Below are positions 1-64,000 of a DNA stretch of 64,000 bases, in pieces. A program made the position numbers and the translations under genes. A model generated the notes under the pieces. That model saw nothing but the letters and a program-made list of their open reading frames with translations. It was not told the DNA's origin and did not search any database. The stretch is taken from positions 25,221,795 to 25,285,794 of the forward strand of contig NC_092670.1 in NCBI RefSeq assembly GCF_964355755.1, in the 5' to 3' direction. The stretch comes from Antedon mediterranea (Eukaryota; Echinodermata; Crinoidea; Comatulida; Antedonidae). Numbering within the stretch: position 1 is the stretch's first letter; the number at the start of each line of letters is the position of its first letter.

Positions 1-670
1 GCAATTCAATCATTTTCCAAACCTATAGTGAAGAAGCTGTGCAGTATCTGGAGCTATGTCAGATTGAAAGGCGCCACCAAGCCGCAATCACCATCCAGTC
101 ACGTGTCAGAGGTTGGCATTGTCGGAGAAGATGGCCACTGTTGAAACGGCAACTAAAACTGCATCAAATCATGGTGAAGATAAAACGTGATGCACCTCCA
201 TGCCGACCAAAGCTGTTTGATGTGTAAGTTGAATTACTTGCAATATATTTGTAACTTCTTTTCATTTTATTTTACCAGTTTTATATGTTTTTAAATGTAT
301 ATTGTATATTGATAAATAATTCTATGTAGTTAAGTTCTTCCCCAGAGAGGCCCCAGACATATCATGTTATGGTGACTCTGTTGCCTTTGGGGTCCCAGCA
401 CTTTTTTTATGTCGAATGAATAAATGGGAAAAGAATGAAACGAAATGTAATGCAACACATGGCGTACAAAAACTTTTGCAATATAAGAAGCAAATGAATT
501 TGTAACATTTGGTACACCCATGTTTCTTGATATGGCTATTCGTGATATATAATGTTTATTTTTCAATTTAGCATGGAACCTCCTCCACCACCCCCTGGTA
601 GACCCCCTCCTGACCCAGATGACCAACAGCACATTATGCAACAAACTAGGCAGATATATGGTGCAAGATG
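1..670 (+). CDS. IQ-motif protein gene, 3' part (two exons)
   Basis: Two exons are visible. The first is open from the window edge (or from an acceptor AG at 26-27) to 223 and ends at a GTAAGT donor in phase 2. It encodes a basic stretch with a calmodulin-binding IQ motif (AAITIQSRVRGWHCRRR), followed by a basic helix. The second is 572-670, after TTTAG and before GTAAGT, also phase 2. It is proline-rich (EPPPPPPGRPPPDPDD) and ends QQTRQIYGAR. IQ motifs bind calmodulin or myosin-type light chains; no other domain is visible, so the role is unknown. The gene start lies outside the window. Read through or spliced to 7815, the frame meets a stop at once (TGG TAA, or TG|A), so this may be the true C-terminus. 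I do not recognise the orthologue. Confidence 0.6.
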
Positions 671-819
671 GTAAGTATTATTAGATTCAACGTATTAGAT
701 ATTGATAAAAAAAAATTATATTGATAATAGTATTTAATTTTTTCAAATTTTAAACCTCAACATTTATATTATAACTGCACAAAAAGTGATGGTTAAAAAG
801 CAGTGAGGTAAAATTTATA

Positions 820-1692
820 GGGTGTCCAGAAGACTAAGATATCTTTTATGTCTTCTTCTAGATGTTTTTTGTTAGACACCCATCGGGTTTAAAAAAAATA
901 AGACTTAAGAGTGCTTGTCACCAAAAATCAGACATATTCGTAATTTAGTGGCAAGGGTCAAAATTTCGAATTGGCTCATATTTTGCACATTGGTAGACCT
1001 TGATGTAAGGAAACCTGATGTGTAGTTTGTTTGGTAAAATATCGCTTAGTTTTCGAGAAAATCGAAAAATAACAATTTTCGGCCAATTTTGTTAATTTTT
1101 GGTGTATAATTTACATTAAGTTTAACAGCCTCTGGAAGCCAAACGTAGCTACCTAGCGTTTTAATATTTTACACTTATGTTAACTAGCATCTTGAAAATA
1201 ATTTAGTGAAGTTTCAAAAAATTTGATGAAATTCTAAGATTTTTACTAATTAATTACAAATTAGCATATATAAAACTCATAAAAAGTAGGGTAAAAACAA
1301 ACGCATTTTTTTTCATGTGCGACGAATTTTTTTAAATAAAAAAATCATCAATCTAAAGTTTAGATACTAATATTTATGAATCAAGTAAAAAAAAATTGGG
1401 GAAACTATTTTGCGCTCCGCGCCAGAGCCACAAAGTTGTAAGAAATTCAAAGATTTTATCTGTCGGCAAGATCAATCAGATGTACCTATTGTTTTCTATT
1501 TACAGATTTAAGGTAAATTTTACTAAGAGAAACAAACTTTATAGGTAAACTGAAAGGTCCTGAATAATTTGGAATCACGTTTTCATATAAACACAAACTA
1601 AAAATATATTTCTAGTAAAATTTAAACGACTAACCCATGATGAAATTAAGCATTTACTATCTGAGCTCAACATTATAACTCGCTTAGCTTCA
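820..1692 (+). repeat. left terminal inverted repeat of the 6.8 kb transposon
   Basis: Anchors shared in reverse complement with the right arm include CAGATGTACCTATTGTT (1477-1493), GGCAAGGGTCAAAATTTC (about 951-968) and GAAACAAACTT near 1529. Similarity continues to about 1692, where a MITE interrupts it, and seems to resume briefly at 1870-1900. Confidence 0.85.
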
Positions 1693-1869
1693 TCAAGCCT
1701 GTTATGTTTTCCACAAGGTGAATTTATTCGCGCGAATTGAACATTTTTTGCACTATACGCGCGCATGCGCAGTTTATTTTTTATCAACAAAGTGTTCCAT
1801 TGGGCGTGCGCGTATATGCGAAAATGTTTGATTTGCGCGAATAATTTTGCCTAGTGGAAAACAGGCTTT
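1692..1869. mobile_element. foldback MITE inserted in the left arm
   Basis: About 178 bp that folds on itself: AAGCCTGTTATGTTTTCCAC on the left pairs with GTGGAAAACAGGCTT on the right, and the inner halves share TTCGCGCGAAT and CGCGCATGCGC in inverted form. It is absent from the matching place in the right arm. Confidence 0.75.
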
Positions 1870-1902
1870 ACAACATAATGTTCTTATCTTCTCATATAGG
1901 GA

Positions 1903-2281
1903 GTTTTCACACGAGCACGTTAACGCTATTTTCCAAGCTCCGCCCACTTTGTAAACAACTTGATCTGTGCGTGCGCAAGCATTACGAAAAACTTTAGTTA
2001 CGTGCGTCGATAACCTTATTTCTGAAAAATAGCGTCAATGAAAAACATGATTAAACATGCCTGGCTAGGCTTAGTCTCTAAACCCAAGGTATTCCATGAT
2101 TTATTTTAATACTTGTTGCGTATGTTGCGTGCGCTACACATGTGTTGCGTTCTACACTTCCCGTCGAAGCGCAAAATCAAAACGAGCAAGTACGTTAATG
2201 CAAATGTTCGCTGAACTCTGTTGTTATGCAAATGAGTAGAATGGTGACAACCCGTTCATGTGCTCGTGCGAAATTTTTTAA
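1903..2281. mobile_element. MITE-like element with CACGAGCAC ends
   Basis: The left end TTTTCACACGAGCACGTTAACG (given in part) is matched by GTGCTCGTGCGAAATTTTTT at the right. About 380 bp with no ORF, next to the previous MITE and inside the large transposon. The exact ends are uncertain. Confidence 0.5.
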
Positions 2282-2456
2282 TAATTTGTAGCCTAAACAA
2301 TAAATTATTGTTTTACCATTGTTACACCCTTCGCTTTATTACAAATTTACAGAACGCGACTTAAAATACTAACAATTTAGATAACAGAATCGTCCCACAT
2401 ATTAAATTGTTATTTTAAAGAATTCTCACAGACACAGTTCTACCTTCGTTGCTACC

Positions 2457-5400
2457 TTAATCAATCGAGCAACTGCAGGTGGAAACCAGCTTTCCCAACA
2501 AATCAATGTATGGCTTCTTGCGCTTTATGGTTATATCTGCGGTATCAAGTTCAAGAGAAGTACACATTTCTTGCAACATTGACAAAGAGAATCTAGAGAG
2601 TTTTTCTTGAGCTTTCAGTTCACATATATTATGCCTTTCAAACATTATTGGATGCTGCAAGCCTATTGTGTCCAGTACGGTTTGCGACAAAAGTTGAATT
2701 TCTCTTTCTTTTTCCGTTTTTGAATCGTCTCCATTTTCTTCTACTTCGTCACCATCTTCATTACTATCGTAATCATCATCTTCGTCATCATCATCATGAA
2801 CGGCTGCATCTGTCCTCCTTTTTTTAGCTAAGCGTGAGAAAAAACTTGCAATTATCTGCTGTGCTGTTAAAAATTCACTCTTGCTAAATAGATGTGAACC
2901 ATCGCTGTGCCTGGCCGATCTCATCTCTCGTGAGACATCACATGGATCAGCTTTCTGTCCTGTCTGCTCTCCAGCGTCAAAAACATCAATAAGGTAGGTT
3001 TTCTGTGGAACAGAAAATCGGGTTTTTTTTGCAGAGGACTTTAGCGCCCAGCCCATTTGCAGGTCGGGGCCAATGTCAAACCGTGGCAAATCGTTGGTTC
3101 TTGTTGGTTCTGGATTTTTAGAAGTACCCTCTTCTAGTTGTGTTGCGTATAATTTCATTGCCCTGTCATATAGTGTTTCATGTTCTAGTGCGTTCTTGTG
3201 ATTTTCATAATCTAAGTGTTTCTCTAGGGAAGAGTACCTCTGATATGACCTAATGCAACCTTGTTCGCGACAAAAGAACAGTTTGCTGGGGTTGCCAGGA
3301 CTTTCTTCACTTTCTATTTGGTCGTCGTCATTTATATCAGCTTGTTCTTCATGAGATGTCTTGGCTTGTATTCTTGGTTTTACTGTAATAAATGATACTT
3401 GATTTTGATCAGACGTTGTATCTTTGTTATGAATTAAATTGGGTAGTTTCGAGGGCACACAAAATTTACTCAAAAGTAGATTTTGTCCTGCACCAATACC
3501 ATACGCCATCCACACCTTCATGGACCTGCTTCCGTACTCTATGTTGTTGATGTGACTCACACCTTTCCATTTCCCTGCTGCACAAATAGTACCAGTAGGT
3601 AAAGCACAAACTATGACTTTCACTCCAGGAATGCCTCCAAAGGACTCAATTGCTGCCTTCATCTGCTCTGGATTTTCAATATCTTTTCCTGAATTAAGAT
3701 ATTTATTCATGTGATTTTTGATATGGGCTGCCTTGCGGTCACATGCGCCCTTCCCCCCTTGAGGGTCCGAAAAATCAATACGTCGGATTTTGATCTTCGT
3801 TTCTTTCGCTATCTTTGGTAACGAGAGTAATGTTAGGGCAGAGTGGTAGCATCCTGCATTATCTTGACGCAGATACACAGAGTGTATATCGGGTGCAATA
3901 GATGGCAGCTGCCTCAACACATCGTCGATGATTGCCACAACAGTAGTACTATCCTGACTGCAAGATTTAAAAATATGCACAAACGTAAGCATCTGTACCT
4001 CTCTATCTTTATTCTTTTTCGTCAAGACCGTTATGTGCCACGGAAGTCCACGCTTTCCAAACCAGTCTCTTTGGCTTTCGCGGTATTTACGTGGTAAAAA
4101 CTTCATCGCCCAGTCTAAAACAATTAGGGCACAACCAGGATTCAAATCTCCTAAGATATCATGTCGTGCAGCGTCTTGGTTAATGGATCTTAAGATATGC
4201 GCCTTCCACGTCTCGATGTCTTGGACTGACCGTGTAATTACGTACTCCATGTCATCTTTTTCTTCAGAAGAGCAGCGCACTTCGTTTAAAGCTTCATGAA
4301 TTATTTCAGACAAAGCTTCTGGAAATATACGACATCTGTCACATCTTGCATTGTGGTCATGATCACAGACAGTCTGGTAATAATTGTCTTCGCAAGAACT
4401 AAGAGCATACGCCCTACAATGATCGGCAACTTCAGAATGGTTAGAAATGTGAATCTACAATAATATATAAAAGAAATTGTATAAAAAATGTAATTAGTCT
4501 TGAATGTTTCTTACATGCTTTACTGAGCAACATTCAACGGGCTACTTTGCGTTTTTTTATTATATTGTTTTTCTATTTATACTGTAGCAGTTATCAAGAT
4601 ATTTAAACAAGATTGTTATTACCTTATAGTCACCTTTTAGGTAGCGCTTGGCATCTTTAAGTTTCTGGTTTTTTTGTTTGGCCCAAGTCAAACCCATTTC
4701 ATAGCAATCTCCCAGCTTATCAACGATGTTCTCCAGGTCATCGAAGGCTTTTCCACCATTGGCAGAGATATAATCAAGGCCCTGTAAGGATTTGCGTACA
4801 GAAGCAGAACAAACGCTGAGAACTCTACGCAATGTACTGCAGCTCATAGGTTGAAAATTCTTCTCTTGACAGTAACTCTCGTATTGAAGAATACATTGTT
4901 CTGGGATAAGATTACGCACAACATTTGGGATTTTTATAACTCTGTCTGTAGAAAGTTTTAGAGTTTTTTCTCCAAATGGCAAGTCTTGTATAACTTGAGA
5001 ACTTGTTATAAAGGTAACAAAGTGGTCAATTTTCCCTGGCTGTACGCATACTATAGTGTTCTTTAGAGGTTGAATTACAGAACCTCTACCATGTAACAAT
5101 AAATGGTGTTTGGCCACGTTAAAACGGTATCTAGTCAAGTTAGGTATCCATTTCTGCAGTTCCTTGAAGGTAACCTTATCAACCATGATCGATAAAATCT
5201 GACGTCTTGTATTCCAGTGGTTAGTATGAAGATAGCATTCTGATAGAGCATCTAATAGAGAAGAATCGGTTCTTTCGTCAGCTTCTGTGGTTTTATCACT
5301 TGATAAGCCTTCAAGTAGAGTAGTCGACTGACCAGGTGCGATTTCTTCCAGGCACATAGAGACAACTTGACGAGCCTTGCGCATGTGGAAACGTTTAGTA

Positions 5401-6500
5401 CGGTCTGAAACTTGCTCCAGCGGTGCAGATAAAGGATATCTAATTGGACTGACGTCCCTTGAATTGAGAAATGCATTTAATTTTTCTCTTGGTGTAGATT
5501 GAATTGATTCATCTTCTGAGGTAGTTGAAGCAAAAGTTGGATCACAAAATTGATATAGGCTCATTTGAGTATCCATAACATCACACGCCGGTGCTTGACA
5601 AGTTGGAGTGGCTAATGGCATGTAGAACTCATCCTTATTACTTTCCTGAAAATAAGAATAATATTGGTAAAAAATTACTACTGACTTTGATTCAATTATT
5701 GACGCACTGATTCGTGATATATATAAAATGATGATGACAATGGCAGGGAATGCAGAAAATATTCCTCCTACCACCAACATACGAAATAAAATGAACAAAG
5801 TAACATGAAACACATTATTTACTTAATCTTTCCGCCAATAAATGCCTATTCATAAATGTCATACTGTACGGTATTTTTTAACTTACAGTTGTTAGTGCGC
5901 TCATCTGATCGACGAGACTAGGGTTATTTGTTTCAGTGTTCGAGGTTACAGGTAACAATGACTTCAGCATCTTACGGCAAGTTGAACAGATACCTGATAA
6001 AAAGCGTAAAAACATTTACTTACAGGTTTTTTGTTTAGCAGTTTACATTAAATATATAAAAATATAAAAATTAAATTATATTTACCTGAACCAACTTGCA
6101 GGAAAGTTCCTGTTTTCTTTAATATTAGTTGCGAATCTTCTTTGCTAATACCCCTATCGCACTTGGGTCCCTTTCCCTTGCTTTGGATGTGATTAGAGAG
6201 ATCAGGCGGCACTCTACATCTGTTGTTATTTCCTCGAGACCAACCTAAGCCAAGTTCCGATCGATGCAAGGGACAAACAGTCCAACTATGTATATCAGCG
6301 GGCAAGATAAACATTGCTGCTCAACTAAGAATTAGGTCTACCTCACTATCGATGCCCGTAAACCTAAACATGGATCTGTGTGCAACGATTTCCTTCTGGC
6401 ATGCTTGTAAAGGTAGAACTTCAGTGCTCTGTTTGCGGTCTTTTCTATCGAATCCACATGCTCCGCCAACAACCGATTTAAAAGAACATGAAATCTCCAT
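2457..6500 (-). CDS. transposase-like protein of the 6.8 kb element, four exons, one internal stop
   Basis: Minus-strand exons 6500-6086, 5993-5887, 5645-4623 and 4454-2457 join in phase to 1181 codons. The start is Met at 6500 (Met at 6521 also possible). The N-terminal part has Cys/His clusters ([30 protein letters not shown]) suggesting zinc binding. A helical middle is followed by [12 protein letters not shown], then a region with spaced acidic residues in conserved-looking contexts ([37 protein letters not shown]), plausibly an RNase H/DDE-type catalytic fold. Next come a C2H2 finger ([15 protein letters not shown]...HLDYENH), a run of Asp/Glu, and a SAP-like tail. An in-frame TGA at 6321-6323 (codon 60) breaks the frame; Met at 6314 could restart it. 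The transposase role is inferred from the flanking arms. I recall similar proteins, mostly unannotated, in cnidarian and echinoderm sets, but cannot name the superfamily. Confidence 0.75.
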
Positions 6501-6774
6501 CTTGTTTGAACTTAAAGCCATCAGACAATAATTATATATAAAAATTATTTTCAACACGTCTTTACATTGTAAGACATAAACTAAAATGGATAACAAATCA
6601 GTTCCGTTGTCAACGCCAATGAAGATATAGTTGTCTATCGAATATATGCAGTGTTTTGTCTACTGTGGTTAATGTTTTGAAACATTCTCGTTGAGTAAGT
6701 TCGACCAGGTTCGACAAACAGGAAAACGGTAACAAGTTAAAACAAATGTGTTTTTCACTTTTATCCTATATAAA

Positions 6775-7656
6775 CTATGAGAGGATGGAATAATTTATAA
6801 TAATATGGTTTGACAAAGCATAAGCGAGTGATTTTTAGTTAATTGCTTAATTTCGTATATTGGTTAGTAATTGAAATTTTACCAGAAACGTATATTTAGT
6901 TTGTGTTTAAATTGCAACTTAACTCAAAATTATTCCAGGAACTTTCAGTTTATCTTTCAAGTTTGTTTCGCGTAATAAAAGTTTGGCTCAAAGCGACTTA
7001 GATTGCTAAATAGATAACAATAGGTACATCTGATTGATCTTGCCGACAGATAAAATCTTTGAATTTCTTACAACTTTGCTGCTCTGGCGCAGAGCGCAAA
7101 ATAATTTCCCCAAATTTTTTTTACTTGATTCATAAATATTAGTATCTGAACTTTAGATTCATGATTTTTTTATTTAAAAAAAATTCGTCGCACATGAAAA
7201 AAAAACGCGTTTGTTTTTAACCTACTTTTTAAGAGTTTTATTTATGCTAATTAGTAATTAATTAGTAAAAATCTTAAAATTTCATAAAATTTTTTGAAAC
7301 TTTACTAAATTATTGTCAAGATGCTAGTTAACATAAGTGTAAAATATTAAAACGCTAGGTAGCTACGTTTGGCTTCCAGAGGCTGTTAAACTTAATGTAA
7401 ATTATACACCAAAAATTAACAAAATTGGCCGAAAATTGTTATTTTTCGATTTTCTCGAAAACTAAGCGATATTTTACCAAACAAACTACACATCAGGTTT
7501 ACTTACATCAAGGTCTACCAATGTGCAAAATTTGAGCCAATTTGAAATTTTGACCCTTGCCACCTAATGTTTGATTTTTAGTGACTGGCTCTCTTAATAT
7601 GTCTTTTCTAGATCTAGAAAACTAAGATATCTTAGGTCTTGTTTTTCTAGACACTC
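6775..7656 (-). repeat. right terminal inverted repeat of the 6.8 kb transposon
   Basis: This is the reverse complement of the left arm. AACAATAGGTACATCTG begins at 7018 and GACACTC closes the arm at 7656. It lacks the MITE found in the left arm, so it preserves the uninterrupted state of that site. Confidence 0.85.
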
Positions 7657-7814
7657 GTTTTTGTAGACCAACAGTGATCCCTCCTGAGTAGTTCTTGTGT
7701 ATAATTATTGGTTAGTGTCCTTTCCCTTGTTAAAGAAACAAAGTATGCACATTACCTATGGCTATCAATGTAGCTTAGTGTAAAATGTTAACTGTATGTT
7801 GATGTATTTTTCAG

Positions 7815-7881
7815 AAAATCCAATCAGCAACCGGAACCAAGACCTGATGTAGCAAAGTTTTTATTGGCCGGGTTTCTGTGA
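7815..7881 (+). CDS. possible last exon of the IQ-motif gene
   Basis: A good acceptor (TATTTTTCAG, AG at 7813-7814) opens a 22-codon stretch in the frame expected after a phase-2 intron, reading KSNQQPEPRPDVAKFLLAGF and ending at TGA 7879-7881. Its proline/acidic style resembles the 572-670 exon. Direct splicing of 670 to 7815 makes TG|A, a stop, so either an unseen exon lies between them, the junction differs, or this is 3' UTR. A polyadenylation signal follows at 8068. Confidence 0.3.
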
Positions 7882-9217
7882 AACGTGCAATGATGTTAAA
7901 AAAGAATCTTTAATGTCAACAACTTTTATAATGCAATAACACTTTTTTTTTAGTTTTGGATTTGTTTTTTATATACTAATACTGGTTGAATTTGTGAATT
8001 GAGTAAAATGTTCTTGTGAGGAACATTGCATGTGTATCCCTGTATTAGGTAAAAATTATGATAAAGTAATAAAGGTAATTGTCCGAGTACACTTCATAGA
8101 CACTTTTTGAGAATTAAACCTTTCCAAATGTCCAGTGGGTTTGGTTTCAATATTTTTACTTCGTTCCTTACAAAAAATTATACTCAATTACGTTTTAGTT
8201 TATTAAATGTTTTTTATATGTTTTTTATATATCTATGTTCATCACCAACATCCTGTAAGTGTTACATACTTTTAAACTAAATAGAACAGGTTATGTATGT
8301 GTATTATTTTACCTTCATATAGCATTACACTTATTACTGAACACTTTAGCACTAATAGACTTATGTTGTCTTATCACTAGCAATTGTCACTATCACTATG
8401 AATATTACATTTTATATCTATTTTTATTTTGATCCCACCTTATGAATTTACTTAGAAGAGGGTGTTATCAAAATGACGCATGAAAATAGACCAGCGTTTG
8501 AATTTCAGTAAGGAAATTTGTTAAACATTTTTAGTTATTTACCTTTAAAGTTCCATATTTAAAATTAATATAAATGTTTGTATTATTTAAAATATTGTAA
8601 AATATTTAAAATTGAAAGTTTTTATTAAAATGAAGTATAATAACAGTTAATTTTTGATTTACAGAGTGGTTTATTTTTCTTTCTCACACAAAGCATACTA
8701 ATACAATACTAATATATTTCTTATATAAATCTTGCTGTACGTGAAAAACAATTGCGCACACATTGCATATTGTGTAAAGCGCATTACAAATACATTTTTA
8801 CATACTGTAACATTACACTTAATATTGCACTCCAGAATTTCAGTTTTCTGTGAATTTGATTAAACACTAAAATATTTTCACCATCACAGTCTAACTTTAT
8901 ACCATTTATGTTTAGCATAATTCATTAAAAAAAAAATTAATCTGTCTGTCAAACTTCTGTTTGTAAAACTTATATCTGGAAAAGTCAGACCTGAATTAAA
9001 ACGAGAATAAAGTGAATATTTGTATTTATATATTAAAGCTACATTCACAATTGTTTTGTTCAGAATGAAAAATGTTAAATCTTAATTTTGTTAACAAAAA
9101 CTCCTCCATTGTGTGAATGGAAGTGTGAATTTACCTCTACTGTGAACAAAATGCTCATTTGAGAAGGATGACCATTGAAGTTGGCCCTGAGCCAACCTCA
9201 CGACTGTCAAAATTGAA
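7882..9217. other. convergent 3' intergenic interval
   Basis: AT-rich sequence between the ends of the plus-strand IQ gene and the minus-strand coiled-coil gene. It holds a candidate polyadenylation signal AATAAA at 8068-8073 for the plus gene and TTTATT at 8670-8675 for the minus gene. I see no coding exon or strong repeat in it. Confidence 0.5.
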
Positions 9218-12173
9218 TTATAGGTGTTTATAAGTTCGAACAAGTTCATCTTGAACAGTCATTCCCAGCGATGCTTCCAACTTGCTCAGTTCTTCCATAC
9301 ACGCTTCCCTTCTGGCATTGATTTGAGAGATCACTATGTCATGTTCATCACTCAACTTTTGAAAATCAAACTGACAAAATAAATATTATAATTAAAGTTA
9401 AAAATATATAAATGAACTCAAGAAGAAGAATATTTATGTATTTGAAAATATGGTGGTATTTCCTGTTTATCTTTCATTTGGTATGTCAACACTTTGTGAA
9501 TTGTTTATGTTTTAGTCCATTGAGCCAAGACTGGTTTGAAAATTTATATGGAATTATAATAGTTTTAATTCTCCCACATCCCACTATTGCTTACCAGATC
9601 TGGACCAGGAGGACTCTCCTTCAGTCCATGTGCTTCCCGTAACCTGTAATAAAATAAAATGGTTGAACAGTTTAATGCTAGGTATTACTGAAATCATTTT
9701 GAAGATAGTTGAGGCCAATGGGCATTGGTTGAACTGGCCAGTGGGCATTGGTTGAACTGGCCAGTGGGTATTGGTTGAACTGGCCAGTGGGCATTGGTTG
9801 AACTGGCCAGTGGGCATTGGTTGAACTGGCCAGTGGGCATTGGTTGAACTGGCCAGTGGGCATTGGTTGAACTGGCCAGTGGGCATTGGTTGAACTGGCC
9901 AGTGGGCATTGGTTGAACTGGCCAGTGGGCATTGGTTGAACTGGCCAGTGGGTATTGGTTGAACTGGCCAGTGGGCATTGGTTGAACATAGGCTTTGAAC
10001 ATTGTGCATTGAAAAAGGTAATGTAAAACTTACTCGTCACACATTTCAAATGTTTTCTTAATTGATGTCTGTAGAATGTTTATCTCATTTTGATACTGAA
10101 CAACAGAACATCCATCTTCATTTCCAATACCTGTTTTAACAATAGCAATGTGTTATTTGACCATTTTAAATTTGGATCTTGCATGACCTGTAAATACTAG
10201 TCATCTCTAAAATTCATATGCCCAAAATTAGACGTTCATGTACAGTGTTGCTCTTCCTTCATATTTTATACTACAATTTTGGAACAAAATATTATCCCTT
10301 TTTTTATACAACCACCCAATCCTATTATTACCTTTGATAACAAAAAAAGTAGTATTCATATGTTTGTTCCAAAATTATCTTATGTTCTTTCTTTCTGTTC
10401 ATCAAATTTCAAATTGGTGTTTCTACGAAATTCTTCAAATTTGCAAAAAAAAAATAGTATACTTTTCTTTCTTTAAAGCCTGTTGATGAGGGAACCATAT
10501 TGATTGACACTTAACTGACATATAAGTGCCTATGGTCCTATATTATGGTCTTATTATCTCACCTTTAAGTAATCTCTCTAAATCTTGTATTTCTTTTTGT
10601 ATTACATTGTAGCTTCGAGAATCACCATAACGACTGGAAAACAACCAGTATTTCATTTGTATATGTTGTATAGAAACATTGTTATTATCTTTATTCATAG
10701 TTCATCATCTTTATTAGTTATACCTACCTTGAATCATGCATCAATTTACCATCTTTGCCATATATCTGACCTTTTTTGGCATGAAAACAAACTTGTTCAT
10801 TTCGTATGTGTTTTGACTGAAAATAAAATAAATTAATATCATTTTGAATTACACTGAAGTGTGTGCACAACAGATAATATTTATGTATATATATATATAT
10901 CTAATGGATAAATGTGCATTCTTTGCTGCAACAACGTTACCAACTTACCACATCATAATGAAACAGCTCTTTTGGGTCCTAAAACAAAACAAAAAAAACC
11001 CCATTTATTACTCACAATATACTTTACAGTGGATAAAGTATTATGTAATAATGAACATCATCCACATCTGAAACCAAAACGTATTGGCTACTCACATACG
11101 GCTTAGGTGGGGTTGGTATAAGTTTACATTTGTTTTCATCCAGACAGTCCTGGGGTGGGGGAACTATTGACAATGGCTCCCGTTCTAGTTCATTCAAACA
11201 TGGAATAAAAATGAGGCAGTCTTCAGCAGTTACTCCACATCTGCAAAAAGAAAGAATTAGATTCTAATCTGCATCTCCTGAATCTGTCAGTCTTCATCAT
11301 TAGTGGTTCATTATTAATTTTTATTATACAATTTCTATGATGGTTTACTGACTACATCTGTTTGTTTACATTGTTTCAAAAGAATGATACTTTATTGACA
11401 TGTTTTTTGACTTTTTATGAATTTAACGACTTTTTTATTTGACCAGCAACCTGGTACATATGAATTGTGTCGTCGGTCGTCGCCTGGACTTAGCAACCAC
11501 CAAACCATGTCAAGGAATAGATCAAGGAAGCATGTACCAACTTGCCTACATTCACACAATGAGCTAACTTGTTCCTAGGTCATCATCATCACAAATTGAA
11601 AGCTCCCTATAATTAAACTTACACATCTTCATCCACAATCTCTGTGATCCATTTTGCTAGACTTGCTACCCCAGCTGGAATATTTCTTGGCAAAATACCA
11701 TTCTTTTTCATGGAAATCAATAGTTTTTGTGTACATTGCTTGGAATCAATGTTTAACTTATATGGGCAATGTTCTGTCTGCTCTTTATGTTCATTGCAGG
11801 TCACACCTTTTTCAATTCCAAAACTTTCTGGTTGAAGATTCACTTTATCATCTAGTGTTAAAAACACCTTTTGCGGTGCGCTTGGGGGCCTTTGCACTTT
11901 TTTATTTACATTTCTTACAGATTGTTTAGAGAATTTAAGTCGATCGTGACCTGTAATTGCTGATTTTGGTCGTACACTTTCAGTAAATTTCAAGTCATGA
12001 TAGCTTAGTTTGTCATCTCGTTTTTCATCAAGTGTAGTTGAGATTCTTGGTTTTGCGCTTTGGACTCTCCGTCTCATCATTGGACACTCGTGAAGTGGTG
12101 GTCTGTTCTCAGATGGAGGAACTGGTTCGAACATCAGCTGAGCAGTCTTTGGCTTAAGCCTTGGTGTATTCAT
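9218..12173 (-). CDS. uncharacterised coiled-coil protein, 394 residues, eight exons
   Basis: Minus-strand exons: 12173-11623, 11240-11096, 10978-10949, 10816-10728, 10633-10563, 10130-10034, 9643-9595 and 9370-9218. They sum to 1185 nt (394 codons plus stop), with standard splice sites and consistent phases. The first exon starts at MNTPRLKPKTAQ and is basic and low in order, with RPKSA and RPPSAPQ motifs, and holds a Cys/His stretch (CNEHKEQTEHC). The second reads CGVTAEDCLIFIPCLNELE. The C-terminal third (IQKEIQDLERLLK, QNEINILQTSIKKTF, INARREACMEELSKLEASLG) has heptad-like spacing and should form coiled coil. RPPSAP-type motifs are frequent in ciliary/microtubule proteins, so an axonemal role is possible but only a guess. 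It is divergent from NPLOC4 and shares its promoter interval. No orthologue is recognised. Confidence 0.8.
9713..9987. repeat. 23-bp minisatellite, about 12 copies
   Basis: Near-identical 23-bp units (core TTGAACTGGCCAGTGGGC) fill an intron of the coiled-coil gene (between exons 9643-9595 and 10130-10034). Variant units carry T for C (GTGGGTATT). All three minus-strand frames stay open because no unit contains a stop in any phase; these are not genes. Confidence 0.95.
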
Positions 12174-12889
12174 TTTTTTCTATTTAAGAAGTTAACCTCT
12201 GAAAATAATTTATTTTGTGTATGTACTACTCACTAACTTCTGTATAAAAAAAAAATCATCTAGGCCTAGGCCTAATCTTTATTAATGCCCTGGCCTCTGT
12301 TGACTATGTCGGTCGATAGATAACAAGGAATTAGACTCACAGTTGACTGTACCCATAGCCTTCACGGCAACATCAACTATAATTGGCAACCTAAAATAAT
12401 AAAGGCCCTTCCTTCCATTTATTTACTAAGTATAGAGAGGAGGCTAAATCGTAACATATAGGCCTAGGCCTCTCTTTCTTTCTAGTCTCTCTCTCAGCTC
12501 TTAACCTTAGCCTACTAGGCCTAGCCTAGTCTAGCTAGAGGCTGCTAGAGAGGCTAGTCATGGACCCTGGTCTAAAACGTACAAAATAAAAATATCAATA
12601 ATATACACAAATGCATGAGGATACAGTCTGGCAGGCACAATTAAACACATATATCTTCTAATAATCTAAATGATTCTTGATTCATCATTTTTCTCCACCA
12701 ACGTCGACTAGATTGTTTACAGTCGCGATGACAAATTAAGGTCAAAGGTTGGTGAAGTTTTTTTTTACAAGTTGGACACTGGTGGTGGCGTTATCATTTT
12801 TGTGGAAAAAAATGAAAAAGTGCTGAATAACTAAAGTAAAATATACCAAATTACTTTTAATAACAGATTGTCCTTACTGAAAGGGGGTA
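12174..12889. promoter_or_regulatory. shared divergent promoter interval
   Basis: 716 bp separate the start codons of the minus-strand coiled-coil gene (12173) and plus-strand NPLOC4 (12890). No TATA box is obvious. The interval holds a dense GGCCTAGG/CTAG cluster at 12262-12290 and 12460-12560 with CT-rich tracts. Such clusters recur in intron DNA elsewhere in the window (34990-35190), so they are not promoter-specific. Position is the main evidence for promoter activity. Confidence 0.5.
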
Positions 12890-15800
12890 ATGTCGAATTC
12901 TATTGTAAGTATTTACACTCATCTGTCTAGCTTAGAAGTTTGTTAAAGAATTTTAACTTCCAAAAATCAAGAAATTTTCTAGGCCTTCTCTGATTCATTC
13001 ATTACCAACTAGGAATGGGGGCCAGGCGTAGGTGTGCTCCTGTCTTGGTTCATCAGAACAGTTAGGCCTACCTAGTCTAGGCCTAGCCTAGCTAGATAGT
13101 AGTTGATATAGAAGCCTTGATGATATTCAATTCGTCAATCATCTTTCATTGGTTATATTATATTATGAGAGTGACAATAGAAATAAAGTAGTAAATGTTT
13201 TTAAATGTATGTTTCTGTTTATCAGATTGTTCGAGTTCAATCATCTGAAGGTACAAAACGAGTCAAGGTTTCACCATCACTATCTTTGTCCAAATTTTTA
13301 CAAAAGGTATTGTTTCAGTAGTTCAACTTGGTCATTCAAAAAACTAATATGTAGTCTGTATCTGTACATAGTAAAGTAAGGTTTTAATTTTATGAAAGTA
13401 CATGCAAACATCATCATGTTTAATTAATGTTATTTTTGGATATTTAATTGTTCGTTTTATTTTATGTAATTTGATATACATATATATATATTATATTGGT
13501 TATTAGGTTTTTTCCAATTCATGTCAACTGATATGTATGTGTAATGCACTTGTCAATTGTATGACCTAATATACGACCCCTGGGAGAGGTGAGTCATTTG
13601 TCCGATGTGCGTCATACCTTTGAATACCATGACGCACCCATTTTGACGCACTGTGACCATGTTGTTTATGATATGGTGGGTGGTAAAGTGACAGACATTG
13701 ACACACCTTGTTCATTGATGTGACGTACCATCTAGGTTTTTTTATGCACCCCTGCGTCAGTAATTATTTGTAAATGACGCACCCATGACGCACCTCTCCT
13801 GGGGGTCATATAGTGGATACAATTGACAAGTGCATAACACGGTATTGATTTATGTCACAAGAAAGTGCCACAATATTTCAACTGATTTTAACTATTCACT
13901 TACTCAATTAATTTCCACAGGTAGCAGATGAACTTCAAATACCAAGGGATGGATTCAACATATATAGATGTAGAAATAGAACACAAGAAATAACATCAGC
14001 ATCAAGGCAAACTCTCCATACATTGCATATCAGGTATATACAAATATATAAATTGTTTGAATAGAGTTTAAATGGCAGTTATACTTACAGTTTATAATTC
14101 AAAGAAAAGTTTAAAAAAAAATCTACATTTCTAAATTTAAGATATTTTATAATTTTCACTCAGAAATGGAGACATGTTTTATTTGTTCCCAAATGCTCAT
14201 GGATCAAGTGCAATGGAAACGGAGGATGAAGTGAGTGCTTTTGCTTCAAGCTCCTCCACTGGGGCTGCTGCTTCAAATGTTGTGACACCTTCAAGTGTTG
14301 CCGCTATCAAGGTTGACGAGGATGATGTGGATGTATTGTTAGCTAAACAAGATGGCAAGATATATAGGCAGAGAGATCTACAATTGTACGTCATTGAAGT
14401 TTGGATTTTTCATTAATAAATTGGCATTATGAACTGTCTATGTTGGACATTGCTTGTCTATGTTGCATTGCTATCAGTCCGGTTATAGAGGGACTCACTT
14501 TTATTTATTTATTTATTTATTTATTCTTTCTTTTGACTGGATTGCATTTTCAGTAATGCAGTACTGCTTTCCAAAATGGTCCAGTTACAAGTTTAAAAGT
14601 AAATAAAAACATAACATATAAAAATAGAGAAAGATAAAAGCATAGTAGGCCTAATTTAACAAATATATTTTATTGGTATTATCAACATTGTAGGGTCAAA
14701 CCCTTCTGGGTGAAATAATATATTATGGGTTCCAGACAGTAATTAATCTTGAACTTAAATTTACAAGGCATGAAACTATCAAGGTATTGTTTACAAAAAT
14801 TGATAATGCATGTTTTTAAATATTTTTACTTTTGTTTGTTTTAGTTGCCATCACAATGAGAACTCAAAATGTGTTCATTGCGTTCCATTAGAGGTAGGTA
14901 TTCATTCAGGTGACTACAAAATTGAAGGCGCTGATTAAGATTGTCTTGGACGTCGGACTTTGATCAAGAAATCCCGCCGCATTGCTTGTATCCTTACGCA
15001 AGATACTTATGTTTGCCTATCTCCACCCATGTGTATAAATAGGTACCCGGTTAGATCAAGACACAACTTTGCGCTGATTACTATCTGCATTATGGGAGTA
15101 TGTTTCCATACGTGTTTGATCCAAAAAAAAAATAACTGTTAAGAATGTTCAGCGCTTAGAGGTTTCACAACATTAGGCGCTTATCCAGGATATTATTATT
15201 ATATTTTTTTTTTCACACAGCCTTATGATGAGAAGTACATGATGATGCAGGATCCCCCAATCAAACACATGTCCTTTCACACATACTTAAGAAAGTTGAA
15301 AGGAGGTGCAGATAAGTAAGTTTTGATCTCCGTAAATTCCTACCATCTTTCATTTCATAGCATCCTTACTACAGAATAGAAGTGTAGGAATATTGTTACT
15401 GTAGAAACTTATTTTTAAAATTTAATGCATTGTTTCTTTGATTGATAATTATTTATTCCAATTCTGATAAAAAATAACAATTATTATCTTATGGTCCAAT
15501 GCATGGGTTCAATGGATAAGGACTATAAACCGTAGTTTGCCTGTGTGCACTTTAAAGAACCCAGTACATTATTCAAGACAAGTAGGGGGCTACCCTGGTG
15601 AACTGGTTCGCAAAATAAACAATGTATCTGGGGGATTACCACGTATCTGATGGGACAGTCATTAATTTGCTATTGAGAATCCTTGTCCATAAGTACCTAA
15701 ATACATAAAATAAAATAACTAAATTCAACTTTTTTAGAGGAAAATTTGTTAATCTTGAAAACTTATCATGCAAAATAAAGACAAACTGCCCTACAGGACA

Positions 15801-18800
15801 TGCATCATGGCCAGATGGCATCTGTACAAACTGTCAGCCAAGTCCAGTGACCTTAGACAGACAGGTAAGAACCTAAAAATCACAGTTAAATGTTGACAAT
15901 ACAGGGTGCATGTTAAGATTTTGATACCGTATTCAGGATTGTATAGGCTGGTTGCTGGTTTGAAACAAATAAAGCTTAATTACATGTATTTTGTGTCTAT
16001 GTTCAGGTCTATCGCCATGTGGATAATGTTATGTTTGAGAACTCCAAGGTCATAGACAACTTTCTAGAGTATTGGCGCAAGACTGGTTTCCAGCGGATAG
16101 GATATATGTTTGGTCGCTATGACATTCACAAAGACGTTCCTCTTGGTATAAAAGCGATAGTTTCAACTATATATGAACCACCTCAGGTTAGAAATTGTTT
16201 ATTGTATAACTCTCCCAAAACTAGACATACTCGACCTGGTCCACATTTTCCGATTTTCCTGAAAATCTGGCCACAAAGGTCAAATCCAGTTTTGGGAGAT
16301 TTTTTTTTTATTTTTCAGAGAGTTGATTAGGTTCTTTAGATGTCAAAATCTTACCTTAGAATTTTCCAAATTAAAGATTTTTTTAAACATTTTCATAGAG
16401 AGCAACCGCACACAGTATTGAACTTCTCCCAGATGCAAAAGACAAAACAATAGACAGTATAGCAATGAAACTTGGTTTACGAAAGGTAAGACAATTATGT
16501 ATGATTTTGAGTTACTGTAAAATCACGATTGTATAGGCATTTGATAAATAGGCAAACTGTTCCTAAAACATGTCAAGACATTTTAAGGCAGTTTGCCTAT
16601 TTATCAAATGCCTCACAATCATGATTTTAAGACAATTATATTTTTATCATTGTAAAAGCCTTAATCCGGTCAAATTTTAGAGTGAGATCTTACCGAGGTC
16701 ACGGATAACATTTTCGGTAACTCTTACCGTCGTTCGCACTTGGACTAATTACACTCGGTAAGTCTCCCCGTCAGCTACCGTCAAACATACTGAGCCATGG
16801 AAAGTAATTGTTGATGGCGCTAAATAGTGACCCCTACTTCCGCTTTAAGCGAGGGCGCATACACACCATGCAGAAATCGAAAATAAAAAGCGCGAAGTTG
16901 ACATTTTCACCAAGCAGCTCCTTCCGTGAACACATACATATAATGGCCGAGAAAAAAAAAAGAAAAACAGGAACCGTTAAATGTCTTCATCATCAGGCCT
17001 AGCTCTAGCCCTTTGATTTTGACGAGAAGGATGTTGGATTCAATTGTTGTTAGGCATCAACAAGTCGTTCAAAATGTCATACAAATCAGCCATGCTGCAC
17101 AAAAACAGGCAACCTACAGTAGACACGATGAAAGCAAACAAAATTGTGTAATGATGAGCAGAATAAAAGTAGTATAAACAATCAAATGCCGAAACCCAGA
17201 AAGAACAACAAAGCGAAAACGCGCGAATTGTTAGGTCACATTGATTATACGCATGCGTCATTGCCCAGCAGAGCGATAAAGGACCCAATTGCGATCAAGC
17301 TTGACTTTCTAGGCCGGTAACTCTCACTCTGTCAGTCTTCCTGAGACAATCTCACTCCGGAGGATTGACCGGCCGCTACGGTAAGTTTCACGGAGTGAGA
17401 CTTCCTGGGCTGTTTGCACTTGGATTTTTTCTGGTCAAATCGTTTGACTCTCTGTTAGTTTGACCGGATTAAGTCCAGTGCGAATGAGGCTAAAGAGTCT
17501 TCCAATACAAATACCTCATCTTATTTCATAAATAATAGCAATTACTGACCGTTTAACCGAATGATTAAACCAAAAAGAAGTAGGTTGTGATTCTATGAAA
17601 TGTATACTGCATACCACCACTCAGCTTGTTTGAATGCTGATATCAGTCTACTGCCCTCAGTTAACTTAATCTAGTGGAGTGAACAAATCTAAAACAGCAC
17701 ATAAAAAACCAGTTTGAATTAACTGTAGCCTGGATTTATTCCACAATATGCCAAGTTAGTCACCCCACTTGATTTCTGAGACAGCGACATATGTTGCGTG
17801 GTTGTTGGGTTCAATTTTCCAGCAGACTATACTTAGAAACAGATCAAACATTGTGACTTCATTTAACCTTATAATATACATAACATCTGATTGTTACCAT
17901 TCTTTGTCAAGACATATGGAAATAAAATATGAAAGTCAAAGTTGAAAAAGTATAAAATAGAGAATTAATTACATTAAAACGAAAGTTGTTTTGAGGTCGG
18001 CAACAGTGCAATCAGTCCCTTTCTAGTATTAAAAGTGTCTCATTATATATATTTAAATTTTTTGGCTTTTCCTAAAATGTGTAATCATCTAATTGAAGCC
18101 ATTTCACCTTATGTTTGTACAGAGTATGCAATCCAATTTGTGTTTACTATTGATTGTGTGGTCATTATCTATATTTGTTTACTTTTTAACAAATCAAGTA
18201 CCTGTAACTGCCTGTCTGAGGTCATAATACTAGATAAGGCTATGATAGGGTATCATTATGATCACAAGAACTAGTCTTAGTAGAGATGAAAACACTGCTT
18301 TTAATAGCAGTAGAGGGGTACCTGGCTCATTTGAGCAATCCAGTTTACAAATTTCACAGATCAAAATGTTATCAAAGGGGTTTATAGACATCAAATGATG
18401 CTATCTTGTGCATGTATGGTTGTTCTTCATTAATGAATCCTTGACGGATGACGGTCTTAGAAAGATTTTATTATCTGTAGTCTATTTTTATATTCAGAAT
18501 TTCAACTTTGATGCTACAAAAAAAACATCTTTTTTTTTATGACTGATCTTTTCTTCATAAAATGGTTTACTGCTTTACCTTGTAATAAATTAATTGTTGT
18601 TTATGGTTTTGATATCTATTTTTATCCATTAGTCAATCATTCTTATAGACTGATTGATAAAGTTTACCAGTTATGTTTTGTATGTAAATAAGATTAAAAT
18701 CATCTTACGACACGTCTCGTTAGCATGCTAAATGCATGGTTATGACAGCATTTGCAATCACTAATGTCAATAATATCTGGAGTAATGTCAGATTTGACCT

Positions 18801-21800
18801 TTAAACTTATTGGTTTTTGCTGAACGAAGCATAACTCTACCCCATACCATTTTAATTTCTTTCAATTGGTTTGCTTATATAAATATGGCAGATATCAATG
18901 TAAAGTTGCCTTATGACCAGATTGAAATTTCAGTTCTACAGAAATGACTTAAGCCTTAAGTAAATAAAATATATACACTAGTACCTGATGGTGATCATAT
19001 GAGTTTTGTTTCCTCAGAATCTGAGAACAATTAAATGTTTAATTTATAAAAAGAAATCTGTCTGTACAGCAATTAAAAAAAATAACATGTATGAAATAGA
19101 TACACCTTGTAATGGCCCATTTACACTAGGACGATCAACGATAAATATATAAGCATGCATTTTCTTTTACATAAAACAAAAGAAAATTAAAGGCTTTCGT
19201 TCTAGCTATATGATAATCATTTATTCTGTCTTTGATCAAATTTAAAATTCTAATCAAATAAAGTCATGATAAATAATAATGAACATGAACATGAACAATA
19301 AAATCATCACGATATTATTGCTCTTACTAATCATGACGTCATTTGATTGGAAGTTTGAAAATATCATTTTCATCAAAGGAAGCATAGATGGTTATTCTGT
19401 AGTTCTAGAATGAAAGTTTTTGTATTTTTTCTGTTTTATGTTTGAAAAATGCATATTTGCATATCGTCCTAGTGTAAATGGGCCTTAATGATTGCATTTT
19501 AAGAGTGAGCTAACTTTAAATTAATAGATTTTCTATTAGAATAATAGTTCATCAGTAGTTCTGTCATAGTATAGTGTAAGTTGGTCAAAATTGTTGAAAA
19601 TCATGGCTAATTACACCCATTTTATTATCTATCAACAAACCATGTTTTAGCTTGATTTTATTCATTTTTTGTCCATTACATTTGTCTAATACAACTACAT
19701 CTGTCTATAATTGTACACTTATGCTTTCTCATGAGTAAATATATTTTATAACATGTTTTGTTTTTATACAGGTTGGTTGGATTTTCACAGATTTAATACC
19801 AGAAGATTTAAATAAAGGAACAGTTAAACATACAAGAAATATGGTATTTAATTTTCTCATGTAAATATATTTGAAATAAATAAATAATTTATAACTTGGT
19901 GACAATTCAAATTTCTTAAAATGCTTTAAACAAATTTACAAATGTATTGTGGGTGATGGCAGAGTGGGAAAGAGTGGTTGATGGTGTGGTCATCAATCTG
20001 TTTGTAATCTTACATTAATTTTGTTTTGTCTTTATAATGAAGGCTCACTTTGTGAATGTTTTCTAAGACTGTTTTTATTTTGTTTTCCTTCTTGAAGGAT
20101 GCTCATTTCTTAAGTGCAGAAGAATGTATAATGGCAGCTAGCTTTCAGAATCAACACTGTAATCCATGCAATGAAGCAACTGATAGATACTTTGGCTCAA
20201 AATTTGTAACATGTATTATAACAGGTACAGTAGTAACAATTGTGATATCATCACTACACATTAGGGAGCTTTCGATTTGCAACGACCGACAACCTAACTA
20301 GGAAATGTATAACACAACACAGTTTGGTCACTGGTTGTCGCAAAGCGAAAGATCCCTTAACTAAACTATAGATGCAAACATCAATTTGTTAATTGTCACA
20401 TGCTACCATTCTGTAAATTGAATACCTAATATGGTCACATGACTAATGAGCGCGCAAATGTATTTTTTGTATGTACAGTTTTGATATGTGTTTATGTTTT
20501 GATCCATCACGCCATTAGTAGTAAGATAGTGATACGTTATTTATCAAACATATCTATGACCAAATCTAGTTTGGATAGAAAATAAACATTATTTTGACAT
20601 AATAATCAATGTAGTTTAACATACAGATAAGTATATAAATATTGAATGTTGTTTGCTAACCCAATTCATATTGTATATTGTCAGCTATAAGTAAATATTA
20701 TTAGGTGCTTAATAGGTCATGTATATCATTGGCAAAAGTTTGTTGACTAGATTGTTTGTAGTTGGTGGAACAATGAATATACAGTATGACCGAGTATGGG
20801 ACAATGTGGTATGATGTTTGGTAAAGCTAGGGGATGTGATTATACTAGGATTGCATTAACAATGGTTAACCGATGTCTTATGTCCAAATTTAACCCAAAT
20901 TAGGGGTGGGACTATACTTGAGCATGGGATCATATTTGATATATACACTACTTTTCAAAAAAACAATAAACAAGGAAACAAACCATTTCAATTAATAATA
21001 ATAAAAAATAATAATTTATGTATGATTGAATTTGTTTAGGCGATGTAAATAATCAAATTCATCAAGAGTGCTATCAGGTATCAAATCAGTGTATGGCTCT
21101 TGTACGAGATGGTTGCCTTATTCCAACTAAAGATGCCCCAGAATTAGGCTACATACGTGAATCCACACAGGATCAGTATGTTCCTGATGTCTTTTATAAT
21201 GTAAGTACAATACAGGAACAAGATCAATACGTTTCCGTCAAAGATCTTTCTACTTTGAATCGGACTAAGGAATGTTTATCTAAATACATTATCTATATTT
21301 AGTTTTATATACCCAGATTTTATTTTCCCTTGATCTTTTATAGACTTTAAATACTTGGGTCTAAATACAATATAACTTTTTACTTAGCCAGATTTTATTT
21401 TTCCATATAAACTTCAAATACATTAGTGTTTATATGTATGTTATGTATAGTGACACTCCAACATATGATTGTGCAATTTTATTTTTATTTTTAGGAAAAA
21501 GATAGTTATGGAAATGTTTTGAAGAAATTAGCCAGACCGTTACCTGTAGAGTTCCTGCTATTGGACGCAAGTTCTTACTATTTTCTTTTCTAATTATTAA
21601 CTGACAAACAAACTTTTTTTAATTACTACTGTTTTTGAAAATCTTGATAGTAACTCTTTTATCCTCAATCATATTTGTTACGTTTTAATATGTTCTCCCA
21701 TAATTTATTTATTTTAGGTACCAAGTGGTTTTTCAAAGGATCCAATCTATGCATTTAATGGTCGTAACGCAGCTAATCATTTTCCAATAGAGAATAGATC

Positions 21801-22576
21801 AGAGTTTGGGGAAATCCAAGATTTAACAGCCTTATCCAAATATATGAAACAGTTTCCAAAGTCTGAATTCCTACAAGCTATGTCAGATTTTCACCTTCTT
21901 ATGTACCTAGCAACATTTGAAATGTTCCCTCTAAAGGTATGCAAATACTAACTTTTCACTCAAGTATGACTTTCTAATTTGTTTGTAAATTGTGAATTTT
22001 TTTAATATTATAAATATTCTAAAATTCACAAACAAATTTAATATCAATTGTACTTATCTTTATTTATTTACCTCCGCCAAGGAGGTATATGTAATCGGTA
22101 GCGTGTGTTTGTTTGTTTGTTTGTTAGCAGGATTACTCAAAAAGTAATTACAAGATCTTTACCAAATTCTGGACCACTTTTTAGTATACTTTTTTAGACC
22201 TGCTAGTGTTAAAAGATAGGACAGAATTTTTCAAAAGCCGGCGAGCAGTCTTAAAGTAACAAGTAAACTGGAATTGCATTTTCTCGAGAACTACTTGTCC
22301 AAAAAACTTCATTTTTGAACAAGAGGCAAGAGTTATAATTTGTGATTTGTAATTTTAAAACATAATTTGATTTAATGTGCACGTTGTTTGATGCGAGTAG
22401 TTTAAAAAACCTATTTCTTTTCAAATTCACTCGTTTGATTTTCGCGTTGCTGTTCTATTGTTAGTCAACTGAAGCTATTGTTAATTGAAAGGCTTGTTAC
22501 ATAACCATTACACCAAACTCGCATACACATGCTTGTAATGAAATTAGCCTAAATCACAAACAGCATTAAGACACAC

Positions 22577-22649
<73 letters not shown>

Positions 22650-24306
22650 TGAGAAATCTTATGTAGGAGAATTTTACAGTAGGCGGAGGTATGCCCTCTC
22701 GGAGTGGCTTTCTAGTTTATTTATTAGTTAAGTAAATTTGTTTGATATTGTCATAGAGGGCCCCTGGATTAGCCTTCTTGTCTAGCTGGATTGGTAACAA
22801 GGTACAAGACACTCACTCTCTGTACTCTCTAGAAATGCAGAAAATAGAATTTCTTATGATCTCATATAAGATAACAGTACAACCTCTTTTAAGGGGACAC
22901 TATCTGGACTCCACTTAGTAGAGTTGTCCTCTGAATAGGGGTTGGCTGTAGTGTAAAACATACACTTTCTCTTGTTTTATGGAAAGTGTCTTCTTAACAG
23001 GAGTGTATCCTGAATAAGGGTGTTTAAAAAAGTGGTTTTACTAGGGAGTTGTCCTGGGTTTTACTGTATTTCATTTTTCAACGATTACAGCATAGCATTT
23101 GCCTTCAATTAGCCTTGATGTTAATCACTATATCAATATTATTATATAAAGTAGTTTACCCACAAGGTTCAAATTAAGTATTGTATGATAAGCACATCAG
23201 CCTTGATCTCTAGCATGTACTTATCTATTATATAGGTCAACACTAATGGACTGATATATATACTGTATTACATAAATCCAAAGGCAAGGATTTGCCGAAC
23301 TAAGCATTCTGCAGTTGCAAATAAATTTGTCTAAAAAACACATTTTTTATAACAATTTTGCTCTGCACTGTTTCTATACAAGCAGTTTAATACGCCTTTA
23401 AGCATGATATAGTAAGTTTGTCCCATAATGGCGAGAACTTGAAATAAAAAAAATACATTTTTGTATAATCTAAACAATATTTTCCTTGATTTATACTAAT
23501 AGTTGTGACAGATACTTAGATTTCAAAATAATTTATCAATATGTTTTTTTTACAGGAGCATATGGATTTGCTTTTGGATGCTTTAAAATTACATGATATG
23601 AAATTAGCAGAGGAATGGAGTAAAGGAGAACACTGGTCAACGCTACAACACTTTATGGCTGCACAAGGTATGATAACGGTTTTTTAATGTATGATGAACT
23701 ATGACCTATATATATAGGGTCAAGACCTAGAATGCAGTGAGGAGGCATATCCCAATGACCCTGTATGCACATAATGAATTGACAGAGCATGACTAGTTAC
23801 TAGATCATCGCAAATTGCACACCTTAACAACTATTCTATTGAATAATTACTTAACTTTAACATTATAGGTCATGTCGGGTTAGACAAATATCACCTTGAT
23901 ATGACCTGTAATGTCACATTAGTAATAACTAAATATTCACTAGACAAGTATCACCTTGATATGACCTGTAATGTCACATTAGTATAACTAAATATTCACT
24001 TGACCTGTGATGACATTATAGAGTATGTCAAATAATGGTTACTCAGATCTACTGGACATGTCATAGGTCAATCTCATTATTTATTTCTTTCAAAATTACA
24101 CTTATATGTTTACTGATGTGCAAGGAAGCTTTCATGAACATTTTTATTCCACAGCACCTAGCCCTACATTCTCATCAGGACCAATTGATATATCAGACGA
24201 GGCTTCATCATCATCATCAGCAGCTACATGGGCCTGCAATGCTTGCACATTTATCAACTCTGGTAATCGACAAGCTTGCGAATTATGCGAGAGTTCAAGG
24301 CCGTGA
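12890..24306 (+). CDS. NPLOC4: NPL4 homologue, ubiquitin-recognition cofactor of p97/VCP
   Basis: Sixteen exons: 12890-12904, 13226-13306, 13921-14033, 14164-14385, 14845-14893, 15221-15315, 15738-15864, 16007-16186, 16399-16485, 19772-19843, 20098-20224, 21040-21200, 21495-21566, 21718-21936, 23556-23667, 24155-24306. The sum is 1884 nt, 627 residues (human 608). The N-terminus ([13 protein letters not shown]) is the UBX-like domain that contacts p97. Two zinc sites follow ([12 protein letters not shown] near residues 145-156; CKIKTNC...GICTNC near 200-225). The catalytically dead MPN-type NPL4 core includes [18 protein letters not shown]-like text, [38 protein letters not shown] and SDFHLL. 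The C-terminus is an NZF finger ([20 protein letters not shown]) that binds ubiquitin. With UFD1 it forms the adaptor by which p97 unfolds ubiquitylated proteins in ER-associated degradation. All key cysteines are present. The intron after exon 13 uses a GC donor. The start codon is chosen by alignment to the family N-terminus. Confidence 0.97.
13541..13838. mobile_element. MITE in NPLOC4 intron 2
   Basis: About 298 bp with roughly 48-bp inverted ends: GTAATGCACTTGTCAATTGT at the left and ACAATTGACAAGTGCATAAC at the right, continuing inwards through CCTGGGAGAGGTG / CACCTCTCCTGGG. The interior has repeated TGACGCACC words. No ORF. Confidence 0.8.
14915..15205 (+). mobile_element. possible SINE in NPLOC4 intron 5
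   Basis: About 290 bp starting GGCGCTGATTAAG, with internal GTATAAATAGGTACCCGG and ending AGGCGCTTATCCAGGATA followed by a TAT-rich tail. The layout (body plus simple A/T tail) suggests a SINE, but I cannot define its promoter boxes or family. Confidence 0.35.
15505..15612 (+). mobile_element. fragment of the tRNA-derived SINE family also found at 36706
   Basis: It shares GGATAAGGACTATAAACCGT, GTGTGCACTTTAAAGAACC and CAAGTAGGGGG with the full copy at 36706-37010. Its 5' tRNA-like head is missing except for a GGGTTCAA that resembles a B box. Confidence 0.65.
16518..16630. mobile_element. near-perfect hairpin MITE in NPLOC4 intron 9
   Basis: About 113 bp that folds almost completely: GGCATTTGATAAATAGGCAA pairs with TTGCCTATTTATCAAATGCC, extended outwards by AAAATCACGATTG / CAATCATGATTTT. 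The loop is short (about 30 bp). Confidence 0.8.
16659..17493. mobile_element. 835 bp foldback element in NPLOC4 intron 9
   Basis: Left end GCCTTAATCCGGTCAAA; right end TTTGACCGGATTAAGTCC. Both arms go on to hold GCACTTGGA, GTAAGT and GAGTGAGA-type words in inverted order. The interior is GC-richer than the intron and has no convincing ORF. Confidence 0.7.
17494..19113. other. NPLOC4 intron 9, unassigned middle part
   Basis: AT-rich intron sequence with several TATATA and T-rich tracts. No coding exon, inverted repeat or tandem array is clear to me here. Small ORFs in the stretch have no recognisable content. Confidence 0.5.
19114..19484. mobile_element. MITE with GGCCCATTTACACTAGGACG ends
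   Basis: 371 bp bounded by perfect 22-bp inverted ends (GGCCCATTTACACTAGGACG at the left, CGTCCTAGTGTAAATGGGCC at the right). Flanks GTAAT and TTAAT may be the remains of a short target duplication. The interior is AT-rich and non-coding. Confidence 0.85.
20261..20360. mobile_element. 100-bp MITE in NPLOC4 intron 11
   Basis: TTAGGGAGCTTTCGATTTGC at the left matches the reverse complement of GCGAAAGATCCCTTAA at the right, with a few mismatches. It starts about 36 bp after exon 11. Confidence 0.65.
22071..22722. repeat. interspersed element with ACCTCCGCC ends, carries an (AT)n tract
   Basis: About 650 bp bounded by CCTCCGCCAAGGAGGTAT and GGCGGAGGTATGCCC. A second copy lies in inverse orientation at 63541-64000, sharing TTCTCGAGAA, TGCTCGCCGGC-type text and the end. 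It includes four tandem GTTT units at about 22106-22124. Confidence 0.8.
22581..22645. repeat. (AT)n microsatellite
   Basis: An uninterrupted AT dinucleotide run of about 65 bp inside the ACCTCCGCC element. The copy at 63541 has only a vestige (TATAATATTTGTGTG) at this place. Confidence 0.95.
23881..23999 (+). repeat. 60-bp tandem duplication in NPLOC4 intron 15
   Basis: Two head-to-tail copies (23881-23940 and 23941-23999) differ at two or three positions; both hold TATCACCTTGATATGACCTG. Confidence 0.95.
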
Positions 24307-24472
24307 GAACACGCCAGATTACAGTTTAAATTTCTCCAATTTTGTTTAAAAAAAACTATAGATAGTATTAAATATAATTCAAAATATCTCATGCACTATA
24401 CTTTTATACTTTGTTTCTAAGTTGAACCATCCTGATAACCCTTTCTTTTCATAAACACCCCTTCCTTTCTTT

Positions 24473-24807
24473 TTATTACTGTAACTGTTCCTTCTTTTCT
24501 TTACTGTAACTGTTCCTTCTTTTTATTACTGTAACTGTTCCCTCTTTTTATTACTGTAACTGTTCCTTCTTTTCTTTACTGTAACTGTTCCTTCTTTTTA
24601 TTACTGTAACTGTTCCTTCTTTTCTTTACTGTAACTGTTCCTTCTTTCATTACTGTAACTGTTCCTTCTTTTCATTACTGTAACTGTTCCTTCTTTTCAT
24701 TACTGTAACTGTTCCTTCTTTTCTTTACTGTAACTGTTCCTTCTTTTCATTACTGTAACTGTTCCTTCTTTTCATTACTGTAACTGTTCCTTCTTTTCAT
24801 TACTGCG
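24473..24807 (+). repeat. ~25-bp minisatellite after NPLOC4
   Basis: About 13 copies of a pyrimidine-rich 24-26 bp unit (core TACTGTAACTGTTCCTTC, then TTTT with A, C or CT). It starts about 170 bp after the NPLOC4 stop codon, upstream of the polyadenylation signal, so it is probably transcribed as 3' UTR. Confidence 0.9.
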
Positions 24808-25062
24808 ACACATACTCCTCAATGCTATAGAAGGTTCAGTGTTTCTTACATCTCTTTTGATAGTTACAATCACCTATCAATCTCTGTTACCTGTTTATGT
24901 TTAAAATTGTATATTTCTTTCTCTTATTTTCTTATAAAATATGTTTGTTATTATCGTTTATTTAATAATTTAATTAATAATGCTCCCTAACGTTTTGTCC
25001 ACCAATCATCCTCTTGGAAATTTAAATTGAAATTATATGTAAAATGGACAAATTTCAGCTGA

Positions 25063-25068
25063 AATAAA
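25063..25068 (+). terminator. candidate NPLOC4 polyadenylation signal
   Basis: AATAAA, 757 bp after the stop codon; the first canonical hexamer downstream of the minisatellite that I see. A GT-rich stretch (GTTGTGTATAATAATG) follows at about 25092. Confidence 0.5.
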
Positions 25069-25660
25069 GTTTATGACCAGTACCAAATACTGTTGTGTAT
25101 AATAATGTATTGTGTCATTGTAAACAGCTGTTTTTGGAAATTCGTGACACGAGTAAAGGACAAAGGTAGAATTGTGAAACAAAGATTGTATTATATCTGT
25201 TCAGTAATTTTAATACCTGTTATTTTTTATAATTAAAATCGTCACATTAAATATAATATTGAACTTCCATTTCAAAAATATTATACACTATTGTCCAACC
25301 ATCAGTCATTTAAACTTGTAAACTTCCGGATTAAACATTCATGGTTACTAATTGTGTTAAAAAATACATTGAAACATTTTCGCTTTAAAAGAAAAACAAA
25401 TTAAGAAGGAAATAATGAATTGCAGATATTAAGCAATCATGCCATCACTGATGGCTAACAGCGTCACTTAAATATCAGTATTATGAAAATTACCTGGAAA
25501 ATTTGGCTGATAAGCAAGCTTCGGCAGACCAAACTCATTCAATAAAACGCATGCAGAAGAAAAGAAAAAGATTGATAAATTCCGGCAGATCAAACCCCTT
25601 TACTAAGGTATAAAAACGGTCGGGACAACAAAGGTGTATCGTAACAAGCCCTCCAGTAGA

Positions 25661-25700
25661 ACCAGGGAAGAGTGAAATTATAATTTCACTCTTCCCTGGT
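25661..25700. repeat. perfect 40-bp palindrome
   Basis: ACCAGGGAAGAGTGAAATTA at 25661-25680 is followed directly by its exact reverse complement at 25681-25700, with no spacer. CGGGACAACA lies on both sides (25621 and 25728), hinting at a larger symmetric unit. Confidence 0.95.
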
Positions 25701-26084
25701 AGAGGTTGCATACTAAAAAACGATCGGGACAACAATTATCGTAAATCTTCTAATTGAAACCCTGGGTTATTATTCTTTAATTGTTTTTTTAGGATGGGTT
25801 AGGCCTACTATTAAAGTAGTGGGTTACTATTACTAATCTTAAATTAGGCACCTGAAAATAGTAACAACCTTTCCGGTTAGCAACTCATAGCAAAATAATA
25901 AAACAGTAGGAATAAATTTGGTTGAACTTTATTTTATAATCTCAAAAACACTCAATCCTCCCCCACTCCCGAGATCAACATGCATTATTTCCTTATTTTC
26001 AAAATACGGCTGCATTATAAGTGTCTGTGACCCTAATAGTAATAGGTAGCTATTAGAGTAGTGGGTTATTATTATAGATTGACT

Positions 26085-26157
26085 TATAAGGTGGGTTACT
26101 ATTAGAAGGGGGGTTACTATTAGAAAGGGGGTTACTATTAGAAGGGGGATTACTATT
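26085..26157 (+). repeat. short GGGTTACTATTAGAA tandem repeat
   Basis: Four or five imperfect copies of an 18-19 bp unit (GGGTTACTATTAGAAGG). Related isolated words occur from about 25820 to 26080. It is followed by TTAA repeats. Confidence 0.8.
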
Positions 26158-26934
26158 AATTAATTAATTAATTTTAAACCAGTAGAAGATCCAGCATTGT
26201 GTATAAGAGGGCGCCTACGTCACAAACAATATTTTGTTTAAAATGTTTTCAAGTGAAATGTTATGCGATGCAAACCCAGGTGTCCATTACCGTTCTCGGC
26301 GGCTCCTCTAACAATAAAAATAAAATCATAATTGCGCAACCACAATTACTTTATTTTACAGTTTAATCACAATTATTTATTTTTCGGTTCCCCAAAACAA
26401 TTGTAAAAGCACAAGAAAACATCGTTTTATAAATATTGCAACATATCACTTGCCAAATGCGTGTTTATGTTGAGAACTCCCGGAGCTGCTATTCGATATA
26501 TTCCATATCGGATGATCTATTTCTTGTAATGACGGAACTGAATATGTTGCGTTTAATAAAGATTTTACATTGTAAAGAAATCACTTTCCTTTGTATGCAA
26601 ATGCATTGTATTGTAATTATTTTAAATGGGTTTTTACAGGATATTAGATCCGCATCCCGGAGACTGACTGACTTGAACGAAATTACCGGTCATGTTTACA
26701 GTTATTCCCATTTTATATAATCTTATACGAGGTAAAGTAAATGTTTACTTTGTAAAAGTTGAGTTTACAATGTGAACAAAACCATATCGAAACAATGAGT
26801 TATGTTTGAAATATTATATTTATATATTGTTATCTTATCTAAAGTTTACATTGTAATGTTTTCTTATCAGTCATTGAACCATATTTGTGGGGTTTGGCCA
26901 TTTCCAAGACGTATGAACTATTACTATGAGCTAT

Positions 26935-27360
26935 GTGTGTGCATACCGTATGAACGCAAGTGACTGTGAGCAACGTGTGTGATACCGTATGAACGCAAGT
27001 GACTGAGTTACGTGTATGATACCGTATGAACGAGTATGAGCTACTGTGCGTGTGTGCATACCGTATGAACGCAAGTAACTGCGAGTGCGAGCTATGTGTG
27101 TGCATATCGTATGAACACAAGTAACTGTGAGCAACGTATGTGATACCGTATGAACGAGTGTGAGCTACTGCAAGTGTGTACATACCGTATGAATGAAAGT
27201 AACTGTGAGTTACGTGTGTGAATTGCATATGAACGAGTGTGAGCTACGTGTGTGCATACCGCATGAACGCAGTAACCGTGAGCTACGTGACGTGTGCATA
27301 CCGCATGAACGCAGTAACCGTGAGCTACGTGTGTACATATGGTATGAACGCAGTAATTCT
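26935..27360. repeat. ~37-bp satellite-like array, part 1
   Basis: Degenerate units of about 37 bp carrying GTGTGCATACCGTATGAACG and GAGCTACGTG. Units vary in length and order. Long ORFs on both strands come only from the repeat. Confidence 0.9.
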
Positions 27361-27366
27361 GAACTA

Positions 27367-27497
27367 GGAGCTGGAGGCCTCATGCGTTTTTAGCCTTTTT
27401 CTACATAATGTTAATGCCTCTTTTCCTCTGGGCACTGCTCAGGGGCCCCTATGCTGGGTTTAGCCAGTGATCGCTCATAGCCGTTACGCCACTGTAC
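27367..27497 (+). repeat. dispersed repeat splitting the 37-bp array
   Basis: The segment between the two halves of the array (GAGGCCTCATGCG ... CTCATAGCCGTTACGCCACT) resembles 57930-58047 in the same order (AGGCCCCTAGTGG, TTTTAGC, TTTTCCTCTGGG, GCTCATAGC, TTAC.CCACTG). It looks like a mobile insertion, but no ends are defined. Confidence 0.6.
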
Positions 27498-27843
27498 GTG
27501 TGTATACCGTATGAACGCAGTAGCTATGATCTACGTGTGTGCATCATAGCGTATGAACGCAGTAACCCTGAGCTACGTGTTTGCATAACGTATGAACGCA
27601 GTAGCTCGCTGAGCTACGTGTGTGCATAGCATATGAACGCAGTAGCTCTGAGCTACGTGTTACGTGTGCATACCGTGAACGCAGTAACTCTAAGCTACGC
27701 GTGTGCATAGTACCGTATGAACGCAGTAGCTCTGAGCTACGTGTGTGCATACCGTGAACGCAGTAATTTTGAGCTACGCGTGTGCATAGTACCGTATGAA
27801 CGCAGTAACTCTGAGCTACGTGTGTGCATACCGTATGAACGCA
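27495..27843. repeat. ~37-bp satellite-like array, part 2
   Basis: Same unit as part 1, more homogeneous (CCGTATGAACGCAGTA, CTCTGAGCTACGTG), about nine copies. Confidence 0.9.
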
Positions 27844-28563
27844 CACAGGTTGTGTTCGGAGTTGCCGAATTTCTCATTATTTTACGTTTATATTGTGTTA
27901 TAATGTTTATATACATTATTTGTTTTTATTTTGCTATAAAGAGAAAATATTATTACAAATTGTTTTGGAGGACAAACACAAACAGCTAGCATTGTATGTA
28001 AATCACCAGCAAAAGTTATAATAACAAAATATATTCAGGATATATGCACAATCGAGTAAATTTGTTTTTCCTAATAACATAACTATATATTGCTTGTAAT
28101 TAATAAAAAGATCGCACGATTCGTTAATATAACAGTAACCAAACCAATATAGATGGTTTATCGCGGACTTTTGGCACGATAATCATGTCTGTTGTATATC
28201 ACCATTTTCCCACTCCACCCTCCAAAGCCGAAATCCTAATTGATATCCCCATTGAAAAAAAAATCCGGTCTATATGCAACGTCGATAAATTTAAAGTAGG
28301 CCTACTAGTCAAATAATAAGCGACCTTTTAGTTTTATTCATGTTCTAATGGCACTTTGGTATTGATTATGCCTACTTTATTATTGGTTTGTATCCTCTTC
28401 TCTACCTTATCACAACGACCCACTTTGCAAAACAAATCGAGGTAATCGTGTTCTCGAAAGTACTAACAATAAAAATCAGCTGATATTTTGAGCTGCAATC
28501 ACTGGCTCCTCTCCAACCCGATCAAGGGTAAGGTAATTATGAATCACGTGATCATTTGGATGG

Positions 28564-28572
28564 TATATTTTA
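28564..28572 (+). promoter_or_regulatory. candidate TATA box of the mosaic-protein gene
   Basis: TATATTTTA lies 107 bp upstream of the start codon at 28679, after CACGTGATCA. Spacing fits a short 5' UTR. No transcript evidence. Confidence 0.3.
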
Positions 28573-28678
28573 TTGTCGCCTTACCCATGTAGCAAACACA
28601 ACATCTGGTGAATTCCAGGTGACAACACTTCTAACATTACCTGTGTGAACGCACCATTAGGAGACGGTAGTTTCCAAC

Positions 28679-31600
28679 ATGAAGAGTTTTGCAGTCTTAG
28701 CTTGCTTGTTTGTTCTCGCTCAATCCCGTACTTTACCAGTTCCTAAAGTTTGGGAAGAATGGGATCACGATGAACCAATCTTTGTGTAAGTATTATTGTC
28801 GATGAGATTGTCCAAAAATTATAATTTTAAAATTATTTTTAATTCAGGTATAAATAATTTGGACAATAACGGTTTTGTTGTGGTTATAAAAATTTACGCA
28901 AACGTATGTGTTCGCGGGAAGAGTATACTATATATATATTACTCTTCCCTACTGTATTCTTTGCACACGCTAGGGTAAGACACTGCAAAGATAATTATTT
29001 TTCGTGTAAGTGAATGTGAATATATTTCAGTCAATCATTGAAAGCATTGATAATAGAAAAATAACAATTTTGAAAGCGATTTTTCCTCAATGCTTTGGTA
29101 ATTACTTTGACGTAATGTACTGAATTCTTGATAAACCTACATTGACAACTACATCTATATATAAATTTACGTAAGGGCAAAATTCGGTAAATCGCAGTTT
29201 ATTTCTAGAATTTTTACTCGATGGTATATAAAGTTGGTTCGTACTTTCGGTACTGATTTTAACCATTTGATGTAACCATGTTTACTAATTAAATTGAGTT
29301 AGATAATTAGTTATTGACAATTAAAACGAATTTAGGTTCAACGATTTGCCCTAAATAGGGGTGTTTCGTGGTCGTGGTATACACTGTCTAATGGATGTCC
29401 AACTTGAAAAATACCCGCAGACAATAATGCGAGGATGCTTCGCATTTTCCTATCTCCTCCTACGATAATTGTTTTTAATAGCTGAAAACCGGTTGAACGG
29501 CTCGAGTACAGCATCATAATGTTGAAGACAGGCCGATTTTCTTTAAAAAATACTATTTTTATAGATTTAATATACGTTTATACAAATGTTTTGATCTGCG
29601 ATAAATGGAACATTCCAATCTCTGTTCCACAAGTGTCTATTCCCTCAGGCGTCATAAAGACAAGTACTGTACAGCCATAACAGAAATTCGATACACTTTT
29701 TTCCAATCTGTGGAATCTTTTTTTTAACGCATAATGAGCTAGCCTTTCCAGTCGCCGTCTATTATGTACAATCAAATTTATTATTGCAGCTAAACCACCA
29801 CCAACACCACCACCCTCCCCTCACTGGCATGAGTAGCGTTGTAAAGCCAGTAGAGGGCAGGCCTACAGTACGAATGATCAGTACATGCCCTAAACGCAGA
29901 ACAACTTTTCAATACAAGTTGGGTAGTGGGTAGCATAATTGGCTCTATGAAACAATTAACCATTAGGCCTACTAATTAAGTTGAGTTAGATAATTATTTA
30001 TTGACGATTAAAGCGAATTTACGATTTGCCCCGAATAGAGGTGTTTAATATATTACTGACAGTTCCTTCTGAACGTTTGTAATCATGTAACTTCAAAAAA
30101 ATATAAACGTCGTATTAGTGATGTATCGTTACATGTACTGTACTATTTCAATCGACTATGACGGTGACAGTTTCAACAAAGTATTAAATCGCAATGTTTT
30201 ACTGTGTTTACTGGTATATTATTTGTAAAACATGAAAACAATTCATATTTCGTTACTAAATCGATAAAGAATATATTTAAAAATTGTTCGTCTTTGCATC
30301 CATCCTCTTCCCCATCCCTCAACCCAAATGTTACATACAAAACACAAATTCAGTTTGTTTCTTATTTTGTGACAAGTTTCTTTTTCGGAAGTAATTCCCG
30401 GGGTGCTAATTTTAGTTGAGTACATAAATCACTGTGTCTATTTATTCGTTCCTGTAAACAACATGTATTATTGTCCTGCATGTGCATTTGAAGTCGCCAG
30501 TTTTTTAAACGCTGAAATTAGTATGTATTCGAGAACCATCTGTGGGCACGACCTAGATGGTACGCGAGCGAAGCGAGCGTACCATCTAGTTTTAGAAATT
30601 AAAGATGGTAGTTAAAAAAAACAACAAACATTAACAGTAGTGTTCTTTTGATTTACAGTAAACGCATTTGCGAAGAGACATTTTTTGGGTAAGTGTTTTG
30701 TTTGATAATCCGACATTGAATTATTAAATCAATATAGGCCTAAACTAATAGGCTAATAATGTGATTTTTTTATTTTTTGGGTGATTACAGATTAAAAATT
30801 GAAAGATGTTGCGAGGGTTGGCAAGGAGATAGATGCCGAACACGTAAGTAACCAAACGAAGTAATACAATGTAAATCAGGCCTATTACGGTTTCTGTTTG
30901 GCCATAAGTCAAATGCACACAAATCCACAAAATAAAATTTAGTAGGCCTATATTGGTGCAGTTTCCAATCTCACATGTTACGATATTTCCATCCTTTGTC
31001 AGTTTCTTTGATTACAGATAGAATGGTTATAATTAGGATAAAATGTCACAATTTCAGCATAGTTCATTAATTTGTACAATTGTTATCTTTGTTAATCAGT
31101 TTTATTTCTACTGGACGTATTATCTCGCGTACCATCTAGTTCGTGCCCACAGATGGTTCTCGAATACATAGTAATTCCAGCGTAAAAAAACTGGCGATTT
31201 CAAATGTACGTACGGCAGGACATTGTCGTTTACAGAAACAAATAAATAGACACAATGATTTATGTAGTCAACCAAAATTAGCACCTAGAAACTTGTCACA
31301 AAATGAGTCGAAATTTGTTATTTGGACTCATTTAAACAAACCCAATTTTGTTAAATTATTCTTTATATTTCTTTATTATCCAATCATTAACGAAATATTT
31401 TTTTATAGGCCTATAAATAATATACCACTAAATAGAGTAAAACATTTCCGATTTAATAGTTTATTAAAACTGTCACTGCCTCATGGTCGATTGAAATAGT
31501 AAAGTACATTTTAAAGACCACTAATACGTTTATATTTTTGTAATTATTAATTAATACAAACGTTGAGAAACAACTGACAGTAATAAAGTATTATATTATT

Positions 31601-34600
31601 ATGTGTTTATAATCTAAAAGTAGGGCTACCCACACTCACAGTGATACAGTTTATTAGTATAATTATTTGTTTATTATATCTAACAGTACCAACACACTTT
31701 TGATTCAAATGGCGATCAAAAGTGGTTAATACCTATTTGCAGTATTGTATAGCATTACAATACTATTTCTGTTTATTCTCCAAGGGTCTATAAATTTACC
31801 TACTTGTGTTAAACCATGGAGGTATGCAATAATTTGGAATGTTCCATTCATTGCAAATCAATACATTTCTATAAACGTATATTAAATCTATCAAAATAGT
31901 ATTTTTTAAAGAAAATCGGCCTGTCTTCAACATTATGATGCTTTACTCGAGCTGTTCAACCGGTTTTCAGCTATTAAAAACAATTATCCAAGGAGGAGAT
32001 AGGAAAATGCGAAACATCCTCGTATTATTGTGTGCGGGTATTTTTCAAGACGGATATCCATTAGACAGTGTATTCCACGATCGGAAAACACCCCTATTTG
32101 GGGCAAATCGTTGAACCTAAATTCGTTTTATTCGTCAATAACTAATTATCTAACTCAATTTGATTAGTAATCAGGGTTACATCAGGTGGTTAAAATCAGT
32201 AACGAAAGTACGAACCAACTTTATATACCATCGAGTAAACATTCTAGAAATAACGCGTGATTTACCGAATTTTGCCCTTACGTAAATTTATATATAGATA
32301 CACCGTTCTTCATTTTCGTTAAGGGCCTAACTTCTAGATTCTTTATTCTAGAAGTATAAACTAAATTTATTATGTGAATTGAGGCGTTTATATAATTGTG
32401 TTTTAGCTGTGTGCAGTTCACCATGTGTGAACGGAGGATCGTGTATCTCCCCTGACACCTGTGAATGCCCACCTGGACTTTCAGGACCAACATGTTCAGG
32501 TAAGAATGTTTAAAAAATGTCAAAATTCGAGATAATAATAGGAAAAAAAGAAGCAATGGGTCTAAAATGTAATATTTTTTCCCTTAAATTTAACACCAAT
32601 TTTTGTTCATTCTAGTTATTTAAATGCACCTTTGTTTTATGATTTATACATATATTTTATTTGTATGCAGATTTTGATGAAAATGAGTATTGCTGGACGA
32701 TGTGGAACAATCTTGATGAACCATCGACCGGCCTTGGTGACTTTGAACGCATTATTGAGCACCGTGAACAGTAAGTCCGTTTATCAATTATTATGTTTCA
32801 AGCAATTTGTATTCTCTTTCTTTAACAGTTTATATTTTTATTTGTTTTTAAATGTTTTGCCAGCGGAAATCTTTTGTTTTAAATTACTGTACGAACACAA
32901 AAGTAATATTGTTTATACGGGCAAAAGGCAACCAGATGAATGAAAGTCCAAGTGAACGTAAAGTTTGGTTCCCACTTGTGTTTACGTCATGCGTGCAAGT
33001 GGGAACCAAGCTTTAACTAAATATAATGTAGGCATTAAGCGTAAAGAAAAATTGAAAACGGATTTCTTTTCTAGGAGTAAGATCTGCCAAGGAAGCGAGC
33101 CAATTGCCATTGAATGTCGAACAACTGGTGGAATATCATGGTTCGATGTTGCACAGACAGTAACTTGTGATCTTGAGCGTGGGTTCGAATGTGAACACTC
33201 TCAGCAAAAGAGCTCCACATGCGAAGATTATGAAGTACGATTCTTGTGTTCTTGCGGAAAAGGCGGAAAAGGTACTCTATAATAAAGTTGTTTAATTTTG
33301 AATTTATGTGGTTAACCCAGTCCATTCTAAACGATGCACACAAAACCGATTATTATAAAAATGTAAATAGAAAAATACATACAAAAAAATATGTTATTCA
33401 ACGTCTGTAAACAATTCTAAAAAAACATTGTTTTTAATCGTTTTAACTATTAAGTAGAGTTACTAAAAGTATTACTATAGACATATGGGTACTCAAACGC
33501 GTTTGTTAATACTGATGAAATTAAATTCCAATCTAACCACAATTTTATTTTATTGTAGATAAAGTAGACGACAAGAAGAAGCCAGAAACTACAATTGTTT
33601 CAACAGGTGATACAACGTTAATTTTTTTTAATGAATTTAAGAATTTCCTTTGGTCAACTTAACATTGATGGTAGGCCTATTTAGTGAGGATCTTTAAGTC
33701 AAAATATAGTACAGTACACAGCTTCTTTTGACCATATTATAAATGCAACAATTAGTATTTATATGCCGAATAGTTTAAATCTACTGGAATTTGGTTTTGT
33801 ATTTATAAGAATGAATGATATAATATTATTTGGTTTTTGTTTTTAGTATCACCAACAGTTGAAAATAAAACATGTTTTATTGGCAACACATCAATCAACC
33901 CAGGAATGACTTTTAATTTCGGTTGTCGCACTTGGTAAGTCGAACATTAATATTTTAAAATAATTAAAGATGTATTGTCTCTTTGACTAATTCAAAAACA
34001 AATTTAAAAAAATATTTCGAAAAAAAGTGGGTCATTTTGAAGTATAGTTATTCACTTTCACCAAATATTAGTCGAAATATTGTTCAAAAAATACATTACA
34101 AGTAGAGTCACCAGTCAAAATTGCTAAATTATAGCAGGTATCCTGCTATACTTTATTTGCACAAGTAATTAGCAATGTTTACATAATAGATTAATCAACT
34201 GATAACATGTGTACTACAAGTTTTTACAACATATCCTAACTTTTTTCAGAAACATATTTTATCACTTTAAACGAGATAAATGTGTTCAGAAGTATTTAAA
34301 ACATACATATTTCTCTTTGATTTGTAAAAATCAGTCAAATATAACGTATTTTGAAAGTTAGAGATGTATTTAATTTCCTTGGAGCCAAGACCTTAGAAAA
34401 CAAACGCTGTTCAATCTGTTGTTTTTCCCCCACCTACCAGTACAATGCCATGCCATGCTTTGTATAGAAAATCGTTCAGGCGGAACGATCGACTTCCGGT
34501 AAAGTTTAGCAGGCTAACTCTCTCGTGACTCTGGAGAGTTTGCGGACGCAAAGCTCCATTTCCTATTCTCCCAATGTAAAGTTTAGCAGGCTAACTCTCT

Positions 34601-37600
34601 CGTGACTCTGGAGAGTTTGCGGACGCAAAGCTCCATTTCCTATCCTCCCAATGTAAAGTTTAGCAGGCTAACTCTCTCTCGTGACTCTAGAGAGTTTTCC
34701 GACGCAAAGCTCCGTACTTCCCCGATTGTTGATGCGTTAGGATGTGATGATGACGCGTCACGTCAACGACGACTGATGAAAGAAACATTTTAAAGCAGGG
34801 GTTCCAGTCGAGTGATCATGCATGTTTTCATGCATGCTGGCAACTAAATTCTACAAAAATACAGTGTTAGGGTGAAGATGGGGATCAAAGTTCAATGATT
34901 TTCGGAATAAACAAAACAATCCTTCAAATGACAACAGGCCTAAAGAAAAATAACGTCAACCGCTTGAACAAAGAAAAAGGTACGTATTATTAATATTATT
35001 GATTTATAACGATGTGTGCACTCTACTAGGCTAGGCCTAGCTAGTAAGTAGGCTAGGCTAGTAGTAGTAGTAGGCCTGGTTTAGGCCTAGCTAGTACCGC
35101 CTAGACTAGAGCCTAGCTAGGCCTAGCTATAGACTGGCCTCTAGACTCTAGCGGCCTCTACTAACTAGCCTAGTCTAGTCACTGGTCTGTGCTTGTGTCT
35201 ATGGCACACAAGGTACCGAGATCGAGTCTCACCTTGGGAAACGAAATAAGATTTTTTTTATTATCTGTATTGTTTGTTCAATTTATTTTTTAGTGTATAG
35301 ATTATAATATACACATAATTTATAATGAAATCTATATAAAATGTAAGTAATGTCTTCATTACTTATGTAACAATGTGGTTTATGACATTAGGGATCTTTG
35401 ATCGGATTGTGATACCGGCTATTGTATTCCCGTTAGCAAGATCCTATAATATATCAAAATAATTAAAGATTATGAGAAAATCAATCAATCAATATATCTT
35501 TTAAAAATTATCTTTATTTAAATCAATGCATAAACCTATAATTCGTCATAATGATTTTGATTTGTCATTTCAATGTGCTTTTCTAACCATTGGGCTTTTT
35601 GCATATAAAAGTTTATATTTCCCACTTGATTCTGTTAATGATCAATTATTACATTTTTTCCCATGCTTAAATTTGCTGGTACCAAACAGGTTAATTGGTT
35701 TAGAAATAAAGAATTCCATTTCTTTTATAATAATTTATAGTTTATTTGTAATACAAAAGAATTAGAATTCATTGTCTTACAGTACAATCAGCTAAAATGT
35801 GCAGGTACCAAATGTTAATTTGTTTAGAAATAACGAATTCCATTTTTTTTGTAAATACAAAAGAATTATAATTCATTGTCTTACTCTTACACTGTACAGT
35901 ACAATCAGCTAAACTTTATTAGAATATAGAGACATTCCACAGTAAATTGCAATCCTATTGCAACATAAGTTGACACATCATAAATTGTTTTACACCAAAT
36001 TGGAAATTTTCAGATTTTTGAATTGTATAAAAGTTGTTTTATATTATTGAAAATGCAAATTTTATGTCACAGAATTATATCAATTACCTATAATTTGTTT
36101 AAATAAACAAATCCTACAATTTTTTAGTTAGATACTGTATGTTTATAGATGTTCACTTTTTTATGATTTGCATGATCCATTTTGACATAAACCATATAGG
36201 CATGGTAATAGTATACATTCCGGCATACAGTTCTGTGAGGAAAATCAATTCAAATGGTTTGGAAATCTTTAAAAATGTTAGTGTTATTATTTTAGTATGG
36301 TGCTGTCTTTGATACTATAGCAAAATATATTTTATTGAAATAGTTACAGCATAGAGCCTTCTGAACCATTTTCAGTTCCTTTTAAAGTCCCACCCATGCC
36401 CTACGTTTTTTAGATCTAATTTAAGGGCAAAAACGACATTTAATGTAAAAACAAATACTATTTATGGTCCTATTGCGATAACTATTTTTGTCTTTACGGT
36501 TAAAAATGTGAAAAATAACTTGATTCTAATAATATTAGCGGCCTGCTATAATAAGAAAACAAAATCAAAGTAATTATTTAAATGTATAGTAATAATAAAA
36601 ATATTTGGTGCATTTGTTAAATTTAATATTAAAACAAAAAGTTACCAGTTTTAAAGTGTCTTGGCTGCAATCAGCAAAAAAAAATGTTATAATGTTTGAA
36701 TATTTGGAGTGGCCGAGCGGTTAAGACAGTGGACCGTAATTACGTAGCCATAACATCGGCAGGGTTCGAGGCGCACTCACTCCATGTTCCTGGTGGTAGA
36801 ACGAGTCTTCTCGGATAAGGACTATAAACCGTAGGTCCAGTGTACACATCTAGCTCGTGTGCACTTTAAAGAACCTAGTACATCTTTCGAGACAAGTAGG
36901 GGGTATTAGTACATCACAGCCACTGATCATCAACTGGGCCGTCTGGGAGACCAGTCTTTGACTGAAGAGGTTACCCAGTATAAATATAAATTTCAATCAA
37001 TCAATCAATATTAAATATTTATGTACTGCTGTTTTTCTTGGTTGAATCAATGTAGGAAATTAATTAATGTTACTAGTAGTACTAGTATTTTAATTAATTT
37101 TTGTTGTATGTTTTTTGTTTGTTACATTACAACAAGGAATGACCTGGTTTAATGTTTTTAAAGTAATATATGCATTATAAAACGTCAAAAATTGTAGGGA
37201 ATGGGTCTTTAACTAAGTATGTAATTTATTTAATTTTCTTATTGGCACCAAACACAACAATTCTTTTGTATTGCACAAAAGAAATCTAATTCTTTTGTGT
37301 TTGATTAGTGATTGTTCTGAGTGGTTAATGTCTGATTACCAAATTTTAAAAAGTCATTAAACAATGCAATTTAAACAGCATTCTATCTCACTTGAAGACA
37401 AAATCAACAGTAATGATAAAAAGATTTGGTACATTTGTTAAATTTAAAATTAAAACAAAAGGTTACCAGTTTTAAAGTGTCTTGGCTGCAATCAGCAAAA
37501 AAAAATGTTGTAATGTTTGAATGTTAAATATTTATCATAATATGTACTGCAGTGCTGTTTTTCTTGGTTGAATCAATGTAGGAAATGAATTAAAGTTATA

Positions 37601-40600
37601 AGTACTTGATATTTTAATTATTACAAGTTATATACAGTACTATAGTTAGTAATTATTATTATATACTGTAATAGCCAGTTGCAAACAGGTGTGAAATAAA
37701 ATAATTGTTTGTGATTTTTTATCTTTTATTATAGTGAATTAGAAGTTGTGAGGTTATGACTGAATTGCAGACATACTGAACAGGCCTGTGTTTCCAAAAT
37801 GGTGATGTTTACTCATTTTCTCAATTTTAGAAATTCATGTGCAGTTGATAGCTTTTTAGAATTGGCATTTTTCTGTTTGTTTCATAAACTTGTTACAATT
37901 CAAAGAAACCCATTTTTGGATCTTGTGTATAAAACTTGTGTGAATCGAAATCTAAACTGTCAATATGCTGTTCTGAAAGAAGTTTGTGAGCCTGTGTGGA
38001 ATTGGCTGATCAGTAAAAATAGAAGTTTCTACCCGAAAGGAAGTATCAATACGTCGTTTGAAGAAATATTGGATTATATCTCTATTACTGATGACGAGAG
38101 GAAACTGTTTTCATTAGGCATTCAAAAGATTTGTGCTTGCAAAACATCTCATACATTGTCATTATGCCCTATCTATCTTAGTTCACAATTACTCATTGAT
38201 AACAATCACAATTTACAAGCAGAAGTTGTTGATTTATAAATCAATTACTGCAGTAGTATTAATTTCTGTATAACTGTCATTATATATTTATTAACGGAAT
38301 ATTTCGTTGAATTGTAAAAAAAATGTTTAATTATTGTGTATTTTTATCCTGATATTTACAATCACATGATGAGTTAATTTCAGTGTGTCTATGGGGGCAA
38401 TACGCTTTACTCCTTGCATAATTTTAATGTGTAACATCAAGTTGTATTACTTATTCAAACAGTTGTATTAGTTTTAGTAATTTGTGATGTTGCTACTGTT
38501 GGTAACTTGCTAATCAAAGTCTTTATAAGAGAGTTGACACCACTTCTACAGTCCAAGCAGAAGTTGTTGATTATAAATCAATTACTACAGTAGTATTAAT
38601 TTCTGTATAACTGTCATAATATATTTATTAACAGAATATTTTGTTGAATTGTAAAAAAAATGTTTAATTATTGTGTATTTTTATCCTGATATTTACAATC
38701 ACATGATGTGTTAATTTCAGTGTGTCTATGGGGGCAATACTCCTTGCATAATTTTAATGTGTCAAGTTGTATTACTTATTCAAACAGTTGTATTAGTTCT
38801 AGTAATTTGTGATGTTGCTGCTGTTGGTAAATAAAATTGATATTCAGTGGAAATAATTTTAATTTCTTTTCATTTTTATTGTTGTTATATATTAGGTATT
38901 AATTTTTTAAATTTTATTATTTACTGAATTGTGCCATGGATAAATAATTATCCGTATTGTTATTTCTCCATGGTATAACAGAATATTTTATTCTGTAAAC
39001 AGGAAATACTATTGGGAAACACAGAAAGATAAGCAGGGGGTTAGTGTGATTATTGGAATAGCTAAAATTAAATTTAGAAAAATACTGCGATACAGAGTAA
39101 CTTTTTAAGTACTGGGTGGATTTTTTCGCAAAAAAGTATGTAATGATTCTTTTGATTAAATATATTCAAATTAGAATATAGAATATTCATAATATCAATT
39201 AAAATAATACGGAAAATATAATCAGCCAAACATTTGTTATCTATCATTTCCCCATACAGGAAGCTGTATGACCTCGAGCGTACTTAATCCTTTTTTTCCA
39301 CTTTCACTGGTGACTCTACTTGTAATGAACTTTGACTTCCAGTCAAAGTTTTCGATCAAAACATATCTCATAATGCATCGCGCTTGTTTGGTTACTCTGT
39401 ATGCATCATAATCATGAAACTTCCTCGCGATCTGTGAGAACACCTTCTCAACCGTGACGAGTTGTAAGCAATCCTAATTATTATTATTTATTCAGGCAAA
39501 AGATACATTTTACAAATAGAATCATGTATAACCCATACTCGTGGTTTTAAATCTTTTCGCGACGATTTTCCAGACGAAATGTAATTAAATTAATTTACCT
39601 GTTAATTACGTAAACTCGAATTTTAGACTTAAAATGAATAACTTTAATATTACTTTGATATGATCAATTTAAATTTAGAATATTTTGACCTTCATTTTGT
39701 GTGTTTCAAGGGACAATACATCTTTAAATAGTAAAAATTAAAAACAGTGGAGTAAAAAATGGTACACTTTCTCCACGCAATTGTAGTTGAACATTGGCGG
39801 CGGTAACACATTTCTCGACTGAGAACAGGTTGTGCCTGGTCATCGTGTTGGAGTTGTTTCGTAATCGTAGAAATCGCAACGCGCGCAACGACAGTTACAA
39901 TTTTGAACAAGGAAAAATGCACGTGAATGTTTACAATAAAGTAGTTTTGCTGTTAATTATTTTACAGTAACTGCTCAATTGATGGAACATGGCTTTGCGA
40001 GATGAACTCAACCTGCATGGTGAACGAAACATGTAAGAATTATTTATTACCTAGTCCTAGGGCCTAGTAGCACCAGCTGGGCTTAGCCTCTACTCAGATC
40101 AGATGGAGGAATTAGCCATGATCAATGGGTCTGCGGTGGTGTAAGACAGTCTATGTCTGAGGCTGACCATGGTATTGTGTTCAAAGCAGAGAGACCCTGA
40201 CTGATTTTATATATCATTAAAAAAAATACTCCTAAACGATATTATTAATAATGGATAGTTTTTCAAAAATAATTTTTCCATTCTAGTCACACCAGGACTT
40301 TGCGAGGTGAACATGACAACAATTATCCGTGAACAAGACATCACCACCATCGATTGTAATGTTTGGTAAGTTCAATGAATGATTTCATTTTAACATGTAA
40401 TATAACTTGTAGCTCTAGCAAAAACTGTAAAGTGTTTTCCAAGGTTGAACACTGGTTAATCATTTTAATTCATTTGTCTGCAGCGTGTGTACTAACAGCA
40501 GCAGTCTTGCATGCACCAAGATGATCTGTCCAGCAAAGAGTGATGCTCTTATGACACCAATGTCTTCCCGCTGTTACGATAACGAGGGGCTACCTTATGA

Positions 40601-43600
40601 AGAGAATACATTGAGGAAAAAGGATTGTAATGTTTGGTAGGTTAATAAGTTTTAATTAAAAGACCAAATTTCCAGTAGACATTTTTCTATATTTTTCAGT
40701 TACTATATTACCATAAAACACACCTTTTTTTCCTAACTTTTGTAGTGTATGTACAAAAGGCAAATGGGATTGTACACGTCTTGATTGTTCTCAAGATATC
40801 TTTACAGCTCAGATGCCACAAAATGTCTGTACTGATATCAGTGGTAAAACATACCTTAATGGTGAAACTCTTGTAAAAGACTGCAATGCATGGTAAGTTG
40901 ATAATCTATAAAATGAGCTAGGGCCTAAAATGAAGTGCTTCAATCTGGTAATGTTCAGTATAGGACCTTGCTTATTGATCTTATTTTTGTCTTAAAGAAA
41001 ACATCTGTTAAATTTTCAAATTTGTCAATATAAATTTTTAGGACCTGCTCCAAAGGTGAATGGGCCAGTACTCGTCGCTATTGTTCACCAGTCACTTACC
41101 CAAACACCACTTGTCTGGACACCAACACCAGCAGTATCTTGACCAATGGAAAGACCATTCGACGTGGATGCAATATCTGGTAGGTTTTTACAGTATATAT
41201 ACTCAAAAGGGTTGTAACATAATTTACATTTTGTTTCGTATTTTTTTTAACCGTGATACTAGACTTACTCATAGGTGACTTGGAATCATTCCAAAGATAA
41301 TTCAGGACTATTAAGATTAATTAATAATAAAAATTATGATAAATACTGATTTATTTTTTTGTGTGCAGTGTTTGTAATAGTGGAAACTTGACATGTACTT
41401 CAGAAGAATGCCCAATGGAAACCTCTGGTAAGTAGTACAGAATTATTAATCATTTTGTTACTGTATTATTTGCTTTGATGTTAAATCCTATAATATGAAA
41501 GTATAAATTCCTTTCACATGCCCACAGTTATTCAATATAGCTATTTTGTCTTGTACTTTTCTGATGTGAAAACAGATTTTTTGACCCAAATTCAATTAAA
41601 ACAAGTTAAATTAAATATATTGTTTTGTAGGAATCTGTTTGCGTAAACTTCAACGTTACCTCATCAACAACATGACTAACACAACAAGAAAGAAGATGTA
41701 CCCACCTTCTTGTAACACAACAAATGGTCTTTACCAGCCAGTACAGGTTAGTTAATAAAACAATTACATTGAAAAATATTGAAACAACTTTTATTTCATT
41801 GATGTTGAATATTTTATATTACATCACATAATTGAAATCGCTGTTTTTCTAGGTCATTACAAAAGAAATATAATATTTTAAGGAAATATAGCATCTGGGT
41901 CCTCATAGGTTTAGTCACATGATGCCATATCAATCAATCAATCAATTTTTAATACGGCTTTACCACGTTGAAACACCGGTTCTCGTCAGATCACCGAAGT
42001 TAAGCAACGTTGGGCTTGGATGGGAGACCATCTGGGAATAGCGGGTGCTGTATACGGAGCTGGGGTCCCATTAGGCATTTGAAATCAGCACTGCTGACTC
42101 TTATGGCAGCCCCTGCATCTAGTATCTGCCTCAGACCTCTGGTCAAGGTGGGCACTGGACGAGAGAAGCCCTTGATCAATATCAGGACCAATCAAGGTGC
42201 TTTAAACAGTCCTGGCTTTGTTTGTATCAAACCTGTTAGTGACGGTAATTATCGCTGTTGGTTTCGATTGAATAAAATATTTTTGACACCCTAATGAATA
42301 ACTGTGCAAAGTTTCAGAATTTTATCACAATTTAAAGGATTGGTTCACTTAACAGGCCTACTAAATCACGTTCTCATATTTACATAGGCTATTATATTAT
42401 TTGTAATTTATATTTTTATCTTCTTTATAGTGTTATGGAAAGAGATGCTACTGTGTCACACCATATGGAAGTTACATTCCAAGCACCTATTCCTATGGAA
42501 AGAAACCAAACTGCTCAGCTTTCATCTGTAAGTGCAGCAGAACCCCTCTTTTGCCACACCCAATACAAAGAAAACCCCACTTAAGGGGACAATTTGTCCC
42601 CTCAATAGAGTTCTACTACTGTAATTGTTTTTTGTTTTTTTAAACCATATTTAATGAGGGTGATCCATCCACCTATTGCTGATCATTAGGGACCCTCAGA
42701 GGTTCACAAGACAAACATATACACAAGATCATGCTCTACATAAACAAAGTCTTATTACAAGTCTTTGGAAGTGGAGTAATTTGATCCTTAGAAGAAATCC
42801 TGACATTTGACAGGACTTGAACCCAGGACCCTTGGAGTGGTAGACAAGCATCATAACCACCAAGCCACAACTCCACTCTGTTACCATAAATATCTGATAA
42901 CTTGGGTTTAATTTAACTTTAAATGCCTTTCTTATTTCATTTCATTGTAGACAATATTACCATGCCACCAATGACAGAAATTGAGATGATACCTTTGACA
43001 GAAATTGAAATGAGGCCAGAAGAAGTAGAAAGGATGCAAGAAGAAATAGAGTCTAGGCCAGAAGAAATAGAGTCTAGGCCAGAAGAAATGAAGAGAAAGT
43101 CAGAAAAAATGGAGAAGTCATATCGTAAACCAACATTGATGTATGAGTCTTGTAAGTCTTGTTTCATTATCTCTTTAGCCAATCAAATTGATTTTTAAAA
43201 AAATTCAAATTATTCATTAGCTAGTTAGCATAATACTTCTAGTTTGAATGCAGCGAAAACTGTTGTAAATTGTAGCAATATAACTGTGAGCCTTAACCAT
43301 TATTGGTGTATCTGATCTTTTTATTCTGACGGTTTTTTCAGACAACCTAACCTGTAATCAAAGGATATTGAAGTCTTTAATGTCGCCAATGTCACCACGA
43401 CCAACATGTCTGCCAGACGGTTCCTACACTCCAACCCAATGCTGTTCAGAGTCTAAGATGTGCTATTGTGTTTACAGTAATGGCACATACATTAACGGTA
43501 CTCTGACCCACATCAGTAATGGAATCCCTCTCTGCAGGAACTGGAGACCAGGTATACAAACATTGTATTATTTTTAGTTAAAAGAACAATTTTTAAAAAT

Positions 43601-46600
43601 ACAAGATTATTATTGAGACTTCCCTATCAAGAAGTGTAAGTAGGCCTACAATATGTATTCCAAGATACATCAATATGTGTCATGAGGAGGGTGACAATGA
43701 CGCACTCTATGCCGTCCTTCGACCAATATGTGTCATGAGGAGGGTGACAATGACGGACTCTATGCCGTCCTTCGACCAATATGTGTCATGAGGAGGGTGA
43801 CAATGACGGACTCTATGCCGTCCTTCGACCAATATGTGTCATGAGGAGGGTGACAATGACGGACTCTATGCCGTCCTTCGACCAATATGTGTCATGAGGA
43901 GGGTGACAATGACGGACTCTATGCCGTCCTTCCACCAATGTGTGTCATGAGGAGGGTGACAATGACGGACTCTATGCCGTCCTTCCACCAATATTTGTCA
44001 TGAGGAGGGTGACAATGACGGACTCTATGCCGTCCTTCCACCAATATGTGTCATGAGGAGGGTGACAATGACGGACTCTATGCCGTCCTTCCACCAATAT
44101 GTGTCATGAGGAGGGTGACAATGACGGACTCTATGCCGTCCTTCGACCAATATGTGTCATGAGGAGGGTGACAATGACAGACTCTATGCCGTCCTTCCAC
44201 CAATATGTGTCATGAGGAGGGTGACAATGACGGACTCTATGCCGTCCTTCCACCAATATGTGTCATGAGGAGGATGACAATGACGGACTCTATGCCGTCC
44301 TTCGACCAATATGTGTCATGAGGAGGGTGACAATGACGGACTCTATGCCGTCCTTCCACCAAATGATACTTTGTTTCTTGTTTGTATACATGTTGATTTT
44401 GGTCGAAATAGATGTTGACTTGAATAATATGTAAATTCTGTATGAACTGAGTTTCTCTGAGAACACAGGCTTATCAGCTCTACCTTAATCAAGTTATGTA
44501 TTTGTATATAAATGGTAAAATGTGTATTTTATTTTTTATTTCAGAGGTTGAATCTTCTTTCCCAGGTTGGTGTATTTTAGTAGCTATTTTATCTGTAACT
44601 TTTTAATATTATGTTCACAATAGTACTATATCCTCTAATTAATAAATTTAATTTAATTCTCGTTTATTTAGTCATTCTTTATAATACATAGTATGTAATT
44701 GATGGCTAAGCATCTTGTAATACAAGACACTTTTACAAATGCTCAATGTTTAGAGGTAATAAACATTAAACTTTGGTTTTCAGAGTTATCTACCTGCAAG
44801 ATAAAGGCTAGCATCGCTAAGACTTTAAAGCTACCTTACGTACCAACATGTACTGAAGACGGAAGCTTCTCTCCAATTCAATGCAACATCATTACAGGTG
44901 TCTGCTTCTGTGTTGATTACCTTGGAGATATCGTCCCAGAAACTGTCACCACACGTGCTGGTATTACAACACTAACATGTGAAATGTACCACACCGGTAA
45001 GGACCATAATTTATCAATTATAAATTTTTTTTTTAATGCTTTTTAATATTTTTTTGGGTAAATATTTGTATAGCTTGTAATAATTTAATTTAATGATGAA
45101 TACAATGTCTTACAATATTAATTTACATTGCAAAATCATAAAATGTATATTATATGCAAAATTAATCATTTTCGTTATCATTTTCAGAGGAATGGAGACA
45201 GCAGAAGAAAGACAGAATCATGCCATCTAAAATCTTCTCACACATCATTGATGTAGACACTTTCCCAGAAAGTAAGTCCTTAAATCATACTTTAAAAACT
45301 GACCCAGTGACCTGGGTTGAACAAGTGGTTTATAGTTAAAATAAGATTGCCTGTACCCAACATGAATATTACTGTATTTCAGTATAATCCTCATTCTTCA
45401 ATTTATTTTTTATTGGTCTAATTTCATATAAAAATAAAATTCAGAAAATTTTTGTTAATACACTCTAGTTTATAATGACATGAACAATGTTTAAAACAAT
45501 AGAAAATACAGATAATGTTTAAAAGTTCAAAAAAATAATTTGTATATTCAATAAAAAAAATTGGCAACATTTATAAAAACTATAAAACTCCTTAACTAAT
45601 TTAGGCTAAATTAAGACTTTAATAAATCCAATGTTTATGAAATCCAAGCAAATTCCACCTACAAATTTTTCCCAAATTGTGTACCCTTACCCTCTAGGAC
45701 TAAAATTGGACTAAAATACTATTTGTGATCTATCTTCTATCTATATGCTGTTTATTAAAACATTTCTTACAGGGATGCCAGCATGCTTAAGACAACAGAA
45801 GATTGCTGTTACAATGAAGAACATCTATTCGCCATCATGCCGTGATGATGGTTCTTTCGAACCTCTACAGTGCCCCACTAAAAGCCGTGTGTGCTTCTGT
45901 GTTGATATCACAGGAACTGTTGTTGCAAACACCACATCAGGAGAGCTCACCCCACCTAATTGTGACATGTATCATAATGGTAAGGTTGTTCACATATCAG
46001 AATGTGGCCATAACATTGTATTCAATTTATTACCACATACATGTACATGGGGAATGCATATTTTAAAATCTGTGCTATGCAGATCACAGATTTTTAACAT
46101 TAGTTATAATTAGAAATTCATTAGAGGATAGAGGGTTTATATTATGAAGAATGAGGTTATGGCTATACCTACAAAGCTATGTTTTACACCCCTGATTCTT
46201 TTTAGAGCAATAATTAAACATTCAAATACAAAATATGGGATATTGTGTAAGCTCATTTTGTTCATGTCTTAGTCTTTTAAATGTATAAACTAAAGTCATC
46301 AAGACCTGTACTTAGTATCTTCCTTTATTTCTGCAGTATCACTTTTCAACTTCACTGCCATCAACAACAGCTCCTTCCTTGGATCTCTGCCAACAGAATG
46401 TAAAGAGAACTGTACAACCGTTGGAGTACAGACTCTCAGCGAGGAGACTCTACCATCAAACCGCACCAACATCAGTATGTATACTATACCTACAGTTCTT
46501 TAGATACATCAGTATGTATTCCATAGGCCTACCTACAGTGTACCTTTGTTTGATTTGATTAATTAAAAAGCTAATCTGGTAGGCACTGCACTACTGGCTA

Positions 46601-49600
46601 CCTGGATCAGTGGAGGGCCTAATCCGAATTTCCTCAGTTTCCAATTAAGCTTGAGGACAAAATATTAATACCAAAATCTAATTTTAAAAGTAGGCCAGCC
46701 AAAGAGAAATTTCACACTTTCACAAGTATTCCTAAAAATTATTAAAGGACCTGATATTTACCTGGGTAAGTTGGTTCCCAACCACCAAAGTTAGTGATAA
46801 ATGTGCCCATGACTAAACCTAAATGGTCCTAAAAGAAAAATTGAAAGGAAAATTTTTTCTATTTATCTGTGTAGCTTTGTCAGCATGTGGCCACCAACAG
46901 GTCATCTCCAGCATTGTTCCAGGTGTATTCAGACCAACGTGTAATGCTAATGGTACCTTCTCGCCTCTTCAATGCCAGCCCCAGTCTGGTATCTGCTACT
47001 GTGTTGACACTAATGGTGTTCGTATTGAATCCACTGAAGCCAAGATCTACCTAGGAAATCTACCATCTTGCCAACAGTATTGGAATTGTAAGTGGTTAAT
47101 TGCACTGTAATCGTTGTGCATTTAAGACTATATTTTCATGCACATATTTTTTTGTCCAGTCCTCCTATTTAGTAATTTTTATAAATGTTTGTTTTTAGTT
47201 ACTATTGAAGTGGTGACCAACATGACATCTGTGTATCCTGAGGAGCTTCAGATGGTCAATGCCTTGACCCCTAACAACATCAACATCTCTTCATTGATGA
47301 ACTTCACAACAGCCAAATTCAACTTCACCAGTTTGTTCAACCAGACTACTCTCTCCATGCTCAACCAATCAGAATGGAACATGACCCTGCATACTTTGAT
47401 GTTCAACAGCACCCAGTGGAACACCAGTCTCTTTAATGACACCCTTCTCTCCACGATTATGAACGTCTCCACATGGAATACTACTGTGTTTAACACCGTT
47501 TTCAACGAATCCATCTGGAATCAGACAGATTTTAACCGTCTCTTCAACGCATCACAATGGAATAGCACATTATACACAGTCATGTTCAACAGCTCTATGT
47601 GGAATACAACATTCTTTGATGTCATGTTTAATGTGACACAGTGGAATGATACAATGGTTTCCTGGCTGTTCAATGTCTCACTGCCTAATGTCACTTGTAA
47701 TTTCACAAAATACAATAAGAATCCACGCATTAAAGGTAGGGTGCATTTTTTTCTTATGCATTAACTAAATTTTTTACTTAAATAATTTTTTTTAGTTTTT
47801 AATTTTTTTTAAATTTTAGTTAGTTTCATAGGTTACTGCCATAAATAAATAAAAAAGCTTACTAAATAATTGCATAAACCGGTAGACACAAGACACTAAA
47901 TAAAAATCAAGTCTAATTCTATAATTAAACTTTTTTTCTAAATAATTTCTGTTTTGTTTATTAGATTGCTTTAAGATGCAGAAACTCGCCAGCTGGAACC
48001 CAGAATTTATGGCTCCGACTTGCAACCCTAACAACACATACACAGCTTTGCAATGCAACCGCAAGACTGGCTATTGCTACTGCTCGTATCTAAATGGAGT
48101 TGCCATTCCAGAGACTGTTACACCCATCATTGAAGGAACTCCGTCTTGTTGGCAGTATTCTACTGGTAAGGCTATGTGATATTTCCAGTAAATTAATCAA
48201 TCAAGTTTCTTATTTATTTTAGCATATGAAATAAACAAGAATGATATTTTTTTCCAGTAAACATTACTAACATGACATTGACTGAGAAGAAAATTGCCAA
48301 CTTTACCAAAGAGACTTGGACGCTTGCCAACCGAGGTATCATGTGGAATATGACACTTAACTATCTTTACCAAATTAACAGAACATTCACAAGTAAGTCT
48401 GGTGTGATACATGCCCTTTGAGAGGTCATGCCTTTTGAGAGGTCATAGGTTAGTTTATGTTGGTGGAAGTTATCTTCTTCATGAATCTGTTTTTAGGCTT
48501 TGTTCACATGTAAGCACATACACTACTACGGTACATGTTTTCAACTAGTTGTTTTTATATTGGAGGAACATCTTAAAAACATGATGTAAAAAGAAGTAAA
48601 CGTAAGATTTGTTTCTGTCAAACTGACTGACCAAATAAATGAATACATTTTAAACACACACATTTTTTGTTTTTATTTGTATTAGTGGTAAATCAGACTT
48701 GTTTCATTGGTAACATGTCTATTGCATCAGGAACTAACGCAACCTTTGGCTGCCAAGTGTGGTAAGATATTTCTGCACTTTTTAACTCCAAAATAATTAA
48801 GTGAATGTAATCAATATTTGATGATGATAATAGGTCTTAATAAAAATTGTTTTTAGTAGTTTATGAATTTATATAAACGGTTTTTTTTTTTAAAGCAACT
48901 GTACCGATGGCATCTGGAAATGTAAAATGAATGACACCTGTATGCTAAATGAAACATGTAAGATTATTACTTATTTATTACAAATGATAACACACATTAG
49001 ATTAGATGTTACTTACAGGGTCAAAACAAATTGCATGTATGTTTTGCGATTCTTCTGCCGATCTAAAATGGTTCTGGATCTTTATAATCCACCATTGAAT
49101 CTTTCCCTGAGCTTGTGTGTTGAATTTATAATGTATGAAACATCCATCCTGGGTATCACTGTTTTAAAACATCTGTATTTTTCCCACCTGCAGTCACACC
49201 AGGTGTTTGCCAGGTGAATGAAACTACTATTTTGATGGAGCGAGATATCACCACTGTCGACTGCAATGTATGGTAAGTGACCAATTGTAGATTATAATTT
49301 GTGCACATTTCATATTAGAACCATAACATATATATTAATAGAGTTGAATTTAATGTGATAAATGTTGTCATTTCTAGTGTTTGTGCTCGCAATAACTCTT
49401 TGGTTTGTACCAACATGATGTGTCCTGCCAAGAGAAGCATAGAGGATGTGGCCAAGAAGTGTCTTGATACCCGTAAAAACAAGTGGTATGATGAAGACAC
49501 TGTTCTCCGTATGAGTTGTAACGTATGGTAAGAAATTTGTCATCAAGTTTATTTTATAACTAACTGAAATTAATAATGTTGGTGTTATTACTACACATGC

Positions 49601-52600
49601 TGGTATGGTAGATGGAATGCAATGCTCAAAGTTTGCTGCCTAAGGGAACAATTTTCATTTAATTCTGTTTTTCTTTCAGTTTGTGCTCTCAAGGTGAATG
49701 GGACTGCACTGATGAGAAGTGTCCTTGGTTCAATGAAGAAAAAGCATGCATTGTTGGTGTAGGTGAATCTTATCCTCATGGAACCACTCTGCTCAAAGAC
49801 TGCAATGCCTGGTACATGAAATAGCTCTTTTTATAACTTTATCATATTCATGTAAATTTGGTTCTAACAAAGGCAGATACAGACATTGTTGTGGACTTCA
49901 TGCAACATAATGACGTTCATAAATCGCCAACCTGGTATACGATTTTCTTGATTTTGATACATTAACATGATATTTTATAAACCTTAGCCATGAAATTGTT
50001 GGGTGTGCCCTAGTACTCGCTCCCCATTCTGTACCGCTTACATGACCTGGTTACCCACAACTTTAAATGGTTGAAGTCTATTGTTTGATGAATGAACTTA
50101 TAACCACTTTTATCATTATTCAGTTTATCCAGTAGTCTGTCCATTCTTTCCATAAGAGATACTGATTTACTTTTTGATGCTTTTACTTTGAAGGACTTGT
50201 AACAATGCTAAATGGATTGGAACTCAACGATACTGCTCACCACTCACATACCCAGAGAGTAGTTGTCTTGACCACAACACCAGCACTACTTTGACCAATG
50301 GTCAAATGGTCAGACGTGGATGCAATGTTTGGTAAATAGAAATGCTTGCAATATCACAATTTTGTAGCATTGTATTGAAATCAAACAAGATTGTTTAGTT
50401 GTGATGGGTTAATAGAAAGTATTGTATATGTTACACCCTGTTGAATTAATATACAGTATATATATATATATATATATCAATTGTTTTTTTAAAGTGTGTG
50501 CAATAGTGGTAATATGGTGTGTACAGATGTTGAATGCCCTACAAACTCCTCAGGTATGCTATCTCATTGGTAATGTAATGATCTATTCTGACAATCTACT
50601 AATCCAAAATGTCTGACAAACTTAAGTTAAGTAAGAGTTCAAAATCAATTGTGATTAGAGAGTTAATTGTCTTATAGTTAATTTATGACACCAAGATGTC
50701 AATAATGTGAGTATTATTTGTCTGTTTTATAGGAATATGCTATGATCAACTTAATCGTTTTCTCTATGGCAACTCGTCTGTAATGGCATATAGACCAAGA
50801 TGCAATGCCACCAACGGCCTCTACCAACCAGTACAGGTGAGTAAACAAAAACAAACCAGCTTATTTTACACATAGAAACATGTATTCTGTATACCAATAT
50901 AATCACAACAACTGTGTAATAATAGTAACTAACACTTTAAGTAACTTTACAATTGTCTCATTTCATGACGTTTGCATTCTTTTTTTTTTTTTTCAGTGCT
51001 GTAACATGAGCAACATGTGTTTCTGTGTAGACCCAGTTGGACAATATTTACCTGGTAGTCTTGTGTACAAAACAATGCCAAACTGCTCAGCTTACATCTG
51101 TAAGTTTCTTTAAATAACTAGCTGTACTCTTCCACTAATGGACAAGTATCATCTAGTCACAAAAACATTTTTTGAACATAGCTACATGCAGAATTAAAAG
51201 ACGCCCCAGCTCAAACAGCAGGAGTATAGGTTTAGGAGGAGATAGAGTAATTTCGGGTTGGTAGAATCATGATCAATGTGCACTGATAAAGCATGTGCTT
51301 CACTAAGTTAAAATTGTAAAACTTCCATTTTCCCACCCACTTTTCCATTATAACATTTGGAGTGGAGTTGTGGCTTGGTGGTTATGATGCTTGACTACCA
51401 CTCCAAGGGTCCTGGGTTCAAGTCTCGTCACATGTCAGGATTTTTTCTATGGGCAAAATTACAACTTCATTCCCAAAGACTTGTAATAAGACTTTGTTTA
51501 TATAGAGTATTTGTGAACCTATGAGGGTCCCTAATGATCAGCAATTGCTGGATGGATCACCCTCATTAAATATTGTTAAAAAAAACTTGAAAAATAACTT
51601 GATAGACTTAATCTACTTTATTAACGTTGTGTCATGATACATACATTTGATTAGATGTTTAATTTTTCTTATTTCAGACAATGTAACCAGACCAAAACTG
51701 AACTTTACAGAAATACTGAATACAACACAGTTACAACCAACAGATATCAATTGGGGTAATCTTACAAAATAATTATGTAATAAATTATTTGAAATAGATG
51801 AAAAATCAAGTGAAACTCAAGATGCATTTCAGACGAATACAAACATATTTCTATATATTAATTTGTTAATTTAAGATATGTATCTATAAAACAAACAAAA
51901 AATAGAAATAATAAATATTTTGTAATTAAATAATTGGTGTTATTTGTAAATCCAAATTTATACTCTTTTTCTTAGCTAACCGTACTTGTCGTCAGTTGTT
52001 GTTCATCTCTATAATAAACAAATATGTTGCGCGTCCAACCTGTCTTCCTGATGGATCCTTTGCACCTCTACAATGCACCGTTGAAGGCAACTGCTACTGT
52101 GCCTATAGGAATGGCACATACGTCAACGGAACACTCACTCACATCAGCAAGGGTACACCTATGTGCATGACATTCAGAGATAGTGAGTTCAAACTTATTT
52201 TGAATTAAATCGTAATGTTCAAGGTAGTGGGTTCAAATCCTACTCACAGTACCAGGATGACTAGGATGTGCAGTTTGAAAGACTTTTGGGCACAATGTTT
52301 TGTGTGTTAGAGTATGATTAAAGAGCGCATTTAAATAAAGTGCCTGAAACCAACAAAATATCACATTAAATAATTATGTTTTAAATTTGTGTTCTCAGCA
52401 TTGGAGTTTGTCACCTCTGAAGTAGTAACAGGTAAATGATTGTGTAATAAACCTCATACTTATCATTTATTACAAAATAAATAATAGAGCTCACTTTGTA
52501 CCGTGTAGTGTCTATATGGAGGAATCCATACATTACTTGATATACCAACAATACACAACAATGCGTTATTATTATTATTTTTTAAAACTTATGATGTTGT

Positions 52601-55600
52601 CTTTTATCATAATGTTAGAGACACCAACGCTGACCAGCTGCGTTTTCAAAGCCAAGCTGGCAAAGGAAGTCATGTTGCCACATGTGCCTACTTGTGATTC
52701 CCGTGGCATGTACACGCCTCTGCAATGTAACACCATGACTGGTCTCTGCTTCTGTGTTGATATTCAAGGCATGGTAATTAAAGATACCACAGTATTGATG
52801 ACTGAAAGAACAAGACCTGACTGTATACAGTACAGAACAGGTATGTTAAACATCATGTTAAAATAGCAGTTTTAATGAATGCTATTTTAAGTTTTTTACT
52901 TTTAATTTCTGTGATAACAAAGATGAAGGTTTATTTTGTTTTTGTTTATAGAAGAATTAAATAAGAAATTAAGCTATCAGAGAACACCTCTTATCTCAAG
53001 CATCATCACAGATGAGAAATTCCCAGATGGTAAGTTTGAATTTGTTGAAACAAAAGGTACAATACTCTACTTAACAATTGTGCTATTTGCATGCATTTAT
53101 TCACTCAGTACATCAATAATTTAGTCAATATAATAATATTATATATCAACTTATCTATCGTATTCTGTGGTCAGAAAAGTGAAGAAGAAGGAATAAGAAT
53201 TCAAGACCCATTTCCTTAATTTATAATGTTATCTTATTATTATTGCAGAAATTTCAGCTTGTGAGACACAGAAGATTGTTGCCAGTGACCTGAAGACAGT
53301 ATTCATGCCAAAGTGTGATTCCACTGGTTCTTATGTACCGTACCAGTGTCCAACCAACACCGATGTGTGCTTCTGCGTTGACAAGACTGGAACCGTTATT
53401 GCCAACACCACAACCATGGGCGCCACAAGCTCTCCTGACATGTGTGATAAGTACAGAAATGGTATGTCAAAATCTCAAACATTTAGAGTATATCGATATA
53501 TAAACTAGAAAATGCTAATTTGGCTAGCATACTCACTGTCCTTTGTAGGCAGATATTCAGTTCTTGTGACTATCGAGCTATACTAACTATATGTTTCATC
53601 AAATGTCATACAAATAAGGACCAACCTAGAAGTATATCTGTCTCAGTTGGCCTTTAAACATGGTTTTACAATGTACAGTACTTGGTTCTAGATATCATTT
53701 TTGCTTATTTATAGTTATTGCATCATTAACCAATAAACAATCTTACTTATTTTTCCAGTATCATTGCTTCCAAGGATGATGGTAAATGCCACTGTTTACG
53801 AGGTATTCCCATATTTCTGTGACACAGACTGTCCAAAGACTGGCCCACAATTCAACAGCAGTTTGAACTACACTCTACCTGTCAACACTACCAGACCTAC
53901 GCGTCGTAAGTATACTAGAGTAATATCTCAAATAAAAATGGTCCATTATTTAAAATAATATTTATATATATATATTTATAAATATTTATGTAAAAACAGT
54001 GAAATACATGTCCTTAGCTAGGAAACTTGACAAAGCTTTGAATTTTGATGGACAAATGTGTGTACAATGACATCCTGTCACTATATGTAACAACTCAAAA
54101 AATATATACAAAAAATATATACGTTTGTTTTCTTTTTTTCAGCATCTTGCGTTCGCCAGCTTGTAATCTCTAGCCTTGTACCAGGTGTTTTCAGACCAAC
54201 TTGTCTGAAGAACGGAACCTTCTCACCACTCCAATGTCAACCACAGTCTGGCATATGCTACTGTGTTGACAGAATGGGTGTGACTATTCAGGGAACTGCC
54301 CAAAAGGTGTCTCAAGAAGGACTTCCAAATTGCTCAATGTACTGGAATAGTAAGTTTTTTTATAAGCATTATGGCTTTTCGTTTTTCTTAGGTACTCCTC
54401 TTGCCGTGTTGATTGCTCATTTTATATGATGCACCTTCTGACTGTACTCCTTCCATAGTGCCTGCATATTTTTCCTCCGCTTCTGACATTGTGTCTATAT
54501 TGTTGAAATGTCCCAAATCTGCCATTTTTTCTGGTTTAATTTGTAATTCTTTTTATTTGCAGCTACTCTGCCTGTCAATATGAATCGCACTTCCTTCATG
54601 ATTGAAGAGATGCAGGCAATGAATGAGATGAACCTGGAGACTGTTAACGTGACGGAGTTATTCAACCTCACCAACATCTTTAATGCATCCATGCCATTCA
54701 ATATCTCTCAATTTAATGCCACTTTGTGGAACATCACTGGTGTCAATACAACACAACTTGGCACAGAAAGACAAGCTTGGTGTAAGTATAACATTTACAA
54801 AAATGATAGCTTGTAATAGTAAGTAAAGCAAAATGTCTTATTGCTTATTGGTATATCACAATTTCAACATCAATAATTCGTTTACACATACGTATGTTAT
54901 GTTAACCATTATCGACTTACTATGTCTTTTATAATGAATTAATAATTTTCTATTATTGTTACCAGCTGTGAAAACTGACTGCTTTAAGAGGCAGCTGTAT
55001 GCCAGTAGACGAGGCATGTTTGTTCCAAGTTGTAACCGTGACAACACTTACACAGCTCTGCAATGCAACAGAGAGACTGGCATGTGTTATTGCTCATTAC
55101 CTAATGGTTATGCCCTCACTGGAACGGTTACACCAATTACTGAAGGTACCCCATCATGTTGGCAGTACCCACAAGGTATGTATTGCACACTCTAATTACA
55201 TTTTATCTTCAGGTCCGCATCAATTTAGGATGATCTTTCTGACAAGACAAAAGCATCTTTACCAGGGATGTCACCACTATGGATGGCCCCGTTTCCGACC
55301 ACCATTTTCATGACGCCGACAACCACTATATTTACGCATGTAGATCGTAGCCTATTGTAACTTACTACTACTAAGATACGATGTATTGTTATTAAAATTA
55401 TCAACGCGTCGATCGTAGGGTGGTCCGTAGGGTTAATAAACAACATTGTCATCGCCTTTAGAAAACGCATGGAAAATGCAAATTAACAATGTACTGTTCA
55501 TTAATTAAAATCGGCGCCGCCTAAAAATCCTACCTAAGGCTAGGCCTAGTAGGAGACGACACATTTTGCTAGTTAGCCGGACGAGACGACATCGTGCGCC

Positions 55601-58600
55601 GAATCGATATATCGGAGTGGAGTCTAGTTTCGGCGACCTAGGCTTACGCTAAATTGTTTAATCCTACCTTGGCTTAGCGAATTATAAATATAATATTCCG
55701 ACATAAACATAAAAAAATTAATATATTCCATGTTAAGATTTAGGCCTATTCAATTATTACGACATGTCACTGTGTAATGAAAATGGCCCTAGTATTCTGT
55801 AGGTAACCCAAACCATAATTAATTTTGAGTAAAAAAAAAACATGTGCTACATGTGATGGTGGGAACAGTTAATTTAGAGTAGAGAGTATCGCGTTTCATG
55901 TCATGTGACACAAAATATAGGTACACGATCTTCGTCACGTTTCCAGGCCTGCCATATATGAGCCAAAAAATAAATCTAGGTCTGTGCGCACGATTGACAC
56001 TATATTTAGAATGTTAACGATCTTTTGTTGTCGGCATCGTTTTTGGGTCGGCATCGTTTGTGGATCAACATCGTTTGTGGATCAACTGGACGTTTTAAGT
56101 TGGCCAAAGCCTATACTACTACTAGTTCATTGTGGTTCACCGTGTGGTGTCATCATGCCTCTACCGTGGGAAATTTCTATTATATTTGCCGTCGAGTTGA
56201 ATAGATAAAAAAACACCACGAAAAAACGATTACGATTAATATTATTTATTAATAAATGCTTCCGAGTAATTTACAACTTGGTCCTCCGTCAGTCAAAATT
56301 GAGTCATTAATTTAATTGTGCACACCTTGTTACCTCACAAAAAACATCGTAATGCATTTTTTCCGACCTTATTATGGAATGCGTGGGTTTGGCGGAGTAG
56401 CTGGACCCCCCTCTCCCAATTTTTTTTTTGGGTGGGGGGGGGGGGGCCGGATCGCCGACCACCACTCATGACATGCTGGTGACATCCCTGTTTACTACAG
56501 TATGATGACAATGACCTAGTATTTGATTTGAATAAGAATTTCAGAGCTACAGTACATGTGAACATTATGTAGCATTTTGTTAACAGATTTATACTAATAT
56601 CATTGTATTCTAGCTTTCAACATGACCATGCTAAACAATTGGAGGTTGTCGACGATAAGAAGAGCATATTCTAACTGGACTGATACTTTGAACTCAACAA
56701 GTTCTGTTGTAAAACCTTCTATGGAGCCTACTGCAGAACCAATCCCACCAAGACGACTTTGTAAGTTTTTTCAAAATACAGTTAAGGCTAGCTAGGTAGC
56801 TAGTTTTAAGAGTTTTTGCTATTATAAGTGAAACCCACAAAATCAGACCACCTAATACTTTTCAATTGATACATAGAGTATAGAGCTGTAGCTTTGGTGG
56901 TTAACATCCAATCCCAAGTATGGGGTTCAATCCTGACCTACACTAGTGCCAGAGTTTTAACTCTTGCGCAACTCCATTCCCTGGAGACTTGGTTTATAAG
57001 CACGATAAATTATTAAATAGTTTATCCATACTGTAATTGGCAAGCTACTCACTGTTGGATGAGTATTAAATAAAAAAAATTTAAAAAAACTATGTTTTAT
57101 TTTTGTGATTATTAGAGTTTTATACAGTATTGTTTTTTTTAAATAGAATTTTTAACACTGTAAAAAGTAGCTGAGTATAATATCTTTTGATTTGTATTAT
57201 TTATACAGATGATCCACTATCATGTAAAAAGATTGGTAACTTTGTTGTTTACTGTTATTGTACCAGACCATCTGGTGCTGAGGTTGACGGCACTCGACAA
57301 TATTTCTCCATTCCAGACTGCCGCAGTTATCCAGGTATGAACCAGTAACCTCTTAGATCTAAGAAGGATTGAAGGGAGTAAGGGTGCATGGAGGAAAGGT
57401 GTAGGGAGAGAGGGCCAGTGTATACATATTTTTATTTAAGTTGTTTCATTCAGTGATATATTTTTTTTCTAGATATGTGTGAAGCCCGTGGTCAATTCTA
57501 CAATCCAGGAGAGAAGGTGATTAAGAAACCAACGCAAAATGGATGCCAATCATGGTATGAATTATTTAATTACTTATGTATGTGAAGTATGCAAGAAAAA
57601 CATGAATGTACATTTTACCGAATTAGTAGGCCTACCACACCACCATTGTTTTGTACTTTTTCCCATTAGCACATGTACCTCTGGAAGTTGGATGTGTGAG
57701 TACACCATGGAGTGTGAAGAAGAAGGCCAAATAACTACCACCACTGAGCCACTACCAACACAAACTGTGACACCAAGCAAAGAGATGCCATCATCCCAGA
57801 ATATGCCACGAACCACCCTAGAACCACATGTATGTCAACATGAAGGCATTTCCTACAACAGTGGACAAGTTCACTCGTGGGATTGCAGAACATGGTAAAT
57901 TTATGTGATTTTGTGTAGTACACTGTGGTGCAATGCAGAGGCCCCTAGTGGCCCTTTTAGCATTTTTCGACATGTTTTAATGCCTGTTTTTTCCTCTGGG
58001 TGTTACTCTGTAGTTTCTGGATTTAGAGTGCTCATAGCTGTTACACCACTGGTAGTAAGCCTGCTGTATAATTACTGAATTTCAAAGAGGCCATATCAGA
58101 GTAATAATAATAATTACCACATTTCTATAGAACACTTTTTCATGGATAATCATGCTCTTACATTATTACTCGGGTCATTTTTTGGGAAACATATACTCCC
58201 ATAATGCAGCTAGTAAGTAATCATTTTATACAATTAGGTGGAGAAAGGCAAATGTAAGTAAAGTGTCTACCCGAAGGATACAAGCAATGCGATGAGAGCT
58301 GGATTCGAACCACGATCTCATAATCAGTAATCCAACATGCAACACACTGCGCCACATGCCCTAATAAGTAATTTAATATATTACGGTATAACAAATTTCT
58401 TCATCTTTTTTTCAGTACTTGTATCAATTACCAATGGGTATGCTCAACAAGGAACTGTGATACCACAACCATCGCAACAACTAATGTACCAGTAGTAACA
58501 ACCATCGGTTACAGAGATTGTACTATCGGCGATATGGTGTTTGATCATTTATCCACCTTCAATATTGGTTGCACCGAATGGTAATTACAATATTTTTTCA

Positions 58601-58884
58601 TGTCCTATTCATACATATATAGGTTATCTAGTAATCTTTACGCAAGTAAGCCTTTACAAAAATTCTCACCATTTGATAGAGAAAATGTCAAATTGTTTGG
58701 CCTGATCAATTTTTAGACCAAAAATGAACCAATAAAAATTAATCGATAAACTGACCAAAATATGATAAATAAAAAACCAGTTTACTGAGCCACAATAGCT
58801 GCCATATTAATTTGTCTTTACTTCTTCTCTTTCAGCACTTGTACCGATGGGGAAGCTATCTGCTCATCCAGGAATTGTCAGTAA
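28679..58884 (+). CDS. giant secreted mosaic protein, 52 exons: EGF, WxxW, six-Cys modules and 12 thyroglobulin-1 repeats
   Basis: Exons: 28679-28785, 30659-30688, 30791-30843, 32407-32499, 32671-32770, 33075-33271, 33559-33606, 33847-33934, 39968-40032, 40287-40365, 40484-40635, 40746-40892, 41042-41179, 41369-41427, 41631-41746, 42431-42527, 42951-43151, 43342-43551, 44545-44565, 44784-44996, 45188-45271, 45773-45979, 46337-46474, 46875-47087, 47199-47735, 47965-48165, 48258-48392, 48686-48761, 48896-48957, 49194-49272, 49378-49527, 49680-49811, 50194-50331, 50495-50553, 50733-50836, 50997-51099, 51678-51755, 51976-52182, 52399-52431, 52619-52840, 52952-53029, 53249-53461, 53759-53905, 54143-54349, 54563-54781, 54966-55175, 56614-56761, 57209-57334, 57473-57554, 57670-57894, 58416-58580, 58836-58884. 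The sum is 7041 nt (2346 residues), all phases consistent. A signal peptide (MKSFAVLACLFVLAQS) and no transmembrane segment predict secretion. Thyroglobulin-1 and pacifastin-like folds elsewhere inhibit proteases; WxxW occurs in mucins and CILP. An extracellular-matrix, mucus or protease-inhibitor role is inferred. No named orthologue. Confidence 0.9.
29153..30568 (+). repeat. left arm of a large inverted repeat around exons 2-3
   Basis: Starts ATCTATATATAAATTTACG and ends CTAGATGGTACGCGAG. Its reverse complement lies at 31123-32299; shared anchors include AACCGGTTGAAC, TCCTATCTCCTCC-type text and GAGAACCATCTGTGGGCACG. It contains 29780-30060, which has no partner in the other arm and includes a second copy of about 70 bp from near 29295-29365. 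The inner end adds a hairpin, CTAGATGGTACGC (30553-30565) with GCGTACCATCTAG (30577-30589). Confidence 0.85.
31123..32299 (-). repeat. right arm of the large inverted repeat around exons 2-3
   Basis: Begins CTCGCGTACCATCTAG and ends TTTATATATAGAT. By eye roughly 80-85% identical to the left arm over the shared parts; 31600-31860 differs. An ORF at 31143-31499 lies wholly within the arm, has no recognisable domain and is probably non-coding. Confidence 0.85.
34501..34718 (+). repeat. 77-bp direct repeat, nearly three copies
   Basis: Units start at 34501, 34578 and 34655, each AAAGTTTAGCAGGCTAACTC onwards with GGACGCAAAGCTCC near the end. The third is shorter and more diverged. Confidence 0.95.
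34990..35190. repeat. CTAG/GGCCTAG-rich cluster
   Basis: About 200 bp dominated by overlapping TAGGCCTAG, GCTAG and CTAGAC words, like the cluster at 12460-12560. Simple-sequence origin seems likely. Confidence 0.7.
35683..35925 (+). repeat. ~120-bp tandem duplication inside the TTAA element
   Basis: The segment from about 35690 (GGTTAATTGGTTTAGAAATAA) to 35790 is repeated from about 35805 to 35920, both holding GAATTCCATTT and TACAGTACAATCAGCTAAA. Confidence 0.8.
36706..37010 (+). mobile_element. tRNA-derived SINE, full length
   Basis: Head GGAGTGGCCGAGCGGTTAAG matches a Ser/Leu-type tRNA A box; GGGTTCGAGGC about 50 bp later matches a B box. A conserved-looking body (GGATAAGGACTATAAACCGT, TTTAAAGAACC, CAAGTAGGGGG) and an AATCAATCAATC tail follow. 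Flanking GAATATT / CAATATT suits a target duplication. The neighbouring duplicate at about 37410-37600 lacks the SINE. Confidence 0.9.
37410..37630 (+). repeat. second copy of the SINE-flanking sequence (empty site)
   Basis: The segment from TTTGGTACATTTGTTAAATT to GAATCAATGTAGG repeats 36600-36705 joined to 37006-37090, without the SINE between them. Confidence 0.85.
37799..38239 (+). CDS. ubiquitin-protease-like ORF fragment within the TTAA element
   Basis: A 146-codon ORF, or an exon from an acceptor TTTTAG at about 37825-37830. It reads RNSCAVDSFLELAFF near the start, like the Cys box (NxC-x-x-D/N-S) of C19 peptidase-like domains that occur in some transposon-borne proteins. It continues through CEPVWNWLISKNRSFYPKGS and CACKTSHT. 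No His box is visible, so it is at most a domain start. Presence in a decayed element suggests a transposon gene remnant; a nested host gene is the alternative. The function is unproven. Confidence 0.4.
   Translation: MVMFTHFLNFRNSCAVDSFLELAFFCLFHKLVTIQRNPFLDLVYKTCVNRNLNCQYAVLKEVCEPVWNWLISKNRSFYPKGSINTSFEEILDYISITDDERKLFSLGIQKICACKTSHTLSLCPIYLSSQLLIDNNHNLQAEVVDL
38217..38832 (+). repeat. ~290-bp tandem duplication after the protease-like ORF
   Basis: Copy 1 at about 38217-38507 and copy 2 at about 38555-38832 share AGAAGTTGTTGAT, TTTATCCTGATATTTACAA and GTGTCTATGGGGGCAATAC. Copy 2 has small deletions, including one T just before the stop codon of the ORF. Confidence 0.92.
41952..42055 (+). 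mobile_element. 5S rRNA-derived SINE head (or 5S pseudogene)
   Basis: TACGGCTTTACCACGTTGAA, CCGGTTCTCGTCAGATCACC, GAAGTTAAGCAACGTTGGGC and TTGGATGGGAGACCATCTGG follow 5S rRNA in order. About 11 nt of the 5S internal promoter (the GGTTAGTAC part of box C) are missing. Unique sequence follows to about 42290, and a CAATCAATCAATCAA run precedes it, so it is probably a 5S-headed SINE rather than a gene. It lies in intron 15. Confidence 0.75.
42648..42880 (-). mobile_element. tRNA-derived SINE, minus orientation, intron 16
   Basis: Read on the minus strand: GAGTGGAGTTGTGGCTTGG (head, A box TGGCTTGGTGGTTATG), then TCCTGGGTTCAAGTCCTG (B box), and a body ending at the ATTAAATATGG side. The same family, plus orientation, lies at 51359-51577. 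Confidence 0.88.
43671..44363 (+). repeat. 53-bp minisatellite, 13 copies, intron 18
   Basis: Units hold CAATATGTGTCATGAGGAGG, GTGACAATGACGGACTC and TATGCCGTCCTTC; neighbours differ mainly by CGACC versus CACC at the join. The copies are very similar, implying recent expansion. The sister intron in block B (after 52182) has no such array. Confidence 0.95.
47199..47735 (+). repeat. exon 25: 14-residue N-glycosylation-site array
   Basis: The 537-nt exon encodes about 179 residues with 23 N-x-S/T sequons. A 14-residue unit (W-N-x-T-x-F-x-x-M-F-N-x-S-x) repeats with little change, for example WNSTLYTVMFNSSM then WNTTFFDVMFNVTQ. The reading frame is fixed by both splice sites and by the sister exon 54563-54781, which has eight sequons in 73 residues. 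Confidence 0.9.
51359..51577 (+). mobile_element. tRNA-derived SINE, plus orientation, intron 36
   Basis: GGAGTTGTGGCTTGGTGG head and TCCTGGGTTCAAGTCTCG B-box region, body with GACTTGTAATAAGACTTTG and GAGGGTCCCTAATGATCAGC, ending in TTAAATATTGTTAAAAAA. Same family as 42648-42880 but opposite orientation. Confidence 0.88.
52209..52345 (+). mobile_element. possible tRNA-derived SINE remnant, intron 38
   Basis: GTGGGTTCAAATCCTACTCA resembles a B box, followed by a body with GCACAATGTTTTGTG and AAATAAAGTGCCTG. The head is missing or inside exon-adjacent sequence. Confidence 0.4.
55263..56490. mobile_element. 1.23 kb element with CAGGGATGTCACCA ends, intron 46
   Basis: CAGGGATGTCACCA (55263) and TGGTGACATCCCTG (ending 56490) are exact inverted ends; TTTAC flanks both sides directly (55258-55262, 56491-56495), a clean 5-bp target duplication. 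The interior has a G-run at about 56430-56445 and TAGGCCTA words, but no transposase ORF. Confidence 0.85.
56881..57075 (+). mobile_element. tRNA-derived SINE, intron 47
   Basis: AGAGCTGTAGCTTTGGTGGT (A-box-like) and TATGGGGTTCAATCCTGAC (B box), then a body with CTCCATTCCCTGGAGACTTG and an AT-rich tail. Different family from the copy at 51359, though the GAGTTGTGGCTTGG-type head is similar. Confidence 0.65.
57930..58047 (+). repeat. dispersed repeat, second copy, intron 50
   Basis: Matches 27367-27497 in order: GAGGCCCCTAGTGG, TTTTAGCATTTTTC, TTAATGCCTGTTTTTTCC, TCTGGG, GCTCATAGCTGTTACACC. Confidence 0.6.
58185..58372 (-). mobile_element. tRNA-derived SINE, minus orientation, intron 50
   Basis: GCTGGATTCGAACCACGATC is an inverted B box, followed by CACACTGCGCCACATGCCC, an inverted A-box side. 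The body continues to about 58185 (ATGCAGCTAGTAAG). Not an intact tRNA: no acceptor-stem pairing. Confidence 0.65.
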
Positions 58885-58925
58885 ACAATTCAAAATAGTA
58901 AGAATCCGAACACCCCTTTATAACA

Positions 58926-59697
58926 CTAAGGTCGTGTTTATACAACACCCTAAATTTGAACACGGCTTTAATTTTTAGCATGTTGTTCGGACCGAGGTCA
59001 ACCCACCTTAACGTTTGCTGTTATACTAGAAATCACGATACCGTGTTGTACCGGAAGTTTCATCAACATGCAGTGCATGCTAGGATAAAAGGTCAAATCG
59101 TTGATCGCGCTTGAATTGGCTGAGTTGTCAACAATCATCGTCGCCTCCTCGCTGTCCGATGTATTCGCGCGGTTTTTACCATTTTCATTATTGTATTTGT
59201 TCACGTTTGCATTGTTGCTTATTTTGTTCTCGGTTCATTTAAATTAATAAAAGTTATTTTAAGGGTTTCATTGTTTCATCTATACACTATGGAAGAAGAT
59301 GCCATTTTTGCGATGTTATTTTTTATTCTGTTTGGAGTGGGAAACGATAGAGAGGCCTACTACCACTACGAGTTGGCCCCACTAGGCTAGGCGTAAGACG
59401 TGGTAGGAGGATGATTGCTGGCAGCGAAGCAGCAATAAATGGGCCCAATCTTGTTAGCAATGTCGCATGACATGATTGATATTACGACCTGTTTTAACGA
59501 GAGGTCAAAATATACCCTGAGGACACTTCCAACACGGTAACGGCGACCGGGAATCCACCAAATTTTAGGATTCAGCCAAGTAGCCTTTTTTGCAATTAAA
59601 ATCTCATTACACGGAATCTCTTTGTTGTTATACAACACACTTTTCGTAGGCGTGTAGAATATGCGTGTAATAGCGTGTTGTATAAACGCGCCCTAAG
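58926..59697. mobile_element. 772-bp inverted-repeat element after the mosaic-protein gene
   Basis: Left end TAAGGTCGTGTTTATACAAC, right end GTTGTATAAACGCGCCCTAA; ends are imperfect inverted repeats of about 24 bp. The interior is GC-richer than the flanks. It starts 42 bp after the stop codon and so probably lies in the 3' UTR. Confidence 0.75.
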
Positions 59698-59798
59698 ACT
59701 AAGCCTAAGCAATCAGTGGTTGGTGTTATGGTTTGGTGTAGTATTATTTCCAAAGCTGTGTTCACACTAAGCACAAATTCTTGTTCAAAATGTGTGTA

Positions 59799-59953
59799 AT
59801 GTGTCTCTGTCTACACTATCAAACATTATGTGACAAAAAAAAATGTTATGTGCCCATATATGGACATGGTGATGTTATACCTGTATATTAGTTCCATTCT
59901 TGAGTACATCACTGTTTTTTGGGGGAAAATAGTTTGATAGTGTAGACAGAGCT
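59799..59953. mobile_element. short MITE downstream of the mosaic-protein gene
   Basis: CTCTGTCTACACTATCAAAC and GTTTGATAGTGTAGACAGAG are exact inverted ends about 150 bp apart. A weaker outer pair (GTTCACACTAAGC / CTCAGTGTGAAC) encloses it. Confidence 0.85.
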
Positions 59954-60364
59954 TAGAAAAGAACTGTCCACACTAACTAATTCAGAATTTCATACAAGAT
60001 GTATGTAGTGAAGTGGAAAGTCTCCCTAAGTTTTCTCTGGCTCAGTGTGAACAGAGAGATACATACCAACACTAACATTCGTGTTTTTTCCAGTTCATTA
60101 ACATTTATTTTTATTCTTAAATTTTCAGAAAATGGAAATTGTCTGCTAATACGTCAGTACTACTATTCTGTATCTGTTGACCTCTGACATGCACTTTGAC
60201 ATATATTTAGCTTAGGTTTTTGTTCTAGTTTCTTTTATTGAACTCAACAACTGAGATTGGCTGTAGTACTCAGTAGTTATCATTACTTAAGAATTGTTAA
60301 TACTTTTCACTATGCTGTTTAATTTGTACTAATAATTGTCTGAAATTGTAAAGTACATAATGAT

Positions 60365-60370
60365 AATAAA
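60365..60370 (+). terminator. candidate polyadenylation signal of the mosaic-protein gene
   Basis: AATAAA about 1.5 kb after the stop codon, downstream of the two inverted-repeat elements, followed by TTTGATGTTGG. An earlier AATAAA near 59244 lies inside the 772-bp element. Confidence 0.3.
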
Positions 60371-62447
60371 AAGAAAATGCAATGGACATAAAGATGGTTG
60401 TTACTTTGATGTTGGCTATACTTTATATAATATAATGGTGATACAGATGATGGTGTTATGGGCGGAATAACAGATTTATTAATTATTGTCCGATTGTTGC
60501 GTTTCCTCGAGTCATACTATAGACACAAGCTGTTTGTACCCTTTTATAACATGGCAAAACACACACTGCATACATACTATAGTAGTCTGGGTTCCAGACG
60601 GAGTTTTGTCTTAATATTAGTAAAAAGATTAATATTTTGGCACATATGGCGTTTCATACGTATACTACTTGATTTTGGATACTCCGTCTGGGGAAACACG
60701 CACAAGTCACGTGGTTTGACACCAAGAATTCTTGGTGCATACGATTATCCGGTTGACTAGTTTCAGCTGCATGCGATTGGCTACTCACTCGTATACCGTT
60801 TTAATATTCATATTTCAGAATTTCAAAGACTCAACAACTAAGATGATGCGCATGCGCTATGTTACGTTTAGACAACGTGTACTTGGGTACATTTATGAAA
60901 GTTTCTGAAGGCTAGACATAATTTTATATGCCTAGTAGTCTGGTAAACATTAGATGGGATTTTTCCCAAGAACATGAAAACTCGTGATATGATAGGCTAG
61001 CTTCTCCGCAAATCAAACATTGAATGGATCATTTATTACGCGGAGATAATTTTGATTTAATTCCCACCCAGACCCTGTCCTGTTCTGTGTGGTGGTGTAG
61101 CCCTGTTGTTGTGTGCCGCCGGTGGTGGTATGTAGGCCTACTTTATTGGCGTTTTATTTGGCAGGTCATACGTGCGAATTGAGTAGGACCTACGAAAGAG
61201 GCCTAGGCCAAGGACTAAACAATTAATAAACAAAACAACTTGGCATTACGATTTTATATTTCAACAGTCTCGATCGTACATTCAGCACTGTACGTACTCG
61301 ATCTTTTTCATTTTGAAACAAAATGATCATTGGTTGATTCGAAATCCATATTTACATACCGCCCGCCCCATATAGCCAAATACGGTATGATCAACTACGT
61401 CATTTTTATCGGATGTTTGCGGTCTGCAAATCGATTTCTATACGTGTTTCACAAGTCTGTATTTTCAGACAAAAATCGCGGTCGAAATAAAAACAAATAA
61501 ATAAAAAAAAAAAGATAATACAGACTTGGGGCAAGTCTAATACTATAGTTGTGCATGGCTTGAAATTTCATATACTGTACCAGTATCTTTTTAGCTGATG
61601 GGTTGGATTTGCATTACGGTACACTTTTTTACACAACTAATAATGAAGCAGCACATATATTTATATTAACTTTATCATACATACCGGTATGTACACTTCT
61701 AGTAATGACTTGTAAAAAGTGTCCAAGGAACAACAGAAAAAAAACCTCAATAAACATTCATTGTTGCAGTTATTTTTATTTCAAGTAAATTCATAAATCA
61801 GATGTTAATATACCTGATCTTTAGTCTGTAAATTCAGATTGTAGCGTTACCTAAAATAATAAATTCCCTTATTGCAAATTAATAATAAAATAAATTGATA
61901 TGTAGTAGTATCATAATTAGAACACAGATTGGATCGGCAAATTTAAATGGCAGTAGTAAATTCTAACATATTAATGTGATTACTCCATTTCTTTAATGTG
62001 TGGGTCTGTACCAGGAAACGATGACATGCTACATTATTTCATAATTAACAGCATTAAAAATAAACCATATTCTTTCATAAGCTCAAATTCATTATTTGGT
62101 AAATTGATTAAAATCCAGCACATTCATAAACAAACTAATTACAAAACAGTTTACAAAAACTACCTTACATTACAAGCACATTGATTATACAGTACAAATT
62201 ATTAAGTCCCGATATTTCAAAATCAATTTAAGCGGTAAATCATTTATAAAATACATCAAAGGAAATTACTTTTTGGTTATTGAATCATCTACTCATCATA
62301 TTGTAAAGTGATCAATTAAGTCCTCCTGCACTTAACATTAAAGTTTTAGTGCAGTAATTACTTCAATAAAGTGTTTATTTTACTGTTGCACTTATTGATG
62401 TTGTTGGTTATCAAGTTGGCAATCTTTTCAGTACTTGCACAAATATA
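60371..62447. other. downstream non-coding interval
   Basis: No supported gene. A small inverted repeat (CCAGACGGAGT near 60596, ACTCCGTCTGG near 60680) is present, and the rest is AT-rich or TAGGCCTA-type sequence. ORFs here are short and without motif. Confidence 0.5.
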
Positions 62448-62748
62448 TACCGTATTTATTCAAATAAATGCCACCCCGCATCAAATAAACATCCCGGGGA
62501 CGAATTTTTTTCTCTCAAATAAACGCCCCACCACATGCACACAGTATTGTATTGTAACACATTTATATTTGTAGTAGAATTCATTGACTTAATACATGAT
62601 CTACAATTGACCAAGGTATTTTGATATTCTGTTTCTATTTTTTCATATTTAGGGAGAATTTATTTGATTATACATACTACCATAGTAATAAAAATAAACG
62701 CCTCCCTCCAATAAATGCCCTATGGTGTTTATTTGAATAATTATGGTA
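62448..62748. mobile_element. MITE with TACCGTATTTATTCAAATAA ends
   Basis: 301 bp between TACCGTATTTATTCAAATAA and TTATTTGAATAATTATGGTA. Tandem AATAAACGCC/AATAAATGCC words fill both halves. Confidence 0.8.
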
Positions 62749-63017
62749 CTCTTATTAGTGGTTTATAAAATAAACGCAATGCGATTAGGATTTGTTTCCA
62801 CATCAAAGTTCACATATAAGTATGCGCCGCACTGCTTACATATTTTTTTATAACCTCCTGCGCCCCCAACTTATTGATTCCTAAATTCTAGCTTCTTAGC
62901 ACACCATCTTGCTTTTCATAGCACATTGCAACCTAATCATGAGTTTTTTAAATAATTATTTAGCTCTGTATAAATGGTCCTGACCTTTTCAATGGCTTTA
63001 AAATTTTAATTTCTTAA

Positions 63018-63339
63018 AGATGTATTGTCCCCCTGAAAAAATAATTCTTACAAATTTTTGGTTCAATTCCATTTTAATGTAACAAATGGTTATCCACTTT
63101 GACCAAAAATTGGATGGGAAAAAAAATGTATTTTCCTGAAAAAATGTAATTTAAAGCAAAAAATGGTCAAATTGGCTGCCAGCCAATGGATTTTTGGTTG
63201 AATTTAACCATTTATTTTGTCATTTTATTAGTGAAAACATTATTTTTTATGGAAGTGATTAACTTTATTAAAACTACAAAATAACATATTCATTCAAGTC
63301 TGATTTAATTAATCTTCATTTTTGGGGGACAATACATCT
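63018..63339. mobile_element. 322-bp TTAA-flanked MITE, same ends as the intron-8 element
   Basis: AGATGTATTGTCCCCCTGAA at the left and TTGGGGGACAATACATCT at the right, with TTAA directly outside both (63014-63017, 63340-63343). The interior is AT-rich with many AAAAAATG words and no ORF. Confidence 0.88.
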
Positions 63340-63540
63340 TTAATTCCAAGGGTGTATAAGATAGTTTTTGCATTATTAAAATAATTTCCTTGGATATATA
63401 AAATCTAAACCAGTTTGAAATTGAATTAGAAATTCAGCAAGCAATATTTTTGTGCGGCAGCCATTTAGTCAAACTTATAAAATCATTTATAATAATATAG
63501 TGAAGGAAACTTAATAAAATGGAAAACATTTAGAACTAGA

Positions 63541-64000
63541 AAGCCACTTCGAGAGTGCATACCTCCGCCTAGTGTAAAATTCTCCTACATAAGATTTCTC
63601 CGGGAAAATATAATATTTGTGTGTGTTTTAATGCTGTTTGTTATTTAGGCTAATTTCACTACAAGCATGTGTATGGTGTAATGGTATGTAACAAGCCTTT
63701 CAATTAACAATAGCTTTATTGACTAACAATAGAACAGCAACACAAAAATCAAACGAGGGAATTTGAAAGTAAATAGGATTTTTAAACTACTCGTATAAAA
63801 AAAGGTGCACATTAAATCAAATTATGTTTTAAAATTAGAAATCACAAATTATAACTTTTGTCTCTTGTACAAAAATGAATTTTTTTGGATAAGTAGTTCT
63901 CGAGAAAATGCAATTTCAGTTTACATGTTACTTTAAGACTGCTCGCCGGCTTTTAAAAAATTCTGTCCTATCTTTTAACACTAGCAGGTCTGAAAAGTAT
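63541..64000 (-). repeat. second copy of the ACCTCCGCC element, cut by the window end
   Basis: Reverse complement of about 22200-22722: AGAAAGCCAC, CATACCTCCGCCTA, TTCTCCTACATAAGATTTCT, AATTATGTTTTAAAATTA, TTCTCGAGAAAATGCAATTT and AACACTAGCAGGTCT all recur in inverse order. Confidence 0.85.

Follow-up and report, generated by a model that had tools for sequence, protein, structure and literature searches.

Twenty consecutive exons of an Antedon mediterranea gene occur twice in succession, and this arrangement almost certainly goes back to one old block duplication, exon for exon. The gene lies in a stretch of 64,000 nucleotides, the whole of which was analysed (the window; positions refer to it). 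Exons were rebuilt with a splice/codon dynamic programme in which conserved cores were favoured; one spacer exon, B10 (51678-51755), was overlooked by the programme and identified by eye in the sequence. Block A comprises twenty exons at 33847-48392 (1034 residues), and block B comprises twenty exons at 48686-56760 (888 residues), in the same order (Table 1). AG/GT borders were found on 40/40 block exons, and start and end phases were equal in 20/20 A/B exon pairs. The first-pass annotation had paired the twenty exons one for one and in order, had reported agreeing phases, and had noted that the peptides NGTYxNGTLTHIS and QPQSGICYCVD recur; all of this was borne out, each peptide being found once per block. 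Its exon lengths were also reproduced except for two values, 152 nt, which is 153 nt here (40484-40636), and 148 nt, which is 147 nt (56614-56760) and so places the block end at 56760. Taken literally, 152 and 148 break the phase agreement. Two of its figures had to be replaced: four exons were resolved upstream of the block, against the seven implied by its exon numbers 8-47, and in place of a 2346-residue translation the present model has 2286 codons including the stop, with an incomplete N end for which neither a signal peptide nor a first exon was found. Exon A1 has an alternative in-frame AG that would give 76 nt, as in B1.

Table 1. Exons of the mosaic-protein gene model, with window positions (TG1, Thyroglobulin_1-type module; m, six-cysteine module)
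Feature	Positions	Strand	Length (nt)	Content	Evidence
Upstream	30791..30843	+		tail of EMI- or EGF-like module (CCEGWQGDRC)	splice/frame fit only
Upstream	32407..32499	+		EGF module	Pfam EGF_2 22.2 bits, cut-off 22.1
Upstream	32671..32770	+		WxxW module, first half	Mucin2_WxxW E 7e-20
Upstream	33075..33271	+		WxxW module, second half	Pfam
A1	33847..33934	+	88	m1, first half	exon model, exon matrix
A2	39968..40032	+	65	m1, second half	exon model, exon matrix
A3	40287..40365	+	79	m2, first half	exon model, exon matrix
A4	40484..40636	+	153	m2, second half (loop CTKMIC); m3, first half	
A5	40746..40892	+	147	m3, second half (loop CTRLDC); m4, first half	
A6	41042..41179	+	138	m4, second half (Cys3 to Trp, Cys5 to Ser); m5, first half	
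A7	41369..41427	+	59	m5, second half	exon model, exon matrix
A8	41631..41746	+	116	TG1-1, first half	exon model, exon matrix
A9	42431..42527	+	97	TG1-1, second half	exon model, exon matrix
A10	42951..43151	+	201	spacer with 21-nt tandem repeat	
A11	43342..43551	+	210	TG1-2	exon model, Pfam, exon matrix
A12	44545..44565	+	21	7-residue spacer	pairing by position and phase only
A13	44784..44996	+	213	TG1-3	exon model, exon matrix
A14	45188..45271	+	84	spacer	exon model, exon matrix
A15	45773..45979	+	207	TG1-4	exon model, exon matrix
A16	46337..46474	+	138	spacer	exon model, exon matrix
A17	46875..47087	+	213	TG1-5	exon model, exon matrix, modelled fold
A18	47199..47735	+	537	spacer, 23 N-glycosylation sequons in 179 residues, 14-residue repeat	
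A19	47965..48165	+	201	TG1-6	exon model, exon matrix
A20	48258..48392	+	135	spacer	pairing by position and phase only
B1	48686..48761	+	76	m1, first half	exon model, exon matrix
B2	48896..48957	+	62	m1, second half	exon model, exon matrix
B3	49194..49272	+	79	m2, first half	exon model, exon matrix
B4	49378..49527	+	150	m2, second half (loop CTNMMC); m3, first half	
B5	49680..49811	+	132	m3, second half (loop CTDEKC); m4, first half	
B6	50194..50331	+	138	m4, second half (Cys3 to Trp, Cys5 to Gly); m5, first half	
B7	50495..50553	+	59	m5, second half	exon model, exon matrix
B8	50733..50836	+	104	TG1-1, first half	exon model, exon matrix
B9	50997..51099	+	103	TG1-1, second half	exon model, exon matrix
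B10	51678..51755	+	78	spacer	read by eye, exon model, exon matrix
B11	51976..52182	+	207	TG1-2	exon model, exon matrix
B12	52399..52431	+	33	11-residue spacer	pairing by position and phase only
B13	52619..52840	+	222	TG1-3	exon model, exon matrix
B14	52952..53029	+	78	spacer	exon model, exon matrix
B15	53249..53461	+	213	TG1-4	exon model, exon matrix
B16	53759..53905	+	147	spacer	exon model, exon matrix
B17	54143..54349	+	207	TG1-5	exon model, exon matrix
B18	54563..54781	+	219	spacer, 8 sequons in 73 residues	
B19	54966..55175	+	210	TG1-6	exon model, exon matrix
B20	56614..56760	+	147	spacer	pairing by position and phase only
Downstream	57209..57334	+		TG1-like module, second half	
Downstream, n=4 (57473-57554, 57670-57894, 58416-58580, 58836-58886)	57473..58886	+		three VWC/FnI-like six-cysteine modules (Pfam FnI_RECK, VWC); TAA stop inside last exon	

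Comparison of block A with block B by BLASTP gave 667 bits (E 0.0, 44.6% identity). When a 20 x 20 exon matrix was scored against shuffles, 18/20 diagonal cells were reciprocal best, the exceptions being spacer 12 (7 and 11 residues) and spacer 20. In permutations, the diagonal ranked 1/120 for the five single-exon TG1 modules and 1/5040 for exons 1-7. A/B identity was 55% in modules and 32% in spacers, and the biggest A/B length differences fell in spacers, in line with the earlier claim that later divergence was mostly in spacers. Two of the spacer length differences accompany short repeats in A, of 7 residues (A10) and 14 residues (A18). Both Cys3 and Cys5 are missing from six-cysteine module 4, in A and in B; since these are bonded to each other in the solved pacifastin structure, by one disulfide, according to the available text of PMC2689174, their joint loss in both copies is most simply older than the duplication.

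The two halves of the block showed similar synonymous divergence. Third-position identity in codons for the same residue was 53.1% of 128 in exons 1-7 and 54.0% of 298 in exons 8-20, and four-fold sites were identical at 38.8% of 49 and 45.2% of 135, respectively, a gap that stays within one standard error for the smaller set. A clear sign of different ages is therefore absent, and separate duplications of the six-cysteine part and the TG1 part were rejected. Four-fold identity was 57.7% of 26 sites in spacers vs 42.2% of 109 in TG1 exons. Between the blocks, synonymous sites were near saturation, with four-fold sites 43% identical vs 32% expected by composition; together with a residue identity of 49%, this excluded a recent duplication or an assembly artefact. 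The introns of A and B were unalignable save for one inverted repeat in introns 9 (248 nt, 83%), which was rejected as a trace of the duplication because its orientation is opposite, and which is more likely a mobile repeat.

Trees were consistent with the same history. Most A and B modules of equal position grouped together, and the AU test rejected one clade per block for TG1 modules (p-AU 2.4e-6) and for six-cysteine modules (p-AU 7e-4). The 35-row TG1 tree included 23/29 TG1 matches (domain E < 1e-7) from seven loci, themselves a choice among 35 TG1 matches outside the window, and the half TG1 downstream of block B was omitted from the TG1 trees; in the 13-row six-cysteine tree, several long branches meet. 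Same-position pairing of TG1 pairs 4 and 5 and six-cysteine pairs 3 and 5 was neither resolved nor rejected, and nothing else was found that would favour two arrays having grown module by module, separately, to a similar order. Such separate growth is extremely improbable, given the rejection of per-block clades under the models used, the agreement of phases and of the split TG1-1 between blocks, and spacers that pair in order (diagonal rank 2/720 for six spacers). The AU tests, the pairing by position and the similar synonymous divergence of both halves all support the earlier proposal of a single event copying about a thousand codons. It is also very unlikely, and disfavoured here, that the blocks belong to two adjacent genes with no joint transcript, the first complete and closing with block A, the second a tandem copy that opens with B. 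The A20-B1 intron, of 293 nt, does contain one AATAAA; against this, A20 closes with a phase-1 GTAAGT donor, matching B1, which starts in phase 1, frame and phase are continuous across the intron, and a stop follows A20 only if the donor is skipped. No in-frame ATG was found upstream of B1, and a search of the 64-kb window for another WxxW/EGF copy gave none at E 0.01.

On the block-duplication reading, an ancestral 20-exon block, in which five pacifastin-like six-cysteine modules preceded six TG1 modules with their spacers, would have been duplicated in tandem within the gene, through unequal crossing-over or a tandem duplication whose two breakpoints both fell in introns of phase 1. Because the block is in phase 1 at both ends, the frame would have been kept, and the copies would afterwards have diverged to about 50% amino-acid identity. 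One gene would thus encode one large extracellular mosaic protein. Genome-wide searches for a further copy of the block found none, only weak matches, a missing match being no proof of absence. Queried with block B, the genome gave at most 54.4 bits outside the window (C11), vs 55.2-90.7 bits for the single-exon TG1 modules of A, and one weak match to the six-cysteine part lay on C6 (E 0.001). With the six-cysteine part of A as query, 12/12 matches fell inside the window. A genome profile search with PF05375 gave no match in the gene and one elsewhere (C10); the profile is silent in the gene probably because introns split every module.

We examined the module families with Pfam. Each block contains five six-cysteine modules, for which Pacifastin_I was the best family, six TG1 modules, and spacers, several of them rich in N-glycan sites; EGF and WxxW modules precede the blocks, which are followed by half of a TG1 module and then by three modules of VWC/FnI-like type. 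Upstream, the CCEGWQGDRC of exon 30791-30843, which has no Pfam match, presumably resembles an EMI tail. The architecture, which the earlier reading could not name, is nameable more precisely as one of pacifastin-like and TG1 modules. Pacifastin_I scored 76.3 bits in A and 52.9 bits in B (cut-off 27.9), and 18.9 bits, below the cut-off, on the C-terminal modules. VWF, VWC and FnI_RECK also passed their own Pfam cut-offs on the six-cysteine arrays, with fewer bits than Pacifastin_I on the same stretches of both blocks; VWC scored 44.2 bits in A, 34.1 in B and 42.2 in the C-terminal part (cut-off 27.6), its best stretches stopping at profile position 38-39 of 57. In a PDB sequence search with modules 3+4 of A, von Willebrand factor came first with two stretches (17.0 and 15.0 bits), and the pacifastin inhibitor SGPI-1 (21.7 bits) was behind by E-value, so a VWF/VWC reading is close. 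Thyroglobulin_1 matched A8-A17 (5/6 TG1 modules of A; E 4e-59, 196.3 bits) and B8-B15 (4/6 of B; E 1e-46, 156.4 bits) against a cut-off of 20.6, and the ten single-exon TG1 modules account for 10/45 whole-genome Thyroglobulin_1 matches, all above cut-off. A17 (TG1-5), modelled from a 10-row alignment (pLDDT 87.8), is in this model a TG1 fold; the matches of this one module include the p41 fragment in its complex with cathepsin L (1icf chain I, TM 0.77/0.83).

The strict pacifastin pattern Cys1-X9-12-Cys2-N-X-Cys3-X-Cys4-X2-3-G-X3-6-Cys5-T-X3-Cys6, as given in the available text of PMC2689174, was matched by 0/13 modules, and with Cys1-Cys2 widened to 9-18, the full core was found in 4/13 (modules 3 and 5 in each block). 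Cys1-Cys2 spacing was 16-18 in 10/10 block modules, all of which thus lie within the 13-20 residues of 'ancestral' pacifastins, and 16, 16 and 21 in the three C-terminal modules. The six cysteines, which in pacifastins make three disulfides (1-4, 2-6, 3-5), were all present in 8/10 block modules, and Asn follows Cys2 in 8/10. In 13/13 six-cysteine modules, the codon at the Cys3 place is interrupted by a phase-2 intron (TG|N); two of the modules read Trp there. The gene model contains 97 sequons in 2286 codons, vs 33.4 +/- 5.0 in 500 shuffles.

These features suggest, with roughly even chances, a multi-headed protease inhibitor whose scaffold is glycosylated. Trypsin-like serine proteases would be the targets of the pacifastin-like modules, papain-like cysteine (or aspartic) proteases those of the TG1 modules, and the N-glycosylated scaffold would sit in matrix or mucus. 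We infer secretion, inhibition and target classes from the modules; the protein is probably secreted. Pacifastins inhibit serine proteases through P1-P1'. The P1 residues of modules 2-5 are read as K, R, R and S in A and N, D, Q and D in B, so that a basic P1 occurs in 3/4 readable A loops and 0/4 of B; the module 1 loop is one residue too long for a P1 reading, and module 4, lacking Cys5, may not hold its loop inhibitor-like. The absence of the strict pattern from all 13 modules, the lack of a basic P1 in B and the loss of Cys5 from module 4 speak against an inhibitor role. The TG1 modules of many proteins (thyroglobulin, IGFBP, EpCAM) are not known to act as inhibitors. On a somewhat less probable reading, the gene has the same duplication but makes a structural protein of matrix or mucus, whose TG1 and six-cysteine modules would inhibit nothing and would serve as spacers and binding surfaces, like those of nidogen or von Willebrand factor. 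The VWF, VWC and FnI families above cut-off, the first place of VWF in the PDB match, the heavy sequon load and the WxxW module before the block (30/32 WxxW matches among those listed are elsewhere in the genome, many clustered) point that way, whereas the higher Pacifastin_I scores in both blocks, the K, R, R kept at P1 in three A modules and the superposition of TG1-5 on a cathepsin-bound TG1 point to inhibition. Taken as a whole, the block duplication together with one extracellular mosaic protein, predicted to be a multi-headed protease inhibitor, is the explanation that we moderately favour. A more elaborate version, which we consider unlikely, is that one secreted chain would carry two old paralogous inhibitor cassettes, A with basic P1 (K, R, R) against trypsin-like proteases and B, freed by duplication, with N, D, Q, D for another class or none, TG1 being kept in both.

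The exon-for-exon block duplication is a good example of the growth of a repeated mosaic protein, a kind already known. It is a clean case in which a protein was enlarged by a very large ordered block of about a thousand codons rather than by single modules. Since each exon has a counterpart that seems equally old, the gene offers a natural ruler for divergence rates, by which inhibitor modules can be compared with reactive loops and with glycosylated spacers that share their history. A TG1-rich mosaic also joins the pacifastin family, whose bounds were widened recently.

The closest known systems, as described in the available parts of the cited papers, share some features with the gene and differ in others. 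Trichoplax tapp-1, with 42 six-cysteine modules and 88 exons, shares long six-cysteine arrays and an intron between the first three and last three cysteines, and the mid-domain intron here resembles the Trichoplax one; unlike tapp-1, the present gene has 5 + 5 block modules plus TG1 modules, spacers and other domains (PMC2689174). The term 'internal duplication' is absent from the available text of PMC13388995, which describes 'ancestral' pacifastins. These likewise have a Cys1-Cys2 spacing of 13-20 residues, Asn after Cys2 and a multidomain setting, with partner domains that include Thyroglobulin, VWC and FnI according to a figure legend, but all core residues occur in only 4/13 modules here (PMC13388995). 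Thyropins (MEROPS I31), inhibitors of cysteine or aspartic proteases which include the p41 fragment, equistatin and tick IrThy, resemble the TG1 modules in their six cysteines, and one modelled fold fits 1icf; the present gene differs in having twelve TG1 modules in one chain, with CYC or CFC in place of the conserved Trp-Cys-Val (PMC10889554). As in the nebulin triplicate region, a consecutive run of exons is repeated within one gene, but in nebulin eight exons occur three times, whereas here twenty exons occur in two old copies of about 50% identity (PMC9109913).

The first-pass annotation had claimed that twenty consecutive exons of the mosaic-protein gene recur in order with equal phases (blocks A and B, exons A1-A20 and B1-B20). 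Exons were placed with a splice and codon model favouring conserved cores, many short chance exons were discarded, and one spacer exon of block B, missed by the model, was taken directly from the sequence. The claim held: AG/GT borders were found in 40/40 exons, and start and end phases agreed in 20/20 A/B pairs. The phases agree once two of the exon lengths listed there are corrected (152 to 153 nt and 148 to 147 nt); with 152 and 148 they would not, and all other lengths stood. Its exon numbering and total of 2346 residues were not reproduced, since only four upstream exons, and no first exon, were found.

Coordinates of the blocks and of other features
Feature	Position	Strand	Remarks
Block A	33847-48392	+	20 exons, 1034 residues
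Block B	48686-56760	+	20 exons, 888 residues
Spacer exon, block B	51678-51755		missed by model
Introns 9 (A; B)	42528-42950; 51100-51677		related repeat of ~248 nt, 83%, opposite orientations
Tandem repeat, A11-A12 intron	43671-44362		53-bp unit, 13.1 copies, 97% match, filling most of the intron
Open frame, 6-kb first intron of block A	37760-38236		159 residues; without Pfam match at E 0.01
TG1-like module, second half	57209-57334		after block B
NPL4 gene	15980-21948	+	upstream neighbour; PF05021, PF05020
Two long open frames	2460-5822	-	665 and 420 residues; without Pfam match at E 0.01
Tandem TG1 exons of another gene	L001 (G000:C11:2043000-2052000), ~4026-5350		four, near-identical
WxxW-domain match cluster	G000:C1:38572108-38611514		dense; same contig as the window

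Each block contains five pacifastin-like six-cysteine (six-Cys) modules, encoded by exons 1-7, and six type-1 thyroglobulin (TG1) modules. Pfam, whose input covered 5/6 TG1 modules of A and 4/6 of B, returned Thyroglobulin_1 (E 4e-59 and 1e-46, respectively), and on the six-Cys stretches Pacifastin_I scored 76.3 bits (A) and 52.9 bits (B) against a cut-off of 27.9; VWF, VWC and FnI_RECK also exceeded their cut-offs there, with fewer bits. Upstream of block A, Pfam also identified Mucin2_WxxW (E 7e-20), together with an EGF of marginal score; downstream of block B it identified FnI_RECK and VWC. A TAA stop lies in the last exon, one residue past the last cysteine. The TG1-like module after block B may be degenerate, since its first half was not found. 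The protein contains 97 N-glycosylation sequons, compared with 33.4 +/- 5.0 in 500 shuffles, and 23 of them lie in spacer A18 alone.

BLASTP of A against B gave 667 bits (E 0.0) and 44.6% identity. Exon-versus-exon scores against shuffles identified reciprocal best partners in 18/20 exons, the other two being the last spacer and a short one, 7 residues long in A and 11 in B. In permutations, the observed order ranked 1/120 for five single-exon TG1 modules, 1/5040 for exons 1-7 and 2/720 for six spacers, indicating that the spacers also tend, weakly, toward in-order pairing.

We examined TG1 trees of the 12 modules, both alone and with 23 others drawn from seven loci elsewhere in this genome. 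In the 35-row tree, whose bootstrap had not settled, pairs 1, 2, 3 and 6 (A and B modules of equal position) were joined at 99/99, 98/97, 94/92 and 99/94, pairs 4 and 5 neither joined nor settled, and all 12 modules formed one group (92/84). In the 12-row tree pair 4 was recovered with support 33/0; pair 5 was not, and its pairing was not rejected (p 0.41). The six-Cys tree recovered pairs 1, 2 and 4 and not pairs 3 and 5, the pairing of which was not rejected (p 0.37 and 0.38). Separate growth of the arrays within each block was rejected by AU tests, both for the six A TG1 modules forced into one clade (p-AU 2.4e-6) and for a per-block clade of the five six-Cys modules (p-AU 7e-4). Cys3 and Cys5, partners of one disulfide in the pacifastin fold (PMC2689174), are both lost in module 4 of A and of B, a double loss that would most simply predate the duplication.

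Third-position identity in same-residue codons was 53.1% of 128 in the six-Cys half and 54.0% of 298 in the TG1/spacer half, and four-fold site identity was 38.8% of 49 (SE 7.0 points) and 45.2% of 135 (SE 4.3), which fits a single age for both halves. Trees, AU tests and this similar divergence bear out the proposed single block-copying event. Its companion claim, that divergence lies mostly in spacers, also proved right (residue identity 32% in spacers vs 55% in modules). With dN 0.47 and dS 2.28 (NG86), and 43% identity at 184 four-fold sites vs 32% predicted from composition alone, the duplication is, by these sequence measures, old and near synonymous saturation. The two largest A/B length differences coincide with short repeats in A, of 21 nt in A10 and of 14 residues in A18. 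The only match between A and B introns (E 0.001) was the inverse-orientation repeat in introns 9, which probably reflects independent insertions of a single mobile element. The 53-bp tandem repeat is likely recent, as none is listed in the corresponding B intron.

The A20-B1 intron is 293 nt long and holds one AATAAA. A stop after A20 is reachable only if its donor is skipped, there is no in-frame ATG upstream of B1, and a search of the window at E 0.01 yielded no further copy of WxxW or EGF. Judged from the sequence, one gene carrying both blocks is much the better reading than two.

We searched the genome (354 Mb, 18 contigs), whose gene content points to an animal, for other copies. With the six-Cys part of A, 12/12 matches fell inside the window; with block B, the best match outside reached 54.4 bits, just below the lowest score among the single-exon TG1 modules of A (55.2 bits). 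That query also gave a weak match to the six-Cys part (E 0.001) on another contig, C6, at a locus made up of full VWC-like exons. Neither query found a second copy of the array, a missing match not being equivalent to absence. TG1 matches numbered 45, including 10 single-exon modules of this gene. Unlike the old A/B block, the tandem TG1 exons of locus L001 are a recent local expansion. The WxxW cluster perhaps represents mucin-like genes, and the minus-strand open frames are perhaps an unclassified mobile element.

The likeliest reading of the protein is an extracellular scaffold bearing many inhibitor heads, with protease inhibition by both module types inferred by analogy. TG1 proteins with antiproteolytic activity, the thyropins, target cysteine and aspartic proteases, three loops mediating this action in the p41-cathepsin L complex (PMC10889554). 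The predicted structure of TG1-5 of A (pLDDT 87.8) resembles saxiphilin, the p41 fragment complexed with cathepsin L, and thyroglobulin. Pacifastin modules target serine proteases via P1-P1' in the Cys5-Cys6 loop (PMC2689174; PMC13388995). The P1 residues of modules 2-5 read K, R, R, S in A and N, D, Q, D in B; that of module 1 is unreadable because the loop is one residue longer, and the reading in module 4 is less safe as Cys5 is missing. A structural role is a serious, if somewhat doubtful, rival: the strict pacifastin pattern failed in 13/13 six-Cys modules, and a two-module query against PDB sequences ranked von Willebrand factor ahead of pacifastin inhibitors, a rank that sums two weaker stretches.

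A phase-2 intron cuts the Cys3-position codon in 13/13 six-Cys modules, two of which read Trp. As far as the wording of PMC2689174 allows a comparison, this intron sits where it does in Trichoplax tapp-1, whose 42 modules are each split by an intron with three cysteines on either side. By Cys1-Cys2 length the ten block modules fit the 'ancestral' pacifastin class of PMC13388995, where the Figure 7 legend names Thyroglobulin, VWC and FnI among partner domains; the combination is therefore not without precedent. Three papers match pacifastin together with type-1 thyroglobulin. Among the 13 literature matches for at least two of TG1, WxxW, EMI and VWC, none as listed describes a protein of this architecture, and the 15 listed of 81 matches for TG1 repeats with duplication concern other genes. 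Exon runs repeated within one gene are already known, as in nebulin, where an eight-exon run is repeated three times (PMC9109913), and the array described here is an old, large block duplication inside one mosaic gene of inhibitor-like type.
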